Shown here one piece after another: positions 1 through 43,154 of a stretch of 43,154 bases of DNA (within the stretch, counting starts at the first letter, position 1; every line of letters begins with the position of its first letter). The stretch is from IMG/VR virus record IMGVR_UViG_3300023184_002205, positions 1 to 43,154 of that record. One strand, given 5' to 3'. The position numbers and the translations under genes were made by a program. The notes below the pieces were generated by a model that was not told where the DNA came from, did no database searches, and was given only the letters and a program-made list of their open reading frames with translations. Origin of the DNA: a virus.

Positions 1-60
1 CAGGTGCGTCTAATAAGATAGCACCTGCTGAGTATGTATCGCTCTTATTAGACGCACCTG
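1..60. repeat. Perfect 18-bp inverted repeat at the contig edge
   Basis: Bases 1-18 (CAGGTGCGTCTAATAAGA) are the exact reverse complement of bases 43-60, with 24 bases between. It begins at the first base of the window and lies inside the 3' end of the porin gene, where the translation also stops looking like a porin. A fold-back assembly artefact is the simplest reading; a genuine terminator-like hairpin is the alternative. Confidence 0.85.
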
Positions 61-1168
61 AGTGTGCTTCTGACTCTACGCGATTGTATTCAGCTACTAA
101 GTTTAAATGCTTAGTTAGTGGGTGGTATGCACCAACAGTGATACGTTCGTTGCTGTCAACTAGGCTTGATGAATCTGATGCGTTAGCCTTGTCTAAGTTT
201 GATACGCCATATGCTAGACCAAGTTTTGTCTTAGTTGGCAATGTGTATGTACCTTGGACATAGTAACCATCTGAATCACGTTTGTTGCCTGAACTGTCAA
301 CGCCGTTTGAACCAAATGTTGTTGTACCAGCACCTTCACCTTTGTAATAGTAACCAGTTAGGCCAAATGCGCCGTATGTTGCATTAGCACCAACGTCTGC
401 AGCCCAAGCTGTATATTCACTACCTGATGTAGGTGTAACTTTGTAACTAGCACCCGATGTCCAAACTTTGGTAGTAATACCATTTGTAGCAAATGTATAA
501 GACACTTTACCTTCTAGACCAAAACGGTCTTGGTATAATGAGTTGCCACTTGCTTGGTTTGGATTAGTAATACCAACAGTTGCTTGTAAACCGTTCATGT
601 TAGGTGTTGTATAGCTGATTTGACCTTTCCATGCTGGATAGATATAACCAGTACCGATACCACCGTTAGTTGTTGCAGCACCGCTCACGCCTGCGCCAGC
701 ACCAACACCCAATAATGTCATATCGTTTAAGATAGCATCACTTGCGAAGATACCGATGTCTTTACCTAACTTGATAGAACCCCATGACTTGTCGCCAAAT
801 GATAGGTATGCTTGACGATTCAATGGAGTATTAGCATCACCAGCTGCGCCGTTGTCAGATGCATTTGGTTGGAAGCTGATCGTGAATTCTACATCAAGAT
901 CATTTTGACGGGTCTTACCTGTAAAACCTAACCATGATGGTAATAGGCCAGTGTTAATACCCACTGCTTTATTTTCACCTGTTGAATCTGGACGAGCCGC
1001 TAGGCCACCTGTAATTGAGTTATTACCATGAGCCTTAGTGTAATTAGCAAAAGCATTAACGTTACCGTTAATATCTAATGTCCAATCACCAGCTGGGATA
1101 ACAATACCAGCGTTTGCTGATGTTGCGAACAAACCTGCCAGCATTGTTGCGATTAATGATTTTTTCAT
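1..1168 (-). CDS. Outer-membrane porin, C-terminus cut by the window edge
   Basis: General diffusion porin of the trimeric Gram-negative type, forming a 16-stranded beta barrel in the outer membrane. The start at 1168 (MKKSLIATMLAGLFATSANA) is a clear Sec signal peptide with cleavage after ANA, and AGAGGAAT lies just upstream. About 389 codons are visible with no stop. The mature part alternates short beta-strand patterns with Gly/Asn/Ser-rich loops, as in betaproteobacterial porins (opening GIVIPAGDWTLDINGNVNAF). The last visible residues, SAGAILLDAP, look wrong for a porin end, which normally finishes on an aromatic residue; they fall in the inverted repeat at the contig edge. It follows the S-adenosylhomocysteinase gene after a 121-base gap, in the same direction. 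A phage-carried porin could change host permeability or block receptors; that is inference. Family call is strong, role unknown. Confidence 0.9.
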   Translation of the reverse strand, partial: MKKSLIATMLAGLFATSANAGIVIPAGDWTLDINGNVNAFANYTKAHGNNSITGGLAARPDSTGENKAVGINTGLLPSWLGFTGKTRQNDLDVEFTISFQPNASDNGAAGDANTPLNRQAYLSFGDKSWGSIKLGKDIGIFASDAILNDMTLLGVGAGAGVSGAATTNGGIGTGYIYPAWKGQISYTTPNMNGLQATVGITNPNQASGNSLYQDRFGLEGKVSYTFATNGITTKVWTSGASYKVTPTSGSEYTAWAADVGANATYGAFGLTGYYYKGEGAGTTTFGSNGVDSSGNKRDSDGYYVQGTYTLPTKTKLGLAYGVSNLDKANASDSSSLVDSNERITVGAYHPLTKHLNLVAEYNRVESEAHSGASNKSDTYSAGAILLDAP

Positions 1169-1193
1169 TACTTATTCCTCTCTTGTTTAATTT

Positions 1194-1238
1194 GTTGCAT
1201 AAAAGCCACAGAATAAAATTCTGTTGCACATAAGCCAC
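1194..1238 (-). promoter_or_regulatory. Hairpin flanked by direct repeats in the porin leader
   Basis: The gap between the S-adenosylhomocysteinase stop and the porin start holds two near-identical 16-mers, GTTGCATAAAAGCCAC (1194-1209) and GTTGCACATAAGCCAC (1223-1238), which differ at two positions. The inverted repeat CAGAATAAAATTCTG (1209-1223) sits between them. It could be an operator, a leader hairpin or a weak terminator of the upstream operon. No poly-U tract follows the hairpin on the minus strand, so termination is doubtful. No clear -35/-10 pair for the porin was seen. Confidence 0.4.
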
Positions 1239-1289
1239 GTTTCTATTTAGTTACGTGATTAGTATATAAAAATATTATATTATGATCTA

Positions 1290-2579
1290 TTAATATCGAT
1301 AACTATTGGGCTTGTAGGGGCCATCGACCGCAACGCCAATATACGCGGCTTGTTCAGCGGTTAACGTAGTTAAATGTGCGCCAATCTGTGCTAAATGTAA
1401 TTGGGCAACCTTCTCGTCCAATTGTTTTGGCAGTAGATAAATTTTACCAATTTCATAGTTAGCATAGTTATTGAACATTTCAATTTGTGCCAGAACTTGA
1501 TTAGTAAAACTATTACTCATTACATAACTCGGATGTCCTGTAGCACAACCTAGATTTACTAATCGACCTTTAGCCAACAAGATGATGCGTTTGCCATCTG
1601 GAAAAATCACGTGATCGACTTGTGGTTTGATTTCTTCCCAAGCGTATTGCTCAAGACTTGCTACGTCAATCTCACTGTCAAAGTGTCCAATGTTACAGAC
1701 TATACTGTTATGTTTCATACGCTTCATGTGTTCGTGAGTAATAACATTAATATTACCTGTGGCAGTCACAAAAATGTTAGCGTGTTCTGCGGCAAAGTCC
1801 ATGGTAGTCACAAAGTAACCTTCCATAGCGGCTTGTAAGGCACATATTGGATCAATCTCAGTTACCCAAACTCTGGCACCTAAACCACGTAGACTCGCGG
1901 CACTGCCTTTACCCACATCACCAAATCCTGCTACTACTGCTACTTTACCTGCGATCATACTGTCAGTGGCACGTTTGATGCCGTCAACTAAACTTTCACG
2001 GCAACCATACAAGTTGTCAAACTTGCTTTTAGTTACACTATCGTTCACGTTAATAGCACGTAACTTAAAATTGCCGTCTTTTATCGCCTCATTGATTTTG
2101 TGTATACCAGTTGTAGTTTCTTCAGTGACCCCACGGATGCCTTCTAATAGATCAGGATGATTTTTGTGGACCCACCATGTGAGATCATGCCCGTCATCTA
2201 ATAGCATATTAGGTTTCCACATAGGGTCTGGTGCTTGTATCGTCTGTTCAATACACCACCAATATTCTTCTTCTGTTTCACCTTTCCATGCAAACACAGG
2301 GATCCCCTGATCTGCTAAGGCTGCTGCAGCATGATCCTGTGTTGAAAAAATGTTACACGAACTCCATCTGACTTCTGCGCCGAGTGCTACTAATGTCTGC
2401 ACTAACACTGCTGTTTGGATAGTCATGTGTAGGCTACCTGCGATGCGAGCACCTTTAAGTGGTTGCTGGTCTCGATATTCGTCGCGAACTGCTATTAATC
2501 CTGGCATTTCTGTTTCAGCTATGGCGATTTCTTTGTGTCCCCATTCTGCCAACTCTATGTCTTTTATTTTGTAATCCAT
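1290..2579 (-). CDS. ahcY: Adenosylhomocysteinase (S-adenosyl-L-homocysteine hydrolase)
   Basis: Cleaves S-adenosylhomocysteine to adenosine and homocysteine using tightly bound NAD, relieving product inhibition of methyltransferases. The 429 residues cover the whole family: N-terminal substrate domain ([19 protein letters not shown] near 179-197), Rossmann NAD motif GFGDVGKG at 218-225, the GHFDSEIDV region, and the conserved C-terminal tail ending KPNSYRY. The length matches the short (~430 residue) form rather than the ~470-residue form with an extra insertion that I recall for betaproteobacteria. It is the last gene of a tight five-gene run: the desaturase gene ends one base upstream. In context it probably recycles SAH made by the phage methyltransferase at 10743-11666 or by the B12-type radical SAM enzyme two genes upstream. 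Function is very likely; the reason a phage carries it is inference. Confidence 0.95.
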
Positions 2580-2580
2580 G

Positions 2581-3360
2581 TTAATCCCTTATTGATTTAA
2601 AAGTTAATTTTTGCACATAAAAATCTATATTCAACCATTTCCATATTCCTGACCCATAGTATGGTTCAGTTTGTGTCCGATCATTATCATGATGATATTG
2701 ATGCCAGCACTGGCTACCGTAAACAAGCACTAACCAATTTTTATCTTCTAATTTTAATTTATGCGTTAGCCAATCGATAGTTTTCCATATGATTAACCAA
2801 CTCCAGATCGGGAATATAAACCAGGCGATAAAAGTCCAAAAAGATGTTAGGGTTAGCCATAAGATAATGTTAATTACACAGACATGTGCCCAATACTGTT
2901 GGAAAAATCTATATAGGCGTGTGTCTATCACGGTGATCCTACTGGTATCAACATAATACCAAGGTGCTGGTGCTGAAATATCGAGACAATATCCCAATGG
3001 ATGATCAGCACGATCAAGTTTCGCTTGCGTTGGATCTTTTTCTGTTTCATAAAATTCGTGATGTTTCCAGTGATAGCTGGCTTTATTAAAAGGCGATTGG
3101 AAATCTCCAGCCGCTATTCTCCAATATCCTAAAAATTCAACAAGTTCCGATCTTGGTTTTAATAACTTATGGACATGGAACTCGTGATATATACCAATAT
3201 AGATAGATTCAACGATTCGCCAGATAAGAAAACTCACTACAAATTGCCACAACGGCACAAAGAAAAAAGCAGGCAAGACCAAGAATGTTAGATACAGCCC
3301 CCGACGTGCATTAAACTTATAAAATAAAAAAAGAAATTTGTCTAATATTAATTGTTTCAT
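2581..3360 (-). CDS. Membrane fatty-acid desaturase/hydroxylase family protein
   Basis: Integral-membrane di-iron enzyme of the fatty acid desaturase superfamily (259 residues). The three histidine boxes that hold the di-iron centre are visible: HEFHVH at 59-64, HWKHH at 97-101 and HQYHH at 220-224. Hydrophobic segments lie around residues 22-58 and 155-195, in the usual positions between boxes. It differs clearly from the other desaturase of the operon (4970-5806), so this is not a recent duplication. The start is 2 bases after the stop of the radical SAM gene, and the S-adenosylhomocysteinase gene begins 1 base after its own stop. The substrate could be a membrane acyl chain, a carotenoid or another lipid; hydroxylases and ketolases share these boxes, so the exact reaction cannot be read from the sequence. 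Confidence 0.8.
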
Positions 3361-3362
3361 TG

Positions 3363-4970
3363 CTAATCTCGCATAAATTCCGGTGCTTTAAAATTACGAT
3401 CTAACATAATTTGTTTTTCATTATCACTGACATAATCAATACTTTTCCAAAGTAATTGTTGATATTTGGCAAATCTTGATTGTTTAGCTAGTCGTAGGTC
3501 ATGCCAGCGTATATCACGTAATTTAGTAGCGCAGGCTTCTTTAAAGTCAAATCCTAAATTAGCTATCTGGAAGGCCATTGACGCTCGCATATTATTTACC
3601 TGCCACATTCTTCGCATGAAACTTTGTTCTAACTCTAATGCACGATTTAAATCCATGTGTGGACTTTCCCATACTACTGTTTCATTCATAAACTGTGCTT
3701 CTAAATCTGTGATATCTTTTTCTTTTTTTACTTTATATCCATACTTTGAAAAGTCTGTACCAAACACGCTCAGATAATTCGCATAACCTTCTGGTTGTAT
3801 CCATAAGGTATAAAAATCACTCGAATCAACTGCTATCTCTCCTGATTCTATACGTTCAACTGTGGAGATCATCTGCTCCTCTGATTCTAAAGGTAATCCT
3901 ACTATAAATGATGAATGTAACAACAAATCATTGCCATAGCGACTTTTTAGTTCTGCGATGGTTTTAATTAGCTTGTTAGGGTCACCACCTTTGCCAATGA
4001 TTTCGCCTGTAGGCGCATGCATGCTTTCTAAGCCAAAGTGTGCTCCACGCCACCCACTGTCAAATAGTAAATCAATAGTATGTGGTTTAGCAGTTAAGAG
4101 ATCTAATCTTATGTAAGCCCAATATTCCAATTGGAATGGTAGACTTTTACTGACCTGTAGGATCATTTCTAATTTTTCAACACTGTCATTAAATGTATCG
4201 TCTAAGAAGAAATATCGAGTGATGCCGAATTGCTCATAGTTGTAAATTAGTTCTTGTTTTAATAATTCTATATCTTTTATGTAGTCTAATTTCTTTTTAC
4301 CATTTAATGGATAACTACAGAACTTACATCTAAAAATACATCCTCGAGCTATTTCAATCGGTAGTGTTTCACCTGGTAAGATAATATCTTGGGGTTGCCA
4401 CTGCATCCTGGTATTTACAAAATCAAATGATTCTGCTCCTGCACCATCTATGATCGTGATTCCAAATAGATTTTTAATCCAACTTTTAGGTTTTGGAAGT
4501 TTGCGGATTAGTATGTCTGCAAATTCTATTACTGTGGTGTCGGAATATCCCTTAAAGATATAGTCAACATTTTTGTTACTAACTGTGGCCAATGCTTTAG
4601 GGCCTCCTAAGACAATTTTACAGTTAGGATTCTTTTGTTTTACAGCCTGCGCAAGTAAATTCCCTTGTTCAAATCCATGAGGTAACAAGGTATTTTTATC
4701 TGACCTATGATATTTTACTTCGCCAGTTTCTGTTGGAGTTTGATCTACTATCTTGTAAAAAAAATTATTAAATCCAACAAATAATGTATGCTCGTTTACC
4801 AGATGGGTAACTGTTGATATGAGATCATCCAGATCCCACATATTCAAGTGATGTATAACCGTAGCATCTATGCCTTGATTTCTCAAAGCATTTGCAACCG
4901 TATACGGTCCAACATTCTTGTTAAGGAATATAGGATCCGTGATATCTGATAACAGAATAACGTTATACAT
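3363..4970 (-). CDS. B12-binding-type radical SAM protein
   Basis: Radical SAM enzyme of the cobalamin-binding/Elp3-like architecture (535 residues). The N-terminal ~150 residues look like a Rossmann-type B12-binding-like domain (GPYTVANALRNQGIDATVI near 21-39, VLGGP near 120-124), but no DxHxxG cobalamin-ligand motif is seen, so any cobalamin would bind base-off without that His. The radical SAM cluster motif CIFRCKFC sits at 211-218 (Cys211, Cys215, Cys218), followed by FFLDDTF and GLESMHAPTGEIIGKGG, typical of the TIM-barrel core. The C-terminal ~150 residues are unassigned. It starts in a TAATG overlap with the desaturase stop, implying translational coupling, and lies between two desaturases and near an SAH hydrolase. 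Such enzymes include methylases and ring-forming enzymes acting on lipids; the substrate is unknown. Confidence 0.85.
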   Translation of the reverse strand: MYNVILLSDITDPIFLNKNVGPYTVANALRNQGIDATVIHHLNMWDLDDLISTVTHLVNEHTLFVGFNNFFYKIVDQTPTETGEVKYHRSDKNTLLPHGFEQGNLLAQAVKQKNPNCKIVLGGPKALATVSNKNVDYIFKGYSDTTVIEFADILIRKLPKPKSWIKNLFGITIIDGAGAESFDFVNTRMQWQPQDIILPGETLPIEIARGCIFRCKFCSYPLNGKKKLDYIKDIELLKQELIYNYEQFGITRYFFLDDTFNDSVEKLEMILQVSKSLPFQLEYWAYIRLDLLTAKPHTIDLLFDSGWRGAHFGLESMHAPTGEIIGKGGDPNKLIKTIAELKSRYGNDLLLHSSFIVGLPLESEEQMISTVERIESGEIAVDSSDFYTLWIQPEGYANYLSVFGTDFSKYGYKVKKEKDITDLEAQFMNETVVWESPHMDLNRALELEQSFMRRMWQVNNMRASMAFQIANLGFDFKEACATKLRDIRWHDLRLAKQSRFAKYQQLLWKSIDYVSDNEKQIMLDRNFKAPEFMRD

Positions 4971-5806
4971 TAATTGTTATCTATCCTCATTTTTCCTTGT
5001 TCAGTTTGTGGTCCTGGCACAGCTAAGAATTTTTCAATGAACCAAGCACTGATATCGCTTTCACCTTTTTTAACGGCAAAATCATATAGTTGCGCATTAG
5101 CATGATGATTATTGTGTAATCCTTCCCCAAGGCTAAATGTCTGCACCCACTGATTGTTACGACTTGTATCCTCAGTTTCAAAATTCCTATAACCCCAACT
5201 ATGACCAACACAGTTTACCCATACATTCAACTCAATGTGATAGATCAAACTCGGAACTGCTAACAGATACAAGGTCAGATGCCAATCGACTAACAGCGTT
5301 ATAGCTGTTAACGCACCCCAAATCTTATAGTAATGGTCGTGTATAAATCTATATGTGGGGTGAGATATTAGATCACGCGGGGTCATTCCACCTCGTTCCA
5401 TGAACCAACTAAGACTGTTGAATTCCCAAATACCTAATGCCGTATACAATTTGCCATCATTTTTTGGACTATGCCAATCTGTAGGCTGATCCGTTACTCT
5501 ATGATGCTGACGATGATTGCGTGCATACTGTATGGGACTGCCGACACCCAATAACAGACTGGTCCACGCCATCAGGCGTTCCCCGTTTAGTGTAGTATTG
5601 AAGCTCTTGTGGCTAAAATATCTGTGCATACCCACACTGTGTCCTATCAACTGTATGATCTTACTCCATACCAGCGCAGCTAATAACCACCAAGCACTCA
5701 CATCAACAAACACGCGATAGATTGCATAAAAACTTACCAAGTATATAATCGCTAAAAATATCCTATACTTGTTTGTGTTTATTTTCTTTTTCAAATATTC
5801 TATCAT
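4970..5806 (-). CDS. Acyl-CoA/acyl-lipid desaturase (delta-9 type)
   Basis: Membrane di-iron desaturase (278 residues) resembling the acyl-CoA delta-9 family. The boxes are GHSVGMHRYFSH (HxxxxH at 56-61), HRQHH at 98-102 and HNNHH at 231-235, with the family sequence SLGEGLHNNHH around box three and a GHSWGYRNF region near 201-209. Hydrophobic segments lie near 15-55, 80-92 and 163-200. It would introduce a double bond in saturated acyl chains at the cytoplasmic membrane, using O2 and an electron donor that is not encoded here. It starts 4 bases after the acyltransferase stop and overlaps the radical SAM start. Host membrane remodelling during infection is the obvious inference; a role in making an unusual lipid together with the radical SAM enzyme is the more interesting one. 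Confidence 0.88.
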   Translation of the reverse strand: MIEYLKKKINTNKYRIFLAIIYLVSFYAIYRVFVDVSAWWLLAALVWSKIIQLIGHSVGMHRYFSHKSFNTTLNGERLMAWTSLLLGVGSPIQYARNHRQHHRVTDQPTDWHSPKNDGKLYTALGIWEFNSLSWFMERGGMTPRDLISHPTYRFIHDHYYKIWGALTAITLLVDWHLTLYLLAVPSLIYHIELNVWVNCVGHSWGYRNFETEDTSRNNQWVQTFSLGEGLHNNHHANAQLYDFAVKKGESDISAWFIEKFLAVPGPQTEQGKMRIDNN

Positions 5807-5810
5807 AATT

Positions 5811-6542
5811 TTATCCTGAAATATTTCTTTCTTGTTCGTCTTGTTCTACATCACTGCGGCGCATCATGCGTCCTGAATATGCAGCCGTTGTGCCTGGTTC
5901 CATGCTTTTAACTACGTAGGCATGCCCGTGCACCTTAACGTCATCACCCAATGTTAAATTTTCGCCGTAACGGCCTGGAACCACAGTTGCGTTACAGCCA
6001 ATGAATACATTATTGCCTGCTTTGACTCCGCCAGCTAAGAAGCCTTTTACGCTGACAAAACAGTTTTCTCCCATTTCAACATCATGACCAAATGCCGCAT
6101 AGTCTAATGCTTCACAGAAATCACCCCATTTAACGTCATCTCGGATATCAACCCATCGCCCAGTAAATGCTCCTCGGCCTAAGGTGCTACCTCGACTAAT
6201 TTTTGTTTCAGGATGAACGAGGCTATGGACAGGTAAATTTAGATCTTTAATTAATTGTATGCGCATCTTGCGTAGACTGTATCCACTTTCTTCAGGTTTT
6301 TCAGCACGGCTATTACCGTCCCACCCATTACCTAAGAAGAACATAGCATCTGCATATTTTTGTGGATTATCGTATAGTTCAAGATCACTACCGATACATG
6401 GAACACCCTTGATAACGTGCCCTACTGGATAAAATCTATCTAAAAATCCCAAGACTTCAATCCCTAACAGTTCACAATTTTCTGTCAGAAAATCAAATCC
6501 CCAGCGACTACCTATAAAAATAATTGGTTTTTGTTTAGCCAT
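5811..6542 (-). CDS. NeuD/PglD-like sugar O- or N-acyltransferase (left-handed beta helix)
   Basis: 243 residues with the two-part layout of NeuD/PglD-like sialic-acid and bacillosamine acetyltransferases: an N-terminal Rossmann-like part (KPIIFIGSRWGFDFL, then VLGFLDR and GVPCIGSDLEL) and a C-terminal left-handed beta helix with hexapeptide-type repeats (ISRGSTLGRGAF, GENCFVSVKGFLAGGVKAGNN, VFIGCNATVVPG, LTLGDDVKVHGHAYV). A His within YAAFGHDVEMG may be catalytic. Such enzymes use acetyl-CoA to modify nucleotide-linked or free amino sugars. It is the first gene of the five-gene run, with AAGGAATT ahead of the ATG and a sigma70-like promoter at 6575-6603. The sugar and acyl donor are unknown. 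Confidence 0.75.
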   Translation of the reverse strand: MAKQKPIIFIGSRWGFDFLTENCELLGIEVLGFLDRFYPVGHVIKGVPCIGSDLELYDNPQKYADAMFFLGNGWDGNSRAEKPEESGYSLRKMRIQLIKDLNLPVHSLVHPETKISRGSTLGRGAFTGRWVDIRDDVKWGDFCEALDYAAFGHDVEMGENCFVSVKGFLAGGVKAGNNVFIGCNATVVPGRYGENLTLGDDVKVHGHAYVVKSMEPGTTAAYSGRMMRRSDVEQDEQERNISG

Positions 6543-6574
6543 TAGAATTCCTTTTCAAATAAAAGCGATAACTT

Positions 6575-6603
6575 ATTATTACAGATAAATTATCAAATGT
6601 CAA
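6575..6603 (-). promoter_or_regulatory. Sigma70-like promoter for the acyltransferase-SAHH operon
   Basis: On the minus strand TTGACA (6598-6603) is followed, after 16-17 bases, by the -10-like sequence TAATAAT (6575-6581). It lies 32 bases or more upstream of the ATG at 6542, with an AAGGAAT ribosome binding site between. This is the only good promoter upstream of the five tightly packed genes down to 1290. Confidence 0.6.
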
Positions 6604-6636
6604 ATTTAAATGGCTAGCAGAAGGATTCTGCATACA

Positions 6637-6740
6637 GACGGCGTTAAGTGATAACATCACTATAAAGGATCGATATCCCCCGTCATTCATTATCGGCGTT
6701 AAGTGATAACATCACTAAAAGGGGTCGATACCCCCCGTCA
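6637..6740. repeat. Tandem structured repeat with two covarying hairpins per copy
   Basis: Two copies (6640-6684 and 6695-6739) share GGCGTTAAGTGATAACATCA and the end CCCCCGTCA. Each holds hairpin A, AGTGAT-AAC-ATCACT, and hairpin B. Hairpin B is GGAT-CGAT-ATCC in copy 1 and GGGGT-CGAT-ACCCC in copy 2, so the stem bases change together while the loop is kept. Copy 1 is enclosed by GACGG/CCGTC. On the minus strand hairpin B of copy 2 is followed by TTTT, so it could terminate the omega operon. Hairpin A has no such role. The whole 6543-6793 gap holds only this, the promoter at 6575-6603, a third small hairpin (CAATC-GAAT-GATTG near 6754-6767) and a late-promoter-like octamer. Confidence 0.7.
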
Positions 6741-6779
6741 ATAGTCTTGACGTCAATCGAATGATTGGCGTTGCAACTT

Positions 6780-6787
6780 TATTTATC
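6780..6787 (-). promoter_or_regulatory. Late-promoter-like octamer GATAAATA
   Basis: A minus-strand GATAAATA lies just after the stop of the small basic protein gene. The next gene in that direction starts about 240 bases away at 6542. It would send a late transcript through the tandem hairpins toward the lipid operon. Octamers like this can occur by chance in AT-rich DNA, so support is weak. Confidence 0.3.
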
Positions 6788-6793
6788 TGGAGT

Positions 6794-6991
6794 TTATTCT
6801 TGCGGGGGATTTCTGCTGGGTTTTTGGCTTGTTGCTGGGTCACTGAATTTACGATTTTTACCCGCAGCCTGCGCAAGTTCTGCCTCAATCATTAGATTAA
6901 GGAATTTCCTGCGTGTATGAGCATCTTTAATGCCTCCAGCTAATTTTTTAGAGGTTTTTGAAAGGTTAAAACTTGAAGTGGGTTTAGCCAT
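6794..6991 (-). CDS. Small basic protein of unknown function
   Basis: 65 residues, rich in Lys, Ser and Arg, with a predicted helical middle (RRKFLNLMIEAELAQAAGKN) and a Pro/Ser-rich tail. I do not recognise a family. It starts 9 bases after the stop of the omega-like gene, with AAGGAAT ahead of its ATG, so the two are almost certainly co-transcribed from the promoter at 7275-7303. Co-expression with an RNA polymerase subunit homologue, its small size and its charge would fit a host-takeover or transcription-linked early protein, but that is inference. Confidence 0.7.
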   Translation of the reverse strand: MAKPTSSFNLSKTSKKLAGGIKDAHTRRKFLNLMIEAELAQAAGKNRKFSDPATSQKPSRNPPQE

Positions 6992-7000
6992 TTGTATTCC

Positions 7001-7243
7001 TTATCTGATTTTGTTTAAATATTCTGCGCCAAATTTGCCTTGATCAATTTCACAAAGTGCTTCAACGATAGGTTTATTAACGTGTTTGGTTCTATCACCA
7101 TTCTTTTCTGCGAAAGTGCGTTTGTTAGCTATTTCGCGGGCCCGGGCCGCCGCGGCTAAAATCATTTTGTAACGACTGCCATCAAATACTTTTAGGCAAT
7201 TATCGATGTTATATCTTTCAACGGTGTTTATTGTTGCTTTCAT
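7001..7243 (-). CDS. rpoZ-like: RNA polymerase omega subunit-like protein
   Basis: 80 residues from the ATG at 7243, which has TAAGGAC about 8 bases upstream; a longer in-frame start at 7285 would lie upstream of the likely transcription start and is rejected. The core matches the RpoZ/Rpb6 family in order: SRYKMILAAAARAREIA (23-39, compare NRFDLVLVAARRARQM of E. coli omega), then after a short linker KPIVEALCEIDQGKF (57-71, compare KTTVIALREIEEG). Omega latches the C-terminus of beta-prime and helps polymerase assembly and ppGpp binding. The linker RTFAEKNGDRTKHVN is longer and more basic than in host omegas. It is the first gene of a short operon with a consensus early promoter. A phage omega could replace the host subunit to redirect polymerase. 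Family call is good; the role is inference. Confidence 0.75.
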   Translation of the reverse strand: MKATINTVERYNIDNCLKVFDGSRYKMILAAAARAREIANKRTFAEKNGDRTKHVNKPIVEALCEIDQGKFGAEYLNKIR

Positions 7244-7274
7244 ATTGCAGTCCTTATATGATAATCTAACTACA

Positions 7275-7303
7275 ATTATACACAACTAAAGTGTAGTTGT
7301 CAA
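7275..7303 (-). promoter_or_regulatory. Consensus sigma70 promoter of the omega-like operon
   Basis: Minus strand TTGACA (7298-7303), a 17-base spacer, and TATAAT (7275-7280): a perfect match to the sigma70 consensus. The predicted start of transcription is near 7268, giving a leader of about 25 bases with TAAGGA before the ATG at 7243. The -35 box overlaps the end of the upstream gene. A strong early promoter is expected for a host-takeover function. Confidence 0.85.
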
Positions 7304-8100
7304 TGATTTTTTAAATGTTTTAAGACTAATTTAGAATCCGTGATGCTCATATATTTCAATGGTTGTGTTAGAAACTTAATAGTATCTTGTTTGGACCAAT
7401 CTATACTATAAAAATCATCCCATGTATTGATAGCCGCTTGCGGAACAGCATTGTAATAGGTCCATCCATCGGGTTGATTGGTTTTATAAATTCCCAATAG
7501 TTCAAACTCACTTAGCCATTTAGGTTCTCCCAAATCTCTTATATTAGGAAAAGCATCTAACCAAAAACAATTATTACGTTCTTCAAGTAGTTGTTTCAGA
7601 TCATTCCAATCTTGTTTACTATAGGGCATTAATTCATTTACTAAACTATAATTTAATACACGCTTCAATCCTGTAAGTTGTTCTACCATTTCAGCATACA
7701 ATTCTTGGTAGGGATTCCAGAGATTTTCTGCTTTAAAATTTAGTTTGCTGTCTACCCAGAAATTAAACGGTTTTAGCGGAACTTGGTCGCAGTCTTGCAA
7801 TAGGAAATATTCGCTGTCAAAATGATCGAATGCACAGAATTTAAGTGCCTGCTGATAGTACCAATGATCGTGCTTGTAGCGATTCAAGTCATAATATTGT
7901 TCAAAGTAAAGATCATCAAAAAGTTGATACTTGCTACTATCTAAATCAAACTCAGCAAAAATACTATCAATTTTATGTTGTGGATAAGGGCTGATTATAC
8001 AGGTCCTGTCAGGAGCAGGATAAAGATTATGATCAAAATTTAATGTGATGGCCGCTTCGTTAATCCTGCTCGGACCGATAAGAATAATACGGGTAATCAT
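7300..8100 (-). CDS. Glycosyltransferase-like protein (DUF6492-like)
   Basis: 266 residues. The sequence FDSEYFLLQDCDQVPLKPF (about 93-111) has a DxD motif after hydrophobic strands, as in the nucleotide-sugar site of GT-A glycosyltransferases, and EFELLGIYK later fits the acceptor/metal region of DUF6492-type proteins. No signal peptide or membrane segment is seen, so it should be cytoplasmic. Its start at 8100 overlaps the last base of the upstream late gene, implying coupling and late expression from the TATAAATA at 8589. Candidate roles are glycosylation of virion proteins or of a surface glycan. The family call is by pattern only; I cannot name donor or acceptor. Confidence 0.55.
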   Translation of the reverse strand: MITRIILIGPSRINEAAITLNFDHNLYPAPDRTCIISPYPQHKIDSIFAEFDLDSSKYQLFDDLYFEQYYDLNRYKHDHWYYQQALKFCAFDHFDSEYFLLQDCDQVPLKPFNFWVDSKLNFKAENLWNPYQELYAEMVEQLTGLKRVLNYSLVNELMPYSKQDWNDLKQLLEERNNCFWLDAFPNIRDLGEPKWLSEFELLGIYKTNQPDGWTYYNAVPQAAINTWDDFYSIDWSKQDTIKFLTQPLKYMSITDSKLVLKHLKNH

Positions 8101-8567
8101 TAACCCTGAGGATTTACTGTAATTAGATCAGGTAATCCCCAAGTAATACTCATTCCTGGACTAACATCTGGAACACTGCACCATCCATCAAACTTTGGGT
8201 CACCGATATGCGGGTTGGTTATTGTTATATTTGGTTGACCGCCAAATCGAGATGGTTTACCTTTGATAGCTGTTTGCCAATTTGTTGGGATCTGATTTCC
8301 GTCTAAATAAAAGTCAACATGATAAATTTGTATCGGGCCGATAGATTCTGGACTATTTATTACCGTTAAGGTAACATAGCTCAAGCCATCATAATCTACA
8401 GTAAATTCAACTTTATTTAGGTCTGCTTTATCTGCATCTGTATTAAATGGCGCTGTAATTTCTGCTCGCTCAACTACAGCTATTCCACCAAATAACAAAT
8501 TCACCCAGGCTGATCCTGTTAAAAGAGAACCTTTGCTGATATTTGCTACTACTCTTAATTGTGACAT
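8100..8567 (-). CDS. Late protein of unknown function, probably virion-associated
   Basis: 155 residues, not recognised. It is beta-rich (alternating hydrophobic patterns such as KVEFTVDYDGLSYVTLTVI and IQIYHVDFYLDG) with Gly/Pro turns, few charges and one Cys, which suits a small beta-sandwich structural or adhesion protein. It has a textbook late promoter (TATAAATA at 8589-8596) 21 bases before its ATG and a TAAGGAAT ribosome binding site, and is followed without a gap by a glycosyltransferase-like gene. Late expression supports a virion or lysis-phase role; nothing more can be said. Confidence 0.75.
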   Translation of the reverse strand: MSQLRVVANISKGSLLTGSAWVNLLFGGIAVVERAEITAPFNTDADKADLNKVEFTVDYDGLSYVTLTVINSPESIGPIQIYHVDFYLDGNQIPTNWQTAIKGKPSRFGGQPNITITNPHIGDPKFDGWCSVPDVSPGMSITWGLPDLITVNPQG

Positions 8568-8588
8568 ATCAAATTCCTTAATTTTATC

Positions 8589-8596
8589 TATTTATA
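8589..8596 (-). promoter_or_regulatory. T4-type late promoter TATAAATA
   Basis: Exact match to the T4 late -10 consensus on the minus strand, 21 bases before the ATG at 8567, with a Shine-Dalgarno sequence between. This is the same spacing as at 27258, 30058 and 36179. Confidence 0.8.
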
Positions 8597-8598
8597 CG

Positions 8599-9990
8599 CT
8601 ATTTGCTGACGCGGAAACTTACTGTGCCTTTAACTGGATTACTTGCGCTACCTTTGCTTTCTACAGTCACAACGCCGTCAACCTTAGCTGGCCATAACAC
8701 ATAGGTTTCTAAGGTTCCCAATTTAGTGCCTTGTGTATAAATCTGCACGAAATTCTCGCTAAGAACTTCTAATACACAGGCTTGGAAGTTCTTGATAGCA
8801 CCTGCATTTACGATACGCATAACTTCTTTAATAGTTACATAATGTAGGATTCCGCCTGCTGTGGTTTCTTCTGCTAATTTGCGTTTGAATACAAAGCTGT
8901 CAACAAACTTCTGCATCTTAGCTGGTAATGGTTTACCTTCTTTACGGCTAGCATTAACGGCGGTCACTGTGGCGTTGATATCCCACGGTAGCATCTTAAT
9001 AAATTTATTATCTATAGCATCAGGATATCGTTGTGCTATCCAATTCATCAAATAGAATGGTTGTTCTATAGCACCTGTTTTTTGACACAACAAGATAAAG
9101 TCCACGGCATCTTTGTATTGACGACGTTTCTTAAGTTCATCTGGTATCTTAAGTCCGCTGATTGCAGGAGCCGCGCCGCCTGCTGAACCTTTTGAACTTA
9201 GGTACAAGGTATGCCCGGTATCACTGTCTTGTATAGCAAAACTGTCTGCTAACGGTGTGTTGCTTTTCTTAGGAAAATACAACATACTCGTACCAAGATC
9301 GTTACCAATAAATTTTAAAAATTGTTCTCGTTTAGGAAAATCTGCTGTGCCTTTATACATGGCCAGTATACCCAAGTATTCTCCAGCATAGTCTACCAAA
9401 GCACGCATCTGTGGGCTTGTGAGCCCTTCAGGAACTTTAGGATCATGTCCTTTGTTGATTTGTTCAGCGCAACTGATAATCGCTTGCCCATAAGTGCCTA
9501 AGGCATTTAATTGTTCGCTTGTGGTAATTTTTTTATATAGATCTTTAACACGGAAGGCACCTGCTTGCTGTAATTCTTTAGCACTTGCTAAATTTACGTC
9601 TTTAACATCACCTGTGTTGAATACTTGCGGTGGTTTAACTGGTAAGCCTTCTTTACCTGCTGTAGCACTTACATCAACGTTTTGACCTTGTGCTACTGTT
9701 GGTGCGCTCTGGCCACCAAACTCGGGTGTTTTCACAAACTTGCTGGTGCTGATAGTTTCTTTACCATCTGCACTGCGGACTAATAGTTGTCCTTTGGCGC
9801 CAGGAGTATGCAGAAACTTCATGATCTCTGGAAGTTGCTTTTTATCTACAACAAAGTCTCTACCATCTACGGTAACAAACGGTTGTCCTGCATTTATCTT
9901 ATTAATAAATGCAAAGATTCTATTACGATATTTGGTGATTTCCCCTGTGGAAAGATTACCTATTTCTGTGATAAATTGATGTGCTCGCAT
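8599..9990 (-). CDS. Large late protein with capsid-targeting-like N-terminus
   Basis: 463 residues, family not recognised. The N-terminus MRAHQFITEIG resembles the MKTYQEFIAE leader of T4 internal proteins, which targets them into the prohead and is cut after Glu by the prohead protease. Residues ~10-70 form a compact alpha/beta part (VTVDGRDFVVDKKQLPEIMKF), 75-140 are Ala/Gly/Pro/Thr-rich and probably flexible, and the rest is a mostly helical/beta domain with a Gly-rich stretch (LSSKGSAGGAAPAISGLK). The C-terminus is beta-like. A late-promoter octamer at 9998-10005 lies only 7 bases before the ATG and no Shine-Dalgarno is visible, so translation is either leaderless or coupled to the upstream stop at 10001. 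Packaged internal protein is the inference. Confidence 0.75.
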   Translation of the reverse strand: MRAHQFITEIGNLSTGEITKYRNRIFAFINKINAGQPFVTVDGRDFVVDKKQLPEIMKFLHTPGAKGQLLVRSADGKETISTSKFVKTPEFGGQSAPTVAQGQNVDVSATAGKEGLPVKPPQVFNTGDVKDVNLASAKELQQAGAFRVKDLYKKITTSEQLNALGTYGQAIISCAEQINKGHDPKVPEGLTSPQMRALVDYAGEYLGILAMYKGTADFPKREQFLKFIGNDLGTSMLYFPKKSNTPLADSFAIQDSDTGHTLYLSSKGSAGGAAPAISGLKIPDELKKRRQYKDAVDFILLCQKTGAIEQPFYLMNWIAQRYPDAIDNKFIKMLPWDINATVTAVNASRKEGKPLPAKMQKFVDSFVFKRKLAEETTAGGILHYVTIKEVMRIVNAGAIKNFQACVLEVLSENFVQIYTQGTKLGTLETYVLWPAKVDGVVTVESKGSASNPVKGTVSFRVSK

Positions 9991-9997
9991 GATACAG

Positions 9998-10005
9998 TAT
10001 TTATC
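9998..10005 (-). promoter_or_regulatory. Late-promoter octamer GATAAATA next to a start codon
   Basis: Minus-strand GATAAATA followed by CTGTATC and then the ATG at 9990. The extended match ATAAATACT fits T4 late promoters. The spacing implies a transcript starting at or beside the start codon. Confidence 0.5.
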
Positions 10006-10753
10006 TGCGTTCTATATCTTCTTCTAAGCAGGCGACACCGTATTGGATTTCAACTATTTTACAGGGCGTATCATAGGGATTGTGCAGTTTATGCCAACAT
10101 TCTGCCTTGATAGTAAACTGATCATGTGGCTTTAGTTTAATGTGGCTCTGCGTGGTCTCATCTTCAAAATCAACATGACAATGTCCTTCTGCTACATGCC
10201 AATGTTCATCACGATCATAGTGACGTTGTGTGGTTAGGCTTTGTCCTGGATTAATAGTAAGTTCTTTAACTTTTGTGCCTGGTGTTTCATGTAAGACACG
10301 ATAGTAGCCCCACGGGCGATTTGTCTTAGGAGCCTTCCATTCTTCCAGTATCCACGAGCTTGAGTTCTTCTTGTTCTCTCCGCCGACACCAAATTCAAAT
10401 ATGACATCGGGCTCTGACATTTCCGGAATATTATCTTTAGTTCGGTCGCCGCCATTGGCAAAGATAATTTCGCTGTTAGGATACATGGTCTTAACATTAC
10501 GTATGGCTTCTATAGCATGATCTTCTGTATCATTGAACAAGATGCAGTGATCCACCATCTTAAGATTTTCAATGATCTGCACACGTTCATAGCTGGGCAT
10601 GAATTCACGACCTTTTTTGCGACGTAGCCAACTGTCACTGTTTACTCCAACTACTAATATGTCACCGAGGCGCTTGGCCGCACGGAAATATTCGATGTGT
10701 CCTGAGTGTAAGGGATCAAATCCGCCCGTGCATAGAACCACTCTATTTACCAT
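10001..10753 (-). CDS. Nucleotidyltransferase fused to a mannose-6-phosphate isomerase-type cupin
   Basis: Two-domain protein of 250 residues. Residues 1-135 are a cytidylyltransferase-like domain: TGGFDPLHSGH at 9-19 contains the HxGH nucleotide motif, with NSD and GGDR (101-104) further on; nearest known types are RfaE/HldE C-terminal, TagD and glycerol-3-phosphate cytidylyltransferases. The usual ISSTxx signature is replaced by SSSWILEEW. Residues 144-250 are a cupin like the PMI half of ManC/AlgA: RPWGYYRV, then NPGQSLTTQRHYDRDEHWHVAEG with metal-binding His residues, and HKLHNPYDTPCKIVEIQYG. This pair suggests activation of a sugar phosphate plus isomerisation or epimerisation. It overlaps the methyltransferase stop by 11 bases, so the two are coupled. 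Domain calls are firm; substrate unknown. Confidence 0.85.
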   Translation of the reverse strand: MVNRVVLCTGGFDPLHSGHIEYFRAAKRLGDILVVGVNSDSWLRRKKGREFMPSYERVQIIENLKMVDHCILFNDTEDHAIEAIRNVKTMYPNSEIIFANGGDRTKDNIPEMSEPDVIFEFGVGGENKKNSSSWILEEWKAPKTNRPWGYYRVLHETPGTKVKELTINPGQSLTTQRHYDRDEHWHVAEGHCHVDFEDETTQSHIKLKPHDQFTIKAECWHKLHNPYDTPCKIVEIQYGVACLEEDIERR

Positions 10754-11666
10754 GCTTGTAGCTCTTTCTCGTTGGTGGTGTCGTGCTGATTTTCAAAGGT
10801 TTCAGTAATTTTGTTTCTTTTGTTGCAGTTTTGGCCTGCTGTATTGACTGGGTATCTGCATGAACAGTTTCATTGAATACTCCCTTGACTTCTGGAGTAA
10901 GGCCGGCAGTTCCTGGTGCCGGTTCCCAGTTACTAACGTAATCAATAAAGTAATTTTCTTTATCTAACCATGGCATAACTACTTCTTCTTGCCGCAAGAA
11001 CCCATGCGTGTTTATGCTGGATACTATACTGGGATGTAGTAGATTCTTATCAGCGAGATCATACCAATTAGTCGTTTCAGGGTCCATTACGGGAACATCT
11101 GTTTTATATACTGCCATCTGTATCCACGGATCTTGGAATTTTTTTAGTAGATATGCATCGCGACAGTCAAATCCATTTACTGCTAACATGTAGATTAAAC
11201 TTGTAGGAGTATAATTAAAGTAACATCCGTTATAGGTTCTACTATAGTATCTATTGTATTCAACTCCATTATGTTGGGGGATAGTAATTAACAGCATTCC
11301 GTTAACGGTCATGTAGCTGTTCCACATACGCAGAGTTTTTAATGGATTTGTGCTGTATTGTAGGCTATCATGTGCCCACATCAGATCTATACTTACTGGG
11401 AATAAATTTTCTTTATCATACGTATCACAGATTTTGTTTATGTTTTTTAATGTTGGAACCTGTGATATCTTACCAGGATCTCGATCCACTGCAAATACAT
11501 TGAAGTTGTAAGGTTCTGGTGGGTCTGCATAATTTTCTAAAGTAGCCCACCATTCTGCATCCTCACCTACTCCGCAACCCATGTCAGCTACTGTGCGTAT
11601 GCTTTCTAAAAATGTATCATACTGCTGTATGGTTTCTAATATGTGAGTCGCGTGCCTATTAGCCAA
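10743..11666 (-). CDS. SAM-dependent methyltransferase (class I)
   Basis: 307 residues. The Rossmann SAM site is VADMGCGVGEDAEWW (26-40), followed by an acidic ribose-binding residue in VFAVDRDPG and a motif-IV-like stretch in LMWAHDSLQYSTNP; later LLITIPQHNGVEY fits strand 5. The C-terminal ~60 residues are Thr/Lys/Pro-rich and probably disordered. It overlaps uvsY by 8 bases upstream and the nucleotidyltransferase-cupin gene downstream, so it belongs to the recombination operon in transcription but perhaps to the sugar gene in function. Sugar, protein or small-molecule methylation are all possible. Its by-product SAH is the substrate of the phage SAH hydrolase. Confidence 0.8.
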   Translation of the reverse strand: MANRHATHILETIQQYDTFLESIRTVADMGCGVGEDAEWWATLENYADPPEPYNFNVFAVDRDPGKISQVPTLKNINKICDTYDKENLFPVSIDLMWAHDSLQYSTNPLKTLRMWNSYMTVNGMLLITIPQHNGVEYNRYYSRTYNGCYFNYTPTSLIYMLAVNGFDCRDAYLLKKFQDPWIQMAVYKTDVPVMDPETTNWYDLADKNLLHPSIVSSINTHGFLRQEEVVMPWLDKENYFIDYVSNWEPAPGTAGLTPEVKGVFNETVHADTQSIQQAKTATKETKLLKPLKISTTPPTRKSYKHGK

Positions 11667-12114
11667 TTGATGCGTCCTCCATACCTGCTGTTCTCAAGCG
11701 TGTAACGTGTCCAAGCATGAAGTTCTTGCTTTCAAGTCCTTTCATGATACCTAACCATTTGTTACGTAAGAGTGCTACTTCGTTAATGATAGTTTCAAAG
11801 TCGATGACTTCGTCTTCACCGTCAACATACTTTTCAGCGTCACGGCTGGTCAGTGCTCGAGCATACCCTTCAAGATATTTTTGGAAGTGTTTCTTGCGTA
11901 TTTTTCTTAACTGAATGTTGAGGTAATTAAGAACTGCTTCGATCTCTTGTAGCTGATTGAAACGTCGTTCTGTAATTCCGGGCAGGCCAGCAAGATTCTT
12001 TTCTATGTTGCCATAGACCCCCACTTCCTTACGTGCATCTTCCAGTTCCTTTTCATAGTGTTGAATGAAATCAGGAATCGCGCCTAAACTAGCTACTACA
12101 CGACTATACCACAT
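11659..12114 (-). CDS. uvsY: UvsY recombination mediator
   Basis: 151 residues, close to T4 UvsY (137) in length and character: largely helical, with strongly charged segments and the region KHFQKYLEGYARALTSRDAEKYV (about 85-107), an acidic linker DGEDEVIDFE, then LLRNKWLGIMKGLESKNFMLGH and a C-terminal RTAGMEDASI typical of UvsY in marine T4-like phages. UvsY loads the UvsX recombinase on gp32-coated single-stranded DNA. The gene sits two positions after uvsX, separated by a small acidic protein gene, with one-base stop/start overlap; gp32 lies upstream in the same direction. Position and pattern agree. Confidence 0.85.
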   Translation of the reverse strand: MWYSRVVASLGAIPDFIQHYEKELEDARKEVGVYGNIEKNLAGLPGITERRFNQLQEIEAVLNYLNIQLRKIRKKHFQKYLEGYARALTSRDAEKYVDGEDEVIDFETIINEVALLRNKWLGIMKGLESKNFMLGHVTRLRTAGMEDASIG

Positions 12115-12356
12115 TAGTAGTCATCATCCTCGTCATCATAATCAACTTCTTCGACTTCTTCCTCACCAAGATATTCTGTTAATGCACGTTTAAGATAACT
12201 ATCTGTTCCACCAAAGGCTTTTAGTTCGCGTTCCGTGATGTTTTGGTCAGCGACTACACTGATTACATGATCTGCAGCCGCTTGGCGATCTTTAGGAGCG
12301 ATATACTCTTTACAGGTCATCCAGATTTCACTAAGTGCGTCTAATTCAACATTCAT
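12114..12356 (-). CDS. Small acidic protein between uvsX and uvsY
   Basis: 80 residues. The first ~65 are predicted helical (ITERELKAFGGTDSYLKRALTEYL) and the last ~15 are almost all Asp/Glu/Tyr (EEVEEVDYDDEDDDY). No catalytic motif is visible. It starts on the last base of uvsX and ends on the first base of uvsY, so it is translated with them. Acidic tails of this kind occur on proteins that bind SSB or mimic DNA, for example the gp32 C-terminus, so a regulatory role in recombination is possible. Family unknown to me beyond a similar gene at this place in related phages. Confidence 0.75.
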   Translation of the reverse strand: MNVELDALSEIWMTCKEYIAPKDRQAAADHVISVVADQNITERELKAFGGTDSYLKRALTEYLGEEEVEEVDYDDEDDDY

Positions 12357-13510
12357 TACTCTGTCTCCTCAGTTTTAGATAATGTAACAATCACATCAGG
12401 ATTACTCGCCGGTGCGATCATGCGAGTGATCACCACTGGTTCTTCTTGTAGTGCAGGGGCTTCGGGTGCCGGGCCGCCATCTAAAAGTTTAGCATTAGCT
12501 GAAATGTCTTTCATAACAATGTCTAAACACCCTTCTTCGTTAGATTCCCATGCTTTACGGAACTGTTTAATTTCCTTGCCATCAGCTGATTTATAAGCAA
12601 GACGATTACCATCTTTGCTCAACAATCCTTTACCTTCCATCATATCAGTTAACCCGCTGTATGGGTTCATACCTGTTTCATATGGAATCTTGATCTGCAC
12701 ACTTTCAAATGGTTTAGCATATCTGGTCTTCATGATCTTACATGCGGCACGGATACCTTTAACTTCACTTACCTTGTTGCCATCTTCATCTTCTTTAAGT
12801 TTTAGTTTACGCATAGCAACAACGATTGAACTTGCGTAGATAAAACCTTGACCACCTGAAATCTTATCGTCTGGGTCAAACATATCTTGTGATGCGTATG
12901 TGTGGTTAGTTGCTACCAATCCAACGTTATGACTACCAAACATATTTACACAATTACGCACAAGTGCTGTAAGTGCTTTAGGTTTACGACCCATATCACC
13001 TTTCAAATCACCTGCTTCAAATTGATTAATGTCAGTTGGAGTTAGTAACATACCCAATGAGTCGATAACAAACAATACTTTTGGACAGTCTTCTTTTGGT
13101 AATGTTTTATACTCTTTCATAAACTCATGGATAGTTTTAGCTACATCATCGATCATAGCCACATTAAGTTTCAATAACTTGTCTTCTGATGTGTCTACGC
13201 CAAGCGCATGTAACCATGTTTCATCAAGTGCGTTCTCACTGTCAATCAAGATAACATAGATGCCATCTTTCTGTGCGTTACGGATCAAGTTACCAGAACA
13301 GATAAAACTCTTACCTGCACCACTTTCGCCCGCAAATACTGTTACTTTGCCGAGTGGAACACCTTTGTGGAAGTCACCACTGATCAAGTAGTTAAGTGTA
13401 TAGTTGCCTGTTGAAATCCAGTCTGTAGGATCGTTGAATCCGGTACTAAGCCCATCGATTGACTTAGTGATTGACTTTCTAAATTTTGATATATCAAATG
13501 GTTTTGCCAT
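12356..13510 (-). CDS. uvsX: UvsX, RecA-like recombinase
   Basis: 384 residues, matching T4 UvsX (391). Walker A is GESGAGKS at 61-68, Walker B KVLFVIDS at 144-151, and the L1/L2 DNA-binding region is around NHTYASQDMFDPDDKISGGQGF (about 203-224). The C-terminal ~40 residues are Pro/Glu-rich and flexible. It makes the presynaptic filament on single-stranded DNA for strand exchange and recombination-dependent replication, with UvsY (11659-12114) and gp32 (16660-17670) encoded nearby in the same direction. It starts 2 bases after the stop of the upstream radical SAM gene. Confidence 0.95.
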   Translation of the reverse strand: MAKPFDISKFRKSITKSIDGLSTGFNDPTDWISTGNYTLNYLISGDFHKGVPLGKVTVFAGESGAGKSFICSGNLIRNAQKDGIYVILIDSENALDETWLHALGVDTSEDKLLKLNVAMIDDVAKTIHEFMKEYKTLPKEDCPKVLFVIDSLGMLLTPTDINQFEAGDLKGDMGRKPKALTALVRNCVNMFGSHNVGLVATNHTYASQDMFDPDDKISGGQGFIYASSIVVAMRKLKLKEDEDGNKVSEVKGIRAACKIMKTRYAKPFESVQIKIPYETGMNPYSGLTDMMEGKGLLSKDGNRLAYKSADGKEIKQFRKAWESNEEGCLDIVMKDISANAKLLDGGPAPEAPALQEEPVVITRMIAPASNPDVIVTLSKTEETE

Positions 13511-13512
13511 GA

Positions 13513-14670
13513 TTAATTGCCCTCTATTAAATTGTATAATTCTGGAAATACTACCCTACTATTTAGGTTACGGCGTTGATCTATCTTAGCTATTTCGTCT
13601 AAACAGTGTTTAATATTCTTTTCCATAGGTGTCTTTATATATTGTAACATATTCACAAGACTGTTTTCAAGTAGATAACCTGGTTTTTGATTAATCCACT
13701 CCTGTAATTCAAGCTCTACTGATTGTAGCATACTATTTGGTAAATGTCTAACATTTAAATGGTTTGGTTCTAACAATGGTCCAATAACAAAACTATTGTT
13801 ATGATACCCTAATCCCTGTAGGAATCTAACAGTGTCAAATATTGATCTGTAATTTAACAAGTGGTGCAACATATTAAATGATATCTTATGATTGAGTTTA
13901 GTAATTTGACTGAGATTGTCTAAAAAGTCTCTCCAACTACTTCCGTATCTAACATATTCAAATTCAGCATCCATTTCATCAATGCTCACAGTCCAATGAA
14001 CGTTAGGGAATTCGCAAATTTTCTCAAAAACTCGTGTTTCAGTTTTGCTTAAATTAGTGTTTATCCTAAGATTAACCTGAGGATTTTTTTCTTGTAGTAT
14101 TTCTAATAACTCTAAATTTTCCTTCATTAACAACGGCTCACCACCGGCCATATATACATGTCTAAGTTGCTCTGCATGATCAAATACATATTTCTTCATG
14201 TTTTGAAAATGAAATCGAGGCACTTCTTGGAATTTTACATTTAATTCTGTTGCCCATTTACTACTGAATTCGGGACTACAATACACACAGGCAAAATTGC
14301 AGGTATTATTCCAACGTATATCTATGGTTCGCAAATCAAAAGCGTCAATGCTTTTATATGTGTTAAGATCAACATCTTTAAGTTCTTTTAAATAAAACAC
14401 ACGATCACTAATAATGTCAAAACTATTTTTGCCCTGTTCTAAATCATAACAAACACCACAAGTAGGACCTGGTTTGTTATAGGTCATATTATGTTTTGTT
14501 GTTAGATTAACTTCGCCTTGTAGTATTTCTGTTATACTATTGTCTTTTAAATTACCAATCGGAGTTTGATTGCGTATACAGTTTTTAACTGTTCCATCAA
14601 AGTTATACATAAATCCTGTCCAAGGTATAGGGCAGAAATTCTTATCAGTTAGATATTTTTTATGATCCAC
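13513..14670 (-). CDS. Radical SAM protein with twitch/SPASM-like cysteine domain
   Basis: 385 residues. The radical SAM motif CNFACVYC holds Cys124, Cys128 and Cys131, followed by HVYMAGGEPLL, the GGEP SAM-binding motif. The N-terminus has an extra cysteine set (Cys13 in FCPIPWTGF, Cys31 in VKNCIRN, Cys71 and Cys74 in CGVCYDLEQ), the pattern of an N-terminal twitch domain that can hold an auxiliary 4Fe-4S cluster. Proteins with this arrangement occur in viral and environmental genomes, and their substrates are unknown; classical SPASM/twitch enzymes modify peptides or sugars. It overlaps the SDR gene by 22 bases and lies directly before uvsX. Enzyme class is firm, substrate not known. Confidence 0.88.
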   Translation of the reverse strand: MDHKKYLTDKNFCPIPWTGFMYNFDGTVKNCIRNQTPIGNLKDNSITEILQGEVNLTTKHNMTYNKPGPTCGVCYDLEQGKNSFDIISDRVFYLKELKDVDLNTYKSIDAFDLRTIDIRWNNTCNFACVYCSPEFSSKWATELNVKFQEVPRFHFQNMKKYVFDHAEQLRHVYMAGGEPLLMKENLELLEILQEKNPQVNLRINTNLSKTETRVFEKICEFPNVHWTVSIDEMDAEFEYVRYGSSWRDFLDNLSQITKLNHKISFNMLHHLLNYRSIFDTVRFLQGLGYHNNSFVIGPLLEPNHLNVRHLPNSMLQSVELELQEWINQKPGYLLENSLVNMLQYIKTPMEKNIKHCLDEIAKIDQRRNLNSRVVFPELYNLIEGN

Positions 14671-15140
14671 TCATAAACTCCTTGAGCATAGTGATCTACA
14701 TCTGTATATTCTGGTGGTGATTGACCTGGTTGCGTAGCTATGCTACCTGGTCTGATCATTATCTGTCTGGGCCACATGTTACGTTCTGTCAATAGTTCTT
14801 CTGCCAATTCTAAGGCTTTCTTTTGTATGATATATTCATCCCATTCACGTTTAGGTGGGACTATCAAATCAGTCATCTGTGTGCTGATATTTACTATAGT
14901 TTTCTCTTGCCCTTCCCAGCGACGCCATATTTCAAACAGTAATTCTGTTTGTGCAAATCCTACTTGAGCATTATTAATAAACATATCACAAGGTTCGATC
15001 ATACCTGCTACCTTAGGCAGACTACGAATATTATAGCCATTACGACGACTAAGCCCAATAACTTCATGCCCGTGTGAATGGCACATCTTTGCTAATGCCT
15101 GACCTATACCAGCACTGTGTCCGGTAATTGCTATTTTCAT
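14649..15140 (-). CDS. Compact short-chain dehydrogenase/reductase-like protein
   Basis: 163 residues, much shorter than the usual ~250 of SDR enzymes. All key motifs remain: the NAD(P) motif TGHSAGIG (6-13), NNAQ (about 56-59), a Ser in VNISTQMT, and YIIQKK giving the YxxxK catalytic pair; IRPGSIATQP matches the PG motif after the active site. The missing length lies in loops and helices between strands and at the substrate end, so either a minimal reductase or a decayed but still binding-competent copy is possible. It overlaps both radical SAM neighbours (4 and 22 bases), which argues that it is translated with them and kept intact. Confidence 0.78.
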   Translation of the reverse strand: MKIAITGHSAGIGQALAKMCHSHGHEVIGLSRRNGYNIRSLPKVAGMIEPCDMFINNAQVGFAQTELLFEIWRRWEGQEKTIVNISTQMTDLIVPPKREWDEYIIQKKALELAEELLTERNMWPRQIMIRPGSIATQPGQSPPEYTDVDHYAQGVYEWIIKNI

Positions 15141-16027
15141 GGCATACCTCTTAATCGTTTTTGCTCTTGTATGTATGCCAGACTTTCGGGAGTATCTTTA
15201 TTTTTAACTGCTAATTCTTGTGGATCTGTTAAGTATGCATAACTATGTTCTAAATTATGTATTTTAATAAATTCTAATATGTTTGGTAAATCATCTACGT
15301 TCAAGGCACTTACTGTAGTCCAGGTATTCAGACGCACAGGCATAGACATATACTGTTGTAAATTTTTGTAAAACTTATCCCACGTAATTGGCCAACGTAC
15401 AAAATCATGTACGGGTCCGATACCATCAAGACTAACAGTTACAGTAACATGGATTCCACGATTACATAAGTCCTGTAGTTCTTCTAATACTGTGCTACAG
15501 TTTGTATTAAGTCTGATAGACTTAACATTCTCGGGTAAATTTGCTAAGATATATTTGTAGTTTTTACTGTAGCTTGGTTCCCCACCGTTAATATCTAAAT
15601 GCACTATACGTTCTAAGGGCAGTGACCAAAAACTGTTAGCATTATTGATCTTGATATATTTTTTACTCGTAAGGCCGCCAATTTTCGTGCTGAGTTCTGC
15701 ATTACAAGTTAGGCAAGCACTATTGCATACATTATCCAACACGCCGCCAACTATTAGATAATCTTTGCGTAGGCTTTTAAATGCACGATCTCTATTGATG
15801 CTGTCTAAACGGATACTGGTATTAGACTCTTGTTCTGTAGTCTTACAGCGTTGACATTCAATGGGCCAAGCATCACGTGCCATTTCATCACGTATGTTTT
15901 TTAACCATTCACTGGATTGTAGTTCTTCATATGTATTAAATTTTGGACTGTTGGTCATATGGCCGCAACATCCCACTGAACTATCAGGATTAAAACGAAC
16001 GAAATGATCTAATCTGGGGCAATACAT
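15137..16027 (-). CDS. Second radical SAM/twitch-type protein
   Basis: 296 residues. The cluster motif CNSACLTC gives Cys101, Cys105 and Cys108, followed by HLDINGGEPSYS with the GGEP-like motif and VTVSLDG for strand 4. The N-terminus carries Cys3, Cys20-Cys21, Cys58 and Cys61 (PIECQRCKTTEQE), again a twitch-like set placed before the barrel as in the gene at 13513-14670. The two share layout but little sequence, so they are old paralogues or independent acquisitions. Its start overlaps the sulfotransferase-like gene by 19 bases and its stop overlaps the SDR start. Two radical SAM enzymes in one cluster suggest successive steps on one substrate. Confidence 0.85.
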   Translation of the reverse strand: MYCPRLDHFVRFNPDSSVGCCGHMTNSPKFNTYEELQSSEWLKNIRDEMARDAWPIECQRCKTTEQESNTSIRLDSINRDRAFKSLRKDYLIVGGVLDNVCNSACLTCNAELSTKIGGLTSKKYIKINNANSFWSLPLERIVHLDINGGEPSYSKNYKYILANLPENVKSIRLNTNCSTVLEELQDLCNRGIHVTVTVSLDGIGPVHDFVRWPITWDKFYKNLQQYMSMPVRLNTWTTVSALNVDDLPNILEFIKIHNLEHSYAYLTDPQELAVKNKDTPESLAYIQEQKRLRGMP

Positions 16028-16638
16028 TTTAATTTTTGAAACGCAATAGGATCTTGTTCTTTAATATAATTTAATATTTCAGTAAAACATAATTCTCTAC
16101 CAATTAGTTTAACCAGTAATTGATCTATTCTCAAATACATTTCGTTATGTATATTTGTAGATAATTCAAAAATTTGATCTGATGTTAAAATTTTATCTTC
16201 TGGCGGGTTACTTTTTTCTGTGGTTAATTTATCTAATTCTTTCATATCATAAAATTTTAATTTTGTGTCTGCATCAATAAATCTACTCAGATTAGTTAAC
16301 CAAGAAATTTGTGGAGCATAGTGCCTATTAAGAAATAGATAATTGTTAGTAAAATAGAAAATTGTATCTATATCTAATGCAGGATTTTCTTTTTTTGTGT
16401 TGAACACAAAGGTATTTACACCAGATATGAATCTTTCCAACGGATCGCGTAAGATCACATCAATGGTTGATGCTCGTTTTATCTGATCATTGATAATGAT
16501 TTTATATGGTCTTATTGGATAATAAGTTAAGCTGGTGCGACCATTTTTGTAAATAGGATAGACGAACCGCTGTGGGTCCGAAAATTCAATGACTTCACAG
16601 CGGTTCGGGTAGATTATATCATCTATCCTTGATAACAT
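16009..16638 (-). CDS. Sulfotransferase-like protein
   Basis: 209 residues. IYKNGRTSLTYY (29-40) resembles the 5'-phosphosulfate loop (KxGxTS) of PAPS-dependent sulfotransferases, and VILRDPLERFISGV (61-74) matches the 3'-phosphate motif RxPxxRxxSG. The spacing between the motifs (~30 residues) is short but within the range of family-2-like bacterial members. No membrane segment is seen. It would move a sulfo group from PAPS to a sugar, lipid or peptide. It starts 22 bases after gp32 stops, and opens a run of four overlapping genes that ends at uvsX. Motif match is good, acceptor unknown. Confidence 0.72.
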   Translation of the reverse strand: MLSRIDDIIYPNRCEVIEFSDPQRFVYPIYKNGRTSLTYYPIRPYKIIINDQIKRASTIDVILRDPLERFISGVNTFVFNTKKENPALDIDTIFYFTNNYLFLNRHYAPQISWLTNLSRFIDADTKLKFYDMKELDKLTTEKSNPPEDKILTSDQIFELSTNIHNEMYLRIDQLLVKLIGRELCFTEILNYIKEQDPIAFQKLKCIAPD

Positions 16639-16659
16639 CGAAATGACAACCCCTTGTTA

Positions 16660-17670
16660 TTACGATGTCTTTTGACGATTGCGGATCATCGCTAAGATGT
16701 CCTCAGCACGTGCTGTTCCACCTGCTGGAGGTGTAGTAACTGGTGCTGTAGGAGCCGCTGGTGCAGCCTCTGCGATTGGTGTTGGAGCCGCTACTGCCGC
16801 TGGAGCATCAAACTCTTCATCAGCTGGTGCTGGTGCACTTGCTGCTGGTGCCGATGCGGCTTCAGCGGTAACGATTGTTACACCTCTTGGTTTGTAATAG
16901 TTACCCCAACGATCTGCGTCATATGCCTGACCATCTACTGATGCTTCAAACATTTCTTTGATAACTTTTAGTTCTACGTCACTTGGTTTCTTAGGTAAGA
17001 AATCTTTCAAGTTGTATAAACCGTGAGTTTCAATAGCCGCAGCTTCTTCTGCTGTTAGTGCAGATTCTTTGCGTGACCATTTGCTAGTGCTATAGTCAGC
17101 GTAACCACCTTTTGATGTTTTAGTAACTGTAAAGTCTAAACCACCTTGGTAGTCTGTTGGAAGGTTTTCCAACTCTGGATCTAACAAAGCCGCTTTAACT
17201 AAGTTAAAGATTTGTGGGCTGATGATAAATCTGCGAATTGGGTTTTCTGGTGTCTTGTCATCTGCAAGTGGATTCTCACGCACAAAACCTTGGAATAAGT
17301 AACTACGTTTCTTCCAATACTTACGACCCATTTCTTCTAAACTTTGGTCTTTAAACCAAGTTCTGACTTCTGCTAAGATTGGGCATGCTTCGCCCCACAT
17401 CTCAACGCATGGTACTTGAACTGTGACTGGTTTACTGTCTGCTTGACCTTTAACGCCAGCAAATGGTAAATTGATCATTGCTCTTTCTACCCAGAAGAAT
17501 GTGTTTTTTGGATCTGCGTCTGGAAGGAATCTGATTCGAGCGTTAGTGCCCTCTGCGATGTTCCAGTGTGCGTAGATAGCGTTGTCGCCACCTGTTTGTG
17601 AATTGCCGCCTGTGCCGCGGTTTTCTTGTGCTTGTAATTTTGCACGGATTTCTGCTAATGATGTTGCCAT
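16660..17670 (-). CDS. 32: gp32 single-stranded DNA-binding protein
   Basis: 336 residues (T4 gp32 is 301). The N-terminal region is followed by the OB-fold core (NARIRFLPDADPKNTFFWVERAM and the aromatic-rich KYWKKRSYLFQGFVREN). The Cys pair in VPCVEMWGEACPIL lies where T4 has its zinc knuckle, but only two cysteines are there, so the full His-Cys3 zinc site is not evident. The C-terminal ~80 residues are an Ala/Pro-rich low-complexity linker and tail ending AEDILAMIRNRQKTS, longer and less acidic than the T4 tail that binds partners. It coats single-stranded DNA for replication and recombination with UvsX and UvsY. AAGGAG lies at ideal spacing before the ATG. Confidence 0.9.
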   Translation of the reverse strand: MATSLAEIRAKLQAQENRGTGGNSQTGGDNAIYAHWNIAEGTNARIRFLPDADPKNTFFWVERAMINLPFAGVKGQADSKPVTVQVPCVEMWGEACPILAEVRTWFKDQSLEEMGRKYWKKRSYLFQGFVRENPLADDKTPENPIRRFIISPQIFNLVKAALLDPELENLPTDYQGGLDFTVTKTSKGGYADYSTSKWSRKESALTAEEAAAIETHGLYNLKDFLPKKPSDVELKVIKEMFEASVDGQAYDADRWGNYYKPRGVTIVTAEAASAPAASAPAPADEEFDAPAAVAAPTPIAEAAPAAPTAPVTTPPAGGTARAEDILAMIRNRQKTS

Positions 17671-17726
17671 GTTGTTTCTCCTTAAGTTGGTCTTAAAATA
17701 TGCCTAAACGTATTAGTCATATAAAC

Positions 17727-17755
17727 ATAATACGCTAATATTATTTATGCCGCAA
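17727..17755 (-). promoter_or_regulatory. Composite early/late promoter of gp32
   Basis: A sigma70-like pair, TTGCGG (17750-17755) and TATTAT (17727-17732) with a 17-base spacer, encloses a late-type octamer CATAAATA (17742-17749) in its spacer. Transcripts would have a ~50-70 base leader with AAGGAG before the ATG at 17670. T4 gene 32 is likewise expressed through several classes of promoter. Confidence 0.5.
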
Positions 17756-17784
17756 GAGATATTTTCAAAATATTTTTGCCAAAA

Positions 17785-17808
17785 CAAAAGGGCCGTTAAG
17801 CCCTTTTG
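17785..17808 (-). terminator. Rho-independent terminator
   Basis: Perfect stem CAAAAGGGC/GCCCTTTTG with a 6-base loop. Read on the minus strand it is followed by TTTTGG. It lies 21 bases past the stop of the 730-residue protein gene (17829-20021) and ahead of the gp32 promoter, so it separates the terminase-side operon from gp32. Confidence 0.85.
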
Positions 17809-17828
17809 GTATAACCTATTGTTTTGTA

Positions 17829-20021
17829 TTATTTTAAGCCTGCTAATTTAAGTATGTCTTCTTTCATATCCATTGGTAATGGTGGATTTAATTTTGGTTG
17901 CAGTGGTGGAGTAGGACCTCCAGTAATTGTAGCTTTAAGTTTATGCCATAATTGAGTAATTGGTCCCGGTGTTTCTGATATTGGTTTTAGTTCTGTAAAA
18001 TGTATTACTGTTGTCGTACCATTATCTAAATCAACTACTAAACTGTTCTTAAATTTTGTTTGATCAGCTACTTGCGATACTGTGCCTTTATTACCTTCTG
18101 CCGGAATATAAAATGTATGCCCTACAAATGATTGCAGTTTGTCTGACACTTGGTCTTCTGTTATTGTGGATTCACATACGCACTGTTCTGCTGTATGATC
18201 ACACGCATCGCAGTAATCTAATTTTTTCTTAAATGCTTCTTCAAGTTCTGAATCCTGTGCTTCGGGATATTCTACACCAACTTCGTTGTAGACTTCTCGT
18301 ACCATAGCACTAATATCACTTGAGCCTAATTCTTCCATTGGTGCATGGAATGATGCTACGTCGGCTGATGCATTCATTACACCTTCTGGGCCTGCTTTCT
18401 TAAGTAATTCACTGTGTTCGCCAATGTTGTTTAGGATTCTACGGATGATCGCTGATTGTATAGATTCAATATTTGCTAACAAGTCGTCTCGGTCTTCTTC
18501 TGCTTCATTTACATTGTCTTGATCAAATTCTTTTTTAGTTATGAAATGATTTTCATCACAGCAACCCATCTTATCATCGCGTGGGTCACCGCAATAAACA
18601 CACACCTGTTCATTGTCGTCTATGTCTCTTTCTTCATATACTATGCCATCTATGCCACTGTCACCTGAGCCATAAGTATTACCTTCGTCTATGTCACCAC
18701 CTTCGCTGTCTGGTGCTTCCGGAACATCACTATCACCGATAGCATCTAATATCGCCTGATACATCTGTGGATTAACTTCTCTCAAGCGATCCATCACTGT
18801 GTCGCGTGCATCTGCTTCAGGATCCACATCTGCCAGTTCGCCTAAGCGATCAAACAGTTGATCGTCACCAAAAACGTTGTATAAGATATCTGTAGCATTC
18901 ATAGCATCAACGCCCACAGGTAATTCTTTGCCTAATATGTCAATGAGCTTTTGTTTATCTTCTTCAGTTTGTGGTAATGCCCACGCACCTTCTGATATAG
19001 CTGTAGCCCAATTTTCAAACTGTTCTGTGAATTTATTTTCTTTTTTCATATTGTATGCCTTATGCACCAAAGGTAGTGCATCTTCCATTTTTTCATTAAA
19101 CACACGTTTTACAAAGCGTTCTTTAATTTCGTTCAGATCAACATCGTCCTCTGGAACATAACTGGTTGATGTATGCACAAACTGTTCTTTGCAGGCCGTA
19201 TAGCCTTTTTTACCACTCATACGTTGTAGAGTATTCTTTAATAGTTTATGGTATTCGAATGCCGCTTCAACCATGGTTTTAGTTTCTTCATCTTCGAACA
19301 TGCGATGGCGGACATTGTTTAAGAATGGTTTTAATTTACCACATTCTTCTGCCATTTCTGCAATATGTTTCCCTAAATCATCGTGCGGTGTACCACCAGC
19401 TGATATATGGCGTGCCATGGCGCGACTTGCTGTTAGGCTCTTGAAAGGCATCTTAAAGCGTTCGCCTTCGTGATTTTCTACGTAAACTGAATTAATGTTA
19501 TGCGCTCTGTGTCTGCGTGTAGTATCATCTTCGATTGGTTTAGTGTGGCGAACGATAATACGTGCAGGGCCAAACTTTTCATAACTGCTTTTGCGAGTGC
19601 CATATAATTTGCTTTCAGCAACAACTTCGTCTTTGTCGTAGGTGCTGTCTGCTTTGCTTTGTTGTTGGATATCACGATGCTTGAGTGTGCTACGTGTTAT
19701 ATCTCTGGGTTCAAAACTTAATAAATTGCGACGAGCAAATTCGCGTAATTCATGCAGGAAATCATACCAATCTCGTTTGTGTTCTTCATCGAGATCTTTG
19801 CTGATATTCTTGCTGTAGTAAACCTTTAAGCTGGTTTCGTCAATGAGGCTCATGGTAATATTACCATGTGCGTGTCCATCAACTACATAGTCAAAATTGA
19901 AAAAACGTGCCTTTTCTGGATCGCTCGTGGCTTTGGCTTTTTCATCACCTAAGCTGACATCCTCAAATCTGTCACGGATTTTTTCAAATAGACCTTCTGC
20001 GATTTTATCAATTTCTCTCAT
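17829..20021 (-). CDS. Large conserved phage protein of unknown function, capsid-targeting-like start
   Basis: 730 residues. The N-terminus MREIDKIAEG fits the [I/L]-x-E|G prohead-protease pattern. Residues ~40-125 form a compact alpha/beta region (ITMSLIDETSLKVYYSKNI, then RDWYDFLHELREFARRNLLSFEPRDITRS split over 84-112) that I recall as a conserved domain of T4-like phages of marine and fresh water. The middle is helical. Two cysteine clusters look metal-binding: Cys474/477/487/488 and Cys604/607/614/616 (CDACDHTAEQCVCES). The rest is acidic and probably disordered, ending DILKLAGLK, a motif shared with neighbours. It follows the large terminase gene by stop/promoter overlap and has its own late octamer 5 bases before the ATG. 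Internal head protein is the best guess. Confidence 0.75.
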   Translation of the reverse strand: MREIDKIAEGLFEKIRDRFEDVSLGDEKAKATSDPEKARFFNFDYVVDGHAHGNITMSLIDETSLKVYYSKNISKDLDEEHKRDWYDFLHELREFARRNLLSFEPRDITRSTLKHRDIQQQSKADSTYDKDEVVAESKLYGTRKSSYEKFGPARIIVRHTKPIEDDTTRRHRAHNINSVYVENHEGERFKMPFKSLTASRAMARHISAGGTPHDDLGKHIAEMAEECGKLKPFLNNVRHRMFEDEETKTMVEAAFEYHKLLKNTLQRMSGKKGYTACKEQFVHTSTSYVPEDDVDLNEIKERFVKRVFNEKMEDALPLVHKAYNMKKENKFTEQFENWATAISEGAWALPQTEEDKQKLIDILGKELPVGVDAMNATDILYNVFGDDQLFDRLGELADVDPEADARDTVMDRLREVNPQMYQAILDAIGDSDVPEAPDSEGGDIDEGNTYGSGDSGIDGIVYEERDIDDNEQVCVYCGDPRDDKMGCCDENHFITKKEFDQDNVNEAEEDRDDLLANIESIQSAIIRRILNNIGEHSELLKKAGPEGVMNASADVASFHAPMEELGSSDISAMVREVYNEVGVEYPEAQDSELEEAFKKKLDYCDACDHTAEQCVCESTITEDQVSDKLQSFVGHTFYIPAEGNKGTVSQVADQTKFKNSLVVDLDNGTTTVIHFTELKPISETPGPITQLWHKLKATITGGPTPPLQPKLNPPLPMDMKEDILKLAGLK

Positions 20022-20026
20022 GTAAG

Positions 20027-20034
20027 TATTTATC
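20027..20034 (-). promoter_or_regulatory. Late-promoter octamer GATAAATA next to a start codon
   Basis: Minus-strand GATAAATA followed by CTTAC and then the ATG at 20021. It overlaps the terminase stop codon. With transcription starting 6-7 bases after the octamer, the message would begin at the start codon. Confidence 0.5.
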
Positions 20035-21602
20035 TAACTTATGAAGAACGGCATGGGCTCGACTATGTCTTCTAAGCTGTCTTTCATGGTATAGTCAAGC
20101 TGGCTGTCAAAGCTCTGTAGCATCTGTGCCATGCGCACAATTAAGATAAGACTCATCACTAAATCGTCAGTTTCACCAGGTTTAGCCGCATAGCTGGCTC
20201 CGTGGGCTACGAATGTTTTGAGTTCAGATATTAAAGGGCGGCTAACGATCAACATACGTTTAGATTCTATTAGATTCTTGAGTTTAGCGCAAGCTGATAT
20301 TTTAGTTGAGTTTGTGGTGTTAAATCCCTTGCGATATCTGCGGCCAGCACCCATGCGTCTGGGTTCACTTAGGAATATACCACGGATATTTTCTTCACCA
20401 ATTTCACTAATACAGATAAGTGCCGCTTCACCTACAGTATTATTTTCGACACTATAATAGACATTATTTGGATTGACATTTTCTGCGAGATATTTGGTTA
20501 TTTCTGTAAGGATACCTACTTGTTGCTGTATAGGAGTGCGATTGTGTTGCCACTCTGCTACTTGTTTAAATGTAGGCAGTTCAAATACTTGTATACCTGC
20601 AGGATCGCCCCCGGTGCCTAAACTGGGGTCTAAGGCCACAGCATAGGTATACTGTGGTTCTGGTCGTTTATACCAACGCACTTGCCCTTGGCGTTCTATA
20701 GGGTCTAATCCGGCCATTTCGATTAAGTGTCCTGGATTGATCAATGTTTCGTCCCAGATGATAAATTCACAGTCCATCTCGCGGCGGAAACGTTCATCAC
20801 CTAACTGTGCTCGCTGTTGCACTGCCCAAGCTTCATCTCGATCAGGATGTTCATTCCAATAGCTACGGAATGCTTTGAAACCATTGATGCCTATTTCTGT
20901 TGGATTGCCAAATTCATCGAAGCACTTGTTAGCACCTTTCCATAGGGTAGCAAACTGATCTTCGTCTGAGTTAGGCGTTGATGTAATAATACATTTACCA
21001 CCAGTGGCCAAGGTTGGGCTAATAGAAGTCCAAAACTCACGACCAATAGTAGGGCGGACGAATGCAAACTCATCTGCGTATAGTAGTGAAATACTCATAC
21101 CACGACCAGTGTTTTCAGTTGTTGTAGCACTTACAATACGACTACCATTATCGAAATCAATACTACCTTTGTTGTAACTCACAGCGCCTGCACGTATAAA
21201 GTCCGGCACGCTTTCATAAGCGTAACGGATACGTTGCATGATTTCTTGTGAGCCTGTGTATTTGTGTGCGGCAATTAGGATAGTTGAGTCAGGCACGAAC
21301 ATAGCATACCATAATAGGTATCCTGCGGCTGACGTTGACTTACCTGTTTGACGAGGCATTAGACTTATGCTAAAGCGATAGTTATGATATGTATGGATTA
21401 AGCGTTTCTGGTAGTCAAATGGAGTATACAACATACGCCCTTTAGTAGGATGCTGTATATAGAAATAGTTACTCATAAAGTATTCGGGTCCATTGATAGG
21501 ATCCGCACACTTTGCGAATTCTTTTAGTTGTTCTTCTGTAAATGCCTCACGAGTATGGGGCTTCTTTACGAGAACACTGTCTGTGCCTTTTGCGGTTGCC
21601 AT
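20034..21602 (-). CDS. 17: Terminase large subunit (gp17)
   Basis: 522 residues; the DNA-packaging ATPase and headful nuclease. ATPase domain: adenine/Q-motif region YTPFDYQKRLI (59-69), Walker A MPRQTGKST (82-90), Walker B LLYADE (173-178), coupling motif TSTPNS (208-212). Nuclease domain of the RNase H fold: Asp325 in VALDPSLGTGGDPAG, Glu386 in SVENN, and Asp479/Asp480 in ETDDLVMSL. It is shorter than T4 gp17 (610), mainly at the ends. It lies after the 75-residue gene and before the 730-residue gene, while the small subunit is separated from it by several genes (27279-27788). Confidence 0.95.
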   Translation of the reverse strand: MATAKGTDSVLVKKPHTREAFTEEQLKEFAKCADPINGPEYFMSNYFYIQHPTKGRMLYTPFDYQKRLIHTYHNYRFSISLMPRQTGKSTSAAGYLLWYAMFVPDSTILIAAHKYTGSQEIMQRIRYAYESVPDFIRAGAVSYNKGSIDFDNGSRIVSATTTENTGRGMSISLLYADEFAFVRPTIGREFWTSISPTLATGGKCIITSTPNSDEDQFATLWKGANKCFDEFGNPTEIGINGFKAFRSYWNEHPDRDEAWAVQQRAQLGDERFRREMDCEFIIWDETLINPGHLIEMAGLDPIERQGQVRWYKRPEPQYTYAVALDPSLGTGGDPAGIQVFELPTFKQVAEWQHNRTPIQQQVGILTEITKYLAENVNPNNVYYSVENNTVGEAALICISEIGEENIRGIFLSEPRRMGAGRRYRKGFNTTNSTKISACAKLKNLIESKRMLIVSRPLISELKTFVAHGASYAAKPGETDDLVMSLILIVRMAQMLQSFDSQLDYTMKDSLEDIVEPMPFFIS

Positions 21603-21638
21603 ACTAATACTTATGCTGAATTTATTTGGGTGTTACAA

Positions 21639-21866
21639 TTACCAGGGTTTTTCGCCGGTCATGTAAGGAAGTGAGAACCAAAGTTTGAACCACTCTGGAG
21701 TGCCAGGTTGTATATCGTGTTCTTTTTGGTATTGTATTTTTTCATTAGCTGTAACGCTCATGTTACTGCCTTCTGTGCTAACCGTGCCTTCACCTTTATA
21801 TTCCTGTAGGCGGCCAATGTTTTGCGTAATACCTGCTAACTGCTTGATTTGATCTAAATCATCCAT
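21639..21866 (-). CDS. Small protein upstream of the large terminase gene
   Basis: 75 residues from the ATG at 21866; a longer in-frame start at 21914 would overlap the upstream gene by 47 bases and is rejected. It begins MDDLDQIKQLAGITQN, another copy of the D/L-xx-I-xx-LAG motif found in its neighbours, then a polar linker, and ends with the aromatic TPEWFKLWFSLPYMTGEKPW. A small protein with this end is usual next to gp17 in related phages as I recall. It may be a head-internal or packaging-linked peptide. The function is unknown. Confidence 0.7.
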   Translation of the reverse strand: MDDLDQIKQLAGITQNIGRLQEYKGEGTVSTEGSNMSVTANEKIQYQKEHDIQPGTPEWFKLWFSLPYMTGEKPW

Positions 21867-21867
21867 A

Positions 21868-22263
21868 CTATTTTGATTTACGTTTGTTTTTAGGTTGTAT
21901 GCGACCACGATCACGCATTGGACTTACTTTGTGGGTGTCCTCTGGTTCACGACTCTTGTGATCTTTTTCTGTTTCGTAGTATTCGCTATCTACAGTCTTA
22001 AACGCAGATTTCATCATCTTATGTTCAGCTTCTGTATAAGGACGTGCTACATTGTATTTTTCAACCCAACTTGACTGTGGCATGTCTACTGCATCTTCTG
22101 ATACCCCGTCTGCCATACCTGCAGCCATCATTACGCGATTTAGGTTATAACCACGATCATACCCACCTTGGTCACGGAACTGCCATTCACCGGTATCAGC
22201 ACGGGTCGTGCCATCGGGCTTTTTACCGTCGTAACCTTCTGTTATAATTTCATTAATTTTCAT
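21868..22263 (-). CDS. Conserved virion-associated protein with capsid-targeting-like start
   Basis: 131 residues. MKINEIITEG at the start matches the [L/I]-x-E|G prohead-protease site at the same position as in T4 internal proteins. The core GYDRGYNLNRVMMAAGMADG, followed by SWVEKYNVARPYTEAEHKMM, is a domain I recall from many large tailed phages, always as a short protein of unknown function; it ends DTHKVSPMRDRG and a Lys-rich tail. The start overlaps nothing; its ATG is 3 bases after the stop of the next gene upstream. Basic C-terminus and N-terminal motif suit a DNA-associated protein packed in the head. This is inference. Confidence 0.78.
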   Translation of the reverse strand: MKINEIITEGYDGKKPDGTTRADTGEWQFRDQGGYDRGYNLNRVMMAAGMADGVSEDAVDMPQSSWVEKYNVARPYTEAEHKMMKSAFKTVDSEYYETEKDHKSREPEDTHKVSPMRDRGRIQPKNKRKSK

Positions 22264-22266
22264 TGT

Positions 22267-22758
22267 TTACCACTTACGGCATGACCAATAGCGTGCTTTG
22301 GTTCTTGGACCTGGATTTGCGCAGTTATGGCGAGCACGGAATGATTTACGACGTGCTGGATTTGATTTCTTGATGCGCATGTTAGGATCACCAAAATTTA
22401 CTTTTTTGATGTTGCCAGTTGAAGGATCTTTAACATAAACCTTAAATTTCTTAACATCACCACGCATAGGCTTACCAAGAGGTACTTTGCGACCGTGATA
22501 CTCTGCTTCGTCCAATTGTTCATCTTCGTTAAACCACATTTCACCGTAGGCTTCATAAAATTCATCACCGTGATAGGTTTCTTCAAGTTGTTCTCTTGCA
22601 TAGTCTTGTGATTTTTCGTCAGCAGCTTCTTCTGCGGCTTTACGATCCTTAGCTACTTCTTCTTCTGAAGTATTTAGATATGCGGCTAAATCTTTGTTAG
22701 ACATAGCACTAACTGGTTCATGTGAAGCTGATTCTTTTAGGATCTCATTAATTTTCAT
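22267..22758 (-). CDS. Basic-tailed phage protein with capsid-targeting-like start
   Basis: 163 residues from the ATG at 22758 (MKINEILKES); the longer start at 22788 is less likely because this ATG gives the same leader as its neighbour at 22263. The first half is acidic and helical. The second half is a basic domain, EAEYHGRKVPLGKPMRGDVK (about 90-109), then KKVNFGDPNMRIKK, RRKSFRARHNCANPGPRTKA and ending RYWSCRKW, known to me as a widespread phage domain of unknown role with conserved Cys and Trp residues that could bind metal or nucleic acid. The stop of the upstream gene overlaps its start by 11 bases. L-K-E|S fits a T4-type cleavage site. Confidence 0.78.
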   Translation of the reverse strand: MKINEILKESASHEPVSAMSNKDLAAYLNTSEEEVAKDRKAAEEAADEKSQDYAREQLEETYHGDEFYEAYGEMWFNEDEQLDEAEYHGRKVPLGKPMRGDVKKFKVYVKDPSTGNIKKVNFGDPNMRIKKSNPARRKSFRARHNCANPGPRTKARYWSCRKW

Positions 22759-23074
22759 AATTGTCGTCCTCTTCATTGCCGCTATCAATTAGCATACTGC
22801 GTAGGCTGGCAATGCTACCTGGTTGGCGGCGATCATCTATAAAACTTTCTAAGTGTGGTGCAAGGTAGCTACGGATTTGTCCTGCGAATGGTCCCGGAAG
22901 ATCACGACCAAAGCGTGCTAGATCGTTAGCGATACCCACGGCTTGATTAAGATGTTCTTCAAGTTCATCTAACATATCGCTAAGATGTGCTGCATCAACA
23001 GCATCTTCTTGAACAACAGGATTACCTGCTTCAATGCTGTCCATCATTTCAATAAATTCACGTAGCTCTTTCAT
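22748..23074 (-). CDS. Small acidic helical protein of unknown function
   Basis: 108 residues, acidic and mostly helical (HLSDMLDELEEHLNQAVGIANDLA), with LPGPFAGQIRSYLAPHLESFI in the middle. The start MKELREFIEMMDSIE is similar to the leaders of its neighbours but lacks a clean Glu-Gly/Ser junction. It begins 1 base after the stop of the 1181-residue gene and overlaps the next start, so it is part of the same translation-coupled set. I do not recognise a family. Confidence 0.7.
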   Translation of the reverse strand: MKELREFIEMMDSIEAGNPVVQEDAVDAAHLSDMLDELEEHLNQAVGIANDLARFGRDLPGPFAGQIRSYLAPHLESFIDDRRQPGSIASLRSMLIDSGNEEDDNYEN

Positions 23075-23075
23075 A

Positions 23076-26000
23076 TTAGGCCTTTACGTCGTTAATCATC
23101 GTTTCGTATGCTTTCCAAAGTGCTTCTTCTTTAACTGCCATTGGATTGTCACCCGGATATTCTTTCTTGAATTGTTTCTTAGCACGATTCAAGTCCGCAC
23201 CAGCTGGGATAGCTGCATCTGTTCCTGCTACTTCTTCACGTGGTGTATTAGTATATTCAATATCACGTTCCTTAGGACCTTCTTCTGCAACCACTTCTTC
23301 AGCTACTGCTGGTTGTGCTTGGATAGCAACTACCGGCATACCACTTAGTTTGCGGATTAGATTTACTACATCTTCTTCACCGTTAGCACTTACGTTAATG
23401 TTGATATCTTCTTTTACTGTGTATTTTTTACCGTCCACTTCAAACTCCTTTTCACCGGCTGCTTTAGCTTTGGCTAATGCGCCCGAGAACTCGTTACCTT
23501 CTGATGCTACTTCTTCTTCAAGATCACTGGTATCTTTGAATTTCTTACCGTCTAATTCAAATTCGTCACCTTTAGCAGTAGCAGCCAATTTACCAGTAAA
23601 TGCGTTGCCTTCTGTTTCAATTGATTCATCTTTGATAGGAGTAGTGTCTACACCTGCGGCTGCCAAAAACATTTCACGTTTGAAACGTGAATTTTGTTGC
23701 TTAAATATGTCAGCATGATGCATAGCTAATTCTGTACGTTTAGCCATATCTGGAATAGCCTTTAATAAGTCAGCTACCATGCGGAAGTCTTTGCGTGTTG
23801 CGGCTTCGTTAATTGCTGCTTCGTCAATCATGCAACCTGCACCTTCATCTGTGTGTGTTAATGGACTTGCTGAATCACCTGGCACCATTGGGTTAAGGGA
23901 TTCTGTGCATTCACAGCTTTCACAACCACAGCTTTCACATTTGGCTTCCATCTTTGGTGGTAGGCCTGCTAATTTAGCGATCTCATCTAATTCTTGTTGT
24001 GCATCTAATAATGGTTCTTCGCTGACAAATGAATTCATTGGTGCACCACATTCTGCCATTTCTTTTTGTTTGCTTTGGCAGAAATGATTATATGATGTCG
24101 CTGTGTCGCTGATGAAATCTTCATCGTGATGGCATAACCAACTAGCTGCCTTTGGTGTCATTTTTAATTCAATCAATTCATCATATACTGCTTTTACAAA
24201 TGCTTCTGAATTGCAATCTAAGTGCGGTTGTTCGTCACATAATACTCGAGCTACTGTTTCATATGTGTATTCACTGCTTTCGTGATTGCGACTTTCTTCT
24301 AACTTACCAGCTTTCTTTGCTTTCCATGCTGTAGCATAAGCAATACCTTTTTCTTTAGGTGTTAGCTTGCCGTCTTTGGCATAACCTTTCTTGATATGTT
24401 TAACCATGCGTTCTGCTTTGGCACCTGGAGGTGCTACTTCTGCTACTTGTGAAGCTTTCTTGTGACCAAGTGCTACCGCAAGATCTTTGCCGCTAATACC
24501 ATGTGGTTTGGCTAGCTCATCATAGTCAGCTGGTGTAAATTGTTTTTTGCTGGTATAACCTTTCTTATCAGCGAGACGCATTAGGTCATAATGAATGTCT
24601 TTCATCTTACCTTCATCTAGCTCTTCACCTTCGTTAGCACGTAATTTCTTAAGCACAGCACCAGCTACTTTCTCGCCACGTTCTTTACTACCATAACGCT
24701 CACCTGCTGACTTAGCGATCTTAGCAAACGCTTTGCCTGGTTTGCCAATGTCTTTACCTGCACGTGCAGTTTTGGCTGAGTAACTAACTTCGTCCATCTG
24801 TGTTTCATCCATCTTGTCGTGTTTAGCACGGATTAATGCCATTTTTTCTTTGCTTGCACCTTCACGTCCTGCTTGCTGTAGGGCTTTCATACCTTCTTTA
24901 CCGTATTTCTTTTTACCTAAGTATGCTTGTAGACCACTTTCATCTAAATCTTTTTCTTCATCATCTTTTTGTGCGGCGCCACCATAAGCACGACCTTTAA
25001 CAAAACGGCTTGATGATTTGCTATCATAATCACCTTTCTCAGCACGCTCATCTTCTTGTTTGTCTTTTAGTGCTTGTAGGCGTTTGCGTTTTTCCACAGC
25101 AGATTTGTCTATCTTAGCAGGTTCAGCATCTTTGGCATCTTTGGCCGCTGATTTCATAGGCTCTTCAGTGTCACCATCTTTGTCAAGATCTAAGAAGTCT
25201 GGTTTTGCAGCTTCTTTAAAGTTGGCAAATCGCTCCATTAGGCTTTCTGCTATTTTTTCTAAGTTTTTCATGCTCTTGGTTCCTAAAGTTTCTTCTAATT
25301 GGCTGTCGCTACGTTGATAGGGGTGAGGCTGAGTAGCTGCATACGCCTGATCAAATTCTGGTGCAGTGGGATCTAGTCTGGGATCATAACGTGGATCCTC
25401 TGCTGGTGCTGGTTCTAATTTAAACTGTCCTCTATTGACATCACGCATGCGTGTTTTAAATCTTGGATTCTTTTTAGCGTATTCCGGGAATTTTTGTATC
25501 AGTTTTTTTACTTTTGGTGTCATTAGTAACTGAACTACATTGTCATAGTTAGACATTACAGTTTCAATGCGTGCCAGTTTTCGATCTGGATTTTGATCTG
25601 TAGTTAAATCTGTTAACAGCCCGTAGAGTTGATAATCATAAAGTGTAAGTGGCTTTCCACCAAAATCTAAAGTGATTTTCTCTTGTGCCTGTTGAAAGGC
25701 TTTAAGTGCTGAATTGTAATTAATTAGCCCTAAATCTGGATCACCTTCTTTGTATTCTCTTAGCATTTTTAATTTGGTCTCTTTGCTTTCTGCTGCTTGT
25801 CTGGACACTTGTGTAGCTTTCATCAACGGATCATTTGCGGCTTGTCTTGATATTTGGCTGACTTTTCCTGTTCCTGGTTTTGATGCACCCTTGGGCGGCG
25901 TACCATCTGATTGCCCAACATCTGTTTGTGTATCTGTTGGTGTGCTAACAGCTTGAGCAGTTTTGTCTTTGCCTGGAAATTGATAAATGTCAGCAGTTGG

Positions 26001-26621
26001 TTGTTGAGGTGCTGTTGTTGCTGTCGCTGTAGCCTGTTGTTGTGGTTCTTGTGGTATAGCCGCTACTTGTGCATCATGGTCTTTTTCAATTTGCTGTGCT
26101 GCCAGTGCTGCCTGTTGATCTTGTGCTGTGATCTGTCCTGCAGCTACTTTGTCATTTAATGCACGGAATCTTTGATCTGTAGCAGTCATTACTTTCTGCA
26201 TAGCGTCTTGATTAGCCTGTGTTTTAGCTAACATCTTCTGGGTCTGCTCGATCTTTTGTCGATCAGCGATGTCAGCTTGTTTCTCTTGTTCTAATTCATT
26301 TTCTAATTTACTGGTGTAACTTACGATAGCTTCAAAATCATTGAGTTCAGGTTTGATAAACTTAGCTTTAGTAGCTAATCTTGCTACATCAGGGTCTGCG
26401 CTTCTTGTAAGATCAGAATCAGGAATAACCGCTTCTGGTTCTTTGCGTTTAGTTTTAGCTTCTTTAAATCCCTGATAGCGTTCTTCAAGTTGTGTAACAG
26501 CAGACATGATATCTCCGCGAGGATCTATGCTCTCATAGATTGGCTCAGCGGTCGACACAGGATTCTCTTTAGGTCTTAGACCATCAAGTTTTCCTAAGAT
26601 ATCATATATGTTGTTGCTCAT
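23076..26621 (-). CDS. Giant modular protein, probably head-internal
   Basis: 1181 residues, low in hydrophobics and largely disordered, built from short modules I recall scattered in other large phages. In order: LEERYQGFKEA (45-55); a Gln/Ala-rich region (~130-260); a helical block (~290-400); at Met451 a fresh leader MKNLEKIAESLMERFANFKEA split by its own [I]-x-E|S site; an EF-hand-like DLDKDGDTEE (478-487); Lys/Arg/Glu-rich modules (HIKKGYAKDGKLTPKEKGIA); LDEIAKLAGL (~877-886) with CESCGCESCECTES (~893-906); RTELAMHHADIFKQQNSRFK; and two ~36-residue repeats with EGNxFxGxLA...EFExDGKK (~1004 and ~1040). It lies among other putative internal proteins. Fusion of two proteins is likely. Confidence 0.75.
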   Translation of the reverse strand: MSNNIYDILGKLDGLRPKENPVSTAEPIYESIDPRGDIMSAVTQLEERYQGFKEAKTKRKEPEAVIPDSDLTRSADPDVARLATKAKFIKPELNDFEAIVSYTSKLENELEQEKQADIADRQKIEQTQKMLAKTQANQDAMQKVMTATDQRFRALNDKVAAGQITAQDQQAALAAQQIEKDHDAQVAAIPQEPQQQATATATTAPQQPTADIYQFPGKDKTAQAVSTPTDTQTDVGQSDGTPPKGASKPGTGKVSQISRQAANDPLMKATQVSRQAAESKETKLKMLREYKEGDPDLGLINYNSALKAFQQAQEKITLDFGGKPLTLYDYQLYGLLTDLTTDQNPDRKLARIETVMSNYDNVVQLLMTPKVKKLIQKFPEYAKKNPRFKTRMRDVNRGQFKLEPAPAEDPRYDPRLDPTAPEFDQAYAATQPHPYQRSDSQLEETLGTKSMKNLEKIAESLMERFANFKEAAKPDFLDLDKDGDTEEPMKSAAKDAKDAEPAKIDKSAVEKRKRLQALKDKQEDERAEKGDYDSKSSSRFVKGRAYGGAAQKDDEEKDLDESGLQAYLGKKKYGKEGMKALQQAGREGASKEKMALIRAKHDKMDETQMDEVSYSAKTARAGKDIGKPGKAFAKIAKSAGERYGSKERGEKVAGAVLKKLRANEGEELDEGKMKDIHYDLMRLADKKGYTSKKQFTPADYDELAKPHGISGKDLAVALGHKKASQVAEVAPPGAKAERMVKHIKKGYAKDGKLTPKEKGIAYATAWKAKKAGKLEESRNHESSEYTYETVARVLCDEQPHLDCNSEAFVKAVYDELIELKMTPKAASWLCHHDEDFISDTATSYNHFCQSKQKEMAECGAPMNSFVSEEPLLDAQQELDEIAKLAGLPPKMEAKCESCGCESCECTESLNPMVPGDSASPLTHTDEGAGCMIDEAAINEAATRKDFRMVADLLKAIPDMAKRTELAMHHADIFKQQNSRFKREMFLAAAGVDTTPIKDESIETEGNAFTGKLAATAKGDEFELDGKKFKDTSDLEEEVASEGNEFSGALAKAKAAGEKEFEVDGKKYTVKEDININVSANGEEDVVNLIRKLSGMPVVAIQAQPAVAEEVVAEEGPKERDIEYTNTPREEVAGTDAAIPAGADLNRAKKQFKKEYPGDNPMAVKEEALWKAYETMINDVKA

Positions 26622-26631
26622 CTTATAGCCT

Positions 26632-27258
26632 TTATTTTGGACTTGGTATTTTATTCTTGGTGCTACCTACTGGACTTTTATCTCCAGTTGGAATTTGTTG
26701 TAGTGTTTTACCAAATGCTGGGTCTTTTTCGCCGCCAACAGTTTCATCATCGCCTGCAATTTCAAACTTTGATGGAGTGTTCAATTCTTTAAGAATCGTA
26801 CCTGCTTCGCTGTATGCTTTGCTTGCAGCTTTTTGATCAGCTGTGGCTTCTGGAAGTGGTTTTATTAATTCTGCATCGCCTTGTTTAAATTCTTTAAGCT
26901 CACTTTCGCCATCTACATTCCAGCGCCAAATTTCTTCTGGATTATATTTAGGAACTACAACTACCTGAGCAAGGCTGCAACCTAAACGTTCTGCTACGAT
27001 CACACGTAATTGTGCGTCATTTACTGGATATTTTAATACAGCGTCCATTAAAAATACTTCGCAGTTTGGAATGCTTGGGAAGTCAATATCGTTGGCTTTG
27101 ATTGGTAGGCTTTTTGGAGCACTTACGCTTTCTACTGCGTATTTGGTAAGGCCAACTTTAAGACCATCGAGTTTGTCTTTAGGGTCGCAGTTGGCGATCT
27201 TAATACGGAACTCGTAGGTTTTTTGAACTTCTGAAAGGTATTGTAAAAAGTTTTTCAT
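26632..27258 (-). CDS. Late protein with capsid-targeting-like start
   Basis: 208 residues. MKNFLQYLSE resembles the leaders of the neighbours, although Val follows the Glu. Residues 10-110 look like a compact alpha/beta domain (KTYEFRIKIANCDPKDKLDGLK split over 13-34, then VFLMDAVLKYPVNDAQLRVI and VVVPKYNPEE). The remainder is polar with repeated GDxxxGG/GDKSPVG segments and is probably flexible. It has a late promoter (GATAAATA, 27280-27287) 21 bases upstream with AGGAT as ribosome binding site, so it can be made without the small terminase gene upstream. Conserved in related phages as I recall, but without an assigned function. Confidence 0.72.
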   Translation of the reverse strand: MKNFLQYLSEVQKTYEFRIKIANCDPKDKLDGLKVGLTKYAVESVSAPKSLPIKANDIDFPSIPNCEVFLMDAVLKYPVNDAQLRVIVAERLGCSLAQVVVVPKYNPEEIWRWNVDGESELKEFKQGDAELIKPLPEATADQKAASKAYSEAGTILKELNTPSKFEIAGDDETVGGEKDPAFGKTLQQIPTGDKSPVGSTKNKIPSPK

Positions 27259-27278
27259 ATAATTGTATCCTATTAGTG

Positions 27279-27788
27279 TTATTTATCAGTTTTACCTAAG
27301 ATCTGCTTGAGCAATTCGTTGCGATCCAATACTACAGCGCGACCGTCTTCTGCTTCAATGATCTTGTCACCGTCAGTTTTAGCCATTTGCTGGTCTAATC
27401 GTGCTTTTTTCAGCTGTAGATCTACCATACGTAGCTTTTTATCCAGCTTGGCTTGTTTGGCAGCAATAGCGTGCCCTAACAATGTGCCTGCGGTAGCTAA
27501 TATGTGCCCGCTGAAACGTGCTTCAACGTTCATGCCTAAGTCAATTAAATCATTGAACTTGTCTTTGGCAAGATCGCTAAGTTCATCTAATTCTTTATCA
27601 CTGATATCTAAGTTGTCTACGAAAGGCAGCGCAGCATCGATCTTGTCAATAGCTGTGTCTACTTCTTGGATGATAGCACGTTGTTCTTCTATAGAGGGTT
27701 TGCCTTCCGCAGTGCTATCCGTTTCACCTGTTTCCGTAGTTTCCTCTGCAGGAGGCAAATTAAAAAGTTCTTGGAGTTTTTGGGTCAT
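27279..27788 (-). CDS. 16: Terminase small subunit (gp16)
   Basis: 169 residues (T4 gp16 is 164). The centre is the long helical hairpin typical of T4-type small terminases (DKFNDLIDLGMNVEA, then HILATAGTLLGHAIAAKQAK, then LRMVDLQLKKARLDQQMAK), which forms the oligomeric core ring; flanks are acidic and variable. It recognises viral DNA and stimulates gp17. In T4 genes 16 and 17 are adjacent; here they are 5.7 kb apart with the internal-protein genes between. The start at 27788 has no Shine-Dalgarno, and a GGTAAATA octamer lies 8 bases before it. Confidence 0.75.
   Translation of the reverse strand: MTQKLQELFNLPPAEETTETGETDSTAEGKPSIEEQRAIIQEVDTAIDKIDAALPFVDNLDISDKELDELSDLAKDKFNDLIDLGMNVEARFSGHILATAGTLLGHAIAAKQAKLDKKLRMVDLQLKKARLDQQMAKTDGDKIIEAEDGRAVVLDRNELLKQILGKTDK
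27280..27287 (-). promoter_or_regulatory. T4-type late promoter GATAAATA
   Basis: Minus-strand octamer overlapping the stop codon of the small terminase gene and 21 bases before the ATG at 27258, with AGGAT in the leader. Confidence 0.65.
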
Positions 27789-27796
27789 AGTAAAAC

Positions 27797-27804
27797 TATT
27801 TACC
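27797..27804 (-). promoter_or_regulatory. Late-promoter-like octamer GGTAAATA near the gp16 start
   Basis: Minus-strand GGTAAATA followed by GTTTTACT and the ATG at 27788, overlapping the end of the gp4 gene. The same variant precedes the tail tube gene at 30776-30783, where the spacing is normal. Confidence 0.4.
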
Positions 27805-28231
27805 GCTTGTTATTTTTGAAGATATCGTATTCGGTTACTACTCTGAAGCGCATATTATTGGCTCGGGCCCATGAATCTGCGGCCGCCCATTTGGCCATGT
27901 TCATGGCTACCATGAGCTTGTCGCGATAACTGCGTGCTGATTCCATGGTAGTTTCAGTTGATGGTTTGATTTCTACAAGTTCTGTATGCTTGCGTTGATT
28001 GGCATCTACGTAGACTATGAGAAAATCTGGAACATAGATAGTATTTTTACCGCTAACAGGATTAAAATAGGGGATCTTAACACCTTCGCTGGCCCAATTC
28101 AACACAGCAGGATTATTATCACAGAAGCTCATGAATGTAAATTCCCAACTGCTGCGATAACTGGGCAGGCGTTTACCCATGTATTTTTCTGGGTTCTTGA
28201 TTTGATACTTACCTTGTGCGTATTTGGCCAT
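27800..28231 (-). CDS. 4: Head completion protein gp4 (nuclease-like)
   Basis: 143 residues, matching T4 gp4 (also called 50/65, ~150 residues). Opening KYAQGKYQIKNPEKYMGKRLPSY (split at residue 3-25) and RSSWEFTFMSFCDNNPAVLNWASE are hallmarks, followed by VPDFLIVY and LVEIKPSTET, which carry the Asp...ExK residues of a PD-(D/E)XK endonuclease fold. In T4 it acts late in head assembly, possibly trimming or protecting packaged DNA ends before neck attachment. It starts on the stop of the upstream gene (one-base overlap). Confidence 0.9.
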   Translation of the reverse strand: MAKYAQGKYQIKNPEKYMGKRLPSYRSSWEFTFMSFCDNNPAVLNWASEGVKIPYFNPVSGKNTIYVPDFLIVYVDANQRKHTELVEIKPSTETTMESARSYRDKLMVAMNMAKWAAADSWARANNMRFRVVTEYDIFKNNKR

Positions 28232-28983
28232 TATGCAAGTATAGTTCTTGATATGTATTTGCTGGTTACGGGGCTATTACCTAAACCTAACAAGCTCGTG
28301 CCTGAGCGATTGAGATTAAGGAACATGGTTAAGTAAGCATTGACTTCTGAAATATTATTATACACAGTGCTAGGACCAGGTTTAGCATACTGCGTTCCGC
28401 TGGATGCCCAAGTGCCATTGTTATAAGTATCTGTATCAACAGCATTTGGTGATGTTCGTTGGGCATACTTACCAGACGTATAACTAACAGTTGAAAAATT
28501 ATAGACTACAGTGCCGTCTTGGAGCATTACACGTTCAGCCATATATCCGTTGGCAGATGCTATATTATTGTTAACGAGTTTATAAAATACATCTAATTCT
28601 GTTATATAAAATAATTGCCCTTCTGAGTAGGTATTTTTATTTGCTACTATATCTTGATATGTTTCGTATTGTGTAACGACAGTTTGCGTGGGCGGTAGCG
28701 GAGTTATAACAGGTAATTCTGCTTTGTTTTTATCGCTGAGTTTTTTAAGTTCTTCTACTATGCTAACTGGATCTATATTTTGCTGTGTTGCGGTGTATAA
28801 TACAGCACCTGCTAAGGTTCGTCCTGCATCAATATCACCTGTCAGGCTTTGGAAATATGCAACAACGGTGTCATTGGTTCCAGAGCTCACACTGGGATTT
28901 TGATTGTAATAGTTATTAAAATAATCTGTAGTAGACTGAGTCTTGTCTGGATTAACAGGTAAATTTCCTGGGATCGCTGGCAT
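28231..28983 (-). CDS. Probable tail/baseplate structural protein of unknown function
   Basis: 250 residues from the ATG at 28983; an in-frame start at 29031 would overlap the upstream gene by 47 bases and is less likely. The N-terminal third is polar and Asn/Thr-rich, with a helical stretch DPVSIVEELKKLSDKN (about 86-101). The middle has a TYSEGQLFYITELDVFYKLVNN unit (split around 133-154) like the GD/GQ-x-Y...YxxxxW modules of other virion proteins here. The C-terminus, NAYLTMFLNLNRSGTSLLGL, then SPVTSKYISRTIL, is what I recall from conserved structural proteins of T4-like phages of open water. Located between gp4 and tail genes. Confidence 0.7.
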   Translation of the reverse strand: MPAIPGNLPVNPDKTQSTTDYFNNYYNQNPSVSSGTNDTVVAYFQSLTGDIDAGRTLAGAVLYTATQQNIDPVSIVEELKKLSDKNKAELPVITPLPPTQTVVTQYETYQDIVANKNTYSEGQLFYITELDVFYKLVNNNIASANGYMAERVMLQDGTVVYNFSTVSYTSGKYAQRTSPNAVDTDTYNNGTWASSGTQYAKPGPSTVYNNISEVNAYLTMFLNLNRSGTSLLGLGNSPVTSKYISRTILA

Positions 28984-28984
28984 A

Positions 28985-30058
28985 TTAATTTGTTCCTTGG
29001 TTGCTTGATGGGTTTTGATTACCCGCGGCATTCATATTGTTACCATTATTAACTCCACCAAATCCTGGGAATGATGGTCCGGATGCTGATAATCCGGTTT
29101 TGACTGTGCTTGATGTTGGAACAAATATCGTGCTCAAAGGATTTTTTCCTTTCATGATATCGTTGCCTATAAAAGACAAGTCTAAACTCGGTGCTTGTTT
29201 CAGTTGTGTGTTACTACCAGTAAGGATATTAAATGCATTGATGCCGTTTTGGACAGCAGAACCCAAGTCTCCATTTTCTATGTTATCTAAGATGTTTCTA
29301 CCAGCGCCAATCAAACTACCAGCATTACGTAATGGGCTCGGAGTATTATCGTAATGCACTTCATCGAAGCCTAATACCGTGCCACTGCTGACCGGACCAC
29401 TATCATATAGGACTGCTTCATAATTTACAGTCATACTATGTTCCATAGGTTCATAGCCGCCTGCGGTGTGTTCGCCATGCTGGAAATTAGTGATCATCGG
29501 ACGTATTAGTGTGTAACTACTGAAACGTTTCTGATGTAGACTATAGATACGTATGCTGTTTAGATATGGTAGATTACCAGTATTAGCTGTCTTAGGGCTA
29601 AATCCCCAATTCTGCTGTTGGCGTTGTTTATACTTGCTGTCGTCTTTATAATTGTCGATCTGATAATCGCTATCTCTGTAATAGTAGGTAAAATAGTCAT
29701 ACCAGAATTTACGAACTACGTCTGCACTATCATCATGGAATGATATAGTGACAGGATCATAATTCACACGCTCTTGTTGCACGGTCTTGCGATTATAAGC
29801 GTTGTAAGTTTTATTCTGTATATTATACTTAGGCAGTTGGATATTCTTGGCCATCATACCAGTTTCAATTTGGCTCAGCTGATCCATTGATGATATGTTG
29901 GTATTAACGTCCATGAACACATGGAATAGATTGTTGAGTTTAGGACTTAATCTGTATAAGCCATCAACAAAAGTTCGTGCGGCGTGTTGATAGTCGCGTA
30001 TATTTTGATTTGGTGCTATGCTTTGTAGCAGTTGACCCCAGATATTATTTTGGCTCAT
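28985..30058 (-). CDS. Tail-tube-fold baseplate protein (gp54/gp48-like)
   Basis: 357 residues. The core (~60-250) follows the pattern of the gp19-type tail tube fold, for example VNYDPVTISFHDDSADVVRKFW then YYRDSDYQIDN, and IRIYSLHQKRFSSYTLIRPM before the strand EHSMTVNYEAVLYDSG; in T4 gp48 and gp54 are tail-tube-like proteins that cap the baseplate and start the tube. The C-terminal ~100 residues are Asn/Gly/Ser-rich and probably disordered. It directly follows the tail tube gene, past a terminator, with its own late promoter. The tube-fold family is likely; which of gp48 or gp54 it stands for cannot be settled here. Confidence 0.5.
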   Translation of the reverse strand: MSQNNIWGQLLQSIAPNQNIRDYQHAARTFVDGLYRLSPKLNNLFHVFMDVNTNISSMDQLSQIETGMMAKNIQLPKYNIQNKTYNAYNRKTVQQERVNYDPVTISFHDDSADVVRKFWYDYFTYYYRDSDYQIDNYKDDSKYKQRQQQNWGFSPKTANTGNLPYLNSIRIYSLHQKRFSSYTLIRPMITNFQHGEHTAGGYEPMEHSMTVNYEAVLYDSGPVSSGTVLGFDEVHYDNTPSPLRNAGSLIGAGRNILDNIENGDLGSAVQNGINAFNILTGSNTQLKQAPSLDLSFIGNDIMKGKNPLSTIFVPTSSTVKTGLSASGPSFPGFGGVNNGNNMNAAGNQNPSSNQGTN

Positions 30059-30078
30059 AGATATTCCTGTCTATACAT

Positions 30079-30086
30079 TATTTATC
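30079..30086 (-). promoter_or_regulatory. T4-type late promoter GATAAATA
   Basis: Minus-strand octamer 20 bases before the ATG at 30058, directly after the tail-tube terminator, with AGGAAT as ribosome binding site. Confidence 0.7.
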
Positions 30087-30090
30087 GCCA

Positions 30091-30119
30091 AAAAAAAGCC
30101 CAGATTGTTCTGGGCTTTT
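30091..30119 (-). terminator. Rho-independent terminator after the tail tube gene
   Basis: Stem AAAAGCCCAGA (30094-30104) / TCTGGGCTTTT (30109-30119) with a 4-base loop. On the minus strand it runs into seven or more T residues. It lies 20 bases past the gp19 stop. Strong and unambiguous. Confidence 0.92.
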
Positions 30120-30139
30120 AAGTTTGTTTCGTCTGGATA

Positions 30140-30757
30140 TTAGCCAGTAATTACTGTACCAAGTGTTCTTGTTACAGCGCCACCAATACCTGAACCTAAT
30201 GGAGTTTGTGTAGCGTTATCATAACGAATAGTTAGTTGGATCGTTGCTGGTTCGTTAGTAGCATAGTTTACGTCACCGTAGTCAGCCGCTGTTAAGAAAC
30301 AACCATCCATTGTCCATGTTTCTAAGATGTTAGGTGTGTTAGCACCATTACCACCATCAAGGATTTCAAGAACTGTAGTAAATTTATAGTCGATACCTGA
30401 ACTTGCAGAGCTTTGTTCAAAGAAGTCAAATTGTTTCTGCATCTGTTCGCCAACACGTTTAGTAACTTCACCGCCCGCATCATCACGTAACATGCAAGTA
30501 ACTGTTTCCCAAGTTGGTTTACCAGCTAAGTATACCTTGCTATTGTAGATGTCGATAGTGATAGGTTCCATTGAAACTTGTGGACGTTTAAAATCCATAA
30601 CCTGTTTAGTTAGCTCAGTTGTAGGTTGGGTAACGCCAAAGTTTAAGAAAGTTACGCGAAAGCGGAACTTTAATTTTGGCATCAACAGACCTTGCGTGCT
30701 GGCACTTTGGTTAGTTGATAACGGAACTGTAAAATTAGTTAATGACGCTGTTGCCAT
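30140..30757 (-). CDS. 19: Tail tube protein gp19
   Basis: 205 residues (T4 gp19 163). Pattern of the family: KLKFRFRVTFLNFG near the start, KQVMDFKRPQVSMEPITIDI (about 51-70), then strands VTCMLRDDAGGEV, a helical part with KQFDFFEQSS, and the C-terminal strands TWTMDGCFLTAADYGDVNYA and IQLTIRYDNA that are hallmarks of T4-type tubes. Stacked hexamers of it form the inner tail tube. It follows the sheath gene and is followed by a strong terminator, so it is probably made at high level from its own message. Confidence 0.92.
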   Translation of the reverse strand: MATASLTNFTVPLSTNQSASTQGLLMPKLKFRFRVTFLNFGVTQPTTELTKQVMDFKRPQVSMEPITIDIYNSKVYLAGKPTWETVTCMLRDDAGGEVTKRVGEQMQKQFDFFEQSSASSGIDYKFTTVLEILDGGNGANTPNILETWTMDGCFLTAADYGDVNYATNEPATIQLTIRYDNATQTPLGSGIGGAVTRTLGTVITG

Positions 30758-30775
30758 TTTGTATATCCTTTTATA

Positions 30776-30783
30776 TATTTACC
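30776..30783 (-). promoter_or_regulatory. Late-promoter-like GGTAAATA before the tail tube gene
   Basis: Minus-strand GGTAAATA, 18 bases before the ATG at 30757, with AAGGATAT between. The first two bases depart from the TATAAATA consensus, but the spacing and leader match other late genes here. Confidence 0.45.
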
Positions 30784-30800
30784 TGTTTTGCTCTTACGCT

Positions 30801-30822
30801 ATGGGAGCGTTGCCACTCCCAT
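30801..30822 (-). promoter_or_regulatory. Hairpin between sheath and tube genes
   Basis: ATGGGAG/CTCCCAT stem with an 8-base loop, just past the gp18 stop. No T-tract follows on the minus strand, so it is more likely an attenuator, RNA-stability or processing element than a full terminator. Confidence 0.5.
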
Positions 30823-30834
30823 TATATGCGTATA

Positions 30835-33800
30835 TTAATTAATTGTTAAAGCTGCGCCAGTGTTTTGTAGTCGAACTGGAATGTAAATAAACTCAATCGC
30901 TTTAACTGGTTGTATTGCGATGTCAACCCATAACTCATTGCGATCAATACGATCACCTGTGTTATTAGTTTCATCACAAACTACCAAGTAGTCATAGACT
31001 GCACGTTTAGCTACTAAGTCGTGGAATACAGCGTTAAATGCTGACTGCACTTGGCTACGTGTAATCGTATCGTTAGGTTCAAATATGAACGGTGCAGCCA
31101 CTTTAGCTAACACTGTTCTTAGGTAAACTACCAAACGAGCTACGTTAATACGATCCATTGCCGATGTTTGTGAACTACGTGTTTTTTGACCGTAAGCTAC
31201 AATACCAACACCTGGTAAGATCGTTAATGGGTTAACTCTACCTGTGTATAGAACATCACGTAGGCCTTCTGTTACCCCAATGCTTACGAATGTGTTGTCA
31301 TTTGCTGTGTCAACATAACCAATCGCTGATACATTGTCAACAATACCACGTCTTACACCAGCCGGTGCAAACCATGGGTAACTGACTGCATCACTGCGGA
31401 TGATTGTGCGTAACATGATATGGCTTGGTGGAACAACTACACTGTTACCATCTAAGTTAGTAGCTAAACCGCTTGGATAGTAAACACCTAAGTATTCGCT
31501 GTTGCTTACTAAGCCGAGCTCGCCGTTGTCGACTGCTAAGTTAGTGTTATTTGCCCATGCTTGTAATTGTGTTGAATCACTTGGTAAATCTAATGGGCTG
31601 TCACCAATAACAAACGCTGTGTTAACGCGATCATTGTTTAGAGTGATCATGTCTTGGATAAGTTCTGGGTAACCAGGAGCACAGATCAAGTTAAATTGTG
31701 TTTGTTCTTCACGTAGTTGTGTGCTTGACGCAATCGCTGCCTTCATAGCTTCAACCACTGTGTTACGTTGTGCTTTGTGACCAAAGTATGGAACACCTGT
31801 TGTTGGATCTTCACCGCTGGTGCTTACCCATGCATCAGTTTCTGTTGGAACTGGGCTTGCATTGTCAAAGTAACCTGGACGGAATGTTTTAACATTGTAA
31901 CCACTGCGACGTGTATTGAATAACAATGTGCCACGAGCATACAATCTGTAGTCTGGTGCATCGTCATCGATATAGTTGCTGGTTAGCAAATCTGCAATCA
32001 ATGGTAGATCATCAGTGATTGGGTTCGTTGTGCCATCTGTGTCCCAACGTGCATCTGCAAATAATACGCCATTTGCATCAACATTGTCTGTATTGTCTAT
32101 TAGATCCCATGTTAGGCCGTTGTATCGATAGATAACTGGGAAGTTTTCTAAATCAGCAGTGTCAATCCATAGGTCACCTGCAACTACCTGTGTTGTGCCA
32201 TCTGCTTGATATATAGGTTGTGTAGCACTTAAGATAGGGCCTTCAGGATCAGTGTTAGTTAGATCGTAACCACGTGCATCTAAACTAACGTTTCTATAGC
32301 CTTTCCATGCTGTGCCGTCGCTGATCATGATATCAACATCCAATGGATTGCTGTAATACCATAGCGTACCATCAGCTGGATTACTGTATGGTGCAGTCGT
32401 TGAGTATGTGTAGGTCAACGGAGTAAACGGACTTGCAAGGTATACTAATCCTGCTGATATAACTTGGATATTTGTATCATTAATGATACCAGCTGTAGAT
32501 AGTGGGTAACCCACTAAGTATGTAAATTGTATAGTACCGCCGGCTAAGTGACTGATAAACACCTTGCCAGTGCTGTCAAAGCCTGCTGTAATGTTTGGTA
32601 AGTTAGCTGATAAGATGCTGGTTACTAAATTAGTTGCTGTTGTGCCACTTAGTGTAACTGTAGCATTAGCAAGTGTGCTTGATCCAGGAACAGTTACTTC
32701 CATTAAGAAGCTGTCGCCTGAATTGTAAGTTGCTGAAGCACCTGCTGTATTACCTGTTACTGTGACAGCACCTGATACATTTTTAATGTAAGGTTTAAAT
32801 GTAGCAGTGCCTGCACTTAATGTGTCATATTTAACATATACTGTGCCTGCAGCCAATGTAGCGCCGCCGCCAACTGGATCGAGTCCTTGGATCGCAGCCG
32901 CATCTGTTAGATATAGTGTGCTGGTAATTGAACTAAAGCTACTTGTTGTTGCGCTGTATTCTTTAATAGCCCAACTTGCACCATTACCAGTTGCTGATGT
33001 TTTTAACCATACACTACCATCTGGACGTGGAGTAACATCTGTGTCTCTCCATGCTGGTGGATTTGTGTATCTTGCAAATGTCAATGATGGACCATTGTAT
33101 GTGTATACGTTACCACCGCTTGATACTGTAGCAATATTAGCTTGTAGGATGCCTAAGTTAGCTGAAGCATCGATGTTGCCTAATAATACACTACCTTTGG
33201 TAATTTGTAAGGTATTTTGTGTGCTGGTTGCTGTGTCAATAGTACCGCGTGCATTACCTGCAGCGTTGCTGTAGATAATCGTGCCGCTGTTTACGTATAG
33301 TTGAATCTGGCCAACTGAGTTTACAGAAGCTGTAACGCCTGGAATAGTTGCGGCATTGATGTTAGTTACTGCTGAGCTAACTGTAGTACCAGTCATATTA
33401 ACTGTATTACCGTTAATGATCAGTTTTGATCCTGCTGTGATCGTTGGGCTTGATGCTGTGCCACGAACTGTAGCAACCTGTGATTTCCAACTGTCGCTAC
33501 CTACCAATGACCATGCATTATTATATCCCTTGTAGTAAATTGGGTTGCTTGAACTTGTGGCAACTACAGCATAATCACCAATACTACCAAATGATGCCAA
33601 CGGAACACCGCTGGTTAGGTAAGCTGTGTTTGTGATCACTGTTGGTGTTGTATATGTAAAGCCGTCTTCTGCTGTCCATACATAGATACCCCAGTTAGTA
33701 TTTGTTAGGTCTAACCAATATAGGCCATCGCTTGGTGTTCCTGTTGGGCGAATGCTTGTGCCTTCAAGTTGGCTAAGGTTAACATTAGCACGTTGGATAT

Positions 33801-34119
33801 ATAGTGTGTTAGTAACACCTAATGCGCTGTAAGCGGCTAATAAACCATATTCGTTTATTTCACTGCCGTTAACTGGATTGCCTGCGGCATCAAGTTCAAA
33901 GTTTGGTGTGCCAAACAAGTTAACAAGATCACGTTGGCTGGTAACTGTAACAAGTTTTTCAGCATTGACCATTGTTGTGCCTGTAGCAACTGTGCCGCTT
34001 GGTGTTAGCTTGTCTTGGCCTGTAGCAACAAGAACGTATGCAATAGAACCAGCTGCTGTTGAAGTGTATTGGCTTTGGTCGATTATTGTGACCTGAACGC
34101 CTGGGGATATTAGTGCCAT
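30835..34119 (-). CDS. 18: Tail sheath protein gp18, greatly enlarged
   Basis: 1094 residues against 659 in T4. The N-terminal sheath domain is clear (MALISPGVQVTIIDQSQYTS, TVTSQRDLVNLFGTPNF, LLAAYSALGVTNTLYIQRAN), as is the C-terminal half from ~770: FNLICAPGYPELIQDM, YPWFAPAGVRRGIVDNVSAI, INVARLVVYLRTVLAKVAAP, then WVDIAIQPVKAIEFIYIPVR at the end. Between ~125 and ~770 lies a Thr/Ser/Gly-rich, beta-structured insertion with repeated units of the form DG-x-x-W/Y... -W, for example DGTLWYYS, DGSVWLKTS and GDLWIDT...YRYNGLTWDL. Sheath subunits contract to drive the tube; surface insertions would decorate the tail. It has a perfect late promoter. Confidence 0.93.
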   Translation of the reverse strand: MALISPGVQVTIIDQSQYTSTAAGSIAYVLVATGQDKLTPSGTVATGTTMVNAEKLVTVTSQRDLVNLFGTPNFELDAAGNPVNGSEINEYGLLAAYSALGVTNTLYIQRANVNLSQLEGTSIRPTGTPSDGLYWLDLTNTNWGIYVWTAEDGFTYTTPTVITNTAYLTSGVPLASFGSIGDYAVVATSSSNPIYYKGYNNAWSLVGSDSWKSQVATVRGTASSPTITAGSKLIINGNTVNMTGTTVSSAVTNINAATIPGVTASVNSVGQIQLYVNSGTIIYSNAAGNARGTIDTATSTQNTLQITKGSVLLGNIDASANLGILQANIATVSSGGNVYTYNGPSLTFARYTNPPAWRDTDVTPRPDGSVWLKTSATGNGASWAIKEYSATTSSFSSITSTLYLTDAAAIQGLDPVGGGATLAAGTVYVKYDTLSAGTATFKPYIKNVSGAVTVTGNTAGASATYNSGDSFLMEVTVPGSSTLANATVTLSGTTATNLVTSILSANLPNITAGFDSTGKVFISHLAGGTIQFTYLVGYPLSTAGIINDTNIQVISAGLVYLASPFTPLTYTYSTTAPYSNPADGTLWYYSNPLDVDIMISDGTAWKGYRNVSLDARGYDLTNTDPEGPILSATQPIYQADGTTQVVAGDLWIDTADLENFPVIYRYNGLTWDLIDNTDNVDANGVLFADARWDTDGTTNPITDDLPLIADLLTSNYIDDDAPDYRLYARGTLLFNTRRSGYNVKTFRPGYFDNASPVPTETDAWVSTSGEDPTTGVPYFGHKAQRNTVVEAMKAAIASSTQLREEQTQFNLICAPGYPELIQDMITLNNDRVNTAFVIGDSPLDLPSDSTQLQAWANNTNLAVDNGELGLVSNSEYLGVYYPSGLATNLDGNSVVVPPSHIMLRTIIRSDAVSYPWFAPAGVRRGIVDNVSAIGYVDTANDNTFVSIGVTEGLRDVLYTGRVNPLTILPGVGIVAYGQKTRSSQTSAMDRINVARLVVYLRTVLAKVAAPFIFEPNDTITRSQVQSAFNAVFHDLVAKRAVYDYLVVCDETNNTGDRIDRNELWVDIAIQPVKAIEFIYIPVRLQNTGAALTIN

Positions 34120-34152
34120 AGTTTAGTATTCCTTTTAAATGATACTTTAAAC

Positions 34153-34160
34153 TATTTATA
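34153..34160 (-). promoter_or_regulatory. T4-type late promoter TATAAATA for the sheath gene
   Basis: Exact consensus on the minus strand, 33 bases before the ATG at 34119, with AAGGAAT as ribosome binding site. It is back-to-back with the plus-strand octamer at 34207-34214. Confidence 0.85.
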
Positions 34161-34206
34161 ATTTTTTCCTATTTTTGGTAGCTTAACGTGCCCTTTTAAA
34201 GGTTCG

Positions 34207-34214
34207 CATAAATA
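34207..34214 (+). promoter_or_regulatory. Late-promoter octamer CATAAATA next to a start codon
   Basis: Plus-strand CATAAATA followed by GGTAT and the ATG at 34220, a 5-base gap, so the transcript would begin at or beside the start codon. Confidence 0.45.
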
Positions 34215-34219
34215 GGTAT

Positions 34220-34570
34220 ATGCAATGGCGAAATTTATGCACTGCATGTGGTAAAAAACCCTGTGCAGTCAATTATAAACGTGGTGATAAGACCTATTAT
34301 AGGAGTCGCTGTGACAGTTGCATCCGCAAGAAAAATCGCAAACCTGCACCTAAACCTCGTTGGCTGTTAGAAGGATATAAAAAGAAACCACACTGTGAAA
34401 AGTGTGGCTTCAAAGCTAAACTAAAAGAACAATTATTTGTTTATCATATAGATGGCAATCTCAACAATAGCAGTTTGTTGAATCTAAAAACAGTCTGTGC
34501 TAACTGTCAATATGAAGTTGCCCGAGAGGGTTTAGGATGGCGTCAAGGCGATCTTGTACCTGACTATTAA
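34220..34570 (+). CDS. HNH-like/zinc-ribbon protein
   Basis: 116 residues, Lys/Arg-rich. Two metal sites are visible: CTACGKKPC at 7-15 with RCDSCIRKK (about 30-38), and CEKCGFKAK (about 56-64) with VCANC near 92. The segment FVYHIDGNLNNSSLLNLKTVC fits the beta-beta-alpha metal core of HNH endonucleases (His, Asp-Gly-Asn, Asn...). It is compact for a homing nuclease and may be a packaging-linked HNH protein or a DNA-binding protein. It is one of few plus-strand genes, diverges from the sheath gene, and its last 71 bases are antisense to the end of the dNMP kinase gene. Confidence 0.65.
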   Translation: MQWRNLCTACGKKPCAVNYKRGDKTYYRSRCDSCIRKKNRKPAPKPRWLLEGYKKKPHCEKCGFKAKLKEQLFVYHIDGNLNNSSLLNLKTVCANCQYEVAREGLGWRQGDLVPDY

Positions 34571-35201
34571 TAATATTAGTTTCAATCTGTTGATACAGTT
34601 CTTCGATAGTTCCGTCGTTGTTTAACACCGCATCAAACTTCTGTCCTACCCAAGCGGTTTCGCTTGCATGGATACCAAGTTTTTCAATATTATGTTTGCT
34701 TAGTGCCCAACTCATGTTGCGGCTCGGTCCTCGATTCATGCTACGAGCATCATTAAACCATTCAGGCTCTGGACCACGCTTGATACGCACTACCCGGCCG
34801 CCAGCATTACGTATAGCTTTAATTTCATTAGGGAAACGACAGTCTGTGATAACGATATCATTTTTAGTTGTGCGCAGGCGATTTTCTAAGCTGGCTACCC
34901 ACATGTCATCATGGAATCCCTTGCGAACTACTTCAGTTCCCCAATACTGTAGGACCCAACGCGGTGTTACGTCTTTCTTAAGGCGCTTGCTCCACCACTC
35001 GTCTCGAGTCTCGCGCCATTCACGGCTTTCTTTGGTGCGGCCTTCGAGTAGTTCTCGATCCCACCCAAATACATCACTAACAGCATCTTTTAAACTATTA
35101 GCGAAGCTTTCACGTTTAAATCTATGAAAATTAACCAGATAATCTGCGACTGTATCTTTGCCAGAGCCAATAAAGCCCACGATACCGATGATTTGACTCA
35201 T
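34500..35201 (-). CDS. 1: Deoxynucleoside monophosphate kinase (gp1-like)
   Basis: 233 residues (T4 gp1 241). The P-loop is GFIGSGKDTVADYL (8-21), followed by FANSLKDAVSDVFGWDRELL, and QYWGTEVVRKGFHDDMW corresponds to the QxxGTDxxxxxFDxxxW region of T4 gp1; VITDCRFPNEIKAIRNAGG is the strand-loop with the phage-kinase RxPNE motif. It phosphorylates dNMPs, including modified ones in T4, to feed DNA synthesis. AAGGGGAAC precedes the ATG and a sigma70-like promoter lies at 35226-35254, fitting early expression although it sits among late genes. Confidence 0.88.
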   Translation of the reverse strand: MSQIIGIVGFIGSGKDTVADYLVNFHRFKRESFANSLKDAVSDVFGWDRELLEGRTKESREWRETRDEWWSKRLKKDVTPRWVLQYWGTEVVRKGFHDDMWVASLENRLRTTKNDIVITDCRFPNEIKAIRNAGGRVVRIKRGPEPEWFNDARSMNRGPSRNMSWALSKHNIEKLGIHASETAWVGQKFDAVLNNDGTIEELYQQIETNIINSQVQDRLDAILNPLGQLHIDS

Positions 35202-35225
35202 TGAGTTCCCCTTAATTGATATACT

Positions 35226-35254
35226 ATTTTACGAGAGTTTTAGACTGTTGTCTA
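35226..35254 (-). promoter_or_regulatory. Sigma70-like promoter of the dNMP kinase gene
   Basis: Minus strand TAGACA (35249-35254), 17-base spacer, TAAAAT (35226-35231). Transcription would start near 35219, about 18 bases ahead of the ATG at 35201 with AAGGGG between. Confidence 0.55.
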
Positions 35255-35261
35255 CGATTTA

Positions 35262-36179
35262 TTAACCAATTACCCAAGTTAACGGCATACCACCATCAAC
35301 AAAGTTCCTGATATCTTCGTCAAGTTTAGTTAACAGTTCATTGCCCTCTGCCTTAAGAGCTGCTCCATTAAGGCTTGTTCCACCTTGTGGACCCGCAATA
35401 GTAGCAAATTTTTCACGTGCATTACCCACAGCTATTAGCACGAATGCCAATGCATAGTCTTGGATCCACGGAAAAGTTCCTGGGTCATTTAGGAGCATGA
35501 TATCTGGTTTGTAGTTGTCTAAGTGTAACAGGACGCTTTCTGCTTGATTGATATCATAATTTGCGCCCTGATTTGGTATCTTGCGGACTAAGGTAAGTTT
35601 CTTAGTGACCTTGTTCCAGGTAAAGTTAATATATCCACCGAACATTCGCATAGCCAGTTCTTGATATCCTGTAAACAATTCGTAGCTGGCAAGACCACCC
35701 ACACGTCCTGCTACCAGCATGTAGGTATTTAGATACCCGCTGGCGAATGGTTCAAATTGGCTGGCTGTGGTGCCAGACACTGATCCGATCCCCCTGCGAT
35801 ACATCGCACGGACATTCATTATCTCATTGGGTAAGATGTATTCTTGTGTTTCAGGATAGATGTTTAAGAACGCATAGCTTTCTTCTACGCTATTAGCTGA
35901 CTTTTGGCGATAGCGTATTAGTGCTTGTTTGATGCCCATCTCATAGTGGTCACTGTCTGCTTCAACATCGACCATTTGATCACCTAATCTAAGTCGAATA
36001 TAATCTTTAATTAGATTTTTTTGGCTGTCTAATGACGTTAGTTGCGCTATTAGATTTGCATCAAAAGCGATATGACCTGCACCTGTACCTGTGTTAGCAC
36101 TGAAAAGGCTTTCTGTGGTAAGGCTCAGGTTAGCTGTTAGGTTACCGGTTGGCGATACGTTTGCTGGTAGTTCAGACAT
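35262..36179 (-). CDS. 13: Neck protein gp13
   Basis: 305 residues (T4 gp13 309). After a polar N-terminus, LIKDYIRLRLGDQMVDVEAD, then YEMGIKQALIRYRQKSANSV marks the family; also QEYILPNEIMNVRAMYRRGIG, the long middle FTGYQELAMRMFGGYINFTW, WIQDYALAFVLIAVGNAREKF near the end, and the C-terminus DGGMPLTWVIG. gp13 and gp14 close the filled head and form the tail-attachment site. In this genome gp13 is on the minus strand while the gp14- and gp15-like genes are on the plus strand about 1.8 kb away. A late promoter lies 21 bases upstream. Confidence 0.85.
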   Translation of the reverse strand: MSELPANVSPTGNLTANLSLTTESLFSANTGTGAGHIAFDANLIAQLTSLDSQKNLIKDYIRLRLGDQMVDVEADSDHYEMGIKQALIRYRQKSANSVEESYAFLNIYPETQEYILPNEIMNVRAMYRRGIGSVSGTTASQFEPFASGYLNTYMLVAGRVGGLASYELFTGYQELAMRMFGGYINFTWNKVTKKLTLVRKIPNQGANYDINQAESVLLHLDNYKPDIMLLNDPGTFPWIQDYALAFVLIAVGNAREKFATIAGPQGGTSLNGAALKAEGNELLTKLDEDIRNFVDGGMPLTWVIG

Positions 36180-36200
36180 GTAAATTATCCTGTTATCGTG

Positions 36201-36208
36201 TATTTATT
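36201..36208 (-). promoter_or_regulatory. Late promoter AATAAATA of gp13
   Basis: Minus-strand octamer 21 bases before the ATG at 36179, extended match AATAAATAC, with AGGATAA in the leader. Confidence 0.6.
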
Positions 36209-36243
36209 ATCGACAACAGGATAATTTCGCTATCTTGAGGGGA

Positions 36244-37434
36244 TTATTGAACTTTAAGTAAGATGGTTTCTTGATTGATGCGACCATTGAGTTTAATCTC
36301 TGTGGTCTTGATATTTTCTAAGAACTTACGTAGGTCTACTTTGTTAGAAGCCAAGAATTGTTTGATCTGTTCTTCTGGTTTACGTAGGGTTTTCTGTGTG
36401 CTCTTGTTAGCATCAAACCCTGTGATAGTAGTGCCTTTAATACCTAATGCACCGCCCATGGCTTCTGCTACATACTTGCCGATCTTGCGATTCTTAACGT
36501 TATACACCCAAAGCACTTCTGCACCAATAATGTCTACAGGATTGACACTGACAATCTTAAGTGCGGTATCTTGTTTGAGATATTTTAGGCTCTTGACAAG
36601 TTTTTCTTTTTGTGGCGGTTTACGAACTGCGGCTTTTTTAGTAGCTTTCTTGGTCTGATTGTAAGCGGCTAAGTCTTGAAATAGTTTATCATAGAACGCA
36701 TCAAAGCGTTTGTAATCTGCGGCCTTCATGTGACTGTAGGCTTCTTTAAGTTGCTCGCACTCACCTTTGCGTGCTTCTTTAACTTCTGCATGGCGTGGTT
36801 CAAATACTGCGGAAATTTTGCTAATAAGTGCCTGCGGAACTAAATTCTTAACCAAGTATTCATAGGCTTTGGGATCTACGGTTTCACCGGCAAATAGTGC
36901 ATCTTCTAACATTTCAAAATAAAGTATATGTTTCTTAGCCACCTCATTCATGCGGTCTTGGATGGTCGGAATTTTTACCTGAGGTTTAGCAGTGTCTACT
37001 TTCTTTTCTTCTTCCTCCTCGTCCGCTTTTAACAATAGCACACGCTTAACAGCATCAAGGATATATTCTACGTGTTTGTCGCGCAACGGCATTCCCTGCT
37101 CGTGGGCTTTGATTAATGCACAGACCGTAAATGGTGTTAGATTATCTGCTGAACGTGCATATAGATCAATTGTAGCTTTGTCTAAGACATGCACACCCTT
37201 GTCACCTTCGTGTTGGCGTAACCAAGCCACTACATATTTTTTAAGATCTTTAGGACTGTAATAATAGTTGTAGTAACGGAAACTCTTGCGTAGATGATGA
37301 TCAAATTCCTCATCTGAAAATGTCAAGGCACGATCATAGTCCCAAGTGGGTTCTGTGCCTGTGTATTTTTCATCACTAAAATTGATAGGTTTGAGTTTGG
37401 CTTTCTTTTTTACGCCATCAAGTTTAATTGCCAT
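36244..37434 (-). CDS. Conserved phage protein of unknown function
   Basis: 396 residues, strongly basic and mainly helical. The first 40 residues are polar (KKKAKLKPINFSDEKYTGTE); 40-150 hold EEFDHHLRKSFRYYNYYYSPKDLKKYVVAWLR (split around 42-73); a low-complexity acidic run (DEEEEEKK) near 138; a Lys-rich hinge (KKATKKAAVRKPPQKEK) near 260; and a C-terminal beta-rich part (LWVYNVKNRKIGKYVAEAMG, then IKGTTITGFDANKSTQKTLRK). The end (TTEIKLNGRINQETILLKV) is well ordered. I do not recognise a named family. Its start overlaps the small membrane protein gene, so it belongs to the early unit transcribed from 37993 or 37695. Confidence 0.72.
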   Translation of the reverse strand: MAIKLDGVKKKAKLKPINFSDEKYTGTEPTWDYDRALTFSDEEFDHHLRKSFRYYNYYYSPKDLKKYVVAWLRQHEGDKGVHVLDKATIDLYARSADNLTPFTVCALIKAHEQGMPLRDKHVEYILDAVKRVLLLKADEEEEEKKVDTAKPQVKIPTIQDRMNEVAKKHILYFEMLEDALFAGETVDPKAYEYLVKNLVPQALISKISAVFEPRHAEVKEARKGECEQLKEAYSHMKAADYKRFDAFYDKLFQDLAAYNQTKKATKKAAVRKPPQKEKLVKSLKYLKQDTALKIVSVNPVDIIGAEVLWVYNVKNRKIGKYVAEAMGGALGIKGTTITGFDANKSTQKTLRKPEEQIKQFLASNKVDLRKFLENIKTTEIKLNGRINQETILLKVQ

Positions 37435-37660
37435 TTTTATCCTTTATTGGTGTGATTGCACTGTTAAACGTAGTGTCCCACTCTGTGTTGTCTTGAGTAT
37501 AGTTTTTAGTATAACTACCTGCGATAATTTCTTCAACCGTTTTGGTTCCATTAGGTTGAACTGATTTTGATTTAGTGTTTGGTATAGCTGAATAAAATGC
37601 AAGTAGTAGAACTACTACACCTGCTAATCCTATTCCAGAAGATTTAATTTTATTCCACAT
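37424..37660 (-). CDS. Small single-pass membrane protein
   Basis: 78 residues from the ATG at 37660 (MWNKIKSSGIGLAGVVVLLLAFYSAIPN). One transmembrane helix at about 9-25, with a short basic N-terminus in the cytoplasm and a polar ~50-residue periplasmic tail by the positive-inside rule. A GTG start at 37699 is possible but would lie between the -35 and the upstream gene; the promoter at 37667-37695 instead places transcription at this ATG. Small early membrane proteins of phages often mediate superinfection exclusion or host takeover; here that is inference only. Confidence 0.65.
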   Translation of the reverse strand: MWNKIKSSGIGLAGVVVLLLAFYSAIPNTKSKSVQPNGTKTVEEIIAGSYTKNYTQDNTEWDTTFNSAITPIKDKNGN

Positions 37661-37666
37661 AACACT

Positions 37667-37695
37667 ATTATATATGATTTTAACCAAAAAGTCAA
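37667..37695 (-). promoter_or_regulatory. Strong sigma70 promoter abutting a start codon
   Basis: Minus strand TTGACT (37690-37695), 17-base spacer, TATAAT (37667-37672), then only 6 bases (AGTGTT) before the ATG at 37660. Transcription would begin at or beside the start codon, giving a leaderless message. The -35 overlaps the stop of the upstream gene. Confidence 0.7.
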
Positions 37696-37958
37696 CCACT
37701 TAATAGCACACCAAAGGTCACATACTGTTCAAATTGGGCTATTTCCGCATTGATTTTGGCTAATAGCTCTTGGTGTTGCCGGGTCTGACGACCCTGCCTA
37801 CGGCAGTTGATTTCTTCTTCTGAAAGTTTTTTAACCATATCACCAATGTTACTACTTATCTTAAGCATTTCAGGGCCGTAGCGTTTCATCCGTTTGGCAG
37901 CATTTTCTAATTGGATACTTACTTCTGCCCATTCTAAACTGTGATTAATTTCAGCCAT
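37692..37958 (-). CDS. Small helical protein of unknown function
   Basis: 88 residues, charged and helical throughout (LEWAEVSIQLENAAKRMKRY, KLSEEEINCRRQ, ELLAKINAEIAQFEQYVTF), with heptad-like spacing that suggests a coiled coil. No motif is recognised. It has the consensus promoter at 37965-37993, with the ATG 6 bases after the -10 box and no Shine-Dalgarno. Early expression and small size suggest a host-interaction protein, without direct evidence. Confidence 0.68.
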   Translation of the reverse strand: MAEINHSLEWAEVSIQLENAAKRMKRYGPEMLKISSNIGDMVKKLSEEEINCRRQGRQTRQHQELLAKINAEIAQFEQYVTFGVLLSG

Positions 37959-37964
37959 AATACA

Positions 37965-37993
37965 AGTATAACATCATTTGGTTGGGTTGTCAA
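37965..37993 (-). promoter_or_regulatory. Consensus sigma70 promoter abutting a start codon
   Basis: Minus strand TTGACA (37988-37993), 17-base spacer, TATACT (37965-37970), then TGTATT and the ATG at 37958. Same layout as the promoter at 37667-37695. It lies back-to-back with the late promoter of the gp14-like gene. Confidence 0.8.
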
Positions 37994-37998
37994 TCGGC

Positions 37999-38006
37999 GA
38001 TAAATA
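37999..38006 (+). promoter_or_regulatory. T4-type late promoter GATAAATA of the gp14-gp15 operon
   Basis: Plus-strand octamer in the extended form GATAAATACTT, 20 bases before the ATG at 38027, with AGGAT as ribosome binding site. It is the only good plus-strand promoter ahead of the three plus-strand genes 38027-41276. Confidence 0.7.
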
Positions 38007-38026
38007 CTTGATAATAGGATTCATGC

Positions 38027-39439
38027 ATGCCACGTCTAAGTTTATATCGTCCAGAAAAGGGCAACGACTACAGATTCTTTGATCAACGCATCTCTGAAAT
38101 GTTTACCGTTGGTGGAGTTGATGTCAACATACACAAATATCTCGGCCCCATAACACAGGGTAATGTCAGCATGACAGAACCAGGTGGTGCTACTACACTT
38201 TTAGGTATACAAGATCTACTGTTCTTAGAAAATCGTGATCGCAAGTATGACACTTCAGTTTATACCATGCGAACTATCTATCGCATCAGTGATAACGATT
38301 TTGACCTTACGCAGTTTGGCCTATTTCTAACCGGTGACACTATGTTCGCTGTGTTCCATCTAAATGACATGATTGACACCATTGGTCGTAAGATCATGGT
38401 AGGTGATGTCATGGAACTACCTAATCTAAAAGACTACTATCCATTAGATGACAGCTTACCTGTAGCACTCAAACGCTATTATGTTGTGCAAGATGCTACA
38501 CGTGCGGCAGAAGGATTTGCTCCAACTTGGTATCCGCACTTGTGGCGTGTTAAATTACAACCACTGGTAGACAGTCAAGAATACAAAGATATCATCAACA
38601 ATATCAAAGCTGGTGATAACACAGATAATACCTTAGGTGAAGTTTTAAGCACCTATCAGAAATATATTGATATCAATGATGCTATCGTTAGTCGTGCAGA
38701 ACAAGATGTTCCTGCCAGCGGCTATGATACTACTGCGATTTATACATTACCTGTAGATGCACAAGGATATCCAGGTAATCCAGAAGGATTAGACGCCAGC
38801 GATGTAAGTGATGATGCCAGTGACGTTTTAGATGATGCAAGCTCAGCGACCTTAACATCGGTTAAGAAAGTAGAAGGATATCTAACCGGAGACGGCCTAC
38901 CACCAAACGGTGCGAATGTCAAAGCAGGTATAGCTTTTCCATATAGCCCAGGAGTGGGTGATTTCTACCTACGTTTAGACTATGTGCCTAATCGACTATT
39001 CCGCTATGATGGACGTCGTTGGGTCAAAGTAGAGGATGCTGTGAGAACTAACCTAACACCGGGTGCAACTAATACCACACAACTAAGTAGCTTTATCAAT
39101 GATACTAACAAGTTTATGAGTAACAGCGTTGCTTGGGACGCTATAAGAATCAGCAGTGGAGCATATACTCCTGCGGCTAATGCCTGGACATTATCATGGA
39201 ATGTAACAACAGGTAATATCGTAGTCAAAGTTCCGTATGTTAGCACATATGGTGCTAAGACTTATATCAATAATATCAAAGTTAACAACACTATTAGCAA
39301 TAGCAGTGGTAATATCAAGATTACCGTGGCTAATACTTACGTAAACGGTGACCTATTAGAATACACAGTTTACGAACATGTGATTAATGAACGTCAGAGC
39401 TTATCACAAGCCCTACGTCCTTCAGCGGATAATATATAA
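38027..39439 (+). CDS. 14: Probable neck protein gp14 with C-terminal extension
   Basis: 470 residues. Residues 1-190 fit the T4 gp14 pattern: VGGVDVNIHKYLGP (compare GVECYYVPR), LLFLENRDRKYD in place of the LIFGED motif, then FGLFLTGDTMFAVFHLNDM, GDVMELPNLKDYYPL and a final strand pair before DSQEYKDI, matching GDLVYFP...FEI. The remaining ~280 residues are not in T4 gp14: an acidic Ser/Asp hinge (DASDVSDDASDVLDDAS near 259-275) and beta-rich modules including GDFYLRLDYVPNRLFRYDGRRW. The call rests on pattern and on being directly before the gp15 gene, whose start it touches. The end, ERQSLSQALRPSADN, is distinctive. Confidence 0.6.
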   Translation: MPRLSLYRPEKGNDYRFFDQRISEMFTVGGVDVNIHKYLGPITQGNVSMTEPGGATTLLGIQDLLFLENRDRKYDTSVYTMRTIYRISDNDFDLTQFGLFLTGDTMFAVFHLNDMIDTIGRKIMVGDVMELPNLKDYYPLDDSLPVALKRYYVVQDATRAAEGFAPTWYPHLWRVKLQPLVDSQEYKDIINNIKAGDNTDNTLGEVLSTYQKYIDINDAIVSRAEQDVPASGYDTTAIYTLPVDAQGYPGNPEGLDASDVSDDASDVLDDASSATLTSVKKVEGYLTGDGLPPNGANVKAGIAFPYSPGVGDFYLRLDYVPNRLFRYDGRRWVKVEDAVRTNLTPGATNTTQLSSFINDTNKFMSNSVAWDAIRISSGAYTPAANAWTLSWNVTTGNIVVKVPYVSTYGAKTYINNIKVNNTISNSSGNIKITVANTYVNGDLLEYTVYEHVINERQSLSQALRPSADNI

Positions 39440-40866
39440 TGGCAGCACTTCAACAGTATTTTTATGATGCGCAGATAGAGCGGTTCTTAGCGCAGTTCAT
39501 ACGAATGATCTCTGGATTCCAAGTTGAGTTTGGGCAAGACCGTGATGGTAATAAAACTCTACAGCGTGTGCCTGTTTATTATGGTGACGGTAGTCGTCAG
39601 GTGGCCAGCATCATCACAAATATGAGTGAGAATGCTATGCCTACTACCCCTGCGATGACAGTATATATCAATGGAGTAACATATGATAGAGATCGTGTGC
39701 AGGATCCAACATTCGTTGGTAAGATGAGCATTCGACAACGTTATTATAACGAAGACACCCAGGAATTTGAAAATCGCCAAGGTAATGCATTTACCATTGA
39801 GCGTAGCATGCCTGTTCCATATACTTTAGATCTTAAAGTAGATATATGGACTTCAAATACCAAACAAAAATTACAACTATTAGAACAGCTGATGGTATTG
39901 TTTAATCCTGGTATGGAAATACAATCAACAGACAACTATATTGATTGGACTAGTTTGAGTGTGGTCTATTTAGAATCACCTAACTGGACCTCACGCAGTG
40001 TTCCAGTAAGCACAGAAAATCCAATCGATGTTGCTACTCTAACATTTAAACTACCTGTATGGATCAGTCCACCAGCTAAGGTCAAGAAACTTGGTGTTAT
40101 TGAAAAAATCGTTGCCAGCATACATGATGCCGATGGCAACCTAAGTGATGCTGTCTTAAATGACACTAACTTATTAGGCACAAGACAATATTTTACTCCC
40201 CTGATGTATGGGGTATTATTAATAGGTAATCAACTTACTCTGTTAAAAATGCAAGACGTTGAAACGCCACGCGAACCAAATGTAACCACAGATAATCCTG
40301 CAGAGACTCCATCAACTAAGGTTGGTACGAGAGATAGCTGGCCAAATTTAATCAACGTCTACGGCACTATCAAAAATGGTATCAGCCAAGTAAGACTCTT
40401 ACAAGAAGATGGCATAACCGAAGTGATTGGCACCATCAGCTACCACCCAACAGACGACAGTCTATTGATTTTTAATGTAGATATAGACACTAAACCCGGT
40501 AATACCCTGACTGCTATAGATGCGATCATTGACCCAACTAAAGTCACAGTAAATGCCAGCATTACCAGCCCTGCAACTAACGCAAGATATCTTATACTCG
40601 ACGACATCGGTAGTTTCAATACACCGAATGGCGGCGGACCTATCGTGTGGCGAGGATCAAACGGTCAAGATCTCGTAGCACATGCTAATGATATCATCCA
40701 ATATAACGGCACCTACTGGACTGTTTCATTTGACAGCCGTAGTGATTCTACGTTACAATATGTAAGTAACCTGACTACAGGAACTCAATATAAATGGACA
40801 GGAAATCAATGGGTAAAAAGCTACGAGGGCGAATACAAGGAAGGACTTTGGACTCTGGTCATATAG
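39439..40866 (+). CDS. 15: Tail completion/sheath stabiliser gp15 with C-terminal extension
   Basis: 475 residues (T4 gp15 272). The first ~230 match the family: YFYDAQIERFLAQFIRMISG, RVPVYYGDGSRQVASI (compare RVPITYASKEHF), PAMTVYINGVTYDRDRVQ, MPVPYTLDLKVDIWTSN, LMVLFNPGMEIQ and IDVATLTFKLPVWISPPAKV (compare EWSLTFEVNGWMYPP). gp15 caps the finished tail and joins it to the neck. Residues 240-475 are an extra beta-rich region ending with two YNG/W modules (IIQYNGTYWTV and YKWTGNQWVK). It starts on the stop of the gp14-like gene and its end overlaps the Nudix gene. Confidence 0.82.
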   Translation: MAALQQYFYDAQIERFLAQFIRMISGFQVEFGQDRDGNKTLQRVPVYYGDGSRQVASIITNMSENAMPTTPAMTVYINGVTYDRDRVQDPTFVGKMSIRQRYYNEDTQEFENRQGNAFTIERSMPVPYTLDLKVDIWTSNTKQKLQLLEQLMVLFNPGMEIQSTDNYIDWTSLSVVYLESPNWTSRSVPVSTENPIDVATLTFKLPVWISPPAKVKKLGVIEKIVASIHDADGNLSDAVLNDTNLLGTRQYFTPLMYGVLLIGNQLTLLKMQDVETPREPNVTTDNPAETPSTKVGTRDSWPNLINVYGTIKNGISQVRLLQEDGITEVIGTISYHPTDDSLLIFNVDIDTKPGNTLTAIDAIIDPTKVTVNASITSPATNARYLILDDIGSFNTPNGGGPIVWRGSNGQDLVAHANDIIQYNGTYWTVSFDSRSDSTLQYVSNLTTGTQYKWTGNQWVKSYEGEYKEGLWTLVI

Positions 40867-41276
40867 AAGGTGTAGGCACCTTCATCTACGCAACATCTAC
40901 TGGACGTTACTTATTTTTACTGCGTGATACCGCAAAATATAGTGGCACTTGGGGACTGGCGGGAGGTAAGATTGACGCAGGCGAACAGCTATTAGCATCT
41001 CTGCACAGAGAACTCAGCGAAGAACTTGGCTATAATTTTATCGATGTTAAAGTCATACCTATAGAAAAATTTACCAGTGACAATGGACACTTTAGTTACA
41101 ATACTTTTTTAATTCCAGTAGACGAAGAATTTACTCCCTCACTGAATCACGAACATCGCGGATATTGTTGGGTAAGGTTAGAAGATCATCCTAAACCCCT
41201 ACATCCGGGCGTATGGCGCACTATTAATTTTTCTGCGGTAATTGATAAGATAAAAACTTTAGAAGCGGTTTTATAG
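40809..41276 (+). CDS. Nudix hydrolase
   Basis: 155 residues from the ATG at 40809, chosen because CAGGAAATC lies at good spacing; an in-frame ATG at 40794 is the alternative. The Nudix box GX5EX7REUXEEXGU is complete: GKIDAGE (53-59), then RELSEELGY (67-75), with GTWGLAGG before it. Such enzymes cleave nucleoside diphosphates linked to another moiety, for example oxidised dNTPs, nucleotide sugars, NAD or mRNA caps; T4 has NudE.1. It overlaps gp15 by 58 bases and would be expressed late with it. Its stop overlaps the convergent glycosyltransferase-like gene by 6 bases. Substrate unknown. Confidence 0.85.
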   Translation: MGKKLRGRIQGRTLDSGHIEGVGTFIYATSTGRYLFLLRDTAKYSGTWGLAGGKIDAGEQLLASLHRELSEELGYNFIDVKVIPIEKFTSDNGHFSYNTFLIPVDEEFTPSLNHEHRGYCWVRLEDHPKPLHPGVWRTINFSAVIDKIKTLEAVL

Positions 41277-42005
41277 ATCTGTTTCTAAAACAAAATCTCT
41301 AAAAGAAATCTGTCTTAAATTGGTGCAATATTTATGACTTTCGGGTATATTACTTCTTCCATGCGGTGTGACCCATACAAAGTCTACATCGTTATAAAGT
41401 GTAAATAATTCTAATCTGTTATCAATCCATTTGCTACTGAGTATCTCAGTATCTATATGATCATACCCATTGGATCCAGCATAAACATTAAAATTTTGTC
41501 CTGGAGAATCTTGCTCATCAAATCCTAATAGGTATACTCGTTTGTGTCCATCAAAACACGCGATATAAGCCGCAGTAGTTCCTGCATCTGCATAGGGATT
41601 ATACGGAATCAAATAAAACTTATTTGGATATTCTAATAGATGAATAGCACTGGTATATACTATATTATTTTTGACATATTCGCTGGTTGATAATTCTTTT
41701 GTTATCTCATTACCAACTGCGACTAAAAAATCTGGAGTAAAATCTCTATATAGAGCATTACATCCGTAACTTTGTAAAGTATCTGCCCCAAGCAAACCAC
41801 TATATTTTTTTAAATTAGCTAAATCAAAGCCCAATCGACTGGGGCTATTTCCTATCACTACTGCACGATTAGAGATCTGATTATTGGTAACAGCATTAGG
41901 AACAGTTTCTACAGTTTCGTACCAATGTGTTCCTTCCTTTTTGCGTTCAACAATGATGTCTTCGCCGGTATAGTCCTTGCGATAACTTTTAGCTACTTTT
42001 AACAT
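41271..42005 (-). CDS. Glycosyltransferase-like protein (DUF115/MptE-like)
   Basis: 244 residues. RAVVIGNSPSRLGFDLANLK (48-67) and the following GCNALYRDFTPDFLVAVG are the pattern of the Rossmann-like DUF115/MptE-like family, whose members are linked to flagellin or surface glycosylation, and similar proteins occur beside tail-fibre genes in related phages as I recall. Also visible: NPYADAGTTAAYIACFDGHK and VYLLGFDEQDSPGQN, fitting a nucleotide-sugar pocket. It starts 10 bases after the fibre-like gene stop, so it may modify that fibre. No signal peptide or membrane segment. Function is inferred from family and place. Confidence 0.55.
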   Translation of the reverse strand: MLKVAKSYRKDYTGEDIIVERKKEGTHWYETVETVPNAVTNNQISNRAVVIGNSPSRLGFDLANLKKYSGLLGADTLQSYGCNALYRDFTPDFLVAVGNEITKELSTSEYVKNNIVYTSAIHLLEYPNKFYLIPYNPYADAGTTAAYIACFDGHKRVYLLGFDEQDSPGQNFNVYAGSNGYDHIDTEILSSKWIDNRLELFTLYNDVDFVWVTPHGRSNIPESHKYCTNLRQISFRDFVLETDL

Positions 42006-42015
42006 TGATCACCTA

Positions 42016-43154
42016 TTATAAAATGTAAGTTCCAAAACATTTAACGTTAGCTTGAACTACAGATGATGCAATTACTCCTGTGTAGTAAACTTGGACATTT
42101 CCAGCTAATACATTAGCACTTAAAACACCCATAGCATAGCCGTTATTAGTTACACCATATGTAGAAATATACGCATTACCAGCACCGTCTGTGATCACTT
42201 GTGCTTCATATGTTTCTACGTTACCAGTTGCACCTGTTCCTCTCTTAGCTGTAACAATCAATTTACCGCTGGTAAATGTTGTTTGGCTACGTGTAGCGAT
42301 CACATATGGTGTGTTATTCGCTGCGATATTAACTGCTGTTTGAGTGTAAGTAATATCTGTCCCAGCAAGTAGATTCATATCACCAGCAGTGTCAACTTCT
42401 ATACGTTTTACTGTGCCGCCATCGCTGGTTCCTGTCCACATTTGCACACCGGTATCAGCAGCTATATACTGATTGATACCATTACCATTTGTGATTGAAC
42501 TTACCGTAGTTGTTGTTGTTAATACACGAACATCAATTACATCATCTGGTGCTGGTGGTTCTGTAAATGTTAACGTTGTTCCGCTTACACTATATGCTAG
42601 TGTTGGGAACTGCATCACACCGTTAATACTTACGATACAGCCTGAAGTTGTAGCATTAGCTTGAATAGTAAATGTTGTATTAGTTCCGTCAACGTTACCG
42701 TAGCCGCCAGCAACATTACCTGAGAATTGACGATCACTGATTACAGTAAACACACTACCAGCAACTTGCCACTGAGTGCCGTCATAGAATTCCATTTGAT
42801 TAATTGTGCTATTGAAACGCAACATACCTGCTACGTCATTAGCGCCTTGGCTACTTGGTCGTGCACCAGTTGGTCCAACTGGAACCATCATTGAAGTTAC
42901 GCCACTAACTTTTAATATCGCACCTGGTTGGACTGTTAGATTGCCACCACCAATGATCACTGATTCTGTAGTTGAACCACCGAGGCCTTTTACGTTTGCA
43001 AAAATAGCAACATTACCTGATGTTGAGATCTTAACAGTGAACCCTTCAATACCATTGGTGCTGTTAAACACGGCACCTTTAGCAACATATAAATTAGATT
43101 GGAATCCAACGCCGCCAACAACGTTCAATGCACCAGTTGTAGCTGAACTTGCTG
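42016..43154 (-). CDS. Tail-fibre-like structural protein, N-terminus outside the window
   Basis: About 379 codons visible, open through the right edge; an in-frame TTG at 43128 is not needed as a start, since the frame continues (SSATTGALNVVGGVGF). Thr/Ser/Val/Asn-rich, low in charge and beta-repetitive, as in phage fibres and adhesins: NLTVQPGAILKVSG, GMLRFNSTINQMEFYDGTQW, an ISDRQFSGN...FTIQANATT...VSINGVMQFPTLAYSVSG block (residues split across ~150-220), and a C-terminal beta domain with DGAGNAYISTYGVT. The FYDGTQW unit is like the modules in the sheath, gp14- and gp15-like proteins. It probably forms receptor-binding or decorating fibres. Confidence 0.75.
   Translation of the reverse strand, partial: ASSATTGALNVVGGVGFQSNLYVAKGAVFNSTNGIEGFTVKISTSGNVAIFANVKGLGGSTTESVIIGGGNLTVQPGAILKVSGVTSMMVPVGPTGARPSSQGANDVAGMLRFNSTINQMEFYDGTQWQVAGSVFTVISDRQFSGNVAGGYGNVDGTNTTFTIQANATTSGCIVSINGVMQFPTLAYSVSGTTLTFTEPPAPDDVIDVRVLTTTTTVSSITNGNGINQYIAADTGVQMWTGTSDGGTVKRIEVDTAGDMNLLAGTDITYTQTAVNIAANNTPYVIATRSQTTFTSGKLIVTAKRGTGATGNVETYEAQVITDGAGNAYISTYGVTNNGYAMGVLSANVLAGNVQVYYTGVIASSVVQANVKCFGTYIL

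Follow-up and report, generated by a model that had tools for sequence, protein, structure and literature searches.

The internal proteins of bacteriophage T4 start with MKTYQEFIAE, the sequence as given in the first-pass annotation of the DNA analysed here, and the combination of such a capsid targeting sequence (CTS) with the gp21 protease is, as a kind, already known from that phage. The T4 CTS is carried by IPI to IPIII and by Alt and is removed by gp21 (Mullaney and Black 1996, according to the reviews PMC9026906 and PMC5694885); it measures 10-20 residues (PMC5694885). The first 10 residues of IPIII alone suffice for entry into the head, residues 4 and 7 being the main determinants of targeting and residues 8 and 10 those of processing; an Asp at position 10 blocks cutting and leaves targeting intact (PMC9026906). 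Numbered from the cut, positions 4, 7, 8 and 10 are designated P7, P4, P3 and P1 hereafter.

The DNA under study, called the window, is a 43,154-base IMG/VR virus fragment in which T4-type late genes (sheath, tube, neck and TerL) are present and the head cluster is missing, with portal, MCP, gp22 and gp21 all absent. The relatives of its TerL are found in environmental contigs. Among cultured phages the nearest TerL, at 56% identity, belongs to Pseudomonas phage PA5oct and its kin; next come Phosso, Atu_ph07 and jumbo phages such as GAP32, CBB and PBECO4. The source virus is a T4-related large (jumbo) phage. The window also contains a metabolic block (1290-5806, minus strand, noted as - below) with S-adenosylhomocysteine hydrolase, a radical SAM protein, a fatty acid desaturase and an additional membrane protein without Pfam match (2581-3360). 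Two further radical SAM proteins adjoin uvsX (13513-14670 and 15137-16027, -); a SPASM domain is present in one of them. The contig end (2-1168, -) encodes a porin-like protein with a signal peptide, which has no match in Pfam or PHROG and is read as a putative porin.

The first-pass annotation had reported six occurrences of a short leader, shared by proteins of unrelated bodies and likened to the T4 CTS. Each of the six strings was found where stated, and BLASTP between the bodies returned no significant match. The likeness to the T4 CTS was upheld for the genes starting at 9990, 22263, 22758 and 27258, and was abandoned for the gene starting at 20021 and for codon 451 of a 1181-aa protein, both rejected because their P4 and P7 residues are wrong and the Glu is not conserved. 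With one residue fewer than the T4 leader, MKINEIITE, MKINEILKE and MRAHQFITE also fit the T4 determinants. The T4-type targeting (P7, P4) and processing (P3, P1) residues are found in 22263, 22758 and 27258 and, with a weak P7 (Ala), in 9990. The frequency of such leaders at gene starts was compared with that at internal Met codons in the window and in the records of seven relatives. The motif of the first-pass annotation occurs at 11 of 1108 gene starts and at 2 of 5122 internal Met (p=3e-7), the motif M[KR]x2-6[LI]xE[AGS], taken from T4 alone, at 14 and 8 respectively (p=2e-6), and the pattern of T4 targeting and processing residues at 19 and 4 (p=2e-11). Control versions of the T4-derived motif, with Glu changed to Asp, changed to Lys or shifted, gave no enrichment at gene starts, and a Glu-to-Gln version was marginal (3 vs 2, p=0.04). 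All twenty residues were also tried at P1 in loci fetched by means of TerL, none being fetched through a leader protein. Glu yielded 101 ORFs over 9 body clusters, followed by Leu (16), Thr (10) and at most 7 for each other residue, counts that are not independent since the ORFs inside one cluster are related.

MKINEIITE|G (22237-22263, -; the bar marks the predicted cut) opens a 131-aa protein (21868-22263) whose family of 45 sequences provides 37 distinct leaders. M1, [KR]2, [IAC]3, [ED]5, [IFVL]6, [IVL]7 and E9 occur without exception in these 37, position 8 varies freely and body identity falls to about 30%. The leader holds the single [LI]xE[AGS] site of the 131-aa protein, for which tblastn against cultured phages returned no match. 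MKINEILKE|S (22732-22758, -) opens a 163-aa protein (22267-22758) with a C-terminal phrog_7595 domain; the ATG start of this gene lies within a longer TTG ORF (22267-22788). The homologues keep the C-terminal domain and bear either leader type, for example MKTFKDYLTE, MKIRDIVTE or MKTLHDYISE. The domain itself (the last 85 aa or so, ...RKSFRARHNCANPGPRTKARYWSCRKW) was found too in small Pelagibacter and Roseobacter phages and is therefore not specific to T4-like phages.

A third leader, MKNFLQYLSE (27229-27258, -), stands at the start of a 208-aa protein (26632-27258); its F4, Y7, L8 and E10 align with Y4, F7, I8 and E10 of T4. Among the 33 distinct leaders of this family, F4 is kept in 31, Y or H at position 7 in all 33, L or I at position 8 in 31 and E10 in 28, five leaders being without Glu; K2 is nearly invariant. 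The AF2 model displays a helix at residues 4-10, a linker and a ferredoxin-like domain from residue 15. A function was sought from this ferredoxin-like/S6-like fold, which is too generic for an assignment. A late-promoter-like GATAAATA lies upstream of the gene (27280-27287, -).

The fourth leader, MRAHQFITE|I (9964-9990, -) of a 463-aa protein (8599-9990), has Ala at P7 and Ile at P1' and fits the T4 determinants poorly. A homologue of 86% identity carries MRANEFLIE|A in its place, and in most of the distant homologues an [LIV]xE site is retained within some 20 residues. Comparison of the gene between loci L147 and L151 gives 34 differences in the 60 upstream bases, 10 in the 30 leader bases and 4 in the 60 bases after the leader. 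The opposite pattern is obtained between the window and L145, with 12, 2 and 19 differences in the 60 upstream bases, the leader and the next 60 bases. These patterns place the exchange boundary directly after the leader, and the comparison shows that leader and late promoter have been swapped as a module against the same body. Both leader versions retain the late box GATAAATA, located at 9998-10005 (-) in the window. TAAATA boxes are found 292 times within 50 bases upstream of genes, against 76 in shuffles (about fourfold). Within the window such boxes stand before virion-type genes, before the ORF at 8100-8567 and before the genes that start at 9990, 20021 and 27258. The gene of the 463-aa protein has a late box of its own, though its neighbours mostly look non-structural. 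Immediately 3' of it, a 155-aa orphan (8100-8567, -) has its own late box (TATAAATAG) and is likely another late protein. Searches with the 463-aa protein in Pfam, PADLOC and PDB sequences, and by tblastn in cultured phages, returned no match. A DcpS_C identity suggested by one homologue was discarded as a weak match, and the AF2 model (pLDDT 59) was unusable, its fold matches bearing no informative names.

The rejected MREIDKIAE (19995-20021, -), with Lys at P4 and Glu at P7, is the helix start of a folded domain in a 730-aa protein (17829-20021), the N-terminal helix running on into a conserved domain (ALFDKIRSRF...LGDE). Its Glu is not conserved among homologues: the more distant ones have MSKEIESVAAALFDK or MTNVDNIAQALFDK, with the Glu missing, and MSKEIESVAAALFDKIRSRF or MTNVDNIAQALFDKIR are found as N-terminal variants among relatives. 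MKNLEKIAE (25245-25271, -), at codon 451 of the 1181-aa protein (23076-26621, -), is internal, has Lys at P4 and Asn at P7 and is missing from homologues. The family of this modular, fast-changing protein ranges from about 500 to 1181 aa, and its 1181-aa member contains an EF-hand-like DLDKDGDTEEPM segment.

A Peptidase_S77 search of the 43-kb window, a fragment lacking head genes, gave no match. The 201-kb relative G001 lacks the same portal, MCP, gp22 and gp21 genes, and the absence of S77 is therefore ascribed to truncation. Peptidase_S77 was found above the Pfam cut-off in 7 of 20 relatives' records and, where examined, its gene lies in the head cluster between the core protein and gp22. 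The head cluster of PA5oct (EST35_0149 to 0154) has the same gene order, EST35_0152 being the S77 protease. Proteins marked 'ESI-MS/MS' in the PA5oct record were taken as its virion proteins. They include EST35_0150, which starts MKINDIITE|GYY and is located between portal and core protein, at the gp67 position, and the product of a GTG-started gene at 157529 (MKIKDILVE|SDE). Also marked are EST35_0202, the homologue of the 27258 protein, which starts MKSFRDYYDAS without Glu, EST35_0203, located where the window has the 1181-aa gene, and EST35_0206, the homologue of the 20021 protein. With our own gene calling as the source of the 351 non-MS proteins, the strict leader motif is found in 2 of 93 MS proteins against 1 of 351, which is not significant (p=0.11). 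A loosened motif, chosen post hoc, is found in 6 of 93 against 4 of 351 (p=0.007). These mass spectrometry notes support indirectly the virion membership of the leader proteins.

The explanation which we consider probable is that the products of 9990, 22263, 22758 and 27258 begin with a 9-10-residue T4-CTS-like propeptide that would dock through P7 and P4 and be removed by the S77 protease, freeing the body in the head. The leader genes would be expressed late and the leader would dock onto the assembling prohead core by its hydrophobic P7 and P4 residues, late expression and docking residues both being supported by the sequences. The shell would assemble after docking, and a gp21-type S77 protease would then cut after [LIV]-x-E, a site for which the sequences likewise speak. 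The freed body would remain in the head, as the PA5oct notes suggest, and by analogy to the T4 internal proteins it may exit with the DNA. The parts of this scheme do not have the same strength. The sequences show the leaders, the conservation of their determinants, their spread over unrelated bodies and the exchange of a module of promoter and leader, and the relatives provide the protease gene and, in PA5oct, the virion notes on homologous, syntenic or leader-bearing proteins. Packaging of the leader-bearing proteins is likely and cleavage after the Glu is probable; docking on the core would come first, and the freed bodies would remain inside the virion or may be ejected.

The T4 proteins gp67 and gp68 are transient core proteins of assembly, which are broken down and exit the head, and the leader could mark proteins of this sort rather than retained or injected cargo. 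The leader genes 22263, 22758 and 27258 adjoin TerL amid head and packaging genes, and in PA5oct the protein bearing the same leader occupies the gp67 position in the gap between portal and core protein, both of which agree with a transient role. That same protein is nevertheless marked by mass spectrometry in the virion, although traces of core proteins can persist, the bodies within a family differ widely, as those of cargo would, and 9990 lies away from the head genes; we regard a transient role as unlikely. The leaders might also be docking peptides that usually stay uncut, as the T4 Asp10 variant is targeted without being processed (PMC9026906). The docking positions of the 208-aa family are indeed steadier than its Glu (28 of 33), and EST35_0202, marked by mass spectrometry, retains F4 and Y7 and loses the Glu. 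In the 131-aa family all 37 distinct leaders have the Glu, and no other residue approaches it in the P1 scan, which makes targeting without processing rather improbable as the general rule. Chance resemblance of N-terminal amphipathic helices, to which the choice of the motif after the sequences were seen and the loss of two of its six instances lend some colour, is very improbable given the test of a motif derived from T4 against internal Met and with swapped residues, and the conservation of the leader across divergent families.

A second motif, IxxLAGL (hereafter the LAG motif), is common to the C-termini of the scaffold protein gp22 and of the 20021 protein, to the 1181-aa protein and to a 75-aa ORF. 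In the 730-aa protein it forms the C-terminal MKEDILKLAGLK (17832-17867, -), kept in most of the family. The 1181-aa protein contains it as ELDEIAKLAGL (23961-23993, -), with a second copy, NLIRKLSGM, at 23337-23363 (-). The 75-aa ORF (21639-21866, -), between the 131-aa gene and TerL, starts MDDLDQIKQLAGI, and relative G001 has at the same location a 75-aa ORF starting MSELDEIKLLAGV. At gp22 C-termini the motif is found in G002, G003, G005, G006, G008, G011 and PA5oct, the corresponding ends being NEISQLSGINKKR in BF and KELDVLSGINKK in 121Q, and the Phosso protein following TerL ends ARLRKLAGI. The pattern [DEN]x0-2[hydrophobic]xxL[AS]G[LIVM] has 40 occurrences where residue shuffles give 7.9, and three permuted controls gave 11, 13 and 6 against 7.7, 6.6 and 4.3. 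The gp22 C-terminus (IDIKRLAGLK), the C-terminal end of the 20021 family, two sites within the 1181-aa family and the small ORF near TerL account for the bulk of the excess. We tentatively propose, as an idea still on the doubtful side, that this amphipathic motif serves as a second address tag by which the products of 20021, the 1181-aa gene and the 75-aa ORF would dock where the gp22 tail docks; as a scaffold-tail docking peptide it is a possible lead.

A head-loading tag readable from sequence would provide a list of candidate proteins packed, and perhaps injected, by T4-like jumbo phages, among which there may be anti-defence proteins. T4 IPI, which carries such a tag, inhibits a restriction enzyme. 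The leaders, perhaps together with a scaffold-tail tag, could also be tried as short tags that direct foreign proteins into the heads of large phages. In the open-access literature, of which our coverage is incomplete, no CTS was found reported for PA5oct-like or 121Q-like jumbo phages, nor any description of a 9-residue leader in two flavours, of the new body families, of an exchange of leaders or of the possible second tag.

Among the known systems, phiKZ and SPN3US resemble the present one in that inner head proteins are cleaved after Glu by a protease related to T4 gp21; they differ by propeptides that are mostly far longer, several exceeding 100 residues, and by an AxE or SxE cleavage motif (PMC5694885), and they belong to a separate phage lineage. 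The N-terminal signal of P1 DarB likewise routes its protein, and also a reporter, into the head, but requires more than 9 and fewer than 30 residues, and the Dar N-termini have no consensus by BLAST (PMC9024508). With respect to the T4 CTS, the window leaders differ in being mostly of 9 residues instead of 10 and in having two flavours, MKIxEII and MRAxEF, their bodies are not T4 internal proteins and their cleavage is a prediction. They share with it a basic residue 2, hydrophobic P7 and P4, [LI] at P3 and Glu at P1, the presence of one leader on unrelated bodies, variable bodies after a conserved leader and, in the relatives of the window, an S77 protease.

Follow-up and report, generated by a model that had tools for sequence, protein, structure and literature searches.

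Some T4-like phages from the environment are rich in radical-SAM genes; e.g. 12 of them are recorded for the T4-like phage TARA_ERS488813_N000010 (PMC5332604), and a second account describes cassettes in the hypervariable regions of pelagimyophages (PMC7029224). Sulfotransferases of the Sulfotransfer_3 family have been reported from OM43 phages and a Synechococcus phage, with a role that the authors consider unclear (PMC10580990). In apramycin biosynthesis the AprD4/AprD3 pair combines a radical-SAM dehydratase with an NADPH reductase for the C3' deoxygenation of a sugar (PMC5461906).

The locus considered here is a four-gene cassette in the 43,154-base virus record IMGVR_UViG_3300023184_002205 (the window, i.e. 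the whole stretch of DNA that was analysed). An earlier reading of the sequence only had proposed four open reading frames at 13513-16638 that overlap by 4-22 bases and are inserted between gp32 and uvsX. All four are present on the minus strand, and the insertion is borne out by relatives in which the site is empty. The order of transcription is gp32, ST, rS2, SDR, rS1, uvsX, as follows:

16660..17670, minus strand: gp32-like single-stranded-DNA-binding protein (named after the earlier reading and its position); upstream border of the insertion site
16009..16638, minus strand: ST, sulfotransferase, 209 aa; 5'-PSB loop Y-P-I-Y-K31-N-G-R-T-S, 3'-PB motif R64-DPLERFI-S72-G
15137..16027, minus strand: rS2, N-terminal twitch radical-SAM protein, 296 aa; CxxxCxxC at 101-108, auxiliary C3, C21, C58 and C61, GGEP motif
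14649..15140, minus strand: SDR, minimal short-chain dehydrogenase/reductase, 163 aa; TGHSAGIG, NNA, S86, Y103, K107
13513..14670, minus strand: rS1, N-terminal twitch radical-SAM protein, 385 aa, GTG start; above the NF033640 cut-off, CxxxCxxC at 124-131, C13, C31, C71 and C74
12356..13510, minus strand: uvsX recombinase; downstream border of the insertion site

ST and rS2 overlap by 19 bp (16009-16027), rS2 and SDR by 4 bp (15137-15140) and SDR and rS1 by 22 bp (14649-14670), with flanking gaps of 21 bp between gp32 and ST and 2 bp between rS1 and uvsX. The GTG start of rS1 coincides with the invariant first methionine of its homologues. The record carries the T4-type markers TerL, UvsX, UvsY and tail sheath, its closest cultured relatives are giant T4-like phages (56% identity in TerL, about 68-71% in UvsX), and related uncultured contigs are as long as 212 and 261 kb; the carrier of the cassette is most likely a lineage of large T4-type myoviruses.

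Both radical-SAM proteins display the features of the superfamily, i.e. the CxxxCxxC motif (C124/C128/C131 in rS1, C101/C105/C108 in rS2), a GGEP-type motif and a partial TIM barrel, the motifs being invariant or nearly so. Pfam Radical_SAM is matched by rS1 at E=4e-15 and by rS2 at E=9e-7, and rS1 additionally matches SPASM (E=1e-6) at its N-terminal residues 13-74. With 254.6 bits against a curated cut-off of 170, rS1 is a member of NF033640 (N_Twi_rSAM); rS2, at 141.4 bits (E 4e-41), falls short of that cut-off and counts as related to the family without belonging to it by score. Extra N-terminal cysteines had been noted in both proteins and taken to suggest auxiliary clusters. Four such cysteines outside the barrel are in fact invariant in each family (C13, C31, C71 and C74 of rS1 in 31 diverse homologues; C3, C21, C58 and C61 of rS2 in 25), the first two share a 17-residue spacing in both families, and the rS1 profile matches the twitch region of BtrN (E 2e-4), a radical-SAM dehydrogenase that acts on an aminocyclitol. 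Both proteins thus have a twitch-type auxiliary-cluster domain with four cysteines. The predicted structure of rS2 (pLDDT 93.2) matches NifB, SuiB, MoaA, SkfB, viperin and BlsE at Z 11-12, the sugar-acting BlsE at Z 11; these matches fix the fold and not the substrate. Structure models were made for rS2 and ST, whereas rS1, SDR and the dioxygenase-like protein described below are assigned from sequence. That they are equally to peptide, nucleotide and cofactor enzymes counts against a sugar substrate. In a tree, rS1 and rS2 each form a clade of their own (support 0.96 and 1.0), and further radical-SAM lineages of phages fall between the two clades; the two proteins are therefore separate lineages and not sisters, and tandem duplication of one gene is ruled out as their origin.

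ST itself matches no Pfam or NCBIfam sulfotransferase family, Sulfotransfer_2 (PF03567) included. Sulfotransfer_2, a family largely of carbohydrate sulfotransferases, is matched by 10 of 44 ST homologues at E 0.0015 or weaker, and is the sole family to match more than two of them. Across these 44 homologues K31, R64, R69, G73, H106, Q110, W113 and D172 are invariant, S72 is present in at least 90%, and the loop Y-x-I-x-K-N-[GA]-x-x-[ST] and an R-x7-S pattern are kept; a 5'-PSB lysine loop together with an R-x7-S pattern defines PAPS binding. The predicted structure of ST (pLDDT 89.7) gave no significant E-value with Foldseek (about 0.1), although the top nine rows were all sulfotransferases, and VIA-align placed heparan-sulfate 3-O-, 2-O- and N-sulfotransferases first at Z 5.0-6.0 over about 150 residues. 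All of the first 43 solved structures ranked by VIA-align were sulfotransferases, with a best Z of only 6.0; a sequence-profile search of solved structures gave no convincing match. Motifs and fold of a PAPS-dependent sulfotransferase are accordingly found both on the sequence and on the model, so that the original call, which would have fallen had the model failed to support the motifs, survives. ST is a sulfotransferase with high confidence, and with moderate confidence one of the carbohydrate type.

The SDR, at 163 aa, is short of the classical domain of about 250 residues, and its matches cover partial SDR stretches. The motifs TGxxxGIG, NNA and YxxxK are almost all invariant in 27 homologues (G7/G11/G13, N57-A58, Y103 and K107 strictly so, the catalytic Ser being replaced in some), as befits what appears from its motifs to be a shortened classical SDR with these elements intact. 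About a third of full cassettes, the window not among them, add a small protein with 2OG-dioxygenase motifs, encoded nearly always between rS2 and SDR. This protein conserves H80, D82, H129 and R141 and has one weak Asp_Arg_Hydrox match; a sequence-profile search of solved structures gave no convincing match, and it is assigned, mainly by motif, as a putative Asp/Asn-hydroxylase-like oxygenase.

Cultured phages yielded no match to ST or rS2, and for rS1 no more than 23% local identity. In uncultured viral contigs, most of them fragments, relatives number 110 for rS1, at least 495 for ST and at least 588 for rS2. Among 156 distinct gp32-uvsX intervals, a set partly selected by the cassette genes themselves, all four genes are present in 95, none in 53 and only ST and rS2 in six, the remaining two lacking SDR in one case and rS1 in the other. 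The full set thus occupies 95 of the 103 intervals with any cassette gene, and SDR or rS1 without ST and rS2 occurs in none of the 103. Homologues keep the set down to about 30% identity, and at one locus (L282) the blocks are swapped to SDR-rS1-ST-rS2. The cassette consists of two modules, [ST-rS2] and [SDR-rS1], each a pair of overlapping genes; as a rule all four occur in company, and the possibility raised at the outset that they would always be found apart in relatives is not what was seen.

Within the cultured phages and bacteria searched, the four-gene set was found in none. A search of 84,980 species with rS1 gave 15 distant matches (22-28%), mostly in Bdellovibrionota-type and other MAGs, and a sulfotransferase profile, searched without a positive control, found nothing in seven genomes with rS1 matches and nothing in 395 genomes belonging to a single phylum. 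A bacterial donor was considered and rejected on these distant matches and the empty profile searches. NF033640 is likewise scarce in bacteria: in one phylum, 2 genomes out of 395 have a match above its cut-off.

A sample of 65 intervals selected by gp32 only gave all four genes in nine, ST and rS2 in two and none in 54. Many of those 54 have fewer than 100 bases, down to 4, between gp32 and uvsX, and other cassette-less intervals carry formyltransferase, 2OG-oxygenase-like, SGNH-like or B12-type radical-SAM genes (some by motif only). Because most intervals have no cassette and many sites are near-empty, the gp32-uvsX site is a hot spot for insertions. The dN/dS of rS1, rS2 and SDR is about 0.08-0.12, similar to that of gp32 and uvsX, so these are genes maintained by purifying selection and not chance reading frames. 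Between pairs whose uvsX is at least 90% identical, identity ranges from 42 to 95% in rS1 and from 29 to 99% in ST, and pairs with uvsX below 85% may have ST up to 92% identical; cassette and backbone are out of step, so related phages have swapped the cassette among themselves. Of the four genes, ST has diverged most rapidly (median distance 0.62), as expected with a variable acceptor. That the four are functionally unrelated cargo sharing a hot spot of varied content is highly improbable given their near-total co-occurrence, their translational overlaps and the persistence of the set at such low identity.

Related phages carry further radical-SAM genes: eight long related contigs have 1 to 15 NF033640 matches each, some of them in arrays of four to six consecutive genes, and these adjoin carbamoyltransferase, amidinotransferase-like, SGNH-like (by motif) and epimerase genes; formyltransferase and Asp/Asn-hydroxylase-like genes also occur at the insertion site and in these arrays. 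APS-kinase gave only two weak matches in the eight contigs, one apparently within a longer kinase/nucleotidyltransferase-like protein. Around the bacterial relatives of rS1, radical-SAM genes make up 42 of 94 ORFs, the queries' own relatives included, and DegT, glycosyltransferase and nucleotide-sugar dehydrogenase genes account for one or two of the 94 each. The presence of such genes speaks for a sugar acceptor. Their paucity, like the modest fold match of ST, counts against it, as does the lack of a substrate, glycosyltransferase or nucleotide-sugar gene in the cassette itself. Methyltransferase and cytidylyltransferase-cupin genes of the window (10001-11666) were dropped as pathway partners because cassette-less relatives carry them too.

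The enzyme content is that of a tailoring route and not of scaffold synthesis. Beyond the operon, its co-occurrence, mobility and selection and the family and motif assignments, all of which are observed, we infer reaction types, step order, acceptor class and benefit as follows. The reading preferred here, held with about even confidence, is that the cassette is a mobile phage element whose enzymes modify and sulfate an acceptor of sugar-like kind, most probably a glycoconjugate. Each radical-SAM protein would hold one SAM-cleaving [4Fe-4S] cluster and one auxiliary twitch cluster, and would act by radical C-H chemistry, be it dehydrogenation, epimerisation or dehydration, the acceptor being a hydroxylated sugar-like compound from host or phage. 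SDR could then use NAD(P)H to reduce or re-oxidise the carbonyl created by the radical step, the SDR-rS1 pair being either AprD4/AprD3-like or a dehydrogenase/epimerase with its ketoreductase, and ST would transfer sulfate from the PAPS of the host to a hydroxyl as a cap. ST and rS2 may form the core pair, since they can stand alone. An infected cell would in this way come to make an unusual decoration bearing sulfate, carried by a glycoconjugate of host or phage, with receptor masking or an altered cell or virion surface as a possible benefit. A sugar unit appears the most likely acceptor because of the carbohydrate-type ST, the BtrN/BlsE resemblance and the neighbouring decorating transferases. 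A bolder version, offered tentatively and with less confidence, would make of the cassette a complete phage tailoring pathway, known from no cultured organism, in which the two twitch radical-SAM enzymes and the reductase build a new sugar or sugar-like unit and a dedicated sulfotransferase caps it; infected cells or virions would bear a fast-varying sulfated surface mark, and the cassette would belong to a wider phage arsenal of twitch radical-SAM arrays.

The sequence-only reading had left a choice between an unusual peptide and a sugar as the thing built and capped. The conserved small substrate peptide that it suggested seeking nearby was not found in the operon: no conserved small ORF lies in or beside the cassette and there is no intergenic room for a precursor peptide, which rules out a RiPP with an adjacent precursor; a sugar or other small acceptor would fit better. 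The radical-SAM pair might instead cross-link or epimerise residues of a protein encoded elsewhere, with ST sulfating tyrosine or an introduced hydroxyl. This seems unlikely, if the least so of the alternatives: SkfB, SuiB and anSME are among the solved-structure matches and the putative hydroxylase-like oxygenase is present in the cassettes of many relatives, but the cassette has no small conserved ORF, and the N-terminal domain is of twitch type and not an obvious leader-binding one. With regard to an RRE, residues 1-90 of rS2 are occupied by twitch and linker. An 80-aa protein (12114-12356) with an acidic, DY-rich and mostly tyrosine-containing tail adjoins uvsX in most relatives and would suit such a role; it is equally present in cassette-less phages, some cassette-bearing relatives have it without tyrosine, and it was dropped as a sulfation substrate.

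A small natural product, secreted or intracellular (a signal, inhibitor or siderophore-like compound), is improbable as the product in place of a glycoconjugate decoration. Sulfation caps many natural products, and the enzymes are of tailoring type in a free-standing cassette, but the cassette has no scaffold-building enzyme, so that such a product would need a host precursor. Somewhat less probable still is a viperin- or queuosine-type modification of nucleotides or phage DNA. The best structural matches include MoaA and viperin, and the cassette lies among replication genes, but that location says little on function because unrelated enzymes fill the same slot in relatives. rS1 scores 35.9 bits against the NCBIfam viperin cut-off of 180, the weak pVip matches (E 8e-11) probably reflect the shared barrel, and we know of no sulfotransferase-based nucleobase modification.

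The question of what such genes do in phages is made tractable by the cassette: it is a compact, conserved and modular set of four small co-expressible proteins with a known empty site, natural presence/absence variants can be compared, and a sulfated product would be a clear readout. Radical-SAM-rich T4-like phages and phage sulfotransferases are already known, and it is their combination that is apparently undescribed in the literature searched, where neither the two-module cassette, its hot-spot site nor its hydroxylase variant is described; the initial impression that no described phage pathway has these four enzymes agrees with this.

The radical-SAM-rich T4-like phages are alike in their heavy load of radical-SAM genes of unknown role, but in the accessible portions of their descriptions the four-gene set, the gp32-uvsX site and a sulfotransferase partner do not appear (PMC5332604, PMC7029224). 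The OM43 and Synechococcus phage sulfotransferases differ from ST in belonging to another Pfam family and have no reported radical-SAM partners (PMC10580990). AprD4/AprD3, for which no sulfotransferase partner is described, may be taken as an analogue of the overlapping SDR-rS1 pair by its working only (PMC5461906). ST shares with the carbohydrate sulfotransferases (PF03567; heparan-sulfate 3-O-, 2-O- and N-) the fold, the 5'-PSB lysine and the R-x7-S 3'-phosphate-binding pattern, but is smaller (209 aa), about 10-18% identical in structural alignments and below Pfam detection. Finally, rS1 and rS2 are like NF033640 in their four-Cys N-terminal twitch domain and CxxxCxxC barrel; the name of that family gives no function, and in the cassette two such proteins of different descent stand together with SDR and ST.

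The junction between gp32 and uvsX is an insertion hot spot of varied small-enzyme content, its occupants at loci L225-L301 of related uncultured phage contigs including a formyltransferase, a 2OG-oxygenase-like protein, a B12-type radical SAM protein and a kinase/nucleotidyltransferase-like protein. Two further genes of the window lie nearby:

10001-10753 (-), heptose-1-phosphate adenylyltransferase-like domain fused to a mannose-6-phosphate-isomerase-type cupin
12114-12356 (-), 80-aa protein with an acidic tail, between uvsX and uvsY

The fusion is found in many relatives, with or without the four-gene cassette, and the 80-aa protein, which usually carries a tyrosine near the end of its tail, is present in most, cassette-bearing and cassette-less alike. 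Between the gene for this small protein and uvsY lies a second site for a twitch radical-SAM gene, recurring in many relatives, and the gene found there (e.g. L204:15035-16282) is a third, divergent one.

Radical-SAM genes of this N-terminal-twitch type number up to 15 per contig in the related phages G001-G007, with runs of four to six consecutive genes, for example:

L302:10567-17464, radical-SAM array
L303:4092-12795, radical-SAM array
L304:8356-13480, radical-SAM array

Such arrays, which adjoin carbamoyltransferase, amidinotransferase-like and SGNH-like genes, occur also in phages that lack the four-gene cassette.
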